DNA of 64,000 nt from Thunnus maccoyii (Eukaryota > Chordata > Actinopteri > Scombriformes > Scombridae): contig NC_056554.1 in assembly GCF_910596095.1 (NCBI RefSeq), forward strand, positions 3,534,001-3,598,000, in the 5' to 3' direction. Position numbers and translations under genes: made by a program. Below the pieces are notes generated by a model. It made no database searches. It was given only the letters and a program-made list of their open reading frames with translations, and had not been told where the DNA came from. Below are positions 1 to 64,000 of this stretch, in pieces (position 1 is the stretch's first letter; every line of letters starts with the position of its first letter).

Positions 1-565
1 GAAGGCTTCCTGCTGCCTGAAGGCAACAATATGCAGTAGAGTAGTGGTGTAGAGGTGTTAACCACATTTAAACATTTCAAACATCCAGCCCAGCCTCTCT
101 GTGAACAGGTATCATTGGAACTACTTTCTACTGAAGAAATAGTCCCAATGAAAACTGATCACAGTGAATTCTGTTTGTAATGAAGACTCCAGAGGGAGAT
201 GTTGCTGCTGAATTATCTGAATGACACTTTTTCAACACTGTGAGCTCCAAAAAACAAACAAACAAAAAATTGTATAGAAGACAGAAATCTCAGAAAAACA
301 TAAAGACAAATAAAACTGAAACTCTGCATGCTAGATACGACTGGCGGTAAGTGAGAAATAAAATATACATTTCTGTAGTTGGGATGAACTGATCCATTCA
401 AATCAACACCTTTGCACACGACCAAAGTGTGACTCTGAAAAAACAGTCTATACTATACTATATGCAAATACTTTTTGCATATAGAATGCAACAGAATAGT
501 GACTTTTGCCCCTAACAGAGAAGAGAAGCTGGTGTTGTATTTGACTAGATTTGCCTAAGAACAGC

Positions 566-572
566 TAATATA
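566..572 (+). promoter_or_regulatory. TATA-like box of lectin L1
   Basis: The motif taatata lies 65 bp before the L1 start codon, in a segment conserved in all A-type copies. The spacing would allow a short 5' leader. The B-type copies L2 and L5 lack it. No transcription start is visible, so this is an inference from position and sequence. Confidence 0.3.
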
Positions 573-630
573 GAGGCAGAGTTTCCTTTCAACAGTGAAC
601 ATCGACACACAGAGACCTCAGAGCAGCATC

Positions 631-2477
631 ATGATGGAAAGGATCTTACTGGGTGTCCTGTATCTCTCAGGTCAGTGAAATATTTAAAGGTATAATATGT
701 AACTTCTCCGCATTCTAATGTCTAAAAATGACTAGATCTATGTTATATATTTTGTTGAGTTGTGTTCAAACCCAGAGAAATCTGTAATTTCAATCAAGGT
801 AAGGGTCCGTTTCATTTGGTCGGCAGTTAATAGCATCATATCCCCTTTTTGCGTATGTCAGGGTTGTTGTTGTCTAGTAGAAGCTGTCATGAATTCAATT
901 GTATTGTTTAAGTCACATTTTTATGATAGACTTTTTAGACCTTGGTTTTAGATCTTTTAGTCGGGTGAAGGATTGTTAGTATTATATAGTATTATTTCAT
1001 TTTACTGTAATAGTTAAAAAATGTTAGTCACCTTACATGTTAAAAAGTGGTGTTTTCCTCACAGGCTGGTCCATCTTCTCCACATGTCGTCTCCATCAGT
1101 ACCACTTTGTTTCTGAGCGCATGGACTGAAGCTCAGACCTACTGCAGAGAGACATACACAGACCTGGTCACCATTGAAAACACTGAAGACATGAACCAAC
1201 TCATCAACACAGTTCCATCTGCTGGTAATAACAGTCAAGTCTGGATTGGCCTGTACAGAGTCATTGATTGGAAGTGGTCAGATGGGTACAGAGGGAGTGG
1301 AGCTGAATATAGGGACTGGGGATCACAAGATCCAGATTTCAGGACTGATGAACTCTGTGTAACCACTGGAAATTTTCGTCCTTCATGGTATGATGATCAT
1401 TGCACAGATACACGTTATTTCGTCTGTTATACTGGTACGTACCCAGCAACGCATTATTTCTTCTCTAATAATGATTATATTGAAGTTCAGGACTTCAACT
1501 CAAAGATTAATTTTCCCCCCAATAATTTATCTGCAGGAACACAGCTGGATCCTCAATTTGTTGATGTGAAAAAACGAAAGAACTGGTTTGATGCTCAGAG
1601 GTACTGCAGGGAGAACTTCATAGACCTGGCCACTGTGAGGAACGACACTGAGAACCGGGAGGTCAAGAATTTGGTGCCCAGTGTAGACTATGTATGGATC
1701 GGCCTGTACAGAGATCCTGGTATTAACTGGTCTGATGGCAGTACCTACTCGTTCACCAATTGGGGTGGTTCAGTTTCAGGATCACTCAGATCGGTGAAAA
1801 TGATGTGTGGTGTGCAGGAATCAAACCAATGGACGTTTATGTGCTGTGAAGAGAGATTTCCATTTGTCTGCTACAGCATCCCTCCTGGTGAGTGGTTTAC
1901 TGTCCTTCAGTGGAAGCCAGAGAATGCTGCATAACTTTAGCGTAAAACATGTTTGAATGTACATGAAAAAGTGTAAATATCACAGAACTAATATGACAGC
2001 AAATTAATGATTTATTTCTCCTCTCATTCTGTGTCTCAGCACCAGTAAAGAGGTGGGTAGTTAAGCTGAAGATGAAGGTGCAGGACTCCTCTGTGGATCT
2101 CAATGACCCTGCTATGAAAGCAAACATCCTGAAAAAGGCAAGTCTCCAAAATCCAGACTGGGTTAGGGGCTGGGGGTGTCTCAAACAGGTCTAGAATACT
2201 TGTTTACATGCTTATTCTGCTTGATGTGTTTTGCCACTAGGAAGTTTGATTATATCTAAAAACCAATGGGGGGTTTTAGACACAACAACAACAACACAAT
2301 AGGGGGGATGAATGTTTCAAAATGGCTTCCATCTGTGTTTCCTAGTTCCAGGACAGACTGAAGGAGCAAGGAGTGAGTGGAGTCACCCTGAAGTGGAGAG
2401 AACAGCCTGATGGGAAAGTCTTCCACAAGGAGGGAAAAGAAGAGAAGAAGAAAAAAAGAAAGAAGACTGAGCTCTGA
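631..2477 (+). pseudogene. Lectin L1: two-CTLD C-type lectin, frameshifted in exon 2
   Basis: Five exons: 631-670, 1065-1434, 1537-1887, 2040-2137, 2346-2477. Exon 1 encodes the leader MMERILLGVLYLS. Exon 2 is CTLD1, with YCRETY, a WIGLYR motif, a DPD triplet at 1329-1337 and the closing cysteines. Exon 3 is CTLD2 (YCRENF, WIGLYRDP, FVCY). Exons 4-5 encode a tail ending in a lysine/arginine run and KKTEL. Compared with L3, five bases are missing after 1123, so the native frame hits TGA at 1127-1129 and CTLD1 is lost. The downstream exons are otherwise open. Intron 2 is 102 nt, divisible by three and free of stops, so a long open frame runs from 1047 to 1934 through exons 2 and 3. Intron 4 begins with GC. 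Such proteins bind sugars or act in innate recognition in fish, but no ligand can be read here. Confidence 0.85.
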
Positions 2478-2654
2478 AATGAAAACCCAGCTTTACTTAT
2501 CTGTAATCCATGTTGAATGTTGATTCTCTATCTGCTAACAATATACTATCATCAGCTTAACCGTAACCTTGACTACATCCTGTATAGAAGAGTTTTATCC
2601 TTCCTCATCAATATTACTGTGTGAAGTGTTTCAATCAAAGTCACTTTTATTCCA

Positions 2655-2660
2655 AATAAA
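2655..2660 (+). promoter_or_regulatory. Poly(A) signal of lectin L1
   Basis: AATAAA lies 178 bp after the L1 stop codon. The same context recurs after L3, L4, L5 and L6. Confidence 0.6.
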
Positions 2661-2997
2661 ACATATGAGATGAGTCTTTGGCTTCAAGTTTACAGTGTGT
2701 GAACCAACCTGATAAAAGCAACAGACACACAGTTATGGCAGTGATTTATTGCAGAATAATAAAGTAATCTAGGTGATAATGGGAGCACTGGTAGTCTGCA
2801 AAGGCCTTCCATCCAAACTTTTGAAATCTGTAGACTTCTGTTGCTGCACTCAAACAAAAATGCTTTAGAAAAAGGCAAGAGTACTAAGAAAAGACACAAC
2901 TGACACATGTGTGAAAAAGTGTGAGTATCTTATATAGATAATATGATATAGGCTGACACAGCAAAATGTATCCACTTCACATTCCCTCCATGACAGC

Positions 2998-3580
2998 CAG
3001 TGGAGGAAGAAGTTTTTACATCCTTTACTTCAAAGCAGCAATACTACAATATAACATAAGTATGATGAGTAAAACGTAGTAGAAGTATAACAAGTGAAAA
3101 TAGTGGTTGTGCAGTGACGTTAATATGACATTATTAGATTATCAATACTGATGCATCAGTGCGTGAACAACATTTTATTGTTGTAGCTGGTTAAGGTGGA
3201 GCTAGTTTGAACTACTTTATATACAGCAAACTTAACTGTAGGTAGTTAAGTCCAGTGGTTCCCAACCTAGGGGTTGGGCCCCTCCAAAGGGTCCCAAGAT
3301 AAATCTGAGGGGTCGTGAGATGATTGATGGGAGAGGAAAGAGGTTAAAAGACAAATGAAACACTGGTTTAATCTTTAATGTGTTGTATTTTATATCATGA
3401 GTGTTTTTATGTTAAATAAAATATTCTGTACAGTAACTAGTGACTATAGGTGTTAAATAAATGTATAATATTTCCTCAAATATTGTGGAATATAAGTGGC
3501 TAAAAATGGAAACATTCAAATAGAGTACAAGTACCTCAAAATTGTACTGAAGTAAAGTATTTGAGTAAATGTACTTAGTT
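2998..3580 (-). mobile_element. Non-autonomous DNA transposon (MITE), CAGTGG...AAGTAC family
   Basis: The sequence begins cagtggaggaagaag and ends with gagtaaatgtacttagtt. It matches, from memory, a very common fish element about 570 bp long whose ends are rich in AAGTA motifs. It carries no ORF. It is interrupted by a nested element at 3253-3365. The same composite occurs at 23995, 30983 and 51569, so it was amplified with the lectin unit and did not insert independently each time. Strand is by similarity to the remembered consensus. Confidence 0.6.
3253..3365 (+). mobile_element. Nested hAT-like MITE (CAGTGGTTCCCAACC type)
   Basis: This 113-bp element begins cagtggttcccaacc and ends cactg. 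It is flanked by gttaagtc and gtttaatc, a degenerate 8-bp target duplication as expected for hAT transposons. It sits inside the older MITE. Copies at identical nested positions are at 24250, 31238 and 51821. Confidence 0.6.
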
Positions 3581-5162
3581 TGTTGTCAGATGAAGACAGG
3601 AACATGTCATGTGACTGAGCACCTCTGTTATTTTACACACCATTGGACAAACTATGTGCTCCTACAAACATGGTTGTGAATGTCACACCAAACCTCTGTA
3701 AATATGTCAGGTCTAAATAATTACACACAACTAAAGAATATACAGATACATAGTGGGATTATAGTTAATTATCAGTGACTGCATGAGCACATACTGTGTT
3801 TCATATTGCATACATGCTGAGCTCTCCACGTATCTGTGTGTGAGAATTAAAATGCAACACTGCACTCTTGTGTTTGCATGTGTGTATTGTTGGCTTCAAA
3901 GTGAGAGTCTAGTAAATGCGGGAACAAAGTGAGAGACAGACATGTAAAACAAGAGGGGAGGATGTGATTTGTTGTTGTAGTTTTACTGAACTACAGCTGA
4001 TTGCATGTTACCCTTTAGAAATAATCTCACTACCATAGGATCATTAAAATGGTTTGCTTGAGAAAACATCTGAAATATCTTCATTTTAGAGGAGTCATTG
4101 AGCCTCTCCTGTATTTCTCTCTTTGTTGGTAATGATTTACTGAGTCCTATTGCATTTCCACATGAGATGCTTGAGAGAATTTGAGGAAGACAGATAACAG
4201 AGAGAGAAAATAAAACATGTTTTGAGTTCAGTAAAGTGACTTATTTGGATGTAGTTTGGTTAAACTAAGAACTTGTAGTTTTGTATTGATTTGCAGCCTT
4301 GTAACATTTAGATAGGAGCTGTGTTAAGTGGCCTTTTTTGACACAAATGATAATGATGTAATAATAAACAACTCATCTTAATCTGGTTTCTTGGAGAGTG
4401 GATGTCACCCTTCGGTGATGAATCCTTCCGTGACCATGAACCTGGGAAGAATCTCCTGTGTGTCTGACACAGTTAGAGTGTAAGGTTGATAACAGAGATG
4501 GGGGGAGAAATTACTCACCTTGCGCAGCATTTCTGGGGAAGAAACTCAGGCACAGCGCAGATGAGTAGAGGAGAGAACACCTGCTGCCAAACGGGCTGCC
4601 TGCATGAGAAAGATGTAAGATGAGAGGCCAGACAAGAACGAGCAACAGACATCATTTTTACCTTTATTTATCTCACCTGAGATGGGGAGACAGAAGCAAC
4701 CCCCTCCCCAGTGTGGTGCCTCTAACACCTGGAACACACAGCCTACCTTCACCTGAACAGTGTGTGTGCATCGCTGAACTGCTGCGGCTCGCACACCTGC
4801 AGTGTCCACACAGACAGCGTTGCTAACAGAATGTTTCATATCATTTCATTTGCATTTAGTTTAGATAGTAAAAGGTTAAGAAGTGTGTGCTAACTCTGAG
4901 GGGCATGGTGGGGTCAAGTTAGGTCTACTAGTTAGCTCTCACAGCATTGTTATCTTCACTCTTTATTATTTCTTTCTTTATTTATTTATTTATTATTCTT
5001 CCGTACATTTTTTGACCAGTAACTACTCCTACATACTTTCAGCTACAAAAACCATTCATATATCCAAACATTAAGCTTTTTTCAGATATTTTTACATTTT
5101 TACAATGTAAGTGAATGGCAGAAAATGACACACATACATGCATACTGTCCCACATACTGTAC

Positions 5163-5163
<1 letters not shown>
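3581..5163. other. Intergenic sequence with a conserved unclassified block
   Basis: I see no convincing gene here. The stretch recurs in unit 4 (31566-33148). The part from about 4430 to 4850 is somewhat richer in G and C and is almost unchanged at 32440-32840. It has an open frame of 97 codons on the minus strand, but its composition does not resemble a known domain. Confidence 0.4.
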
Positions 5164-5203
<40 letters not shown>

Positions 5204-5247
5204 TTTATTTGTATTGCACCTTTCATACAAAAAATGCAGCTCAAAGT
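5164..5247 (-). repeat. (AAT)n run joined to an L2/SINE-type 3' tail
   Basis: A run of AAT triplets leads into aactttatttgtattgcacc and a segment ending gcagctcaaagt. In reverse complement this is the familiar fish tail in which a short conserved stem is followed by AATAAAG and a TTA repeat. Only the 3' tail is present. The run is shorter in the second copy at 33149. Confidence 0.6.
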
Positions 5248-5404
5248 ATAAACTGTACATATTGTACATACATACTGTACATACATACATACATGCTGTA
5301 CATATATAGATATATACATGTTGTGTCTGTACATGCGCATACAGTAACACAAACTGACATAGAAACACACACACATACTAAAACACACATTACTGACACA
5401 TAAA

Positions 5405-5556
5405 GACAAGAATTGTTTTTTCTGTCTTTATGAAGACTTTTATTCACACACACACACAAACTGTTTTTTCTATCTTTATCAGGACCTTTACTGACAAACA
5501 CACACACACACAAACTGTTTTTTCTATCTTTATGGGGACCTTTACTGACAAACACA
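5405..5556 (+). repeat. Minisatellite of about 55 bp, three units
   Basis: Three imperfect tandem units share aactgttttttctatcttt followed by an ACTGACAAACACACA-like segment. A second copy of the array lies at 33382-33535. Confidence 0.6.
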
Positions 5557-5987
5557 ATGCGTTTCAGTTAAAATCAGCTTTTTTTAAAAAGCTGTTATCA
5601 GAATTGCTTCAGCAATTTCTTTAAGCTTTCAGCTTCCAATGAATTTCACCCTTCATCATTCACAGCTGCTTGCAGAGGCAGCAGTGGTAGCAGTAGCTGG
5701 CAGCAGCAGCAGCTGACAGCCTCCAGCTCTCTTATGCATCCATCTTGTTGGTTATACTGATTATTTTACCAGTTAAACCCCCACTATCATCGCTGCAAGT
5801 GAAGAAAATCCCTCCAGATGACACCAAATTCCTCAAACAAGCCAAACACACTCAAACAAACCTCCATACTAACTGTCAGGAGGGAAACTCACAACAAATA
5901 AGGAAAATAACACCAAATCTCAGTCTGGAAGCAGGTAAATCAACAGGCAGACCAAAGTAAAAGATGGTGAACATGGAGGTGAATGAT
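5557..5987. other. Intergenic, nothing recognised
   Basis: A CAG-rich stretch near 5665-5730 and a 71-codon open frame at 5745-5960 are present, both repeated in unit 4 (33722-33937). The frame has no recognisable domain and I do not call it a gene. Confidence 0.35.
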
Positions 5988-5995
5988 AGTCCTGG

Positions 5996-6897
5996 TTAGG
6001 GGTGTAACGGTACACCAAATTCATGGTTTGGTATGTACCTCGGTTTTGGGGTCACGGTTCGGTACGATTTCAGTACAGCAGGAAGAAAAAAGAAAGGTAG
6101 AAAATACCATTTTGGTCTTTCATTTTGAAAAATGTAAACATCCAACAATGGCTCATTGACTATAACTATTACTGAAGCAGTTTAGTTTTACTGCTGTGGA
6201 AAACAGAAAACAACCTTTATGTTTCTTGCAAGGAGTCAGGACACCTGCTGACAGCTGTTTTATGTTGATTTATGGTCTAACTGTATATAAAGTAATTCAA
6301 ACTAGCTCCACCTCCAGTAGCTACAACTGTAGCATGCTGCTGACAAACTGGTGCTTCATATTAATAATCTAATGATTTAATATATAATAATATATCAGTC
6401 AGAGGGACCAAACCACTTTTACTTTAATACATTATAACTAAATGTTTCTCTCTCAGAACTGGTTCTTACGACGTGCTGTCTGAACACATCAGAAATCAAA
6501 TAGTTGTTCTGAACGACGAAAAACGAACAAACGAAACGAACGAAAAGCCGACCATCACAGAGAGGGGAGGGGGACATGGTATTGTTTCATTAAGGAGATA
6601 AAGGCACATATTTTAATGGTAGTGTTGCACTTGGTCAGTATTATGGGTCACTTGTTTGTCATTCTGATGGCAGGGTAACCCAGGCTACCTTGGCTAAGCT
6701 GGCTAAAATACCAATGAGTATGTTAGGAACTCATGCTCTAGAGTTATTGTTCCTTATGTCGGACTAAGTGGATTATTAAACTATTTTGACAGTAATTGTC
6801 AAGGTCACGGAGCGTATTCTTCGTACAACTGGATGCACCGAACCGTAATGTCCGTACTGTGACGGTTCAGGACGAATACATGTACTGTTATACCCTT
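5996..6897 (+). mobile_element. hAT-like non-autonomous element with 8-bp target duplication
   Basis: The left end reads ttaggggtgtaacggtac, and the right end is its imperfect inverse (gtactgttataccctt). Both sides carry agtcctgg (5988-5995 and 6898-6905), an 8-bp target duplication. There is no transposase. An internal part, about 6290-6440, resembles the MITE family at 2998 in opposite orientation, so a further nested insertion is likely. A second copy with the same target duplication is at 33973-34877. Confidence 0.7.
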
Positions 6898-6905
6898 AGT
6901 CCTGG

Positions 6906-7784
6906 TGTAATTAATGACAGCTTAAGGCTGTGGCTGTGAGTTCAGTGGGTTTCTGGGCAGTTCATGTCTTACCAGTGTCCTGATAATCAAGGCTATGCTC
7001 TCTTTTTATTTTTTCCCACATGTTGGTTTGGGGTCTCGCTGTCCTGGAGAATCTTACCGTCAGATTTCACGGGGAATGCAGCATCACACACAGGGTCTAA
7101 GGGCTCTAAAGCTCAGATTATTAGAGTGGGGGTTCAATAGCATTTTATTCAAACCTGAATCCAGTATGCAATTTATTTTGATTTAACTTTTAAGAATTGT
7201 AAGTAACAACCAACATTTTTTCAAGTTTCCTTTTTGCCAGAATTTTGAAGTTTGCTAACAGCATTGTGGATCAAGTCTTGAATAGAGAGAAAGTCTTTTC
7301 ATCCCTCTTTTCATCTATGTATTGACTAGTCTCTTAGTTTCTTTGGTAAAACATCTACAGTATGAGACTGTTAAATTTGTTCAGAAGACACATGTTTTGT
7401 GTTGGAGTAAACAGACATTAGCAGTTTGAAGCTATAGCTCTCACAGTCATGTTGTTTAATATGAAAAGAGTCTTAATTTACCCATTTTCAATTCAGAGCA
7501 AATTCATCTTAGTTATGTGAAGGTCAGTTGAATGGGATTATCTAATGTAACAGGTTCAATGTCAAAGTTTGTAAAATACATGGCTGTCAAACTAGAAAGA
7601 GTTTCTTCTGACTTCCTGTGCATTAACATGTGTATCCAATCCAGAGCAGAGTACCTGATCCTCGTCTTTATGATTTCAACACTGGCAGCACAAACACAAA
7701 CAGGCAGATGACTCAGCAGTTTCATCATTTTTGGACACCAGCCTCTTGCATTCAGTTTCTTCACATCCAGTCGTCGTTTTACAG
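6906..7784. other. Sequence upstream of the AFAP1-like exons
   Basis: The last bases form the acceptor ttttacag of the first AFAP1-like exon, so at least the 3' part was intron in the source gene. I looked for further AFAP1 exons, such as PH-domain coding sequence, and saw none. The stretch recurs before the copies at 25991 and 35745. Confidence 0.4.
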
Positions 7785-8632
7785 ATGTGGAGCAGCGTAA
7801 GTACAGGAAGAACTGCGTGGAGACTGACGCCAAGTGGCTGCAGGCCAAAGAAGAAGAGCTGATGATGAAGCTGATAAAGAGGGAAGAGCTGATGAAGAAG
7901 AAGCAGGAGATCAGGAACCATCTGACTCATCTAAAGAAGGAGAGGAGAGAACTGCGCACTGCTGTGGAGGCTGCTGCTGGTAAAACACATAGACTTCTGT
8001 TGAAAAAGTGCTTGTTGTTAAATGACAAAGCTTTATTGTGTTTTAAGATTCAATCCAAAAGTGTTTATAGCTGTTCAAAATTGAAAGTTACAATAATCAT
8101 AGGACTCTGAAAGATGTGTGGGGAGGGGGTTTCACACATCATATGAAGAAAAAGGTCTCGAATGTGGGGAAAGCTCTCAAACCTCTCCATTCAAGATGTT
8201 ACCATGTACAAGTTTATTAACATGATAAAAATCCTGTCTCTCTTTCTCCATTAGGCAAACGTTGTCATGGCTCCCTGTCGGAGCGACTGAAGAAGGTGGA
8301 GGATGAGTGCAGGCAAAGGGAGGAGGAAAGGGTGAACCCGGAGCTGGAGCTGATGAAGGTGAAGGAGAGTCTGAAGAAGGCCCTGAGTGGAGGCGTCACC
8401 CTTGGCCTCACTATCAAACCAAAAGCTGGCTCCTCTGACCTCCAGGTCAGAACACTGAGCTGTACTATGCTGTCTTTTACTGTCCTGTGGTGCTTCATTA
8501 CTCCCACAGCAGTTTACATTCAATTGCAAACAACTACCTGCATGCCGCCATTACCTGTCTAATTTTTTCCGTCTGTGTATATGTGTGTGTGTGTGTGTGT
8601 ATATATGTGTGTGTGTGTGTGTGTGTGTCTGT

Positions 8633-8671
<39 letters not shown>

Positions 8672-9882
8672 TAGTCACTGGTGATGTTGCGACAGACCCA
8701 GGAGTCTTCTCCCTTCTCCAGCTGTTACACCAGTGACACTGAGTCCTGCTCCCTGCTGGTCAACAGTGCCTCACTGCTCCGTCGGCAGCAGGGCGGCCAG
8801 AAGGCCTCACCAGTCCGTGGACACGTCCTCAGGAAGGCCAAGATCAGAGCTCACAATGTAGATTGGGACCAGACTGATGTATAATGGTTTGCAATATACT
8901 GGGACAGTTTTGGCAGTCCTGTTTCAACATGAGTCCCCTCATGCACAAAGTTCATGAGGACATTTTCCCACTTTGAGTGGAATTAACACATCGTCTTATC
9001 ACCCAACATCAGTGTTGGATCTCACTAATGCTCTTGTGGCTGAATGGGATCAAATCCCTGAAAATAATAATTACTCATTTTTACTATATTTTTTATGACC
9101 AGTGTAGTACCTGTAGTACTGGAAACTGTGTTAAGTCACAATAACTAGTATATGGATCAGCAAACAGGGAAAGAAGAACATCACACTTGCGGCAGCAATG
9201 CCACGCCAAGCTGTGTGTCAGGGTGGAGAGAGGAGGAGAGGAGGAGCAGTGTGTCAAACACAACACACTAGAAGTGAAGCTATTCTATCTTTTTCACTTT
9301 TGGACAAAAATAAGTTTGTGTTTGTGGTTTGAACATTTAATCCACTACAAACTCCCCTTTAAATCATTGAAATCCTGCAGCACATGTTCATCAAGCCAAG
9401 TTTTATTTAGACTTTTTTATTTATTCTGACAAGTTTGAGGCTAGAGTAGGCAAGTGCCGAAAATGTTTGAAAAAATAATCTTTTTTGCTCATTTTCTAAA
9501 ACTATTTTCTTCTATTATTTTCTGTGTTGCACAACATTACGTGCATATTTGATTGAATTTCAGCTGTTTTTCCTCCACAATGTTATTAATGGTTTTTAAC
9601 TCACATGTATTATTTATGTGTATTTTAATTGTGTTTACTTTTGTCTAATGTTTTATCTTGTAAACTATCCACATAGTGTTTGTGGCTGCAACGTCCCTGG
9701 TAGCTCAGCTCTGTGAAGCACATTGTGCTTCTTCCTGGAATGAAATGTATGATATAAATAAAGTTTTGTTTGCTTTCTTCATAATGTCAAAGTCAAATCC
9801 ATGTAAATGTGGAGCATGCAAACTAAGTGTGTGTCTCTGTTTGTTTGTTTTGCAGGAATGGGAGCAGAAGAACAGCACATAA
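7785..9882 (+). pseudogene. afap1: AFAP1-like C-terminal exons, copy 1 (fragment)
   Basis: Four exons: 7785-7979, 8255-8445, 8675-8842 and 9856-9882. Exon one is a charged coiled coil (KWLQAKEEEL, RNHLTHLKKERRELR). Exon two reads [20 protein letters not shown] and [17 protein letters not shown]. Exon three has TSDTES, LVNSAS and RGHVLRK. Exon four reads EWEQKNST then stop. The order and the ending KAK-EWE..KN-T match, from memory, the C-terminus of actin filament-associated protein 1, an adaptor that cross-links actin and binds Src. Phases agree at every junction. The PH domains and upstream exons are absent, so this is a partial duplicate. The donor after exon three is mutated from GT to AT (8843-8844), which would prevent normal joining to exon four. 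Confidence 0.75.
8582..8670 (+). repeat. (GT)n microsatellite in the acceptor tract of an AFAP1-like exon
   Basis: A long interrupted GT run ends directly in tttgtag, the acceptor of the exon at 8675. Copies of this run differ in length between units. Confidence 0.85.
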
Positions 9883-10296
9883 ACCTCTCAACTCCTCACA
9901 TCAGTCTCATGTTATTTCCTCATTTTTCTTTTTGAGAAATTGTGTTTATATTTATTTTAACTGTTCATACAGTCTGAGAGCATGTTGAGGACACAAGCAT
10001 AGCATTCACATGAACCAGAAGTTGCCTGTTTTAGTAAACTGTAAGTACCACAACATACAGAAATAGCAACCTTTTGAAACTTTTATACTATGGAGCATGT
10101 TTAGTGCACAAACGTTCTTCTTCAAGCAACCACCAGTCTCTTTGTTTCCTTTTCACTCAAAATCTGATTCAGTTTGGGTTCAAAAAGGTCAGAACCAAGT
10201 ATTTATTTGTAAGTGTTTAAAGGAAATACTAGCTTCCCTTTGTTTATTTATGTTGATGTATTTAAAGTGTTTTACTTACTATATATTTGTGTATGT
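9883..10296. other. 3' flank of AFAP1-like copy 1
   Basis: No gene is seen. The sequence after the last AFAP1-like exon is shared by all eight copies of that exon and probably derives from the source gene's 3' UTR. Upstream of the exon, 9682-9780 resembles an L2/SINE 3' tail (GTGAAGCAC...AATAAAG). Confidence 0.4.
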
Positions 10297-10297
10297 G

Positions 10298-10364
<67 letters not shown>

Positions 10365-10434
10365 ATGACTTCAAAATCTTGCTGTCCAATATGTTTCAAC
10401 ATGCCACAACCTGAGGGACAGTGAATGACCCACA

Positions 10435-10484
<50 letters not shown>
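10297..10484 (+). repeat. Compound (TA)n(GA)n and (CA)n microsatellites
   Basis: A TA run (to 10320) passes directly into a GA run (10321-10360), and a CA run follows at about 10432-10484. They lie immediately upstream of the truncated Tc1 copy, as in units 4 and 6. Confidence 0.85.
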
Positions 10485-10487
<3 letters not shown>

Positions 10488-10533
10488 TACATGCATAAGA
10501 TATACTATATATAATTAATATATATCAATCTTA

Positions 10534-11076
10534 ATGTTGGAGAAGTACCACTCCATTCTTCAGAGACATGCTGTACCCTCTGGTTTGCAATTTGTTGAGA
10601 AGGATTCATACTGCAGCAGGATAATGACCCCAAACACGCCTCAAAGCTTTGCAAGAACTACTTGAAGACCAAAGAAGACCAAGGAGTCCTGACTGTCATG
10701 GACTTTCCTCCACAGTCACCTGACCTCAACCCCATTGAACATTTATGGGGACACTTGAAGACTGAGAAAGCCAAACTTTCTGTGACATCACAAGAAGCTC
10801 TTTGGAACATTGTCAAATCCTGCTGGGATAATGAGGCTCATCAGGTTTTCAACAGACGTGTGGAGTCCATGCCAGCTGGAGTGCATGATGTCAGTAAAGT
10901 AAAAGGAGGAAATACTAAGATATTCTGAAATTTATGTACATTTTTCAAAGATTAAAATTTTCACTCAAATTGTTAAGCTGATATTATTATTTGTAATGAA
11001 ATAAATTGTATTACATTCAGAACAAATGCAAAATAGAAGTATCTTGACAAGAGGTCTCAGACTTTGGATCCCACTG
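10534..11076 (+). mobile_element. Tc1-like transposon, 5'-truncated, copy 1
   Basis: The translated part holds the C-terminal half of a Tc1 transposase: a DNDPKH motif region, DFPPQSPDLNPIEHLWG with the third catalytic acidic residue, and a stop at 10928. A frameshift separates the first part from the second. The end ttggatcccactg at 11064-11076, followed by TA, fits a terminal inverted repeat. The N-terminal DNA-binding part, the first catalytic aspartate and the left terminus are missing. Confidence 0.75.
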
Positions 11077-11393
11077 TACATGTACATCCTTTTTTTTCAT
11101 TTTCTGGAGTCTCGTCCTGTGTGGAATCTTAGGAAACACTTGTGTTTGTTGGTAAACCAGAGATGATCATCACACTTTCTGCACTTTGCATAAGAAATAC
11201 AATATATTTGTATGCATCTATTCAACCCTTTAGACTATAAAATGTACTTGTGTCTGTTATTGCCAGTGAGTAGTAGATAGCAAAAACATGAACCAGATCA
11301 TCATTTTACACAATAAAACATCACCATTATTTAGAATGTCTTAACATTTACACTAACTGCACTAATTATGTCTCGAGGCAACACATAAAAAAT
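11077..11393. other. Intergenic, nothing recognised
   Basis: AT-rich sequence shared with 20395, 38936 and 59605. No open frame or RNA gene is visible. Confidence 0.4.
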
Positions 11394-11818
11394 CCGTAGA
11401 TTGTAAAAAATATGGACATAGCCACCGTGACGTCACCCACTGGTTTCTGAAGAGTGGTTTCGGAGCTCATAGTGGGCAGCTCTGTCCGTCACCATCTTGG
11501 CAGTGCCTGACTCCGTCTAACTCCTGGCTAATCTAAAATGTGCAAAGAGGAGGAGCTGAGGCAGACTGAATGAAGCCTGGTTGCTGAAACAAGCCACCTA
11601 GCGGCTAGTGACCTGTCACTCAAAGTGGCCACGTCCTTAATTATGTATAACTTTACAGCTTAATAAAATTTAAACAGGCGTGTTATGAAAAACAAATCAT
11701 CCCCTGTACAGTTGTCATGAAAGGGGAAATTAGCTATAGAGACCAAAACCGTTTTTTGTACCAGGCTGTAAACATGTTTATTTCTGCTGTAAAGTTGGGC
11801 ATTTTAACATGGGGGTCT
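11394..11818 (+). repeat. Interspersed fish repeat, left part
   Basis: Starts ccgtagattgtaaaaaatat and ends acatgggggtct. I recall this sequence as a widespread non-coding repeat in fish genomes; its class is not clear to me. The right part of the same repeat appears reversed at 16840-17011, and the two share the segment around acatgtttatttctgctg. The same pair flanks L5 (39253 and 45841). Confidence 0.5.
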
Positions 11819-12616
11819 AAATAGTCCCAATGAAAACTGAAGGCAGAAATCTCAGAAAAACATAAAGACAAATACGACTGAAACTCTGCACACTAGATAC
11901 GACTGGAGGTAAGTGAGAAATAAAATATATATATTTTGTAGTTGAGATGAATTGATCCCTTCAAATCACCTTTGCACACGACCAAAGTGTGAATCTGAAA
12001 AAACAGCCTCAAAAATACTCTGCGGGTACTTGTACAATGTTTTGGAGACAAACATTTCCATATGTGTAAATACTTTTTGCATACAGAATGCAGCAGAACA
12101 GTGACTTTTGCCCCTAACAGAGAAGAGAAGCTGGTGTTGTATTTGTCTAGATTTGCCTAAGAATAAGCTAAGCTAATTCCTTTCAACAGTGAACATCGAC
12201 ACACAGAGACCTCAAAGCAGCATCATGATGGAAAGGATCTTGCTGGGTGTCCTGTATCTCTCAGGTCAGTGAAATATTTAAAGATAGAATATGTAACTTT
12301 TCCGCATTATACTGTTTAAAAATGACTAGACCTTTGTAATATATTTTGTTGAGTTGTGTACTTACATCATCCCAAATGCTTCCAGCAATGTTCATACCCA
12401 GAGAAATCAATAATTTTAATCAAGGTAAGGGTCTGTTTCATTTGGTCGGCAGTTAATAGCATCATATCACCTTTGTATGTATGTCAGTGTTGTGGTTGTC
12501 TGCCAGAAGCTGTGAATAATTAACTTTTCAAGCCACATTTTTATGATACACTTTTTAGATCCTGCTTGTTTTAACTATATCTTTTGACCAGATGAAGGAT
12601 TTTAGTCATCGGATGT

Positions 12617-13045
12617 TTGGATCTTAAGTTATCAGAGAAACAAGCTGAGCAAACATTAACAGCAGCTCAGCTCACAGCCCCTCTGGACGTCTTGTGTCTG
12701 CTAAACAGTGTGGGAGAAACACTGATTTTTAAGGTGAAACTGCTTTATTCAGTGTTTTTACTGGTTTCAATCAGCGGGTCTGTTTGTTTTGGAGAGGAGG
12801 AGACCTCTGTGGATAATTTGGCTCCTGGTAAAAACCTTCTGACCGATGAACACTGAAGGAATCCTAACCGGGAGAAGCTGACTGCAATGACTGCAATTGT
12901 AGTTGTTTCATGATGAAGACAACAACTCCCATGATCCCACACTACTTCATGATGTCATCAAACTGTATTTCATTATTGTTTTGATTAAGAGACCACTAGC
13001 AGCAGAAGTTAAATACTGTGCATTTAATAATGTCTAACAGTGTTT
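12617..13045 (+). repeat. Repeat-derived segment in L2 intron 1
   Basis: This part of intron 1 is present in B-type copies only. It holds a 79-codon open frame whose sequence (tttggctcctggtaaaaacc region) I recall from non-coding fish repeats. I treat it as transposon-derived, not as a gene. The L5 copy has a stop in the same frame. Confidence 0.45.
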
Positions 13046-13538
13046 ATTATTTCATTATACTGTAATACTCAAAAATGTTAGAGTCACCTCACATGTTAAA
13101 AAGTGGTGTTTTCCTCACAGGCTGGTCCATCTTCTCCACATGTCGTCTCCATCAGTACCACTTTGTTGCTCAACGCATGAAGTGGACTGAAGCTCAGACC
13201 TACTGCAGAGAGACATACACAGACCTGGTCACCATTGAAAACACTGAAGACATGAACCAACTCATCAAAACAGTCTCATCTGCTGGTTACAACAGTCAAG
13301 TCTGGATTGGCCTGTACAGTAACATTGATTGGAAGTGGTCAGATGGGTACAGAGGGAGTGGAGCTGAATATAAGAACTGGGAAAATCTTGATGACAATGA
13401 GCCAGACTTTTACAGGGGTAAGCAGTTTTGCGTGAACATTGGAAACAGTGGAAGATGGTGGGATGATACTTGTGCAATTGAATATCCATTCATCTGTTAT
13501 AATGGTAAGTAATAGCAAAGCCTATTTTCTTCCTTTAA

Positions 13539-13935
13539 CCTGTATTAACAGATTTTTTGGCCAATTGGGAGCAGTGGAAAGATGTGATGAACACAACATT
13601 GTTGTTGCTTATTTACACATCCAGAAGTTGTGGAGCAACATTATCAAGTCCAATATTCACTCTCTGTTAGTTCTGTTTTTGCTCTCTACCAACTCCTGAG
13701 GGAAATATCTGGCTCTTTAGCTGCTAAATGTTCCACTATGTTCACCAGCTAGTTGTTAACTGTGTGTGTTTGCAGCTTGATGCTGAGCAGGTAGTGTACA
13801 GTGAGTTTTTAGAACCAGCTGTGGCAGAAAACAACACTGTGAGAGCGCTGAGAGTGAACCAAAACAGTAAACAGCAGAAGCTCAGTATAAAGCTTTGTAA
13901 AGCTGAGCTGCAGTCTGGTGATAATTCTCTGTAGG
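13539..13935 (+). repeat. Repeat-derived segment in L2 intron 2
   Basis: It begins gccaattgggagcagtggaa and ends near gataattctctgtaggttca. It explains why intron 2 is about 550 nt in B copies and 100-102 nt in A copies. It resembles a repeat I recall from fish genomes. The class is unknown. Confidence 0.45.
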
Positions 13936-14603
13936 TTCATCACTATGAGCAACATGTCTGACATTAAATGTTATCATTTGATACATTTTTAACATAAAAA
14001 TATTGATTATAGCTGCTCTAACATTATTTAGAAACTCAATATATCAACAATTCCACTTTCCCCCAAAACTAACCACAGGAACACAGCTGGATCCTGAATT
14101 TGTTTATATGAGTGAAAGAATGAACTGGTCCAATGCTCAGAGGTACTGCAGGAAGAACTTCATAGACCTGGCCACTGTGAGGAACAACACTGAGAACCAG
14201 CAGATCCACAACTTGGTGCTGACGAAAGACTGGACATGGATCGGCCTGTACAGAGATCCTGACTCCTTCCTTTATAACTGGTCTGATGGCAGTGCCTACT
14301 AACTCACCACATGGGGTGATAAACATTCAGTTTCAGGATCACTCAGATCAATGATGTGTGGTGTGCAGGAATCACAAGAGAACGAAAACTGAGCTCTGAA
14401 ATTTAAATCCATCTGAAAGCCGTGGTTGATGTTGATTTTTTATCTAATACTTATAAAACACTAGTAGTTATCAGAATAGAGGATTTAACCATTACTTGCT
14501 ATTTAGATGTGGCTTTGGCTTCAATTGTTTTAGTATAAAAATAGTAATTTCATCACTATTACTCTGTGAAGTGTTTTAATGAAAGTTGATAAATTTCCTG
14601 CAG

Positions 14604-14609
14604 AATAAA
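14604..14609 (+). promoter_or_regulatory. Poly(A) signal after lectin L2
   Basis: AATAAA about 205 bp after the fused last-exon remnant. The same context in unit 5 lies at 43585-43590, behind a relic tail. Confidence 0.45.
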
Positions 14610-15539
14610 ACATCTATAAAAGAAACATTTTGGTCCTGAACCCTTCAGCAAAAGGCAACAGAAGCACTAACCAGTGTTTACCAGTACTGAGAAAAATGCA
14701 TCAACAATATTTATATAGGAAGTCATTACTGTGTAACTGTACCTTTTGAATAAGTCATCACTGGATGAAGACACACAGTATTTTAAATGACAGGTTACCT
14801 GTGTGGGAATAAAAGTGCAGCACTGCCCTCCTGTGTTTACATGAGTTTATTGCCTTTGAGAACAAAGAGTTGAAAAATTGTGGGAAGCAAAGACAAACAT
14901 TTGAATTTCATTGAACTCCCGTCGTAAAACACACAACACTGTGTGTGTGTGAATCATAAGTGATGAGTGGACAAAACCTTTATGTCTTTATTTTGTTCAT
15001 GTGAAAGCCATGTTGGATGTTGATGTCCTATCTACAGTCTGTTTCCTAGAAATGACTTTTAGATTCTACTAAACTGCACCAGCAAATATGTTTAGCAGGA
15101 AATGTAATGTTGACCCAGTTATGTTTTCTGTCAACATAATGAGTAAAATGTTCAGTGACAACAAAATATACAATCTTGCAGTACAATATCCACTTGGACT
15201 GACTAGTCTACAGCATTACTGAACTTTTTGATGGTTATGTTTAGGCACTTGGTGGAGGTTAGGGGAAGATCATGGTCTTTGTGTAAAACAGAAAACATCT
15301 GCAGTGACTGGACGCACGAGACACAACATATTTTCATTCACTTGAAAAACATCACCTGTGAACATAATCATGTTTGTGAAAGCAACATACATGAGAAAAC
15401 AATTTAGTCATATATTCTAGTCAACAGGGTTGCTACAGTACTTATACTATTACCGGAAGTTATCAGAGTAGAGAACTTAACCATAACTTGACTTGACAAG
15501 ACTATATATACAGCTTACAATAAAGCAAAATGTCTCACT
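14610..15539. other. Intergenic, nothing recognised
   Basis: AT-rich sequence found only in B units, matching about 43591-44519. No coding or RNA feature is visible. Confidence 0.4.
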
Positions 15540-16255
15540 AGAAAACAGTTACTGATCCAAAAACAGAAACAACAACAGTGTACAGATCAAGTGTACTTTG
15601 TGACACAATATAGTGGTGAAGCAAATAGAATTAAACAAATCATTAAAAGAAACTGGGACATATTGAAAAGTGACAATTCTCTTAAAGAAGCTCCTCCAGA
15701 TGCCGCTACCATCAGCTTCAGAAGAGCTCCAACCCTTACTGATAAACTTGTGAAGAGTCATCTCCCCTTGTACAACAGAAAATTTGGTTAGGCATCAGGG
15801 CAGGTAACCACAAGTGCCGAGATTAAAATCATTGTGGTAATATGACCAATACCAACTACTTTACTGATATAACATCAGGTCGTAATTTATAAATTGCAGT
15901 TCCTCATATGTGGTTTACAGACACTTGACTGAACATAAACATGCTATAAGAACTGGCAACTCCCCATAACCGATGGCTCTACATTATAAAGAGGCTGACC
16001 ATGGCAGCGGCAATTCTCTAAAGCTATCAGACATAGACCATATAGCAAACTGAATAAGGGGTGGGGACCGATTAAAAAGGTTCTTACAGAGAGAATTCTT
16101 TTGAATAAACACATTGAAAGCTACACAATACCCTAGTTGAATGAGGAACTTGACTTCTCTCCTTTTCTGTAATTGTCTTTGATTTAGGTATCTGGGTTCA
16201 TTGAACAACGTCAAGTGCCGTCTTGCTTGTGTGTACTAAAAACTTAAAAATTGGG

Positions 16256-16301
<46 letters not shown>

Positions 16302-16600
16302 AGTTTATTACCGTTTTTTGCCTTGACATTCCTTGATATTACGTAAATGCTTTGATGTGTGGTTTCCTCTGATGAACCGTATCTGTCATGTGACTTCACC
16401 AGTCTACATTAATCATGTTACTATTACCTGTCCATATTGATCATGTGATTACTTGCCAACATATATAAGAAGCCTAAAGTACTTACCCTGATGAAGGCCT
16501 TAATGGCTGAAAAGCATAGGCATGTTTTTAACTATGACTAAGAAGCCATGAAATATTAAAGGCTTTTTAAATTCATTACAATCTTGAGTGCCTCTGATCT
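15540..16600 (+). mobile_element. Penelope-like retroelement remnant (GIY-YIG end), copy 1
   Basis: The open part at about 15576-15791 reads FVTQYSG, NRIKQIIKRNWDILKSD and FRRAPTLTDKLVKSHLP. This is the linker that precedes the GIY-YIG endonuclease in Penelope-like elements. Further on, with frameshifts, KDRICEHKHAIRTGNSP-like and LNEELDFSPFL segments end at TAA 16170-16172, as the endonuclease C-terminus does. The tail contains CCTGATGAAGGCCTTAATGGC and an AATATTAAAGG end near 16570. The reverse transcriptase is missing. Assignment is from recalled family motifs. A near-identical copy is at 44520, so it was duplicated with the unit. Confidence 0.65.
16259..16298 (+). repeat. (AT)n microsatellite in the Penelope-like remnant
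   Basis: About 40 bp of pure AT repeat; the unit 5 counterpart is 45241-45281. Confidence 0.9.
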
Positions 16601-16700
16601 TTTCAATAACTCATTACTGTCTGAATGATTAGAATTTGATTTTATTTTCAAAAACTGCAGGCACATGGTTGTTCAGATTACAAGTTCAGCTGAAGCTAAA

Positions 16701-16826
16701 TGAGGCTTCAGCAGTGTGAGTTGGTGTGAGAGTGGCTATTAGCCCAGAAAAAACACTGGCAATAAACCTACATGACTACCGAGACATACATACCCACTCT
16801 ATCTGACTGACACTGCTGAAGCCTCA
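16701..16826. repeat. Inverted repeat with 17-bp perfect arms
   Basis: The arms 16701-16717 (tgaggcttcagcagtgt) and 16810-16826 are exact reverse complements with a 92-nt spacer. The same structure is at 45699-45828. It probably belongs to a repeat element and is unlikely to be a functional RNA. Confidence 0.6.
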
Positions 16827-16839
16827 AATCACCAACATA

Positions 16840-17011
16840 GTTTTGAGTAAAGGGGGACCAAGAACCAACCTCTGGGGCTCAAAAATGAAGCCAACGCAGG
16901 AGTGCCAAAAACTGCAGTTCTTTGAATAGCCACTTGAGGCTCCAAAAGCGAATCAATCCTCATAGACCCCCTTGTAAAGATGCCCAACTTTACAGCAGAA
17001 ATAAACATGTA
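16840..17011 (-). repeat. Interspersed fish repeat, right part, reversed
   Basis: In reverse complement this continues the repeat seen at 11394-11818: ctgctgtaaagttgggcat, a gggggtctat junction, then the segment with ctgcagtttttggcact. Units 2 and 5 therefore each carry two parts of one repeat in opposite orientations on either side of a B-type lectin. Confidence 0.5.
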
Positions 17012-17267
17012 CAACCAAGTTGTTTTAATCCTTTACCTCTCACGTTCACACATGTCATTTGATACATTATTATAAAGATGTACATTATTCCAAAGAAATT
17101 GATCTTAACAAATCAAATCAAATTTTCACAAAGTAATTATTTTATATTCTCAAGAGCTCAAGTTTATTATGTTGTGATCAGTTTCTTTTTACAGATTGAA
17201 TATTAAAATCATTCATGTCTTCTCTGGGTTTCCAATTAAGTCGATGGCTTCCATTTGTGTTTCACAT

Positions 17268-17400
17268 TTCCAGGACAGACTGAAGGAGAGAAAAGCCTGG
17301 TGGGAAAGTTTTCCACAAGGAGGGAAAAAGAACTCAAGACCGAGAGAAAGAAAACTGAGCTCTGAAATTAAAATCAAACTAAGGCTAACGGGAAACCTAT
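17268..17400 (+). pseudogene. Lectin last-exon relic in unit 2
   Basis: The start ttccaggacagactgaagga and later gaaagttttccacaaggagg match lectin exon 5, but the middle is deleted and the frame is shifted. The usual acceptor cccag before it has become cacat. A poly(A) signal follows at 17556-17561. No other lectin exons precede it, so this is the end of a lost copy. Its sister is at 46271. Confidence 0.7.
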
Positions 17401-17671
17401 GACGAATACTGATTCTATCTGTTAATAAAATGTACACACAGTTCACTGCCTTGTAGTTATCAGAGCACTAAACCATAACTTAGTACAAACTAGTCCTTTA
17501 TCAGTACTACTGTGTGTGATGTTCATAACTCCTATTGAAATGTAATCCTCTCCAGAATAAAACATATCTATGGATTGTTGCATGTGCTTCAAGTTTACAG
17601 CAGTGCCAGTAAGTTCAAGTCTTATTTTGCATTGAGATGTGCATTTTTAAAGCCACAAGAGGGCAGGCCAT

Positions 17672-17716
17672 GCTTAGCTTAGCTTAGCTTAGCTTAGCTT
17701 AGCTTAGCTCAGCTAG
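17672..17716 (+). repeat. (GCTTA)n pentanucleotide repeat
   Basis: A tandem run of gctta units. The unit 5 counterpart at 46674-46745 is longer and interrupted. Confidence 0.9.
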
Positions 17717-17945
17717 CAGTATTTTTTACTCTGTTTTCTAAATACTACAGACGAGGTGAGGAAATTCATAATTGGCTGCAACTTCCGTGGTAGCTCAGCT
17801 CTGTGAAGCACATTGTGCTTCTTCCTGGAATGAAATGTACGATATAAATAAAGTTTTGTTTGCTTTCTTGATAATTTCAAAGACAAATCCATGTAAATGT
17901 GGAGCATGCAAACTAAATGTGTGTCTCTGTTTGTTTGTTTTGCAG

Positions 17946-17972
17946 GAATGGGAGCAGAAGAACAGCACATAA
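17946..17972 (+). pseudogene. afap1: Isolated last AFAP1-like exon (intact reading)
   Basis: After the acceptor tgcag, nine codons read EWEQKNST and stop. The three preceding AFAP1-like exons are missing from this unit, so the exon is orphaned. An L2/SINE-like tail lies upstream at 17772-17869. Confidence 0.65.
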
Positions 17973-19510
17973 ACCTCTCAACCCCTCACATCAGTCTCAT
18001 GTTGTTTCCTTTTTTTTTCTTTAAGAAATTGTGTTTATATTTATTTAAACTGTTCATACAGTCTGAGAGTGTGTTGAGGACACAAGCATAGCATTCACAT
18101 GAACCAGAACAAGTTGCCTGTTTTAGTAAACTGTAAGTACCACAACATACAGAAATAGCAACCTTTTGAAACTTTTATACTATGGAGCATGTTTAGTGCA
18201 CAAACTTTCTTCTTCAAGCAACCACCAGTCTCTTTGTTTCCTTTTCACTCAAAATCTGATTCAGTTTGGGTTCAAAAAGGTCAAAACCAAGTATTTATTT
18301 GTAAATGTTTGAAGGAAATAAAAGAACGTTTTTTGTTGCTGAATGAATACAAATAGTGTAAAAACATTATGAATTCATATTTTATGTCTGTGATGTGGGA
18401 GGAATTTGAAGGTATATTGGTGGGTAATGGTGAATCCTCTGTTTTATTTCCTGTTTTCTTGCTGAATGAATACAATCCTGTATTTGTATTGTGGAGAACC
18501 TCCAGACACTGACCTCTGGTAGCTGTTTCAGGACAGCAGCTGACAGTTGGTAGGCCCCTTCATCCTGGTTTACTGTCCACTGGCTCTGAAACCAGAGCCC
18601 CTCATCTTCATCAGGGCCTTTTTTAGTTGTGTCCATTACCTGAACTGCCAGTTTTTAATATGGAAAACTATATTTTCTCACTTGTCTCTAGTGTTGTGTA
18701 GCCATGCAGATACTTTTGGTTGTATTTGTCCAGGTCTTGAGATTTACTTCTCTGAGATTTCTGCACCAACACAATGAGACTGAATAGAATATTGTTTATG
18801 TCACTAACAGCATTGAATAATTAAAAATTCAAATTGGTCCACTGCTGTGCTCACTGATGATGTCACTGATGCAAAATACAGTTTTTGCAGTCGTGTTTCA
18901 ACATGAGTCTCCTCATGCACAAAGTTCATAAAGACTAGAAGTGAAGATATTCTATCTTTTTCACTTTCGGATAAAAATAAGTTTGTGTTTGTGGTTTGAA
19001 CATTTAATCCACTACAAACATTGAAATCCTGCAGCACATGTTCATCAAGCCAATATTTATTTTGATTTTTTTTATTTATTCTGACAGGTTTGAGACTAGA
19101 GTAGGCAAGTGCTGAAAATCTTTGTAAAAATAATCTTTTTTGCTCATTTTCTAAAACTATTTTCTTCTATTATTTTCTGTATTGTACAACATTATGTGCA
19201 TATTTGATTGAATTTCAGCTGTTTTTCCTCCACAATGTTATTAATGGTTTTTAACTCACATGTATTATTTATGTGTATTTTAATTGTGTTTACTTTTGTC
19301 TAATGTTTTATCTTGTAAACTATCCACATAGTGTTTGTGGCTGCAACGTCCGTGGTAGCTCAGCTCTGTGAAGCACATTGTGCTTCCTCCTGGAATGAAA
19401 TGTATGATATAAATAAAGTTTTGTTTGCTTTCTTCATAATGTCAAAGACAAATCCATGTAAATGTGGAGCATGCAAACTAAGTGTGTGTCTCTGTTTGTT
19501 TGTTTTGCAG
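17973..19510. other. Spacer between two copies of the last AFAP1-like exon
   Basis: The first part is the 3' flank of the exon. About 18320-18890 is found only here and in unit 6 (57370-57910). It holds an 84-codon minus-strand open frame at 18382-18636 (start MDTTKKGPDEDEG) that is also open at 57423-57677. I do not recognise a domain in it. From about 18940 the sequence repeats the AFAP1-like intron again. Confidence 0.4.
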
Positions 19511-19537
19511 GAATGAGAGCAGAAGAACAGCACATAA
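19511..19537 (+). pseudogene. afap1: Second last AFAP1-like exon in unit 2, nonsense
   Basis: The second codon is TGA (gaa tga gag), where intact copies have TGG. The same change occurs at 37776, 48400 and 56987. Confidence 0.65.
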
Positions 19538-19937
19538 ACCTCTCAACCCCTCACATCAGTCTCATGTTATTTACTTTTTTTCGTTTTAAGAAATTGTGTT
19601 TATATTTATTTAAAACTGTTCATACAGTCTGAGAGCATGTTGAGGACACAAGCATAGCATTCACATGAACCAGAACAAGTTGCCTGTTTTAGTAAACTGT
19701 AAGTACCACAACATACAGAAATAGCAACCTTTTGAAACTTTTATACTATGGAGCATGTTTAGTGCACAAACTTTCTTCTTCAAGCAACCACCAGTCTCTT
19801 TGTTTCCTTTTCACTCAAAATCTGATTCAGTTTGGGTTCAAAAAGGTCAAAACCAAGTATTTATTTGTAAATGTTTAAAGGAAATACTAGCTTCCCTTTG
19901 TTTATTCATGTTGATATATTTAAAGTGTTTTACTTAC

Positions 19938-19984
<47 letters not shown>

Positions 19985-20000
19985 ATACACATACACACAC
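19938..20000 (+). repeat. (TA)n(TG)n ... (CA)n palindromic microsatellite
   Basis: TA and TG runs are followed by tatacacatacacacaca, so the segment can fold on itself. Unit 6 has the same at 58848-58883. Confidence 0.8.
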
Positions 20001-20058
20001 AGAAATTTCAAAGAGCTTAATGACCTCAAAATCTTGCTGTCCAATATCAACATGCGAC

Positions 20059-20394
20059 ATTTATGGGGACACTTGAAGACTGAGAAAGCCAAACTTTCTG
20101 TGACATCACAAGAAGCTCTTTGGAACATTGTCAAATCCTGCTGGGATAACGAGGCTCATCAGGTTTTCAACAGACTTGTGGAGTCCATGCCAGCTGGAGT
20201 GCATGATGTCATTAAAGTAAAAGGAGGAAATACTGAGATATTCTGAAATTTATGTACATTTTTCAAAGATTAAATTCTTCACTCAAATTGTTAAGCTGAT
20301 ATTATCATTTGTAATGAAAGAAATAGTTTTACATTCAGAACAAATACAAAATAGAAGTATCTTGACTAGAAGTCTCAGACTTTGGATCCCACTG
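20059..20394 (+). mobile_element. Tc1-like transposon, strongly truncated, copy 2
   Basis: Only the last part of the transposase remains, from HLWGHLKTEKAKLSV to a stop at 20246, then the right end ttggatcccactg at 20382-20394. The DNDPKH segment and everything before it are deleted. Confidence 0.7.
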
Positions 20395-20972
20395 TACATG
20401 TACATCCTTTTTTTTCATTTTCTGGAGTCTCATCCTGTGTGGAATCTTAGGAAGCACTTGTGTTTGTTGGTAAACCAGAGATGATCATCACACTTTCTGC
20501 ACTTTGCATAAGAAATACAATATATTTGTATGCATCTATTCAACCCTTTAGACCATAAAATGTACTTGTGTCTGTTATTGCCAGTGAGTAGTAGATAGCA
20601 AAAACATGAACCAGGTCATCATTTTACACAATAAAACATCACCATCATTTAGAATGTCTTAATATTTACACTAACTGCACTAATTATGTCTCGAGGCAAC
20701 ACATGAAAAATCACATTTTAGAAAAAATAAAACATGTCTTTAAACCATCAGTTCAGTTTTATAGAGATTAAAGCACATGCTTGTATTTTTTTAAAGGTTG
20801 TCTTGATTTCAAGGTGTTATATAGTCAAATATATGTGGCTCCACTTCCTGAAAGTGTGTCCCACCCCAAAAATGCAACATTATACCCACTTCAACTCCTC
20901 ATCTGATTTGATAGAAACTTCTGATCAAGGTTTACAATGTGTGAAAATTACAATATGTATAAGTGAGAGGCT
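20395..20972. other. Intergenic, nothing recognised
   Basis: AT-rich, shared with 59605-60204 at the end of unit 6. No gene is supported. Confidence 0.4.
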
Positions 20973-21539
20973 CAGAAGGCTTCCTGCTGCCTGAAGGCAA
21001 CAATATGCAGTAGAGTAGTGGTGTAGAGGTGTTAACCACATTTAAACATTTCAAACATCCAGCCCAGCCTCTCTGTGAACAGGTATCATTGGAACTACTT
21101 TCTACTGAAGAAATAGTCCCAATGAAAACTGATCACAGTGAATTCTGTTTGTAATGAAGACTCCAGAGGGAGATGTTGCTGCTGAATTATCTGAATGACA
21201 CTTTTTCAACACTGTGAGCACCAAAAAACAAACAAACAAAAAATTGTATAGAAGACAGAAATCTCAGAAAAACATAAAGACAAATAAAACTGAAACTCTG
21301 CATGCTAGATACGACTGGAGGTAAGTGAGAAATAAAATATACATTTCTGTAGTTGGGATGAACTGATCCATTCAAATCAATACCTTTGCACACGACCAAA
21401 GTGTGACTCTGAAAAAACAGTCTATACTATACTATATGCAAATACTTTTTGCATATAGAATGCAACAGAATAGTGACTTTTGCCCCTAACAGAGAAGAGA
21501 AGCTGGTGTTGTATTTGACTAGATTTGCCTAAGAACAGC

Positions 21540-21546
21540 TAATATA
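21540..21546 (+). promoter_or_regulatory. TATA-like box of lectin L3
   Basis: taatata 65 bp before the start codon, identical in context to L1. Confidence 0.3.
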
Positions 21547-21604
21547 GAGGCAGAGTTTCCTTTCAACAGTGAACATCGACACACAGAGACCTCAGAGCAG
21601 CATC

Positions 21605-23461
21605 ATGATGGAAAGGATCTTACTGGGTGTCCTGTATCTCTCAGGTCAGTGAAATATTTAAAGGTATAATATGTAACTTCTCCGCATTCTAATGTCTAAA
21701 AATGACTAGATCTATGTTATATATTTTGTTGAGTTGTGTTCAAACCCAGAGAAATCTGTAATTTCAATCAAGGTAAGGGTCCGTTTCATTTGGTCGGCAG
21801 TTAATAGCATCATATCCCCTTTTTGCGTATGTCAGGGTTGTTGTTGTCTGGTAGAAGCTGTCATGAATTCAATTGTATTGTTTAAGTCACATTTTTATGA
21901 TAGACTTTTTAGACCTTGGTTTTAGATCTTTTAGTCGGGTGAAGGATTGTTAGTATTATATAGTATTATTTCATTTTACTGTAATAGTTAAAAAATGTTA
22001 GAGTCACCTTACATGTTAAAAAGTGGTGTTTTCCTCACAGGCTGGTCCATCTTCTCCACATGTCGTCTCCATCAGTACCACTTTATTTCTGAGCGCATGA
22101 ATTGGACTGAAGCTCAGACCTACTGCAGAGAGACATACACAGACCTGGTCACCATTGAAAACACTGAAGACATGAACCAACTCATCAACACAGTTTCATC
22201 TGCTGGTAATAACAGTCAAGTCTGGATTGGCCTGTACAGAGTCGTTGATTGGAAGTGGTCAGATGGGTACAGAGGGAGTGGGGCTGAATATAGGGACTGG
22301 TGATCACAAGATCCAGATTTCAGGACTGATGAACTCTGTGTAACCACTGGAAATTTTCGTCCTTCATGGTATGATGATCATTGCACAGATACACGTTATT
22401 TCGTCTGTTATACTGGTACGTACCCAGCAACGCATTATTTCTTCTCTAATAATGATTATATTGAAGTTCAGGACTTCAACTCAAAGATTAATTTTCCCCC
22501 CAATAATTTAACTGCAGGAACACAGCTGGATTCTAAATTTGTTGATGTGAAAAAACGAAAGAACTGGTTTGATGCTCAGAGGTACTGCAGGGAGAACTTC
22601 ATAGACCTGGCCACTGTGAGGAATGACGCTGAGAACCAGGAGGTCGAGAATTTGGTGCCCAGTGGAGACTGGGCATGGATCGGCCTGTACAGAGATCCTG
22701 ACATTTACAGCTGGTCTGATGGCAGTGCCTACTCGTTCACCAATTGGAGTGGTTCAGTTTCAGGATCACTCAGATCGGTGAAAATGATGTGTGGTGTGCA
22801 GGAATCAAACCAATGGACGTTTAAGTCCTGTGAAGAGAGATTTCCATTTGTCTGCTACAGCATCCCTCCTGGTGAGTGGTTTACTGTCCTTCAGTGGAAG
22901 CCAGAGAATGCTGCATAACTTTAGTATAAATCATGTTTGAATGTACATGAAAAAGTGTAAATATCACAGAACTAATATGACAGCAAATGAATGATTCATT
23001 TCTCCTCTCATTCTGTGTCTCAGCACCAGTAAAGAGGTGGGTAGTTAAGCTGAGGATGAAGGTGCAGGACTCCTCTGTGGATCTCAATGACCCTGCTGTG
23101 AAAGCAAACATCCTGAAAAAGGCAAGTCTCCAAAATCCAGACTGGGTTGGGGGCTGGGGGTGTCTCAAACAGGTCTAGAATACTTGTTTACATGCTTATT
23201 CTGCTTGATGTGTTTTGCCACTATGAAGTTTGATAATATCTAAAAACCAGTGGGGGGTTTTAGACACAACAACAACAACACAATAGGGGGGATGAATGTT
23301 TCAAAATGGCTTCCATTTGTGTTTCCCAGTTCCAGGACAGACTGAAGGAGCAAGGAGTGAGTGGAGTCACCCTGAAGTGGAGAGAACAGCCTGATGGGAA
23401 AGTCTTCCACAAGGAGGGAAAAGAAGAGAAGAAGAAAAAAAGAAAGAAGACTGAGCTCTGA
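21605..23461 (+). pseudogene. Lectin L3, single nonsense codon in CTLD1
   Basis: Exons: 21605-21644, 22041-22415, 22518-22871, 23024-23121, 23330-23461. It is the closest relative of L1 and lacks the L1 deletion. CTLD1 is cut by TGA at 22301-22303, where L1 has GGA, just before the DPD triplet at 22310-22318. Every other exon is open: CTLD2 has WIGLYRDPDIYSWSDG and KSCEERFPFVCY, exon 4 reads VKRWVVKLRMKVQDSSVDLN, and exon 5 ends KKTEL. Intron 2 is 102 nt and intron 4 has a GC donor. One substitution separates this copy from an open frame, so the loss is recent or the allele may be polymorphic. A sequencing error cannot be excluded. Confidence 0.85.
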
Positions 23462-23638
23462 AATGAAAACCCAGCTTTACTTATCTGTAATCCATGTTGA
23501 ATGTTGATTCTCTATCTGCTAACAATACACTATCATCAGCTTAACCGTAACCTTGACTACATCCTGTATAGAAGAGTTTTATCCTTCCTCATCAATATTA
23601 CTGTGTGAAGTGTTTCAATCAAAGTCACTTTTCTTCCA

Positions 23639-23644
23639 AATAAA
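23639..23644 (+). promoter_or_regulatory. Poly(A) signal of lectin L3
   Basis: AATAAA 178 bp after the stop codon, in the same context as in L1. Confidence 0.6.
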
Positions 23645-23994
23645 ACATATGAGATGAGTCTTTGGCTTCAAGTTTACAGTGTGTGAACCAACCTGATAAA
23701 AGCAACAGACACACAGTTATGGCAGTGATTTATTGCAGAATAATAAAGTAATCTAGGTGATAATGGGAGCACTGGTAGTCTGCAAAGGCCTTCCATCCAA
23801 ACTTTTGAAATCTGTAGACTTCTGTTGCTGCACTCAAACAAAAACACTTTAGCAAAAGGCAAGAGTACTAAGAAAAGACACAACTGACAAATGTATGAAA
23901 AAGTGTGAGTATCTTATATAGATAATATGATATAGGCTGATAATATAGGCTGACACAGCAAAATGTATCCACTTCACATTCCCTCCATGACAGC

Positions 23995-24575
23995 CAGTGG
24001 AGGAAGAAGTTTTTACATCCTTTACTTCAAAGCAGCAATACTACAATATAACATAAGTATGATGAGTAAAACGTAGTAGAAGTATAACAAGTGAAAATAG
24101 TGGTTGTGCAGTGACGTTAATATGACATTATTAGATTATTAATACTGATGCATCAGTGTGTGAACAACATTTTATTGTTGTAGCTGGTTAAGGTGGAGCT
24201 AGTTTGAACTGCTTTATATACAGCAAACTTAACTGTAGGTAGTTAAGTCCAGTGGTTCCCAACCTAGGGGTTGGGCCCCTCCAAAGGGTCCCAAGATAAA
24301 TCTGAGGGGTCATGAGATGATTGATGGGAGAGGAAAGAGGTTAAAAGACAAATGAAACACTGGTTTAATCTTTAATGTGTTGTATTTTATATCATGAGTG
24401 TTTTATGTTAAATAAAATATTCTGTACAGTAACTAGTGACTATAGGTGTTAAATAAATGTATAATATTTCCTCAAATATTGTGGAATATAAGTGGCTAAA
24501 AATGGAAACATTCAAATAGAGTACAAGTACCTCAAAATTGTACTGAAGAACAGTATTTGATTAAATGTGCTTAGT
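23995..24575 (-). mobile_element. MITE composite, unit 3 copy
   Basis: Same element as at 2998, with the 113-bp hAT-like MITE nested at 24250-24362. Confidence 0.6.
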
Positions 24576-25990
24576 TTGTTGTCAGATGAAGACAGGAACA
24601 TGTCATGTGACTGAGCACCTCTGTTATTTTACACACCATTGGACAAACTATGTGCTCCTACAAACATGGTTGTGAACGTCACACCAAACCTCTGTAAATA
24701 TGTCAGGTCTAAATAATTACACACAACTAAAGAATATACAGATACATAGTGGGATTATAGTGAATTATCAATGACTGCATGAGCACATACTGTGTTTCAT
24801 ATTGCATACATGCTGAGCTCTCCACGTATCTGTGTGTGAGAATTAAAATGCAACACTGCACTCTTGTGTTTGCATGTGTGTATTGTTGGCTTCAAAGTGA
24901 GAGTCTAGTAAATGTGGGAACAAAGTGAGAGACAGACATGTAAAACAAGAGGGGAGGATGTGATTTGTTGTTGTAGTTTTACTTCTACTTAAAATGGTTT
25001 GCTTGACAAAACATCTGAAATATCTTCATTTTAGAGGAGTCATTGAACCTCTCCTGTATTTCTCTCTTTGTTGGTTAATGATTTACTGAGTCCTATTGCA
25101 TTTCTACATGAGATGCTTGAGAGAATTTGAGGAAGACAGATAACAGAGAGAGAAAATAAAACATGTATTGAGTTCAGTAAAGTGACTTATTTGGATGTAG
25201 TTTGGTTAAACTAAGAACCTGGCGTTTTGTATTGATTTGCAGGCTTGTAACATTTAGATAGGAGCTATGTTAAGTGGCCTTTTTTGACACAAGTGATAAT
25301 GATGTAATAATAAATTACTCATCTTAATCTGGTTTCTTGGAGAGTGGATGTCACCCTTCGGTGATGAATCCTTCCGTGACCATGAACCTGGGAAGAATCT
25401 TGGTTGATTTAACTTTTAAGAATAGTAAGTAACAACCAACATTTTTTCAAGTTTCCTTTTTGCCAGAATTTTGAAGTTTGCTAACAGCATTGTGGATCAA
25501 GTCTTGAATAGAGAGAAAGTTTTTTCATCCCTCTTTTCATCTATGTATTGACTAGTCACTTAGTTTCTTTGGTAAAACATCTACAGTATGAGACTGTTAA
25601 ATTTGTTCAGAAGACACATGTTTTGTGTTGGAGTCAACAGACATTAGCAGTTTGAAGCTATAGCTCTCACAGTCATGTTGTTTAATATGAAAAGAGTCTT
25701 AATTTACCCAATTTCAATTCAGAGCAAATTCATCTTAGTTATGTGAAGGTCAGTTGAATGGGATTATCTAAAGTTTGTAAAATACATGGCTGTCAAACTA
25801 GAAAGAGTTTCTTCTGACTTCCTGTGCATTAACATGTGTATCCAATCCAGAGCAGAGTACCTGATCCTCGTCTTTATGATTTCAACACTGGCAGCACAAA
25901 CACAAACAGGCAGATGACTCAGCAGTTTCATCATTTTTGGACACCTGCCTCTTGCATTCAGTTTCTTCACATCCAGTCGTCATTTTACAG
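24576..25990. other. Intergenic sequence with a large internal deletion
   Basis: At about 25401 the sequence jumps from the equivalent of 4453 to that of 7175. The minisatellite, the SINE tail and the 902-bp hAT-like element are therefore missing in this unit. No gene is visible. Confidence 0.5.
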
Positions 25991-26797
25991 ATGTGGAGCA
26001 GTGTAAGTACAGGAAGAACTGCATGGAGGCCGAGGCCAAGTGGCTGCAGGCCAAAGAAGAAGAGCTGATGATGAAGCTGATAAAGAGGGAAGAGCTGATG
26101 AAGAAGAAGCAGGAGATCAGGAACCATCTGACTCATCTGAAGAAGGAGAGGAGAGAACTGCGCACTGCTGTGGAGGCTGCTGCTGGTAAAACACATAGAC
26201 TTCTGTTGAAAAAGTGCTTGTTGTTAAATGACAAAGCTTTATTGTGTTTTAAGATTTAATCCAAAAGTGTTTATAGCTGTTCAAAATTGAAAATTACAAT
26301 AATCATAGGACTCTGAAAGATGTGTGGGGAGGGGGTTTCACACATCATATGAAGAAAAAGGTCTCGAATGTGGAAAAAGCTCTCAAACCTCTCCATTCAA
26401 GATGTTACCATGTACAAGTTTATTAACATGATAAAAATCCTGTCTCTCTTTCTCCATTAGGCAAACATTGTCATGGCTCCCTGTCGGAGCGACTGAAGAA
26501 GGTGGAGGATGAGTGCAGGCAAAGGGAGGAGGAAAGGGTGAACCCGGAGCTGGAGCTGACGGAGGTGAAGGAGAGTCTGAAGAAGGCCCTGAGTGGAGGC
26601 GTCACCCTTGGCCTCACTATCAAACCGAAAGCTGGCTCCTCTGACCTCCAGGTCAGAACAATGAGCTGTACTATGCTGTCTTTTACTGTCCTGTGGTGCT
26701 TCATTACTCCCACAGCAGTTTACTTTCAATTGCAAACAACTACCTGCATGCTGCCATTAGCTGTCTAATTTTTTCCCTCTGTGTATGTGTGTGTATG

Positions 26798-26881
<84 letters not shown>

Positions 26882-27939
26882 TAGTCACTGGTGATGTTGC
26901 GACAGACCCAGGAGTCTTCTCCATTCTCCAGCTGTGACACCAGTGACACTGAGTCCTGCTCCCTGCTGGTCAACAGTGCCTCATTGCTCCGTCGGCAGCA
27001 GGGCGGCCAGAAGGCCTCACCAGTCCGTGGACACGTCCTCAGGAAGACCAAAGTCAGAGCTCACAATGTAGACTGGGACCAGACTGATGTATAATGGTTT
27101 GCAATATACTAGGACAGTTTTTGCAGTCCTGTTTCAACATGAGTCCCCTCATGCACAAAGTTCATGAGGACATTTTCCCACTTTGAGTGGAATTAACACA
27201 TCGTCTTATCACCCAACATCAGTGTTGGATCTCACTAATGCTCTTGTGGCTGAATGGGAGCAAATCCCTGAAAATAATAATTACTAATTTTTACTATATT
27301 TTTTATGACCAGTGTAGTACCTGTAGTACTGGAAACTGTGTTAAGTCACAATAACTAGTATATGAATCAGCAAATAGGGAAAGAAGAACATCACACTTGC
27401 GGCAGCAATGCCACGCCAAGCTGTGTGTCAGGGTGGAGAGAGGAGGAGAGGAGGAGCAGTGTGTCAAACACAACACACTAGAAGTGAAGCTATTCTATCT
27501 TTTTCACTTTTGGATAAAAATAAGTTTGTGTTTGTGGTTTGAACATTTAATCCACTACAAACTCCCCTTTAAATCATTGAAATGTTTTATCTTGTACATT
27601 ATTCATATAGTGTTTGTGGCTGCAACTTTCCTGGTAGCTCATCTCTGTGAAGCACATTGTGCTTCCTCCTGGAATGAAATGTACGATATAAATAAAGTTT
27701 TGTTTGCTTTCTTGATAATGTCAAAGTCAAATCCATGTAAATGTGGAGCATGCAAACTAAGTGTGTCTCTCTCTTTGTTTGTCTTGCAGGAATGGGAGCA
27801 GAAGAACAGCACATTAACCTCTCAACTCCTCACATCAGTCTCATGTTATTTCCTTTTTCTTTTTCTTTTTAAGAAATTGTGTTTATATTTATTTAAACTG
27901 TTCATACAGTCTGAGAGCGTGTTGAGGACACAAGCATAG
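25991..27939 (+). pseudogene. afap1: AFAP1-like C-terminal exons, copy 2 (open, stop lost)
   Basis: Exons: 25991-26185, 26461-26651, 26885-27052, 27790-27939. All four exons are open and in phase, the best preserved copy. The third exon has [10 protein letters not shown] and GHVLRKTK and ends in AAA before a GT. In the last exon the stop TAA has become TTA, so after EWEQKNST the frame continues for about 40 more residues to 27939, through a hydrophobic stretch (YFLFLFLFKKLCLYLF). No upstream AFAP1 exons or promoter are visible, so translation would need splicing from something upstream. I regard it as a non-functional partial duplicate that happens to be open. Confidence 0.7.
26777..26878 (+). 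repeat. (GT)n microsatellite before the exon at 26885
   Basis: A GT run of about 100 bp abuts the acceptor tttgtag. Confidence 0.85.
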
Positions 27940-28138
27940 CATTCACATGAACCAGAACAAGTTGCCTGTTTTAGTAAACTGTAAGTACCACAACATACAG
28001 AAATAGCAACCTTTTGAAACTTTTATACTATGGAGCATGTTTAGCGCACAAACTTTCTTCTTCAAGCAACCACCAGTCTCTTTGTTTCCTTTTCACTCAA
28101 ATTCTGATTCTGTTTTACTTACTATATATTTGTGTATG

Positions 28139-28140
28139 TG

Positions 28141-28227
<87 letters not shown>

Positions 28228-28295
28228 ATGACCTCAAAATCTTGCTGTCCAATATGTATCAACATGCCACAACCTGAGGGACAGTGAATGACCCA

Positions 28296-28339
<44 letters not shown>
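28139..28339 (+). repeat. (TA)n(GA)n and (CA)n microsatellites
   Basis: TA to 28164, GA to 28223, CA at 28296-28339. In this unit the sequence then jumps directly to the L4 promoter at about 28352. The Tc1 copy and the following intergenic DNA are deleted, as in unit 5 (48940). Confidence 0.8.
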
Positions 28340-28341
<2 letters not shown>

Positions 28342-28514
28342 TACATGCATAAGATCATAAGAAGAATACTCTGTGGGTACATGCCAATGTTTTGGAGACA
28401 AACATTTACATATGTGATACTTTTTGCATACAGAATGCAACAGACCAGTAACTTTTGCCCCTAACAGAGAAGAGAAGCTGGTGTTGTATTTGACTAGATT
28501 TGCCTAACAACAGC

Positions 28515-28521
28515 TAATATA
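28515..28521 (+). promoter_or_regulatory. TATA-like box of lectin L4
   Basis: taatata 65 bp before the start codon of the intact copy L4. Confidence 0.35.
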
Positions 28522-28579
28522 GAGGCAGAGTTTCCTTTTAAGAGTAAACATCGACACACAGAGACCTCAGAGCAGCATC

Positions 28580-30449
28580 ATGATGGAAAGGATTTTGTTC
28601 CTGTATCTCTCAGGTCAGTGAAATATTTAAAGGTATAATATGTAATTTTTCCACATTCTAATGTCTAAAAATGACTAGACCTTTGTTATATATTTTGTTG
28701 AGTTGTGTTCAAACCCAGAGAAATCTGTAATTTCACTCAAGGTAAGGGTCCGTTTCATTTGATTAGCAATTAATAGCATCATATCCCCTTTTTGCGTACG
28801 TCAGTGTTTTTGTTGTCTGGTAGAAGCTGTCATGAATTGAATTGTATCTTGTTTTAAGCCACATTTTTATGATACATTTTTTAGACCTTGGTTTTAGATC
28901 TTTTAATTGGATAAAGGATTTCAGTCATCAGACGTATTATTAGTATTATATAGTAAAATTTCATTTTACTGTAATAATTACAAAATGTTAGAGTCACCTT
29001 ACATGTAAAAAAGTGGTGTTTTCCTCACAGGCTGGTCCATCTTCTCCACATGTCGTCTCCATCAGTACCACTTTGTTGCTCAACGCATGAATTGGACTGA
29101 AGCTCAGACCTACTGCAGAGAGACATACACAGACCTGGTCCCCATTGAAAACACTGAAGACATGAACCAACTCATCAACACAGTTTCATCTGCTGGTAAT
29201 AACAGTCAAGTCTGGATTGGCCTGTACAGAGTCATTGATTGGAAGTGGTCAGATGGGTACAGAGGGAGTGGAGCTGAATATAGGAACTGGGCATCCAATC
29301 AACCAGATTTAAGGGCTGATGAATTCTGTGCAATGACTGGAGATAGTCGTCACTCATGGTACGATTATTATTGCTCACGTGCATATGATTTTGTCTGTTA
29401 TAATGGTAAGTACCCAGCTAAGCATCATTTCTTCTCTAATAATGATTACATTGAAGTTCAGAACTTTAAATCAAAGATTCATTTTCCTCAATAATTTATC
29501 TGCAGGAACACAGCTGGATCCTCAATTTGTTTTTGTGAATCAAGAGATGTCTTGGTTTGATGCTCAGAGGTACTGCAGGGAGAACTTCATAGACCTGGCC
29601 ACTGTGAGGAACGACACTGAGAACCGGGAGGTCAAGAATTTGGTGCCCAGTGGAGACTGGGCATGGATCGGCCTGTACAGAGATCCTGGTATTAACTGGT
29701 CTGATGGCAGTGCCTACTCGTTCACCAATTGGAGTGGTTCAGTTTCAGGATCACTCAGATCGGTAAAAATGATGTGTGGTGTGCAGGAATCAAACCAATG
29801 GACATTTATGTCCTGTGGAGAGAGATTTCCATTTGTCTGCTACAGCATCCCTCCTAGTGAGTGGTTTACTGTCCTTCAGTGGAAGCCAGAGAATGCTGCA
29901 TAACTTTAGCATAAATCATGTTTGAATGTACATGAAAAAGTGTAAATATCACAGAACTAATATGACAGCAAATTAATGATTTATTTCTCCTCTCATTCTG
30001 TGTCTCAGTACCAGTAAAGAGGCGGGTAGTTAAGCTGAGGATGAAGGTGCAGGACTCCTCTGTGGATCTCAATGACCCTGCTGTGAAAGCAAACATCCTG
30101 AAAAAGGCAAGTCTCCAAAATCCAGACTGGGTTGGGGGCTGGGGGTGTCTCAAACAGGTCTAGAATACTTGTTTACATGCTTATTCTGCTTGATGTGTTT
30201 TGCCACTATGAAGTTTGATTATATCTAAAAACCAATGGGGGGTTTTAGACACAACAACAACAACAACACAATAGGGGGGATGAATGTTTCAAAATGGCTT
30301 CCATTTGTGTTTCCCAGTTCCAGGACAGACTGAAGGAGCAAGGAGTGAGTGGAGTCACCCTGAAGTGGAGAGAACAGCCTGATGGGAAAGTCTTCCACAA
30401 GGAGGGAAAAGAAGAGAAGAAGAAAAAAAGAAAGAAGACTGAGCTCTGA
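28580..30449 (+). CDS. Lectin L4: intact two-CTLD C-type lectin, 329 aa
   Basis: Exons: 28580-28613, 29031-29405, 29506-29856, 30009-30106, 30318-30449; phases agree and the sum is 330 codons. Residues 1-12 plus the start of exon 2 form a short leader (MMERILFLYLSGWSIFSTC). It is two codons shorter than in sister copies. CTLD1 spans about residues 20-136, with YCRETY, WIGLYR, WKWSDG, a QPD triplet at 29300-29308 and WYDYYC. QPD is the galactose-type triplet in classical CTLDs, though the usual WND motif is WYD here. CTLD2 spans about 137-253, with WIGLYRDP and FVCY but no EPN/QPD or WND. The tail (254-329) has a conserved KVQDSSVDLNDPAVKAN block and a lysine/arginine run. Intron 4 has a GC donor. 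Two linked changes alter the exon 3/4 junction codon from Ala to Ile. Such proteins resemble fish lectins annotated as mannose-receptor-like, a name I do not take as a function. Confidence 0.88.
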
Positions 30450-30626
30450 AATGAAAACCCAGCTTTACTTATCTGTAATCCATGTTGAATGTTGATTCTC
30501 TATCTGCTAACAATATACTATCATCAGCTTAACCGTAACCTTGACTACATCCTGTATAGAAGAGCTTTATCTTTCCTCATCAATATTACTGTGTGAAGTG
30601 TTTCAATCAAAGTCACTTTTATTCCA

Positions 30627-30632
30627 AATAAA
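30627..30632 (+). promoter_or_regulatory. Poly(A) signal of lectin L4
   Basis: AATAAA 178 bp after the stop codon. Confidence 0.65.
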
Positions 30633-30982
30633 ACATATGAGATGAGTCTTTGGCTTCAAGTTTACAGTGTGTGAACCAACCTGATAAAAGCAACAGACAC
30701 ACAGTTATGGCAGTGATTTATTGCAGAATAATAAAGTAATCTAGGTGATAATGGGAGCACTGGTAGTCAGCAAAGGCCTTCCATCCAAACTTTTGAAATC
30801 TGTCGACTTCTGTTGCTGCACTCAAACAAAAACACTTTAGCAAAAGGCAAGATTACTAAGAAAAGACACAACTGACAAATGTATCAAAAAGTGTGAGTAT
30901 CTTATATAGATAATATGATATAGGCTGATAATATAGGCTGACACAGCAAAATCTATCCACTTCACATTCCCTCCATGACAGC

Positions 30983-31565
30983 CAGTGGAGGAAGAAGTTT
31001 TTACATCGTTTACTTCAAAGCAGCAATACTACAATATAACATAAGTATGATGAGTAAAACGTAGTAGAAGTATAACAAGTGAAAATAGTGGTTGTGCAGT
31101 GATGTTAATATGACATTATTAGATTATTAATACTGATGCATCAGTGTGTGAACAACATTTTATTGTTGTAGCTGGTTAAGGTGGAGCTAGTTTGAACTAC
31201 TTTATATACAGCAAACTTAACTGTAGGTAGTTAAGTCCAGTGGTTCCCAACCTAGGGGTTGGGCCCCTCCAAAGGGTCCCAAGATAAATCTGAGGGGTTG
31301 TGAGATGATTGATGGGAGAGGAAAGAGGTTAAAAGACAAATGAAACACTGGTTTAATCTTTAATGTGTTGTATTTCATATCACGAGTGTTTTTATGTTAA
31401 ATAAAATATTCTGTACAGTAACTAGTGACTATAGGTGTTAAATAAATGTATAATATTTCCTCAAATATTGTGGAGTATAAGTGGCTAAAAATGGAAACAT
31501 TCAAATAGAGTACAAGTACCTCAAAATTGTACTGAAGTACAGTATTTGATTAAATGTGCTTAGTT
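30983..31565 (-). mobile_element. MITE composite, unit 4 copy
   Basis: Same composite as at 2998; the nested 113-bp element is 31238-31350. Confidence 0.6.
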
Positions 31566-33147
31566 TGTTGTCAGATGAAGACAGGAACATGTCATGTGAC
31601 TGAGCACCTCTGTTATTTTACACACCATTGGACAAACTATGTGCGCCTACAAACATGGTTGTGAACGTCACACCAAACCTCTGTAAATATGTCAGGTCTA
31701 AATAATTACACACAACTAAAGAATATACAGATACATAGTGGGAATATAGTGAATTATCAATGACTGCATGAGCACATACTGTGTTTCATATTGCATACAT
31801 GCTGAGTTCTCCACGTATCTGTGTGTGAGAATTAAAATGCAACACTGCACTCTTGTGTTTGCATGTGTGTATTGTTGGCTTCAAAGTGAGAGTCTAGTAA
31901 ATGTGGGAACAAAGTGAGAGACAGACATGTAAAACAAGAGGGGAGGATGTGATTTGTTGTTGTAGTTTTACTGAACTACAGCTGATTGCATGTTACCCTT
32001 TAGAAATAATCTCACTACCATAGGATCATTAAAATGGTTTGCTTGACAAAACATCTGAAATATCTTCATTTTAGAGGAGTCATTGAACCTCTCCTGTATT
32101 TCTCTCTTTGTTGGTAATGATTTACTGAGTCCTATTGCATTTCCACATGAGATGCTTGAGAGAATTTGAGGAAGACAGATAACAGAGAGAGAAAATAAAA
32201 CATGTATTGAGTTCAGTAAAGTGACTTATTTGGATGTAGTTTGGTTAAACTAAGAACTTGTAGTTTTGTATTGATTTGCAGCCTTGTAACATTTAGATAG
32301 GAGCTGTGTTAAGTGGCCTTTTTTGACACAAATGATAATGATGTAATAACAAACAACTCATCTTAATCTGGTTTCTTGGAGAGTGGATGTCACCCTTCGG
32401 TGATGAATCCTTCCGTGACCATGAACCTGGGAAGAATCTCCTGTGTGTCTGACACAGTTAGAGTGTAAGGTTGATAACAGAGATGGGGGGAGAAATTACT
32501 CACCTTGCGCAGCATTTCTGGGGAAGAAACTCAGGCACAGCGCAGATGAGTGGAGGAGAAAGCACTTGCTGCCAAACGGGCTGCCTGCATGAGAAAGATG
32601 TAAGATGAGAGGCCAGACAAGAACGAGCAACAGACATCGTTTTTACCTTTATTTATCTCACCTGAGATGGGGAGACAGAAGCAACCCCCTCCCCAGTGTG
32701 GTGCCTCTAACACCTGGAACACACAGCCTACCTTCACCTGAACAGTGTGTGTGCACCGCTGAACTGCTGCGGCTCGCACACCCGCAGTGTCCACACAGAC
32801 AGCGTTGCTAACAGAATGTTTCATATCATTTCATTTGCATTTAGTTTAGATAGTAAAAGGTTAAGAAGTGTGTGCTAACTCTGAGGGGCATGGTGGGGTC
32901 AAGTTAGGTCTACTAGTTAGCTCTCACAGCATTGTTATCTTCACTCTTTATTATTTCTTTCTTTATTTATTTATTTATTATTCTTCCGTACATTTTTTGA
33001 CCAGTAACTGCTCCTACATACTTTCAGCTACAAAAACCATTGATATATCCAAACATTAAGCTTTTTTCAGATATTTTTACATTTTTACAATGTAAGTGAA
33101 TGGCAGAAAATGACACACATACATGCATACTGTCCCACGTACTGTAC

Positions 33148-33148
<1 letters not shown>
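31566..33148. other. Intergenic, counterpart of 3581-5163
   Basis: Contains the conserved unclassified block at about 32440-32840. No gene is supported. Confidence 0.4.
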
Positions 33149-33179
<31 letters not shown>

Positions 33180-33223
33180 TTTATTTGTATTGCACCTTTC
33201 ATAGAAGATATGCAGCTCAAAGT
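33149..33223 (-). repeat. (AAT)n run joined to an L2/SINE-type tail, unit 4
   Basis: Same structure as 5164-5247 with a shorter AAT run. Confidence 0.6.
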
Positions 33224-33381
33224 ATAAACTGTACATATTGTACATACATACTGTACATACATACATACATGCTGTACATACATAGATATATACATGTTGT
33301 GTCTGTACATGCGCATACAGTAACACAAACTGACATAGAAACACACACACATACTAACACACACATGACTGACACATAAAG

Positions 33382-33535
33382 ACAAGAATTGTTTTTTCTG
33401 TCTTTATGAAGACTTTTATTCACACACACACACAAACTGTTTTTTCTATCTTTATCAGGACCTTTACTGACAAACACACACACACAAACTGTTTTTTCTA
33501 TCTTTATGGGGACCTTTACTGACAAACACACAATG
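33382..33535 (+). repeat. Minisatellite, unit 4 copy
   Basis: Same three-unit array as at 5405; the CA tracts inside differ in length. Confidence 0.6.
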
Positions 33536-33972
33536 CGTTTCAGTTAAAATCAGCTTTTTTTTTAAAAGCTGTTATCAGAATTGCTTCAGCAATTTCTTTA
33601 AGCTTTCAGCTTCCAATGAATTTCACCCTTCATCATTCACAGCTGCTTGCAGAGGCAGCAGTGGTAGCAGTAGCTGGCAGCAGCAGCAGCTGACAGCCTC
33701 CAGCTCTCTTATGCATCCATCTTGTTGGTTATACTGATTATTTTACCAGTTAAACCCCCGCTGTCATCGCTGCAAGTGAAGAAAATCCCTCCAGATGACA
33801 CCAAATTCCTCAAACAGGCCAAACACACTCAAACAAACCTCCATACTAACTGTCAGGAGGGAAACTCACAACAAATAAGGAAAATAACACCAAATCTCAG
33901 TCTGGAAGCAGGTAAATCAACAGGCAGACCAAAGTAAAAGATGGTGAACATGGAGGTGAATGATAGTCCTGG

Positions 33973-34877
33973 TTAGGGGTGTAACGGTACACCAAATTCA
34001 TGGTTTGGTATGTACCTCGGTTTTGAGGTCATGGTTCGGTACGATTTCGGTACAGCAGGAAGAAAAAAGAAAGGTAGAAAATACCATTTTGGTCTTTCAT
34101 TTTAAAAAATGTAAACATCCAACAATGGCTCATTGACTATAACTATTACTGAAGCAGTTTAGTTTTGCTGCTGTGGAAAACAGAAAACAACCTTTATGTT
34201 TCTTGCAAGGAGTCAGGACACCTGCTGACAGCTGTTTTATGTTGATTTATGGTCTAACTGTATATAAAGTAATTCAAACTAGCTCCACCTCCAGTAGCTA
34301 CAACTGTAGCATGCTGCTGACAAACTGGTGCTTCATATTAATAATCTAATGATTTAATATATAATAATATATCAGTCAGAGGGACCAAACCACTACTTTT
34401 ACTTTAATACATTATAACTAAATGTTTCTCTCTCAGAACTGGTTCTTACGACGTGCTGTCTGAACACGTCAGAAATCAAATAGTTGTTCTGAACGACGAA
34501 AAATGAACAAACGAAACGAACGAAAAGCCAACCATCACAGAGAGGGGAGGGGGACATGGTATTGTTTCATTAAGGAGATAAAGGCACATATTTTAATGGT
34601 AGTGTTGCACTTGGTCAGTATTATGGGTCACTTGTTTGTCATTCTGATGGCAGGGTAACCCAGGCTACCTTGGCTAAGCTGGCTAAAATACCAATGAGTA
34701 TGTTAGGAACTCATGCTCTAGAGTTATTGTTCCTTATGTCGGACTAAGTGGATTATTAAACTATTTTGACAGTAATTGTCAAGGTCACGGAGCGTATTCT
34801 TCGTACAACTGGATGCACCGAACCGTAATGTCTGTACTGTGACGATTCAGGACGAATACATGTACTGTTATACCTTT
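33973..34877 (+). mobile_element. hAT-like element, unit 4 copy
   Basis: Ends and the agtcctgg duplication (33965-33972 and 34878-34885) match the unit 1 element, so it was copied with the unit. No transposase frame is present. Confidence 0.7.
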
Positions 34878-34885
34878 AGTCCTGG

Positions 34886-35744
34886 TGTAATTAATGACAG
34901 CTTAAGGCTGTGGCTGGGAGTTCAGTGGGTTTCTGGGCAGTTCATGTCTTACCAGTGTCCTGATAATCAAGGCTATGCTCTCTTTTTATTTTTTCCCACA
35001 TGTTGGTTTGGGGTCTCGCTGTCCTGGAGAATCTTACCATCAGATTTCACGGGGAATGCAGCATCACACACAGGGTCTAAGGGCTCTAAAGCTCAGATTA
35101 TTAGAGTGGGGGTTCAATAGCATTTTATTCAAACCTGAATCCAGTATGCAATTTATTTTGATTTAACTTTTAAGAATAGTAAGTAACAACCAACATTTTT
35201 TCAAGTTTCCTTTTTGCCAGAATTTTGAAGTTTGCTAACAGCATTGTGGATCAAGTCTTGAATAGAGAGAAAGTTTTTTCATCCCTCTTTTCATCTATGT
35301 ATTGACTAGTCACTTAGTTTCTTTGGTAAAACATCTACAGTATGAGACTGTTAAATTTGTTCAGAAGACACATGTTTTGTGTTGGAGTAAACAGACATTA
35401 GCAGTTTGAAGCTATAGCTCTCACAGTCATGTTGTTTAATATGAAAAGAGTCTTAATTTACCCAATTTCAATTCAGAGCAAATTCATCTTAGTTATGTGA
35501 AGGTCAGTTGAATGGGATTATCTAAAGTTTGTAAAATACATGGCTGTCAAACTAGAAAGAGTTTCTTCTGACTTCCTGTGCATTAACATGTGTATCCAAT
35601 CCAGAGCAGAGTACCTGATCCTCGTCTTTATGATTTCAACACTGGCAGCACAAACACAAACAGGCAGATGACTCAGCAGTTTCATCATTTTTGGACACCA
35701 GCCTCTTGCATTCAGTTTCTTCATATCCAGTCGTCATTTTACAG
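34886..35744. other. Sequence upstream of AFAP1-like copy 3
   Basis: Counterpart of 6906-7784. No exon other than the acceptor of the following one is visible. Confidence 0.4.
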
Positions 35745-36534
35745 ATGTGGAGCAGTGTAAGTACAGGAAGAACTGCATGGAGGCCGACGCCAAGTGGCTG
35801 CAGGCCAAAGAAGAAGAGCTGATGATTAAGCTGATAAAGAGGGAAGAGCTGATGAAGAAGAAGCAGGAGATCAGGAACCATCTGACTCATCTAAAGAAGG
35901 AGAGGAGAGAACTGCGCACTGCTGTGGAGGCTGCTGCTGGTAAAACACATAGACTTCTGTTGAAAAAGTGCTTGTTGTTAAATGACAAAGCTTTATTGTG
36001 TTTTAAGATTCAATCCAAAAGTGTTTATAGCTGTTCAAAATTGAAAGTTACAATAATCATAGGACTCTGAAAGATGTGTGGGGAGGGGGTTTCACACATC
36101 ATATGAAAAAAAAGGTCTCGAATGTGGAAAAAGCTCTCAAACCTCTCCATTCAAGATGTTACCATGTACAAGTTTATTAACATGATAAAAATCCTGTCTC
36201 TCTTTCTCCATTAGGCAAACGTTGTCATGGCTCCCTGTCGGAGCGACTGAAGAAGGTGGAGGATGAGTGCAGGCAAAGGGAGGAGGAAAGGGTGAACCCG
36301 GAGCTGGAGCTGACGGAGGTGAAGGAGAGTCTGAAGAAGGCCCTGAGTGGAGGCGTCACCCTTGGCCTCACTATCAAACCAAAAGCTGGCTCCTCTGACC
36401 TCCAGGTCAGAACAATGAGCTGTACTATGCTGTCTTTTACTGTCCTGTGGTGCTTCATTACTCCCACAGCAGTTTACATTCAATTGCAAACAACTACCTG
36501 CATGCTGCCATTAGCTGTCTAATTTTTTCCCTCT

Positions 36535-36575
<41 letters not shown>

Positions 36576-37802
36576 TGTGTGTGTGTGTTTGTAGTCACTG
36601 GTGATGTTGCAACAGACCCAGGAGTCTTCTCCATTCTCCAGCTGTGACACCAGTGACACTGAGTCCTGCTCCCTGCTGGTCAACAGTGCCTCACTGCTCC
36701 GTCGGCAGCAGGGCGGCCAGAAGGCCTCACCAGTCTGTGGACACGTCCTCAGGTAGACCAAAGTCAGAGCTCACAATGTAGACTGGGACCAGACTGATGT
36801 ATAATGGTTTGCAATATTCTGGGACAGTTTTTGCAGTCCTGTTTCAACATGAGTCCCCTCATGCACAAAGTTCATGAGGACATTTTCCCACTTTGAGTGG
36901 AATTAACACATCGTCTTATCACCCAACATCAGTGTTGGATCTCACTAATGCTCTTGTGGCTGAATGGGAGCAAATCCCTGAAAATAATAATTACTAATTT
37001 TTACTATATTTTTTATGACCAGTGTAGTACCTGTAGTACTGGAAACTGTGTTAAGTCACAATAACTAGTATATGAATCAGCAAATAGGGAAAGAAGAACA
37101 TCACACTTATGGCAGCAATACCACGCCAAGCTGTGTGTCAGGGTGGAGAGAGGAGGAGAGGAGGAGCAGTGTGTCAAACACAACACACTAGAAGTGAAGC
37201 TATTCTATCTTTTTCACTTTTGGACAAAAATAAGTTTGTGTTTGTGGTTTGAACATTTAATCCACTACAAACTCCCCTTTAAATCATTGAAATCCTGCAG
37301 CACATGTTCATCAAGCCAAGTTTTATTTAGACTTTTTTATTTATTCTGACAGGTTTGAGGCTAGAGTAGGCAAGTGCCGAAAATGTTTGTAAAACTAATC
37401 TTTTTTGCTCATTTTCTAAAACTATTTTCTTCTATTATTTTCTGTGTTGCACAACATTATGTGCATATTTGATTGAATTTCAGCTGTTTTTCCTCCACAA
37501 TGTTATTAATGGTTTTTAACTCACATGTATTATTTATGTGTATTTTAATTGTGTTTACTTTTGTCTAATGTTTTATCTTGTAAACTATCCACATAGTGTT
37601 TGTGGCTGCAACGTCCCTGGTAGCTCAGCTCTGTGAAGCACATTGTGCTTCCTCCTGGAATGAAATGTACGATATAAATAAAGTTTTGTTTGCTTTCTTC
37701 ATAATGTCAAAGTCAAATCCATGTAAATGTGGAGCATGCAAACTAAGTGTGTGTCTCTGTTTGTTTGTTTTGCAGGAATGAGAGCAGAAGAACAGCACAT
37801 AA
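35745..37802 (+). pseudogene. afap1: AFAP1-like C-terminal exons, copy 3 (two nonsense codons)
   Basis: Exons: 35745-35939, 36215-36405, 36595-36762, 37776-37802. The first two are open. The third has TAG at 36754-36756, where other copies have AAG. The last exon reads gaa tga. The GT run before the third exon is short (36540-36590). The rest follows copy 1. Confidence 0.75.
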
Positions 37803-38207
37803 ACCTCTCAACCCCTCACATCAGTCTCATGTTATTTCCTCATTTTTCTTTTTGAGAAATTGTGTTTATATTTATTTTAACTGAGAGTGTGTTGAGGACA
37901 CAAGCATAGCATTCACATGAACCAGAACAAGTTGCCTGTTTTAGTAAACTGTAAGTACCACAACATACAGAAATAGCAACCTTTTGAAACTTTTATACTA
38001 TGGAGCATGTTTAGTGCACAAACTTTCTTCTTCAAGCAACCACCAGTCTCTTTGTTTCCTTTTCACTCAAAATCTGATTCAGTTTGGGTTCAAAAAGGTC
38101 AAAACCAAGTATTTATTTGTAAATGTTTAAAGGAAATACTAGCTTCCCTTTGTTTATTTATGTTGATGTATTTAAAGTGTTTTACTTACTATATATTTGT
38201 GTATGTG

Positions 38208-38208
<1 letters not shown>
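37803..38208. other. 3' flank of AFAP1-like copy 3
   Basis: Matches 9883-10296; nothing else is visible. Confidence 0.4.
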
Positions 38209-38258
<50 letters not shown>

Positions 38259-38321
38259 ATGACTTCAAAATCTTGCTGTCCAATATGTTTCAACATGCCA
38301 CAACCTGAGGGACAGTGAATG

Positions 38322-38352
<31 letters not shown>
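38209..38352 (+). repeat. (TA)n(GA)n and (CA)n microsatellites, unit 4
   Basis: TA to about 38222, GA to 38254, CA at 38325-38352; shorter than in unit 1. Confidence 0.8.
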
Positions 38353-38360
<8 letters not shown>

Positions 38361-38408
38361 AATACATGCATAAGATATACTATATATAACTGATATATAT
38401 CAATCTTA

Positions 38409-38935
38409 ATGTTGGAGAAGTACCACTCCATTCTTCAGAGACATGCTGTACCCTCTGGTTTGCAATTTGTGGAGAAGGATTCATACTGCAGCAGGATAAT
38501 GACCCCAAACACACCTCAAAGCTTTGCAAGAACTACTTGAAGACCAAAGAAGACCAAGGAGTCCTGACTATCATGGACTTTCCTCCACAGTCACCTGACC
38601 CCAACCCCATTGAACATTTATGGGGACACTTGAAGACTGAGAAAGCCAAACTTTCTGTGACATCACAAGAAGCTCTTTGGAACATTGTCAAATCCTGCTG
38701 GGATAACGAGGCTCATCAGGTTTTCAACAGCCAGCTGGAGTGCATGCTGTCATTAAAGTAAAAGGAGGAAATACTGAGATATTCTGTAATTCATGTACAT
38801 TTTTCAAAGATTAAAATTTTCACTCAAATTGTTAAGCTGCTATTATCATTTGTAATGAAAGAAATAGTATTACATTCAGAACAAATACAAAATAGAAGTA
38901 TCTTGACTAGAAGTCTCAGACTTTGGATCCCACTG
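38409..38935 (+). mobile_element. Tc1-like transposon, 5'-truncated, copy 3
   Basis: Transposase C-terminal part with FPPQSPDPNPIEHLWG. The sequence after VFNS carries a deletion and the frame ends early at 38761. The right end ttggatcccactg is at 38923-38935. It is truncated on the left at the same place as copies 1 and 4. Confidence 0.7.
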
Positions 38936-39252
38936 TACATGTACATCCTTTTTTTTCATTTTCTGGAGTCTCGTCCTGTGTGGAATCTTAGGAAACACTT
39001 GTGTTTGTTGGTAATCCAGAGATGATCATCACACTTTCTGCACTTTGCATAAGAAATACAATATATTTGTATGCATCTATTCAACCCTTTAGACTATAAA
39101 ATGTACTTGTGTCTGTTATTGCCAGTGAGTAGTAGATAGCAAAAACATGAACCAGATCATCATTTTACACAATAAAACATCACCATCATTTAGAATGTCT
39201 TAATATTTACACTAACTGCACTAATTATGTCTCGAGGCAACACATAAAAAAT

Positions 39253-39676
39253 CCGTAGATTGTAAAAAATATGGACATAGCCACCGTGATGTCACCCACT
39301 GGTTTCTGAAGAGTGGTTTTGGAGCTCATAGTGGGCAGCTCTGGCCGTCACCATCTTGGCAGTGCCTGACTCCGTCTAACTCCTGGCTAATCTAAAATGT
39401 GCAAAGAGGAGGAGCTGAGGCAGACTGAATGAAGCCTGGTTGCTGAAACAAGCCACCTAGCGGCTAGTGACCTGTCACTCAAAGTGGCCACATCCTTGAT
39501 TATGCATAACTTTACAGCTTAATAAAATTTAAACAGGCGTGTTATGAAAAAAAATCATCCCCTGTACAGTTGTCATGAAAGGGGAAATTAGCTATAGAGA
39601 CCAAAACCGTTTTTTGTACCAGGCTGTAAACATGTTTATTTCTGCTGTAAAGTTGGGCATTTTAACATGGGGGTCT
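39253..39676 (+). repeat. Interspersed fish repeat, left part, unit 5
   Basis: Counterpart of 11394-11818; its reversed right part is at 45841-46014. Confidence 0.5.
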
Positions 39677-40085
39677 AAATAGTCCCAATGAAAACTGAAG
39701 GCAGAAATCTCAGAAAAACATAAAGACAAATACAACTGAAACTCTGCACACTAGATACGACTGGAGGTAAGTGAGAAATAAAATATATATATTTTGTAGT
39801 TGAGATGAATTGATCCCTTCAAATCAACACCTTTGCACACGACCAAAGTGTGAATCTGAAAAAACAGCCTCAAAAATACTCTGCGGGTACTTGTACAATG
39901 TTTTGGAGACAAACATTTCCATATGTGTAAATACTTTTTGCATACAGAATGCAGCAGAACAGTGACTTTTGCCCCTAACAGAGAAGAGAAGCTGGTGTTG
40001 TATTTGTCTAGATTTGCCTAAGAATAAGCTAAGCTAATTCCTTTCAACAGTGAACATCGACACACAGAGACCTCAAAGCAGCATC

Positions 40086-43000
40086 ATGATGGAAAGGATC
40101 TTGCTGGGTGTCCTGTATCTCTCAGGTCAGTGAAATATTTAAAGATAGAATATGTAACTTTTCCGCATTATACTGTTTAAAAATGACTAGACCTTTGTAA
40201 TATATTTTGTTGAGTTGTGTACTTACATCATCCCAAATGCTTCCAGCAATGTTCATACCCAGAGAAATCAATAATTTTAATCAAGGTAAGGGTCTGTTTC
40301 ATTTGGTCGGCAGTTAATAGCATCATATCACCTTTGTATGTATGTCAGTGTTGTGGTTGTCTGCCAGAAGCTGTGAATAATTGACTTTTCAAGCCACATT
40401 TTTATGATACACTTTTTAGATCCTGGTTGTTTTAACTATATCTTTTGACCAGATGAAGGATTTTAGTCATCGGATGTTTGGATCTTAAGTTATCAGAGAA
40501 ACAAGCTGAGCAAACATTAACAGCAGCTCAGCTCACAGCCCCTCTGGACGTCTTGTGTCTGCTAAACAGTGTGGGAGAAACACTAATTTTTAAGGTGAAA
40601 CTGCTTTATTCAGTGTTTTTACTGGTTTCAATCAGCGGGTCTGTTTGTTTTGGAGAGGAGTAGACCTCTGTGGATAATTTGGCTCCTGGTAAAAACCTCC
40701 TGAACGATGAACACTGAAGGAATCCTAACCGGGAGAAGCTCACTGCAATGACTGCAATTGTAGTTGTTTCATGATGAAGACAACAACTCCCATGATCCCA
40801 CACTACTTCATTATGTCATCAAACTGTATTTCATTATTGTTTTAATTAAGAGACCACTAGCAGCAGAAATGACATATTGTGTGTAAATAATGTCTAACAG
40901 TGTTTATTATTTCATTATACTGTGATACTCAAAAATGTTAGAGTCACCTCATATGTTAAAAAGTGGTGTTTTCCTCACAGGCTGGTCCATCTTCTCCACA
41001 TGTCGTCTCCATCAGTACCACTTTGTTGCTCAACGCATGAAGTGGACTGAAGCTCAGACCTACTGCAGAGAGACATACACAGACCTGGTCACCATTGAAA
41101 ACACTGAAGACATGAACCAACTCATCAACACAGTTTCATCTGCTAGTCAGGTCTGGATTGGTCTGTACAGTAACATTGATTGGAAGTGGTCAGATGGGTA
41201 CAGAGGGAGTGGAGCTGAATATAAGAACTGGGAAAATCTTGATGACAATGAGCCAGACTTTTACGGGGGTAAGCAGTTTTGCGTGAACATTGGAAACAGT
41301 GGAAGATGGTGGGATGATGGTTGTGCAATTGAATATCCATTCATCTGTTATAATGGTAAGTAACAGCAAAGCCTGTTTTCTTTCTTTAACCTGCATTAAC
41401 AGATTTTTTGGCCAATTGGGAGCAGTGGAAAGATGTGATGAACACAACATTGTTGTTGCTTATTTACACATCCAGAAATTGTGGAGCAACATTATCAAGT
41501 CCAATATTCACTCTCTGTCAGTTCTGTTTTTGCTCTCTACCAACTCCTGAGGGAAATATCTGGCTCTTTAGCTGCTAAATGTTCCACTATGTTCACCAGC
41601 TAGTTGTTAACTGTGTGTGTTTGCAGCTTGATGCTGAGCAGGTAGTGTACAGTGAGTTTTTAGAACCAGCTGTGGCAGAAAACAACACTGTGAGAGCGCT
41701 GAGAGTGTATAAAGCTTTGTAAAGCTGAGCTGCAGTCTGGTGATAATTCTCTGTAGGTTCATCACTACGAGCGACATGTCTGACATTACATGTTATCATT
41801 TGATACATTGTTAACATGAAAATATTGATTATAGCTGCTTTAACATTATTTAGAAACTCAGTATATCAACAATTCCACTCACCCCCCAAACTAACCACAG
41901 GAACACAGCTGGATCCTGAATTTGTTGTTGTGAATCAGAGTATGACCTGGTCCAATGCTCAGAGGTACTGCAGGGAGAACTTCATAGACCTGGCCACTGT
42001 GAGGAACAACACTGAGAACCAGCAGATCCACAACTTGGTGCTGACGAAAGACTGGACATGGATCGGCCTGTACAGAGATCCTGACTCCTTCCTTTATAAC
42101 TGGTCTGATGGCAGTCCCTACTCACTCACCACATGGGGTGATAAACATTCAGTTTCAGGATCACTCAGATCGATGATGTGTGGTGTGCAGGAATCAAACC
42201 AATGGACATTTAAGTCCTGTGAAGAGAGATTTCCATTTGTCTGCTACAGCATCCCTCCTGGTGAGTGGTTTACTGTCCTTCAGTGGAAGCCAGAGAATGC
42301 TGCATAACTTTAGCATAAATCATGTTTGAATGTACATGAAAAAATGTAAATATCACAGAACTAATAGGACAGCAAATGAATGATTCATTTCTCCTCTCAT
42401 TCTGTGTCTCACTAACAGTAAAGAGGCAGGTAGTTAAGCTGAGGATGAAGGTGCAGGACTCCTCTGTGGATCTCAATGACCCTGCTGTGAAAGCAAACAT
42501 CCTGAAAAAGGCAAGTCTCCAAAATCCACCCTGAAAGTGTTACAAACAGTTTCAAGGTGACATATGTGGGAGCAGGTGTGCAGGTGTAGAAAGAGATTTT
42601 TATGCACCCACAGAAACCTCAGTAGTGCAGAACAGAAAGCAGCCATGACCTTTGATACAAAAGAGATAATTATTAATTAATTAAACTATTGATCCTTTTG
42701 TGATCTTGATATAACAAATGATTATTCCAGTGTGATAATAATAGGCTTTATTTTCTTGTGACTGTACAATCATTATCTCATGATCACATGAAATGATAAA
42801 AACTGTCTCCACATGTTCATGGAAAATTTCCTTCGTAAATTGTTTTTGCCTCTTAAGAGAAAAGTCCACACCAACTTCTCCCATAAATTATTTTAAGATC
42901 AGGATCATAAAACAATAACACAAAGGTTTATCATGTGATCACAAGATGTTTTCAAGATGGTTTTCATTTGTGTTTCCAGTTCCAGGACAGACTGAAGGAG

Positions 43001-43111
43001 CAAGGAGTGAGTGGAGCCACCCTGAAGTGGAGAGAACAGCCTGATGGGAAAGTCTTCCACAAGGAGGGAAAAGAAGAGAAGAAGAAAAAAAGAAAGAAGA
43101 CTGAGCTCTGA
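40086..43111 (+). CDS. Lectin L5 (B type): intact two-CTLD lectin, 332 aa
   Basis: Exons: 40086-40125, 40981-41355, 41901-42260, 42419-42510, 42980-43111; the sum is 333 codons. The leader is MMERILLGVLYLSG. CTLD1 has WIGLYS, an EPD triplet at 41250-41258 and WWDDGC, and lacks three codons of the SSAGYNSQ segment. CTLD2 has WTWIGLYRDP, a two-codon-longer YRDPDSFLYNWSDG loop, and FVCY. The usual exon 4 acceptor, tctcag, reads tctcac here. The next AG (actaacag, 42411-42418) is exactly 6 nt downstream and keeps the frame, changing the junction to PP-V-KRQVV. Intron 4 has a GC donor and a sequence different from the A copies, from about 42528. Introns 1 and 2 hold repeats. The TATA-like box of A copies is absent, so expression may differ. 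L2 is its decayed sister. Confidence 0.85.
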
Positions 43112-43288
43112 AATGAAAACCCAGCTTTACTTATCTGTAATCCATGTTGAATGTTGATTCTCTATCTGCTAACAATACACTATCATCAGCTTAACCGTAA
43201 CCTTGACTACATCCTGTATAGAAGAGTTTTGTCCTTCCTCATCAATATTACTGTGTGAAGTGTTTCAATCAAAGTCACTTTTCTTCCA

Positions 43289-43294
43289 AATAAA
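43289..43294 (+). promoter_or_regulatory. Poly(A) signal of lectin L5
   Basis: AATAAA 178 bp after the stop codon. A second one at 43585-43590 follows the relic tail. Confidence 0.6.
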
Positions 43295-43345
43295 ACATAT
43301 GAGATGAGTCTTTGGCTTCAAGTTTACAGTGTGTGAACCAACCTG

Positions 43346-43381
43346 GGAGGGAAAAAGAGAGAAAGAAAACTGAGCTCTGAA
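43346..43381 (+). pseudogene. Lectin last-exon tail relic after L5
   Basis: The segment gggaaaaagagagaaag followed by aaaactgagctctga is the end of a lectin exon 5. It is joined abruptly to the L5 3' flank at 43345. In L2 the same tail is fused directly to exon 3. Confidence 0.65.
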
Positions 43382-43594
43382 ATTTAAATCCATCTGAAAG
43401 CCGTGTTTGATGTTGATTTTTTATCTAATACTTATAAAACACTAGTAGTTATCAGAATAGAGGATTTAACCATTACTTGCTATTTAGATGTGGCTTTGGC
43501 TTCAATTGTTTTAGTATAAAAATGGTAATTTCATCACTATTACTCTGTGAAGTGTTTTAATGAAAGTTGATAAATTTCCTGCAGAATAAAACAT

Positions 43595-44519
43595 CTATAA
43601 AAGAAACATTTTGGTCCTGAACCCTTCAGCAAAAGGCAACAGAAGCACTAACCAGTGTTTACCAGTACTGAGAAAAATGCATCAACAATATTCATATAGG
43701 AAGTCATTACTGTGTAACTGTACCTTTTGAATAAGTCATCACTGGATGAAGACACACAGTATTTTAAATGACAGGTTACCTGTGTGGGAATAAAAGTGCA
43801 ACACTGCCCTCCTGTGTTTACATGCGTTTATTGCCTTTGAGAACAAAGAGTTGAAAAATTGTGGGAAGCAAAGACAAACATTTGAATTTCATTGAACTCC
43901 TGCTGTAAAACACACAACACTGTGTGTGTGTGAATCATAAGTGATGAGTGGACAAAACCTTTATGTCTTTATTTTGTTCATGTGAAAGCCATGTTGGATG
44001 TTGATGTCCTATCTACAGTCTGTTTCCTAGAAATGACTTTTAGATTCTACTAAACTGCACCAGCAAATATGTTTAGCAGGAAATGTAATGTTGACCCAGT
44101 TATGTTTTCTGTCAACATAATGAGTAAAATGTTCAGTGACAACAAAATATACAATCTTGCAGTACAATATCCACTTGGACTGACTAGTCTACAGCATTAC
44201 TGAACTTTTTGATGGTTATGTTTAGGCACTTGGTGGAGGTTAGGGGAAGATCATGGTCTTTGTGTAAAACAGAAAACATCTGCAGTGACTGGACGCACGA
44301 GACACAACATATTTTCATTCACTTGAAAAACATCACCTGTGAACATAATCATGTTTGTGAAAGCAACATACATGAGAAAACAATTTAGTCATATATTCTA
44401 GTCAACAGGGTTGCTACAGTACTTATACTATTACCGGAAGTTATAAGAGTAGAGAACTTAACCATAACTTGACTTGACAAGACTATATATACAGCTTACA
44501 ATAAAGCAAAATGTCTCAC
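43595..44519. other. Intergenic, nothing recognised
   Basis: Counterpart of 14610-15539. Confidence 0.4.
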
Positions 44520-45236
44520 TAGAAAACAGTTACTGATCCAAAAACGGAAACAACAACAGTGTACAGATCAAGTGTACTTTGTGACACAGTATAGTGGTGA
44601 AGCAAATAGAATTAAACAAATCATTAAAAGAAACTGGGACATATTGAAAAGTGACAATTCTCTTAAAGAAGCTCCTCCAGATGCCGCTACCATCAGCTTC
44701 AGAAGAGCTCCAACCCTTACTGATAAACTTGTGAAGAGTCATCTCCCCTTGTACAACAGAAAATTTGGTTAGGCATCAGGGCAGGTAACCACAAGTGCTG
44801 AGATTAAAATCATTGTGGTAATATGACCAATACCAACTACTTTACTGATATAACATCAGGTCGTAATTTATAAATTGCAGTTCCTCATATGTGGTTTACA
44901 GACACTTGACTGAACATAAACATGCTATAAGAACTGGCAACTCCCCATAACCGATGGCTCTACATTATAAAGAGGCTGACCACAGCAGCGGCAATTCTCT
45001 AAAGCTATCAGACATAGACCATATAGCAAACTGAATAAGGGGTGGAGACCGATTAAAAAGGTTCTTACAGAGAGAATTCTTTTGAATATACACATTGAAA
45101 GCTACACAACACCCTAGTTGAATGAGGAACTTGACTTCTCTCCTTTTCTGTAATTGTCTTTGATTTAGGTATCTGGGTTCATTGAACAACGTCAAGTGCC
45201 GTCTTGCTTGTGTGTACTAAAAACTTAAAAATTGGG

Positions 45237-45284
<48 letters not shown>

Positions 45285-45610
45285 AGTTTATTACCGTTTT
45301 TTGCCTTGACATTCCTTGATATTACGTAAATGCTTTGATGTGTGGTTTCCTCTGATGAACCGTATCTGTCATGTGACTTCACCAGTCTACATTAATCATG
45401 TTACTATTACCTGTCCATATTGATCATGTGATTACTTGCCAACATATATAAGAAGCAGCCTAAGGGCGACCATTTTGTACTTGCCCTGATGAAGGTCTTA
45501 ACGGCTGAAAAGCATAGGCATGTTTTTAACTATGACTAAGAAGCCATGAAATATTAAAGGCTTTTTAAATTCATTACAATCTTGAGTGCCTCAGATCTTT
45601 TCAATAACTC
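44520..45610 (+). mobile_element. Penelope-like retroelement remnant, copy 2
   Basis: Near-identical to 15540-16600: the same open linker (44572-44772, FRRAPTLTDKLVKSHLP), the same decayed GIY-YIG end and the CCTGATGAAGG tail. It carries an (AT)n run at 45241-45281 and a few extra bases near 45456-45475. Confidence 0.65.
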
Positions 45611-45698
45611 ATTACTGTCTGAATGATTAGAATTTGATTTTATTTTCAAAAACAGCGGGCACATGGTTGTTCAGATTACAAGTTCAGCTGAAGCTGAA

Positions 45699-46014
45699 TG
45701 AGGCTTCAGCAGTGTGAGTTGGTGTGAGAGTGGCTATTAGCCCAGAAAAAACACTGGCAATAAACCTACATGACTACCGAGACATACATACCCACTCTAT
45801 CTGACTAACTGACACTGCTGAAGCCTCAAATCACCAACATAGTTTTGAGTAGAGGGGGACCAAGAACCAACCTCTGGGGCTCAAAAATGAAGCCAACGCA
45901 GGAGTGCCAAAAACTGCAGTTCCTTGAATAGCCACTTGAGGCTCCAAAAGCGAATCAATCCTCATAGACCCCCTTGTAAAGATGCCCAACTTTACAGCAG
46001 AAATAAACATGTAC
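45699..46014 (-). repeat. Inverted repeat plus reversed right part of a fish repeat, unit 5
   Basis: The 17-bp arms are 45699-45715 and 45812-45828. The reversed repeat part runs from about 45841 to 46014. Layout is as in unit 2. Confidence 0.5.
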
Positions 46015-46270
46015 AATCAAGTTGTTTTAATCCTTCACCTCTCATGTTCACACATGTCATTTGATACATTATTATAAAGACGTACATTATTCCAAAGAAA
46101 TTGATCTTAACAAATCAAATCAAATTTTCACAAAGTAATTATTTTATATTCTCAAGAGCTCAAGTTTATTATGTTGTGATCAGTTTTTTTTTTACAGATT
46201 GAATGTTGAAATCATTCATGTCTTCTCTGGGTTTCCAATAAAGTCGATGGCTTCCATTTGTGTTTCACAT

Positions 46271-46405
46271 TTCCAGGATAGACTGAAGGAGAGAAAAGCC
46301 TGGTGGGAAAGTTTTCCACAAGGAGGGAAAAAGAACTTAAGTCCGAGAGAAAGAAAACTGAGCTCTGAAATTAAAATCAAACTACGGCTAACGGGAAACC
46401 TATGA
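46271..46405 (+). pseudogene. Lectin last-exon relic in unit 5
   Basis: Sister of the relic at 17268 with the same internal deletion and lost acceptor. A poly(A) signal follows at 46559-46564. Confidence 0.7.
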
Positions 46406-46673
46406 CGAATACTGATTCTATCTGCTAATAAAATGTACACACAGTTCACTGCCTTGTAGTTATCAGAGCACTAAACCATAACTTAGTACAAACTAGTCCT
46501 TTATCAATACTACTGTGTGTGATGTTCATAACTCCTAATGAAATGTAATCCTCTCCAGAATAAAACATATCTATGGATTGTTGCATTTGCTTCAAGTTTA
46601 CAGCAGTGCCAGTAAGTTCAAGTCTTATTTTGCATTGAGTTGTGCATTTTTAAAGCCACAAGAGGGCAGGCCA

Positions 46674-46745
46674 TGCTTAGCTTAGCTTAGCTTAGCTTAG
46701 CTTAGCTTAGTTTAGCTTAGCTTAGCTTAGCTAGCTTAGCTCAGC
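46674..46745 (+). repeat. (GCTTA)n pentanucleotide repeat, unit 5
   Basis: Longer than the unit 2 run and interrupted by gtttag and a four-base slip. Confidence 0.9.
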
Positions 46746-47202
46746 TAACAGTATTTTTTACTCTGTTTTCTAAATACTCCAGAGGAGGTGAGGAAATTCA
46801 TAACTGTTATGTTACTATTGTCATAACTATTCATTTCCACAGCCAGTTTTATTATCAGCCTTATTTAGTTTTATTGGATGATTTTACCCAAAGTACTTGG
46901 AGAAAAACAAAAACAAACCTACATTATAGTGTTAGAACCACATCTATAGACCTGACACATGATAAGCAAATGTTTCACCAGTTTTTGACCTGTTAACACC
47001 CTGGAGTGGTAAAATAATAATAATAATTTGGGTCTACGAGAGTCAAAAAAGATAACATTAGTCTTTAGGTCAGAACACTGAGCTGTACTATGCTGTCTTT
47101 TACTGTCCTGGTGCTTCATTACTCCCACAGCAGTTTACTTTCAATTGCAAACAACTACCTGCATGCTGCCATTAGCTGTCTAATTTTTTCTGTGTGCGTG
47201 TT

Positions 47203-47241
<39 letters not shown>
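46746..47241. other. Spacer before AFAP1-like copy 4
   Basis: No gene is seen. From 47070 the sequence matches the intron between the second and third AFAP1-like exons. The first two exons are missing. A (GT)n run occupies about 47197-47240. Confidence 0.45.
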
Positions 47242-48426
47242 TCACCAGCAATGTTGTGACAGACCCAGGAGTCCTCTCCCTTCTCCAGCTGTGACACCAG
47301 TGACACTGAGTCCTGCTCCCTGCTGGTCAACAGTGCCTCACTGCTCCGCTGGCAGCAGGGCGGCCAGAAGGCCTCACCAGTCCGTGGACACGTCCTCAGG
47401 AAGACCAAGGTCAGAGTTCACAATGTAGACTGGGACTAGAGTGATGTATAATGGTTTGCAGTATTCTGGGACAGTTTTGGCAGACCTGTTTCAACATGAG
47501 TCCCCTCATGCACAAAGTTCATAAAGACATTTTCCCACTTTTGAGTGGAATTAACACATCGTCTTATCACCCAACATCAGTGTTGGATCTCACTAATGCT
47601 CTTGTGGCTGAATGGGATCAAATCCCTGCAGCCAGGTTCCAACATCTTATGGAAAGGAAAACTATTTATTTTACAGCCTGGATTTTATTTTTGTAGCTCT
47701 GACTCATGGTTCTGTCAGTTATGATGACATCATACTCACCAAAATATTTACTCATTTTTACTATATTTTTTATGACCAGTGTAGGACCTGTAGTACTGGA
47801 AACTGTGTTAAGTCACAATAACTAGTATATGGATCAGCAAATAGGGAAAGAAGAACATCACACTTATGGCAGCAATGCCACGCCAAGCTGTGTGTCAGGG
47901 TGGAGAGAGGAGGAGAGGAGGAGCAGTGTGTCAAACACAACACACTAGAAGTGAAGCTATTCTATCTTTTTCACTTTTGGATAAAAATAAGTTTGTGTTT
48001 GTGGTTTGAACATTTAATCCACTACAAACTCCCCTTTAAATCATTGAAATCCTGCAGCACATGTTCATCAAGCCAAGTTTTATTTAGATTTTTTTATTTA
48101 TTCTGACAGGTTTGAGGCTAGAGTAGGCAAGTGCTGAAAATCTTTGTAAAAATAATCTTTTTTGCTCATTTTCCAAAACTATTTTCTACTATTATTTTCT
48201 GTATTGTACAACATTATGTGCATATTTGGCTGCAACGTCCGTGGTAGCTCAGCTCTGTGAAGCACATTATGCTTCCTCCTGGAATGAAATGTATGATATA
48301 AATAAAGTTTTGTTTGCTTTCTTCATAATATCAAAGTCAAATCCATGTAAATGTGGAGCATGCAAACTAAGTGTGTGTCTCTGTTTGTTTGTTTTGCAGG
48401 AATGAGAGCAGAAGAACAGCACATAA
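47242..48426 (+). pseudogene. afap1: AFAP1-like copy 4, last two exons only
   Basis: The third exon equivalent is 47242-47409 and the last exon 48400-48426. The acceptor tttgtag is gone; the GT run passes directly into the exon. The sixth codon is TGA (47257-47259). The donor aag-gtcaga is intact here, unlike in copies 1 and 2. The last exon reads gaa tga. Confidence 0.7.
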
Positions 48427-48728
48427 ACCTCTCAACCCCTCACATCAGTCTCATGTTGTTTCCTTTTTTTTCTTTTTAAGAAATTGTGTTTATATTTATT
48501 TAAACTGTTCATACAGTCTGAGAGTGTTTTGAGGACACAAGCATAGCATTCACATGAACCAGAACAAGTTGCCTGTTTTAGTAAACTGTAAGTACCACAA
48601 CATACAGAAATAGCAACCTTTTGAAACTTTTATACTATGGAGCATGTTTAGTGCACAAACTTTCTTCTTCAAGCAACCACCAGTCTCTTTGTTTCCTTTT
48701 CACTCAAATTCTGATTCTGTTTTACTTA

Positions 48729-48729
48729 C

Positions 48730-48828
<99 letters not shown>

Positions 48829-48896
48829 ATGACCTCAAAATCTTGCTGTCCAATATGTATCAACATGCCACAACCTGAGGGACAGTGAATGACCCA

Positions 48897-48931
<35 letters not shown>
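48729..48931 (+). repeat. (TA)n(GA)n and (CA)n microsatellites, unit 5
   Basis: A TA run to about 48750, GA repeats to 48824 and CA at 48898-48931, then a direct jump to the L6 promoter region. Confidence 0.8.
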
Positions 48932-48934
<3 letters not shown>

Positions 48935-49107
48935 TACATGCATAAGATCATAAGAAGAATATTCTGTGGGTACATGCCAATGTTTTGGAGACAAACATTT
49001 ACATATGTGATACTTTTTGCATACAGAATGCAACAGACCAGTAACTTTTGCCCCTAACAGAGAAGAGAAGCTGGTGTTGTATTTGACTAGATTTGCCTAA
49101 CAACAGC

Positions 49108-49114
49108 TAATATA
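49108..49114 (+). promoter_or_regulatory. TATA-like box of lectin L6
   Basis: taatata 76 bp before the start codon. The extra distance comes from a 12-bp tandem duplication (cagagcagcatc) just before the ATG. Confidence 0.35.
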
Positions 49115-49183
49115 GAGGCAGAGTTTCCTTTTAAGAGTAAACATCGACACACAGAGACCTCAGAGCAGCATCAGAGCAGCATC

Positions 49184-51035
49184 ATGATGGAAAGGATTTT
49201 GTTGAGTGTCCTGTATCTCTCAGGTCAGTGAAATATTTAAAGGTATAATATGTAATTTTTCCACATTCTAATGTCTAAAAATGACTAGACCTTTGTTATA
49301 TATTTTGTTGAGTTGTGTTCAAACCCAGAGAAATCTGTAATTTCAGTCAAGGTAAGGGTCTGTTTCATTTGATTAGCAATTAATAGCATCATATCCCCTT
49401 TTTGCGTACGTCAGTGTTTTTGTTGTCTGGTAGAAGCTGTCATGAATTGAATTGTATCTTGTTTTAAGCCACATTTTTATGATACATTTTTTAGACCTTG
49501 GTTTTAGATCTTTTAATTGGATAAAGGATTTCAGTCATCAGACGTATTATTAGTATTATATAGTAAAATTTCATTTTACTGTAATAATTACAAAATGTTA
49601 GAGTCACCTTACATGTTAAAAAGTGGTGTTTTCCTCACAGGCTGGTCCATCTTCTCCACATGTTGTCTCCATCAGTACCACTTTGTTGCTCAACGCATGA
49701 AGTGGACTGAAGCTCAGACCTACTGCAGAGAGACATACACAGACCTGGTCACCATTGAAAACACTGAAGACATGAACCAACTCATCAACACAGTTTCATC
49801 TGCTGGTAATAACAGTCAGGTCTGGATTGGCCTGTACAGAGTCATTGATTGGAAGTGGTCAGATGGGAGTGGAGCTGAATATAGGAACTGGGCATCCAAT
49901 CAACCAAGTTTAGGCACTGATAAACTCGGTGTAGTTATTGTAAACAGTCGTCCCTCATGGGACATTCATTCTTGTACACATGAACATTATTTCGTCTGTT
50001 ATAATGGTAAGTACCCAGCTAAGCATCATTTCTTCTCTAATAATGATTACATTGAAGTTCAGAACTTTAAATCAAAGATTCATTTTCCTCAATAATTTAT
50101 CTGCAGGAACACAGCTGGATCCTCAATTTGTTTTTGTGAATCAACCAATGAACTGGTCCAATGCTCAGAGGTACTGCAGGGAGAACTTCACAGACCTGGC
50201 CACTGTGAGGAACAACACTGAGAACCAGGAGGTCATGAACTTGCCAGGTACATACTGGACATGGATCGGCCTGTACAGAGATCCTGACATTAACTGGTCT
50301 GATGGCAGTGCCTACTCGTTCAACAGTTGGAGTGGTTCAGTTTCAGGATCACTCATGAAAATGATGTGTGGTGTGCAGGAATCAAACCAATGGACATTTA
50401 AGTCCTGTGAAGAGAGATTTCCATTTGTCTGCTACAGCATCCCTCCTGGTGAGTGGTTTACTGTCCTTCAGTGGAAGCCAGAGAATGCTGCATAACTTTA
50501 GCATAAATCATGTTTGAATGTACACGAAAAAGTGTAAATATCACAGAACTAATAGGACAGCAAATGAATGATTCATTTCTCCTCTCATTCTGTGTCTCAG
50601 CACCAGTAAAGAGGTGGGTAGTTAAGCTGAGGATGAAGGTGCAGGACTCCTCTGTGGATCTCAATGACCCTGCTGTGAAAGCAAACATCCTGAAAAAGGC
50701 AAGTCTCCAAAATCCAGACTGGGTTAGGGGCTGGGGGTGTCTCAAACAGGTCTAGAATACTTGTTTACATGCTTATTCTGCTTGATGTGTTTTGCCACTA
50801 TGAAGTTTGATTATATCTAAAAACCAGTGGGGGGTTTTAGACACAACAACAACACAATAGGGGGGATGAATGTTTCAAAATGGCTTCCATTTGTGTTTCC
50901 CAGTTCCAGGACAGACTGAAGGAGCAAGGAGTGAGTGGAGTCACCCTGAAGTGGAGAGAACAGCCTGATGGGAAAGTCTTCCACAAGGAGGGAAAAGAAG
51001 AGAAGAAGAAAAAAAGAAAGAAGACTGAGCTCTGA
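49184..51035 (+). CDS. Lectin L6: two-CTLD lectin, 325 aa, altered CTLD1
   Basis: Exons: 49184-49223, 49641-50006, 50107-50448, 50601-50698, 50904-51035; the sum is 326 codons. The leader is MMERILLSVLYLSG. CTLD1 is open but unusual. The Y-R-G of WSDGYRGSG is deleted, the triplet is QPS (49901-49909), and the conserved cysteine of the ELCV segment is glycine (GGT, 49928-49930). The WND position reads WDI. The disulfide that closes the binding loop is therefore probably lost. CTLD2 is complete, with NLPGTYWTWIGLYRDP and KSCEERFPFVCY. The tail and the GC donor of intron 4 match the other copies; intron 2 is 100 nt. The frame is intact, so either the protein tolerates a changed CTLD1 or decay has begun. 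Confidence 0.85.
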
Positions 51036-51212
51036 AATGAAAACCCAGCTTTACTTATCTGTAATCCATGTTGAATGTTGATTCTCTATCTGCTAACAAT
51101 ATACTATCATCAGCTTAACCGTAACCTTGACTACATCCTGTATAGAAGAGTTTTATCCTTCCTCATCAATATTACTGTGTGAAGTGTTTCAATCAAAGTC
51201 ACTTTTCTTCCA

Positions 51213-51218
51213 AATAAA
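51213..51218 (+). promoter_or_regulatory. Poly(A) signal of lectin L6
   Basis: AATAAA 178 bp after the stop codon. Confidence 0.65.
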
Positions 51219-51568
51219 ACATATGAGATGAGTCTTTGGCTTCAAGTTTACAGTGTGTGAACCAACCTGATAAAAGCAACAGACACACAGTTATGGCAGT
51301 GATTTATTGCAGAATAATAAAGTAATCTAGGTGATAATGGGAGCACTGGTAGTCTGCAAAGGCCTTCCATCCAAACTTTTGAAATCTGTAGACTTCTGTT
51401 GCTGCACTCAAACAAAAACACTTTAGCAAAAGGCAAGAGTACTAAGAAAAGACACAACTGACAAATGTATCAAAAAGTGTGAGTATCTTATATAGATAAT
51501 ATGATATAGGCTGATAATATAGGCTGACACAGCAAAATGTATCCACTTCACATTCCCTCCATGACAGC

Positions 51569-52148
51569 CAGTGGAGGAAGAAGTTTTTACATCCTTTACT
51601 TCAAAGCAGCAATACTACAATATAACATAAGTATGATGAGTGAAACGTAGTTGAAGTATAAGTGAAAATAGTGGTTGTGCAGTGACGTTAATATGACATT
51701 ATTAGATTATTAATACTGATGCATCAGTGTGTGAACAACATTTTATTGTTGTAGCTGGTTAAGGTGGAGCTAGTTTGAACTACTTTATATACAGCAAACT
51801 TAACTGTAGGTAGTTAAGTCCAGTGGTTCCCAACCGAGGGGTTGGGCCCCTCCAAAGGGTCCCAAGATAAATCTGAGGGGTCGTGAGATGATTGATGGGA
51901 GAGGAAAGAGGTTAAAAGACAAGTGAAACACTGGTTTAATCTTTAATGTGTTGTATTTTATATCATGAGTGTTTTTATGTTAAATAAAATATTCTGTACA
52001 GTAACTAGTGACTATAGGTGTTAAATAAATGTATAATATTTCCTCAAATATTGTGGAGTACAAGTGGCTAAAAATGGAAACATTCAAGTAAAGTACAAGT
52101 ACCTCAAAATTGTACTGAAGTACAGTATTTGAGTAAATGTAGTTAGTT
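51569..52148 (-). mobile_element. MITE composite, unit 6 copy
   Basis: Same composite as at 2998, nested element at 51821-51933. Confidence 0.6.
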
Positions 52149-52618
52149 TGTTGTCAGATGAAGACAGGAACATGTCATGTGACTGAGCACCTCTGTTATT
52201 TTACGCACCATTGGACAAACTATGTGCTCCTACAAACATGGTTGTGAACGTCACACCAAACCTCTGTAAATATGTCAGGTCTAAATAATTACACACAACT
52301 AAAGAATATACAGATACATAGTGGGATTATAGTGAATTATGAATGACTGCATGAGCACATACTGTGTTTCATATTGCATACATGCTGAGCTCTCCACGTA
52401 TCTGTGTGTGAGAATTAAAATGCAACACTGCACTCTTGTGTTTGCATGTGTGTATTGTTGGCTTCAAAGTGAGAGTCAAGTGAATGTGGGAACAAAGTGA
52501 GAGACAGACATGTAAAACAAGAGGGGAGGATGTGATTTGTTGTTGTAGTTTTACTGAACTACAGCTGATTGCATGTTACCCCTTAGAAATAATCTTACTA
52601 CCATAGGATCATTTAAAT

Positions 52619-53689
52619 CAGGGGTCTCAAACTCAAATTACCTGGGGGCCGCTGGAGGCAGAGTCTGGTTGAGGCTGGGCCGCATCAGGTATTCCACAAA
52701 AAAAGCTTAGCAGGCGCAGGCTAGGATAGCTGGCGCAAAAAAAGGCGACTAATACCGGCTTGTTCATTATCCGCCGTGCTTTTGTTGTTGTAAACGTCGT
52801 CATAGAAACAAGTGAAACAAATGGCATCATAAAGAAATATCTTTATAATGGTTATTGTGCAAGGCATTAACTATAGAGTAAAATGTTTTGAGGAATAAAT
52901 CTCTTTCCGCAAATGATTCAGTACATTCCATTCACCCAAAAGATTTTTTCGAATAATTTGTCCATGAATGTCAGATCATTGCAGAGCAAACGTGGAGAAC
53001 ATGAAGCCGGGACAGTGGGACACCATTATCCCATGGTTTGCACCTCCATGGCTGCATCCCATGGTTTGCAGCCATGGAGGCGTTATTTATTGGCTTTTAT
53101 TTTCTATAATAACTCCATGGATGCAGCTGGCGCTGCGAAGCTAGCGGCGTTGTCAAATCAAATATGACGTATGGCACAGCAACATCAGCTGTACGGTGTT
53201 TTGTTACACTCTGTGTTTATGATCTCTGTCGGATGAACATAAGTGTGTTCATGAAAACGTAAATATTAACTTTTAATTCACTTCACAACGTGGCATTATG
53301 TGACAGAAATATGCATATACATTATTATCTGCCAGACTTATAAAGACGCAGATACACCTGGTTCTTTTTTTTAATGTCACACACTGTGGAATCACATGCA
53401 CGAGCCTCATTTGCTGTCACAGTGAGCCAAAAAATGACCTCAGTGAGAATAACAGGCTCTCCAACAGCTGATCATTAGGCACGGCTGCTGTGGATATTTT
53501 AAACGACTTTACCCCTAATTTTACCCTAAAGTTCGTTCAGCTCCAGCTTGTGCAATAAAGGGACCTTCCACACACAACACAGTAAAGTGCCATTCATATA
53601 AAACTCACGGGCCGCACTAACATTAAACTTTCATATCAAGGTGGGGGCCACAAAATATCAGCCCGCGCGCCACAAGATTGAGATCCATG
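52619..53689 (+). mobile_element. hAT-like insertion private to unit 6, 1071 bp
   Basis: The left end is caggggtctcaaactcaaat. The right end, reversed, reads catggatctcaatcttgtgg. The 8-bp atttaaat flanks it on both sides (52611-52618 and 53690-53697). Unit 4 has the undisturbed site gatcattaaaatgg near 32026, so this insertion came after the duplication. It has no transposase frame and its ends are rich in GGCCGC-like sequence. Confidence 0.8.
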
Positions 53690-53697
53690 ATTTAAAT

Positions 53698-54293
53698 GGT
53701 TTGCTTGAGAAAACATCTGAAATATCTTCATTTTAGAGGAGTCATTGAACCTCTCCTGTATTTCTCTCTTTGTTGGTAATGATTTACTGAGTCCTATTGC
53801 ATTTCTACATGAGATGCTTGAGAGAATTTGAGGAAGACAGATAACAGAGAGAGAAATAAAACATGTATTGAGTTCATTAAAGTGACTTATTTGGATGTAG
53901 TTTGGTTAAACTAAGAACCTGGAGTTTTGTATTGATTTGCAGCCTTGTAACATTTAGATGGGAGCTGTGTTTAGTGGCCTTTTGTTTGACACAAATGATA
54001 ATGATGTAATAATGAACAACGCGCCTTAAACAGACTTAAGAACAGACTTTAATATATAATATGTATGAGTATGTTTTAATTAGTGTCTAATCCACTGAAA
54101 ATAATAATTGTTGTGTTTTTGTTACCTTAGAATGAACCCTTTATATCTACATAGGGAGCAGGTCCCCTCCCTGATTTCTGCTGGACAGGTAAGAGTAACA
54201 TTAAAGATTACAACAGAATGTAATATATATTTCCCCCCGCTGCTAATGGTTCAAAACCTAGATGATGTACAATGTTTATTAGCAGAACGTTTC
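53698..54293. other. Intergenic, partly private to unit 6
   Basis: From about 54018 the sequence departs from units 1 and 4. The part around 54120-54180, with ttatatctacatagggagc, resembles a repeat I recall from fish. No gene is supported. Confidence 0.4.
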
Positions 54294-54714
54294 CTTTAAT
54301 ACATTTTAACTTAATGTTTCTCTCTCAGAACTGGTTCTTATGACGTGCTGTCTGAACATGTCAGAAATCAAATAGTTGTTCAGAACAACTTCACTCAAAG
54401 GCAGAGTGAAAAGCCGACCGTCACAGAGAGGGGGGGGGGACATGGTATTGTTTCATTAAGGAGATAAAAGCACATATTTTAATGGTAGTGTTGCAATTCC
54501 TCAGTATTATGGGTTTCTCATTTGTCATTCTGACAGCTCATACCAATGAGCATGCTAGTGGTGCGCTGCCAAAACGTTCTGGATGGAACTCGGGCTCTAG
54601 AGTTATTGCTCCTCACATTGGACATAGGAAGTGGATTTTGTACAACTGGATGCACAGAACTGTAATGTCTGTACTGTGACGGTTCAGGATGAATACACAT
54701 ACCGTTACACCCTT
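54294..54714 (+). mobile_element. Right part of the hAT-like element, unit 6
   Basis: Matches about 6423-6897, including the right end and one agtcctgg at 54715-54722. The left half is lost. Confidence 0.6.
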
Positions 54715-54722
54715 AGTCCTGG

Positions 54723-55620
54723 TGTAATTAATGACAGCTTAAGGCTGTGGCTGTGAGTTCAGTGGGTTTCTGGGCAGTTCATGTCTTACCAGTGTCCTAA
54801 TAATCAAGGCTATGCTCTCTTTTCCTTTTTTCCCACATGTTGGTTTGGGGCCTTGCTTTCCTGGAAAATCTTGCTGTCAGATTTCATGGAGAATGCAGCA
54901 TCGCATAAAGGGTCTAAGGGGTCTTTTGGCCTCGAGTCCAGAGGTCAGATTATTAGAGTAGGGGTTCAATAGCATTTTATTTCTGAATCTAGTATGAAAT
55001 TTATTTTGATTTCACTTTTAAGAATTGCAAGTAACAACCAAATTTTTTTCAAGTTCAGTTTTGGTCAGAAGTTTGAAGTTTGCTAACAGCATTGTGGATC
55101 AAGTCTTGAATAGAGAGAAAGTTGTTACAGATTTCAGATCCCTTGATTTTTTTCTTCTATGTATTGACTAGTCACTTAGTTTCCTTGGTAAAATATCTAC
55201 AGTATGAGACTGTTAAATTTGTTCAATTTTTTTTGTGTTGGAGTAAACAGACATTAGCACTTTGAATCTATAACTCTGTCAGTCATGTCGTTTAGTATGA
55301 AAAGAGTCTTAATTTACCCAAATTCACCTCAGAGCAAATTCATCTTAGTTATGTGAAGGTCAGTTGAATGGGATAACCTAATATAACAGGTTCAATGTCA
55401 AAGTTTGTAAAATACATGGCTGTCAAGATAGAAAGAGTTTCTTCTGACTTCCTGTGCATTAAAATGTGTATCTAAACCAGAGCAGAGTGTGTGACCCTCG
55501 TCTTTATGATTTCAACACTGGCAGCACAAACACAAACAGGCAGATGATTCAGCAATTTCATCATTTTTGGACACCAGCCTCTTGCATTCAGTATCTTCAC
55601 ACCCAGTCGTTGATTTTGAC
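54723..55620. other. Sequence upstream of AFAP1-like copy 5
   Basis: Counterpart of 6906-7784, more diverged than the other copies. No gene is visible. Confidence 0.4.
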
Positions 55621-55894
55621 ATGCGGAGCAGCTTAAGTATGGGAAAAACCGCATGGCGGCCGACACCAAGCAGCTGCAGGCCAAAGAGGAAGAACTGATG
55701 AAGAAGAAGCAGGAGATCAGGAACCATCTGACCCATCTGAAGAAGGAGAGGAGAGACCTGCGCACTGCTGTGGAGGCTGCTGCTGGTAAAACACATAGAC
55801 TTCTGTTGAAAAAGTGCTTGTTGTTAAATGACAAAACCAAGGTCCTGCATGCCACCATTAGCTGTCCAATTTTTCTGTGTGTGTGTGTGTGTGT

Positions 55895-55957
<63 letters not shown>

Positions 55958-57013
55958 TAGTCACCGGTAATGTTGTGACAGACCCAGGAGTCTTCTCCAT
56001 TCTCCAGCTGTGACACCAGTGACGCTGAGTCCTGCTCCCTGCTGGTCAACAGTGCCTCACTGCTCCGTCGGCAGCAGGGCGGCCAGAAGGCCTCACCAGT
56101 CCGGGGACACGTCCTCAGGAAGACCAAGGTCAGAGCTCACAATGTAGACTGGAACCAGACTGATGTATAATGGTTTGCAATATACTGGGACAGTTTTAGC
56201 AGTCCTGTTTCAACATGAGTCCCCTCATGCACAAAGTTCATGAGGACATTTTCCCACTTTGAGTGGAATTAACACATCGTCTTATCACCCAACATCAGTG
56301 TTGGATCTCACCAATGCTCTTGTGGCTGAATGGGATCAAATCCCTGAAAATAATAATTACTAATTTTTACTATATTTTTTATGACCGGTGTAGTACCTGT
56401 AGTACTGGAAACTGTGTTAAGTCACAATAACTAGTATATGAATCAGCAAATAGGGAAAGAAGAACATCACACTTGTGGCAGCAATGCCACGCCAAGCTGT
56501 GTGTCAGGGTGGAGAGAGGAGGAGAGGAGGAGCAGTGTGTCAAACACAACACACTAGAAGTGAAGCTATTCTATCTTTTTCACTTTGTGGTTTGAACATT
56601 TAATCCACTACAAACTCCCCTTTAAATCATTGAAATCCTGCAGCACATGTTCATCAAGCCAAGTTTTATTTAGATTTTTTTTATTCATTCTGACAGGTTT
56701 GAGGCTAGAGTAGGCAAGTGCTGAAAATCTTTGTAAAAATAATCTTTTTTGCTCATTTTCCAAAACTATTTTCTACTATTATTTTCTGTATTGTACAACA
56801 TTATGTGCATATTTGGCTGCAACTTTCGTGGTAGCTCAGCTCTGTGAAGCACATTGTGCTTCTTCCTGGAATGAAATGTATGATATAAATAAAGTTTTGT
56901 TTGCTTTCTTGATAATATCAAAGTCAAATCCATGTAAATGTGGAGCATGCAAACTAAGTGTGTGTCTCTGTTTGTTTGTTTTGCAGGAATGAGAGCAGAA
57001 GAACAGCACATAA
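55621..57013 (+). pseudogene. afap1: AFAP1-like copy 5, multiply damaged
   Basis: The first exon equivalent is 55621-55785. Its acceptor AG is changed to AC and 30 nt of the coiled coil are missing. The second exon is deleted. The third is 55961-56128, with TGA as sixth codon (55976-55978), the same change as in copy 4, and an intact donor aag-gtcaga. The last exon, 56987-57013, reads gaa tga. A GT run of about 80 bp (55877-55953) precedes the third exon. Confidence 0.75.
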
Positions 57014-58416
57014 ACCTCTCAACCCCTCACATCAGTCTCATGTTATTTCCTCTTTTTTTCTTTAAGAAATTGTGTTTATATTTATTTAAACTGTTCATAC
57101 AGTCTGAGAGCGTGTTGAGGACACAAGCATAGCATTCACATGAACCAGAACAAGTTGCCTGTTTTAGTAAACTGTAAGTACCACAACATACAGACATAAC
57201 AACCTTTTGAAACTTTTATACTATGGAGCATGTTTAGTGCACAAACTTTCTTCTTCAAGCAACCACCAGTCTCTTTGTTTCCTTTTCACTCAAAATCTGA
57301 TTCAGTTTGGGTTCAAAAAGGTCAAAACCAAGTATTTATTTGTAAATGTTTAAAGGAAATAAAAGAAAGTTTTTTGTTGCTGAATGAATACAAATAGTGT
57401 AAAAACATTATGAATTCATGTTTTATGTCTGTGATGTGGGAGGAATTTGAAGGTATATTGGTGGGTAATGGTGAATCCTCTGTTTTATTTCCTGTTTTCT
57501 TGCTGAATGAATACAATACTGTATTTGTATTGTGGAGAACCTCCGGACACTGACCTCTGGTAGCTGTTTCAGGACAGCAGCTGACAGTTGGTAGGCCCCT
57601 TCATCCTGGTTTACTGTCCACTGGCTCTGAAACCAGAGCCCCTCATCTTCATCAGGGCCTTTTTTAGTTGTGTCCATTACCTGAACTGCCAGTTTTTAAT
57701 ATGGAAAACTATATTTTCTCACTTGTCTCTAGTGTTGTGTAGCCATGCAGATACTTTTGGTTGTATTTGTCCAGGTATTGAGATTTCTGCACCAACACAA
57801 TGAGACTGAATAGAATATTGTTTATGGCACTAACAGCATTGAATAATTAAAAATTCAAATTGGTCCACTGCTGTGCTCACTGATGATGTCACTGATGCAA
57901 AATACAGTGTTTGCAGTCGTGTTTCAACATGAGTCTCCTCATGCACAAAGTTCATAAAGACTAGAAGTGAAGATATTCTATCTTTTTCACTTTTGGATAA
58001 AAATAAGTTTGTGTTTGTGGTTTGAACATTTAATCCACTACAAACTCCCCTTTAAATCATTGAAATCCTGCAGCACATGTTCATCAAGCCAAGTTTTATT
58101 TAGATTTTTTTTATTTATTCTGACAGGTTTGAGGCTAGAGTAGGCAAGTGCTGAAAATGTTTGTAAAAATAATCTTTTTTGCTCATTTTCTAAAACTATT
58201 TTCTTCTATTATTTTCTGTATTGTACAACATTATGTGCATATTTGGCTGCAACGTCCGTGGTAGCTCAGCTCTGTGAAGCACATTGTGCTTCTTCCTGGA
58301 ATGAAATGTATGATATAAATAAAGTTTTGTTTGCTTTCTTCATAATGTCAAAGACAAATCCATGTAAATGTGGAGCATGCAAACTAAGTGTGTGTCTCTG
58401 TTTGTTTGTTTTGCAG
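57014..58416. other. Spacer between two copies of the last AFAP1-like exon, unit 6
   Basis: Counterpart of 17973-19510, including the minus-strand open frame at 57423-57677. No gene is firmly supported. Confidence 0.4.
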
Positions 58417-58443
58417 GAATGGGAGCAGAAGAACAGCACATAA
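58417..58443 (+). pseudogene. afap1: Second last AFAP1-like exon in unit 6 (intact reading)
   Basis: Acceptor ttgcag, then nine codons EWEQKNST and stop. It is orphaned from the other exons. An L2/SINE-like tail is upstream at 58244-58341. Confidence 0.65.
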
Positions 58444-58847
58444 ACCTCTCAACCCCTCACATCAGTCTCATGTTATTTCCTCTTTTTTCTTTTTAAGAAA
58501 TTGTGTTTATATTTATTTAAACTGTTCATACAGTCTGAGAGCGTGTTGAGGACACAAGCATAGCATTCACATGAACCAGAACAAGTTGCCTGTTTTAGTA
58601 AACTGTAAGTACCACAACATACAGAAATAGCAACCTTTTGAAACTTTTATTCTATGGAGCATGTTTAGTGCACAAACTTTCTTCTTCAAGCAACCACCAG
58701 TCTCTTTGTTTCCTTTTCACTCAAAATCTGATTCAGTTTGGGTTCAAAAAGGTCAAAACCAAGTATTTATTTGTAAATGTTGAAAGGAAATACTAGCTTC
58801 CCTTTGTTTATTTATGTTGATGTATTTAAAGTGTTTTACTTACTATA

Positions 58848-58973
58848 TATGTGTGTGTGTGTGTGTGTATACACATACACACACAGAAATTTCAAAGAGC
58901 TTAATGATCTCAAAATCTTGCTGTCCAATATGTATCAACATGCCACAACCTGAGGGACAGTGAATGACCCGGA

Positions 58974-59049
<76 letters not shown>
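58848..59049 (+). repeat. (TG)n...(CA)n and a long (CA)n microsatellite
   Basis: The first part is self-complementary (58848-58883). The second, 58976-59049, is an almost pure CA run of about 73 bp. Confidence 0.85.
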
Positions 59050-59051
<2 letters not shown>

Positions 59052-59097
59052 TACATGCATAAGATATACTATATGTAATTAATATATATCAATCTTA

Positions 59098-59604
59098 ATG
59101 TTGGAGAAGTACCACTCCATTCTTCAGAGACATGCTGTACCCTCTGGTTTGTATCTTTGTGGAGAAGGATTCATACTGCAGCAGGATAATGACCCCAAAC
59201 ACACCTCAAAGCTTTGCAAGAACCACTTGAAGACCAAAGAAGACCAAGGAGTCCTGACTGTCATGGACTTTCCTCCACAGTCACCTGACCTCAACCCCAT
59301 TGAACATTTATGGGGACACTTGAAGACTGAGAAAGCCAAACTTTCTGTGACATCACAAGAAGCTCTTTGGAACATTGTCAAATCCTGCTGGGATAACGAG
59401 GCTCATCAGGTTTTCAACAGACTTGTGGAGTCCATGCCAGCTGGAGTGCATGATGTCATTAAAGTAAAAGGAGGAAATACTGAAATATTCTGAAATTTAT
59501 GTACATTTTTCAAATTATTTGTAATGAAAGAAATAGTTTTAAATTCAGAACAAATGCACAATAGAAGTATCTTGACTAGAGGTCTCAGACTTTGGATCCC
59601 ACTG
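59098..59604 (+). mobile_element. Tc1-like transposon, 5'-truncated, copy 4 (best frame)
   Basis: An open frame of 131 codons covers the transposase C-terminal half. It has QQDNDPKHTSKLCKNHLK with the second catalytic aspartate, DFPPQSPDLNPIEHLWG with the final glutamate, and a stop at 59493. The right end ttggatcccactg is at 59592-59604. The helix-turn-helix region and the first catalytic aspartate are missing, so it cannot encode a working transposase. Confidence 0.75.
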
Positions 59605-60943
59605 TACATGTACATCCTTTTTTTCATTTTCTGGAGTCTCATCCTGTGTGGAATCTTAGGAAACACTTGTGTTTGTTGGTAAACCAGAGATGATCATCAC
59701 ACTTTCTGCACTTTGCATAAGAAATACAATATATTTGTATGCATCTATTCAACCCTTTAGACCATAAAATGTACTTGTGTCTGTTATTGCCAGTGAGTAG
59801 TAGATAGCAAAAACATGAACCAGATCATCATTTTACACAATAATACATCACCATCATTCAGAATGTCTTAACATTTACACTAACTGCACTAATTATGTCT
59901 CGAGGCAAAAATCACATTTTAGAAAAAATAAAACATGTCTTTAAACCATCAGTTCAGTTTTTTAGAGATTAAAGCACATGCTTGTATTTTTTTAAAGGTT
60001 TTCTTGATTTCAAGGTGTTATATAGTCAAATATATCTGACCCTTTTCTAGCACTGTGCCACATGTGGCTCCACTTCCTGAAAATGTGTCCCACCCCAAAA
60101 ATGCAACATTATACCCACTTCAACTCCTCATCTGATTTGATAGAAACTTCTGATCAAGGTTTACAATGTGTGAAAATTACAATATGTATAAGTGAGAGGC
60201 TCAGAAGACTTCCTGCTGCCTGAAGGCAACAATATGTAGTAGAGTAGTGGTAGACAAATAGCAGCCATGAGCCAAATCTGGTTGAACTGTCTCCTATTAA
60301 ACCTGTGAACTGATATTACTCAATTTATTTATATATGTATGTGTGTATTTTCATCTGATGTATATACACATTGGAATCGGTGGAATTTTAATTAGAGGTG
60401 TTAACCACATTTAAACATTTCAAACATCCAGCCCAGCCTCTCTGTGAACAGGTATCATTGGAACTACTTTCTACTGAAGAAATAGTCCCAATGAAAACTA
60501 ATCACAGTGAATTCTGTTTGGAGTAATGAAGACTCCAGAGGGAGATGTTGCTGCTGAATTATCTGAATGTCACTTTTTCAACACTGTGAGCACCAAAAAA
60601 CAAACAAACAAAAAATTCCATTCACCTCTACTGTATAGAAGAGAAATACAACTGAAACTCTGCACACTAGATACGACTGGAGGTAAGTGAGAAATAAAAT
60701 ATATATATTTTGTAGTTGAGATGAATTGATCCCTTCAAGTCATCACCTTTGCACACGACCAAAGTGTGACTCTGAAACAACAGCTTCAAAAATACTCTGT
60801 GGGTACTTTACAATGTGTTGGAGACAAACATTTACATACGTGTCATTACTTTTTGCATATAGAATACAGCAGAACTGTGACTTTTGCCCCTAACAAAGAA
60901 GAGAAGCTGGTGTTGTATTTGACTAGATTTGCCTAACAACAGC
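59605..60943. other. Intergenic and L7 upstream region
   Basis: No gene is seen. Compared with 1-60 and 20973-21032, about 145 bp are inserted near 60251-60395. From about 60640 the sequence switches between B-like and A-like versions of the lectin promoter. Confidence 0.45.
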
Positions 60944-60950
60944 TAATATA
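60944..60950 (+). promoter_or_regulatory. TATA-like box of lectin L7
   Basis: taatata 65 bp before the L7 start codon. Confidence 0.3.
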
Positions 60951-61008
60951 GAGGCAGAGTTTCCTTTTAATAGTGAACATCGACACACAGAGACCTCAGA
61001 GCAGCATC

Positions 61009-61048
61009 ATGATGGAAAGGATCTTGTTGGGTGTCCTGTATCTCTCAG
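61009..61048 (+). CDS. Lectin L7, exon 1 only
   Basis: Reads MMERILLGVLYLS plus one base, followed by the donor gtcagtg as in all other copies. The next exons are not in the window. A retroelement lies about 1.07 kb downstream, where intron 1 would be, and continues to the window end. Whether the rest of L7 exists beyond cannot be judged. Confidence 0.6.
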
Positions 61049-62119
61049 GTCAGTGAAATATTTAAAAGAATAATATGTAACTTTTCCGCATTATACTGTT
61101 TAAAAATGACTAGACCTTTGTAATATATTTTGTTGAGTTGTGTACCAACATTATCTTAACTCAGATAGCATGAACAAAACTATCATTGAATCAATGTTGA
61201 AATTTAACATTGATTTTTCATCAGGTTTGCATCCTGAAATAATGTTATTTCAACAATATAAAAATATATGAAGACAGAAACAAAATCAATGTTAGTTCAA
61301 CTTAAATTTAATTATTGACTTAACATCAAATCAACATTGAAACAACATTAAATCAATCCTGTTTCATGTACAGCAGGATACTTGCCAGTAAACCATCATG
61401 TCAGTTTTCTCTCCATTTAATCAGAGACCACGTGGGGCTGCAATTAACATGGTTTTGAACCTAAACGTCACTAACTCAAAGTAAATAAAACATCCTTGAA
61501 TCAGACATTAATTCATGTGCAATTTTATTTACATCATATTCAGGAAAGCAAGAGGCTCTCAAAATGACATTTCTTTCATTGAAAATATATCGAGCTTAAA
61601 ATACAACTTATGTACAGATTATATGATAAATTGGATGACAAAGTGACTTGAACAATTAGATGGGAATGTTCATTCTGAATTTATTAAAGCAGAAGTGCAT
61701 GGACACAGCTTTTCTTGCAGCTGTAATTGCCAGGAGAAAAGCCTGGAAAATCAAAACATATGCAAAAAGTGAGGGAAGTAAATGCAAATGGAAGCTCGCC
61801 AATAAATAGAGCTTAAAATATAAGTTATGTACTATAGGTCATGATAAATTGAGTGATAAACTGACTTGAAACAAATTCAGAATTAACATTCCCATCTTTT
61901 AAAGCAGAATTAGCACAACTGACTTAACACAGTGCACTAAAATTTATAAGTCATAAATTCATACCAAAATTGAGTGCATAGACACATTTTTTACAGCTCT
62001 AATTGCCAAGAGAAGAGCCTGGAAAACCATGACAACACATACCAAATGCAACCTGCATCAGTAAAATGAAAGTAAAAATTCCCACTAAAACATATGAAGT
62101 TTATAGACTTATAAACAAA
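61049..62119. repeat. L7 intron 1 filled with repeats
   Basis: About 61160-61400 has many aacattga-type words in both orientations, typical of a decayed DNA element. About 61540-61790 and 61800-62090 are diverged direct repeats: both have gagcttaaaata, atgataaattg, gacttgaa, taaagcaga and gagcctggaaaa-like segments. No coding feature is visible. Confidence 0.5.
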
Positions 62120-62272
62120 GTTCGGGAACCAAAGACCACGCCTTGTACGCATCCCATTTCCGCACCACAGGGTATTTAGACACACCATATCCGCTCCTCT
62201 CCCCTTTGTCTCAGCTTGCAAGCACCCTGTGACACACCAGCATCTAAACTAAAAAACTTTCTTACTCACATC

Positions 62273-62785
62273 ATGGACCTCGAACTGCTCCTCAACGCTG
62301 CGGACGAGGACTTGTTCGACGTCCCGGAGTCCCCCGGTGTCCGATCTTTCCGGCAGCCTCGCCTGCGCTCCTCGGTTTCCCTCATCCCGGCCTCTTGGCC
62401 CTCATCCTCCGTCGACGACAGTATCGTCGAGCCCTCGCTCCCCAGCGGCTCCAGGGGAACGTCCCGTACTCGGCGTCCGAAGAAAGCTACTCATTCCCGA
62501 CACTCGCTCCAGCCTCGCTCGAGATCCCGGAGCCCGCCCAAGAGGAGCAGCTACCGCGCGCAGCGCTCTCCTCGCCACCAGCGTATCGACCGCTCCTCGG
62601 CCCCAAACATGTCCGAGTGGACCGTCGCTCGCTTAAAGCATTTCCTCAGCCAAAATAACATTCCCCTCCACCGCACCGACAACAAGGCAAGACTGTTTCA
62701 ATTATACACAAACTCCCTGCAGGACAGCACTCTCTCCCATCCATCTTCCGGGTTCCCGGTGTCGCGCGCGCAACGACGTCCGTGA
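62273..62785 (+). CDS. gag-like ORF of the DIRS-like element, 170 aa
   Basis: The start is the first ATG in the frame (tcatggacct). The N-terminus MDLELLLNAADEDLFDVPES is acidic. An arginine/serine-rich stretch (RSRSRSPPKRSS) follows. From about residue 113 a SAP-like motif (WTVARLKHFLSQNNIPLHRT, then KARLFQLY) suggests DNA binding. The frame ends at TGA 62783-62785, and the following proline-rich coding continues in other frames, so a frameshift probably ended a longer protein. Confidence 0.55.
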   Translation: MDLELLLNAADEDLFDVPESPGVRSFRQPRLRSSVSLIPASWPSSSVDDSIVEPSLPSGSRGTSRTRRPKKATHSRHSLQPRSRSRSPPKRSSYRAQRSPRHQRIDRSSAPNMSEWTVARLKHFLSQNNIPLHRTDNKARLFQLYTNSLQDSTLSHPSSGFPVSRAQRRP

Positions 62786-62786
62786 C

Positions 62787-63380
62787 GTCACGGCACGTCG
62801 CTCCGCCACACGCACACCTTCCTCCTCAGCAACCTCAGCCTCTCCAGTACAGTCTGCTTCTAACCCTATGCAGGCTCTCTCTGCTCCACAGCCATTTCCT
62901 CCTCCTACTTTCTCTTCAGCTGCACTTACATCCCATGCATATACATCCCATCACCCCAGCATCCCTTCCTCCTCTCTGGCTCCTATCTCTGCTGCCCCTT
63001 CCCTCCCGGCCATCTCAGCTGCTCCTCCACCCGCACCAACCACGGCAGCTGCTCAGACAGCACAAACAACAGCGGGCCCCAGCAGCTCCACGAGTTACAC
63101 CCAACCTTTTCCCCCTCTTTCTTCTTTTCACCCTCCCTGTCTCCAGCTATACACCGACGCCACTCCTTCAGTCGGCTTTGGCGGTTACTACGGCGGCAGA
63201 TGGTTCTCTGCCGAATGGCCACCTGACTTCTTGAAAAGCCTTCCACGTCTCCCACGGACTCCCATTCCCTTCACTGGACATTCTTACCCTCTCCTGCTTC
63301 ATTACATTCTCCCACACTCAACTCAAGATCAAGTCTTCCACCATACAGACTTACCTCAGTGGAATCAATTTATTTGTTAA
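62787..63380 (+). pseudogene. Proline/alanine-rich linker and RNase H fragment
   Basis: The open frame from about 62868 has low-complexity P/A/S repeats, then at 63147-63240 LYTDATPSVGFGGYYGGRWF and SAEWPPDF. This is the start of a DIRS-type RNase H with the first catalytic aspartate in YTDA. The remaining RNase H motifs are absent. The frame ends at 63380, out of register with the recombinase. Confidence 0.55.
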
Positions 63381-64000
63381 ATTGATTTCCGGAGCGCCAT
63401 GCCCAGCCTTGTCCCATTCTCATATTAACATGTTAATTAAAGGTCTCCGCAAGGCGGAACCGCACCCCGCACCAAAATGTTCACCCCTCACGTCGGACCT
63501 TCTGGTCCGATGCATTCACACACTCCGCACAGGCTACTTGTCTCCCCACATAGACAAAACCCTGGAGTCCATGTTTTTACCAGCCTTTTTTGGCTTCCTA
63601 CGCTGCTCAGAAATCACAGCTCCTTCCTACTCCTTTGATCCATCACTACACGCCACATTGTCCGTCATCTCTTTCCACTCTTCAGACACACTCATCTACC
63701 ACCTCAAACGCAACAAGACCAACCAGTCGGGTCAACCTCAACCCATCTACCTTTTCCGCCTAGATTCATACATAAGTCCTTACGAACCCATCCACGAGTA
63801 CATCAACACTAGACTAGCCAACCGAGCTTCCCCTCAAGACCCCCTGTTCATCACGGAAACGGGAAGGGTAGCTACACGTTTTTGGTTCCATCACCACATG
63901 CGCTCAGTACTTGCCAGATGCGGAATACCCCCAGACCAGTTCTCAGGACACTCATTCCACATTGGAGCCGCTTCCACCGCCTCTAGACAAGGCATTCCTG
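63235..64000 (+). CDS. Tyrosine recombinase of the DIRS-like element (partial)
   Basis: This frame is open from 63235 to the window end. The N-terminal core-binding part reads STIQTYLSGINLFVKLISGA and LIKGLRKAEP. The catalytic part starts with FGFLRCSEI, where the first arginine is CGC 63601-63603. A lysine lies in HLKRNKTN. Near the end GHSFHIGAAS contains the box-II histidine (63949-63951), but the expected arginine three residues later is histidine (CAC, 63958-63960). The nucleophilic tyrosine would lie beyond 64000. The recombinase is probably inactive. Confidence 0.65.

Follow-up and report, generated by a model that had tools for sequence, protein, structure and literature searches.

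Several described systems are close to the locus studied here. In the available text of the source, group F1 consists of dual-CTLD proteins from Fugu and zebrafish, with possible invertebrate relatives; its members were inferred to be fast-evolving, and each fish member has at least one CTLD with calcium/carbohydrate residues, which is not a formal definition of the group (Zelensky and Gready, 2004; PMC514892). Snake venom genes are known for ASSET (accelerated segment switch in exons), whose mechanism is described as not yet understood and for which, in the part of the paper at hand, its authors regard recombination as an unsatisfactory cause, given such short segments (PMC2711939). The type II antifreeze proteins of fish have the CTLD fold, and their introns are up to 97% identical, a similarity explained by lateral transfer in the accessible portion of the source (PMC3499448). 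The mannose receptor family (IgY receptor, DEC-205, Endo180), in turn, comprises large multi-CTLD receptors.

The window (the whole stretch of 64,000 nucleotides that was analysed) holds six tandem genes, L1 to L6, each of them encoding two CTLDs. The conceptual proteins of L4 and L5 have a short leader, two CTLDs and a basic tail, and no membrane segment was seen in them by eye. As soluble-type proteins with two CTLDs, they are matched by the description of group F1 in the text available; the array differs from it in that every copy is without the WND Asn in CTLD1 and no triplet occurs in CTLD2. As far as the available text of PMC2711939 describes it, ASSET is similar to the present case in combining radically different short exon segments with similar introns: here, L4 and L6 differ at 28/90 positions of exon 2 versus 3/407 in intron 1 and 0/102 in intron 2. 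Two differences can be distinguished: (i) three-finger toxins keep their cysteines, whereas L6 has lost one; and (ii) in the array, neighbouring duplicates supply a measured background and there is some silent excess. The type II antifreeze proteins, in the portion of PMC3499448 mentioned above, share with the array CTLD-type genes, similar introns and non-silent change at a rate not significantly lower than that of silent change, but theirs is a between-species comparison and not a segment island within one array. The top PDB sequence match for CTLD1 is the IgY receptor (4.4e-24 for L5; 1.7e-25 for L4) and that for CTLD2 of L4 is DEC-205 (2e-28), E-values which sum over the many domains of each receptor; in contrast to those receptors, the proteins encoded here have two CTLDs and a basic tail. 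Among the literature matches listed (titles and abstract openings), none dealt with gene conversion in dual-CTLD lectins of fish. In the array, an exon segment stands out cleanly, its divergence lying far above that of noncoding DNA in the duplicate units to which it belongs.

Gene copies and the divergent tract of exon 2

Four loop types are present: A (L1 and L3), B (L2 and L5), C (L4) and C' (L6). The copies are the following:

631..2477, + strand: L1 (type A, DPD), exons 631-670, 1065-1434, 1537-1887, 2040-2137 and 2346-2477
12225..14399, + strand: L2 (type B, EPD), exons 12225-12264 and 13121-13504, truncated exon 3 from 14079
21605..23461, + strand: L3 (type A, DPD), five exons
28580..30449, + strand: L4 (type C, QPD), exons 28580-28613, 29031-29405, 29506-29856, 30009-30106 and 30318-30449
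40086..43111, + strand: L5 (type B, EPD), exons 40086-40125, 40981-41355, 41901-42260, 42419-42510 and 42980-43111
49184..51035, + strand: L6 (type C', QPS), exons 49184-49223, 49641-50006, 50107-50448, 50601-50698 and 50904-51035
61009..61048, + strand: L7, exon 1 coding part of a further copy, whose homology ends inside intron 1 (about 61149)

No fewer than three of the six copies are clearly broken: (i) L1, where the loss of 5 bp after 1121 throws exon 2 out of frame; (ii) L2, which has an in-frame TAA at 14300 and has lost its 3' end (neither exon 4 nor an exon 5 of the usual kind was found); and (iii) L3, with an in-frame TGA at 22301-22303, upstream of DPD and separated from it by two codons. 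By conceptual translation, L4 (329 aa) and L5 (332 aa) have intact reading frames; in exon 4 of L5 the acceptor has moved 6 bases downstream, the usual acceptor being without its AG. The frame of L6 is also open (325 aa), with three codons deleted and Cys2 of CTLD1 replaced by Gly, while the framework cysteines of CTLD1 are present in L1-L5 as read. Both CTLDs of L4, L5 and L6 (six domains) score 52.3-73.0 bits against Pfam PF00059, with a cut-off of 22.6. No CTLD exon besides those of L1-L6 was found at E < 0.1 on either strand of the window, and a search for relatives in viral contigs gave seven pattern matches, none of them confirmed.

The original prediction described a single diversified binding loop in a conserved frame with nearly unchanged introns. 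As a description, the diversification in a conserved frame is borne out: the first half of exon 2 is near-constant (about 250 nt that differ by 1.6-5.6% in 15/15 pairs) and the remainder shows 24-42% divergence between loop types. The divergent part is, nevertheless, larger than a single loop: judged from sequence alignment, it makes up the final third of CTLD1. Likewise, the introns are nearly unchanged within L1/L3, L4/L6 (introns 1 and 2) and L2/L5, but not between types: the divergence of A from C is 7.5-7.8% for intron 1 and 11-12% for intron 2, and B differs from the rest by about 15% in intron 1, with 458-476 gap columns, and is hardly alignable in intron 2. The divergent tracts were located as follows:

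1324..1425, + strand: tract of L1, identical to 22305-22406 of L3
13388..13495, + strand: tract of L2, type B
29303..29392, + strand: tract of L4, 28/90 bases different from L6
41239..41346, + strand: tract of L5, type B, 97.2% to L2
49904..49993, + strand: tract of L6, best matched over its full length, within the window, by the L1/L3 and L4 tracts (69-70%)

The noncoding divergence of the duplicate units is 2.06% for both L1-L4 (147/7141) and L4-L6 (70/3403), 1.17% for L1-L3 (35/2995) and 2.00% for L2-L5 (99/4946). With 28/90 differences in L4-L6 and 24/90 in L1-L4, the exon 2 tract lies 13 to 15 times above the 2.06% background; among the best eight windows per pair, the highest purely noncoding ones reach 10 (L4-L6) and 12 (L1-L4). 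The binomial P for L4-L6 is about 3e-25, a value that ignores that the window was chosen as the maximum. Next to this tract, 29393-29543 of L4 has no difference from L6, and intron 3 of this pair (5/164) is not below background. The L1-L4 tract has less distinct edges, since divergence is raised in introns 1 (7.8%) and 2 (10.8%) as well.

Triplets and calcium site of CTLD1

The predicted triplets are real and lie at the coordinates stated for them: from L1 to L6 they read DPD, EPD, DPD, QPD, EPD and QPS, and in a MAFFT alignment with CTLD2 of Endo180 all six fall on the EPN position. They do not, however, represent six independent states, as the pairs L1/L3 and L2/L5 are near-identical (1/116 and 3/125 loop differences, respectively). 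The placement is less certain for type B: phmmer pairs the DDN adjoining EPD in L5 with the EPN of Endo180 and the IgY receptor, and pairs EPD itself with EPN only for domain 2 of DEC-205. QPD of L4 is paired by phmmer with the EPN of IgY receptor domain 2.

The WND Asn is a calcium ligand, and in the MAFFT alignment it is replaced by Tyr, Trp or Asp in CTLD1 of 6/6 copies. By direct reading, the Glu ligand position before Cys2 is occupied by Gln in L2 and L5 and by Lys in L6, while L1, L3 and L4 retain the Glu two residues before Cys2. Site II in full comprises the triplet, a Glu preceding Cys2 and WND, which is the ligand set stated for Mincle in the accessible part of PMC7618208; none of the six CTLD1 has it. 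As no copy has a full calcium site, canonical Ca2+-dependent switching between mannose and galactose is unlikely, and a sugar switch was rejected as the main explanation of the diversity. A role of the triplets in tuning otherwise functional Ca2+-dependent lectins towards mannose or galactose would fit the central Pro retained in 6/6 triplets, the WND Asp of L1-L5 and the Glu of L1, L3 and L4, but the lost Asn, the Gln or Lys at the Glu position, the presence of EPN in 0/6 copies, the missing triplet of CTLD2, the three broken copies and the loss of Cys2 in L6 all make such tuning very improbable. The predicted link between loop diversification and sugar preference was not supported.

Silent change, selection and exchange between copies

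Silent divergence (dS) in the loop amounts to 0.18-0.32 among A, C and C' and to 0.69-0.80 in comparisons with B, whereas the first half of exon 2 shows 0.018-0.078; between loop types, the silent rate of the loop is about 5 to 40 times that of the first half, on few sites. The original prediction was to count as refuted if loop dN/dS was neutral or did not exceed that of the flank, and this is what was observed: omega under M0 was 0.92 for the loop against 1.06 for the first half, both approximately neutral and neither different from 1, with tree lengths of 3.60 and 0.20, respectively. These values, and the 1.28 of exon 3 (which does not differ from 1 either), come from quartets (loop and exon 3 without L2 and L3; first half without L1 and L2) fitted with our own implementation of the codon model. 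Pairwise omega was 0.59-1.90 in the loop, with none significant among the 13 pairs that have a finite ratio (L1-L3 and L2-L5 are without silent change), 0.09-1.44 in the first half (15 pairs) and 0.78-2.36 in exon 3, with no significant pair. In the L4-L6 loop, an estimated 4/25 silent sites have changed (P 0.0016 versus 2.06%), an excess that rests on few, partly path-averaged changes, because silent differences occur in 2/17 same-residue codons and 0/6 comparable fourfold sites. Since the silent rate itself is raised in the loop, segment history is a simpler cause than selection; silent sites here offer a first means of telling transferred segments from selected point changes.

A rival history, in which point changes arising in the loop since duplication were under strong diversifying selection and no segment was transferred, would agree with the five pairs in which loop omega exceeds 1 (L1-L4 1.75, L1-L6 1.40, L3-L4 1.63, L3-L6 1.31 and L4-L6 1.90), but all five are non-significant (Fisher P 0.19-0.29; bootstrap 0.11-0.28), as are the exon 3 pairs. 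This tilt among A, C and C' possibly leaves room for some selection, and the position of 23/28 L4-L6 changes at codon positions 1-2 (P 0.057 versus 2:1) leans towards selection for amino-acid change. M2a is also preferred over M1a on whole exon 2 (LRT 24.9) and on exon 3, fitted undivided (LRT 28.3, 5% of sites); nevertheless, M2a assumes a single silent rate and a single tree, its gain vanishes on the loop alone (LRT 0.34) and exon 3 shows recombination. This is a caution on the standard site test, which calls positive selection on the whole exon 2 but not when the divergent segment is fitted alone. As silent changes also exceed background, selection without transfer is regarded as unlikely, if still worth serious consideration. 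Neutral drift of unconstrained copies in a dying array, in turn, would explain the disabling changes of L1, L2 and L3, the framework Cys lost in L6 and the quartet omegas close to 1, but drift is expected equally in introns, and in L4-L6 a 31% island lies beside introns with 3/407 and 0/102 differences. Pseudogene drift was rejected as the cause of the island because introns 1 and 2 are undrifted; decay as the overall explanation is quite improbable, and it could describe the present state of the array alongside a mosaic origin.

Raised silent divergence, together with an omega no higher than that of the first half, suggests old segments in a homogenised frame. We consider it rather likely that this tandem array of secreted-type dual-CTLD genes, probably those of a fish, keeps old segment types in homogenised surroundings and exchanges short tracts. 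On this view, duplication would have been recent and would have involved large units, whose noncoding DNA has diverged by 1-2%. The final third of CTLD1 and the CTLD2 blocks would persist in a small number of old sequence types amid exon and intron surroundings that were homogenised, and non-reciprocal exchange (gene conversion) would have carried short tracts from copy to copy. That divergence levels form a patchwork is directly visible. As the mechanism behind it we infer exchange, for which site patterns argue in exon 3 and just the divergence level in exon 2. Selection favouring the retention of different loops is possible.

The site patterns come from the second CTLD:

29544..29661, + strand: variable blocks of CTLD2 (exon 3), L4 coordinates, with conflicting site patterns

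These conflicts suggest exchange between copies. The PHI-type test gave p 0.0005 for the gene, 0.0005 for exons 2 and 3 together and 0.0015 for exon 3, where a run common to L1 and L4 (29557-29652) has p 0.0006, or about 0.006 when corrected for 10 pairs. These are our own versions of PHI and GENECONV, applied to the gap-free columns of five of the six copies (without L2), the intron alignment of L5 being poor. Counting against exchange are the PHI-type test on exon 2 alone, which is not significant (p 0.94), the L6 tract, for which no donor was found within the window, and the thin silent evidence.

It may be speculated, as a long shot, that the array is a reservoir of C-terminal CTLD segments which short-tract conversion moves between copies, with broken copies as donors. 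If true, the germline would gain variants of a binding surface while the frame stayed constant, a CTLD-based counterpart, in a fish, of pseudogene-templated diversification. Adenine-targeted mutation, a feature of diversity-generating retroelements, was rejected, as the changes in the L4-L6 loop are not A-biased: A 6/31, C 4/20, G 10/24 and T 8/39.

Triplets and the divergent part of exon 2

At the classical EPN/QPD position of the first domain (CTLD1, exon 2) of the six tandem lectin genes L1 to L6, the predicted triplets and their coordinates were borne out in all six copies: DPD in L1 and L3, EPD in L2 and L5, QPD in L4, and QPS in L6. In a MAFFT alignment, all six fall on the EPN position of Endo180 CTLD2, but the placement of EPD is less sure by phmmer: in L5, the adjoining DDN, not EPD, was paired with the EPN of Endo180 and the IgY receptor, and EPD was paired with EPN for DEC-205 domain 2 only. 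The same program paired the QPD of L4 with the EPN of IgY receptor domain 2.

Alignment and pairwise counts likewise confirmed that exon 2 has a conserved first half and a divergent last part, which carries the triplet (hereafter, the loop part). The original prediction that this stretch differs between copies holds among four loop types, not six, since there is no exon 2 island within L1-L3 (1/116) or L2-L5 (3/125): (i) A, in L1 and L3; (ii) B, in L2 and L5; (iii) C, in L4; and (iv) C', in L6. Between L4 and L6, 28 of 90 bases differ in the island at 29303-29392 (top listed wholly noncoding window, 10/90), and the copies are identical base for base over 29393-29543, including the whole of intron 2; introns 1, 3 and 4 differ at 3/407, 5/164 and 2/215 positions, respectively. 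Between L1 and L4, the island at 1324-1413 differs at 24/90 bases. The window ranking next (15/90) straddles intron 2 and exon 3; among the listed windows that are wholly noncoding, the highest has 12 differences. Near-unchanged introns, also predicted, were found for introns 1 and 2 of L4-L6, but not between A and C, where divergence is raised more widely (intron 1, 7.5-7.8%; intron 2, 11-12%), nor between B and the other types, from which it differs through both introns as well.

Noncoding divergence is 2.06% for L1-L4 and for L4-L6, 1.17% for L1-L3 and 2.00% for L2-L5. Self-comparison of the window gave these long duplicate blocks:

468-8632 with 28417-36592
8614-13856 with 36534-41707
14377-17717 with 43358-46721
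1-3987 with 20975-24983
27617-32035 with 48227-52618

Site II, for which the set in Mincle is given in PMC7618208, is made up of the triplet, one more Glu and the WND motif. In the present copies, the Asn of that motif is replaced by Tyr (L1, L3, L4), Trp (L2, L5) or Asp (L6). Two residues before the framework cysteine Cys2, where the aligner left a gap, direct reading gives Glu (L1, L3, L4), Gln (L2, L5) or Lys (L6). In CTLD2 (exon 3), the triplet is absent. Ligands of the domain may be proteins, lipids, or sugars bound in another way.

Tests of selection, segment history and exchange

Loop dN/dS had been expected to exceed that of the flanking exon; it does not, with omega 0.92 in the loop versus 1.06 in the first half in a quartet codon model (our own implementation), which gave 1.28 for exon 3, none of the three differing from 1. 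The corresponding tree lengths were 3.60, 0.20 and 0.61. By the Nei-Gojobori method, dS is 0.018-0.078 in the first half; in the loop, it is 0.18-0.32 for pairs drawn from types A, C and C', and 0.69-0.80 for pairs that include B. Loop omega for these two sets is 1.3-1.9 and 0.6-0.9, respectively, with no significant pair. Pairwise omega in exon 3 (0.78-2.36) also gave no significant pair.

A site test favoured a positive class on whole exon 2 (LRT 24.9) and on exon 3 (LRT 28.3), the latter a whole-exon fit, as refitting by segment was confined to the exon 2 loop. Fitted alone, the loop does not favour such a class (LRT 0.34) and, in consequence, the exon 2 signal is a product of joining segments of unequal depth. 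Third codon positions of the loop part, where some changes are not silent, stand above background in both L4-L6 (5/38, P 0.001) and L1-L4 (8/38, P 9e-7). Silent sites in the loop part are few, some 25 for each pair; estimated silent changes in L4-L6 amount to 4/25 sites (P 0.0016), two of them unambiguous. Codon positions 1-2 hold 23 of the 28 L4-L6 changes (P 0.057); selection for amino-acid change in this loop is, therefore, still possible.

The recombination tests took in five of the six copies. A PHI-type permutation test gave p 0.0005 both for the gene and for exons 2+3, and p 0.0015 for exon 3, all significant; exon 2 alone gave no significant result (p 0.94). L1 is nearest L3 over the gene (333/371 polymorphic sites), and an exon 3 run at 29557-29652 is common to L1 and L4 (p 0.0006, uncorrected for 10 pairs). 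Taken by exon, these tests support exchange between copies in CTLD2; for CTLD1, we infer it. Exon segment switching beside similar introns is already known from venom genes; the authors of that study (PMC2711939) left its mechanism open and judged recombination unsatisfactory. Fugu dual-CTLD proteins of group F1 share the architecture of the L1-L6 array and were inferred to be fast-evolving (PMC514892).

State of the copies and neighbouring remnants

A full copy is built of a short leader exon, then one exon per CTLD, then two basic-tail exons. All six domains scanned (both CTLDs of L4-L6) matched PF00059 in Pfam, and tblastn found no CTLD exon beyond L1-L6 within the window at E < 0.1. Gene type and repeats suggest a fish as the source. 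Conceptual models of L4 (329 aa) and L5 (332 aa) lack internal stops; in that of L5, loss of the usual AG makes it necessary to use an acceptor lying six bases downstream. The splice sites of intron 4 are GC-AG in each of L3, L4, L5 and L6, the four copies looked at. The remaining copies carry the following changes:

L1: 5-bp deletion after 1121
L2: TAA at 14300; exon 3 end, exon 4 and usual exon 5 missing
L3: TGA at 22301-22303
L6: frame open; framework Cys replaced by Gly; three codons missing

Given the lesions in L1-L3 and the Cys loss in L6, three of the six copies are considered disabled, one doubtful and two intact.

A transposase fragment at 59098-59493 (DDE_3 match, 1.1e-10), which we take to be of Tc1/mariner type, shares its C-terminal stretch with an ORF at 19755-20246. 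For a long open frame at 63235-64000, a Pfam scan with E values up to 0.1 gave no hit; the motif at its end resembles tyrosine recombinases of DIRS/Crypton-type elements. A seventh copy (L7, 60948-61149) comprises a leader exon (96% to L1) and the start of intron 1, after which homology ends, and no later exon was found before 64000. Last-exon and 3'-end lectin remnants occur at 17243-17431 and 46283-46434 (75% across 150-158 bases, and 91% in one piece of 46 bases), which suggests that older copies once lay next to L2 and L5 and were lost.
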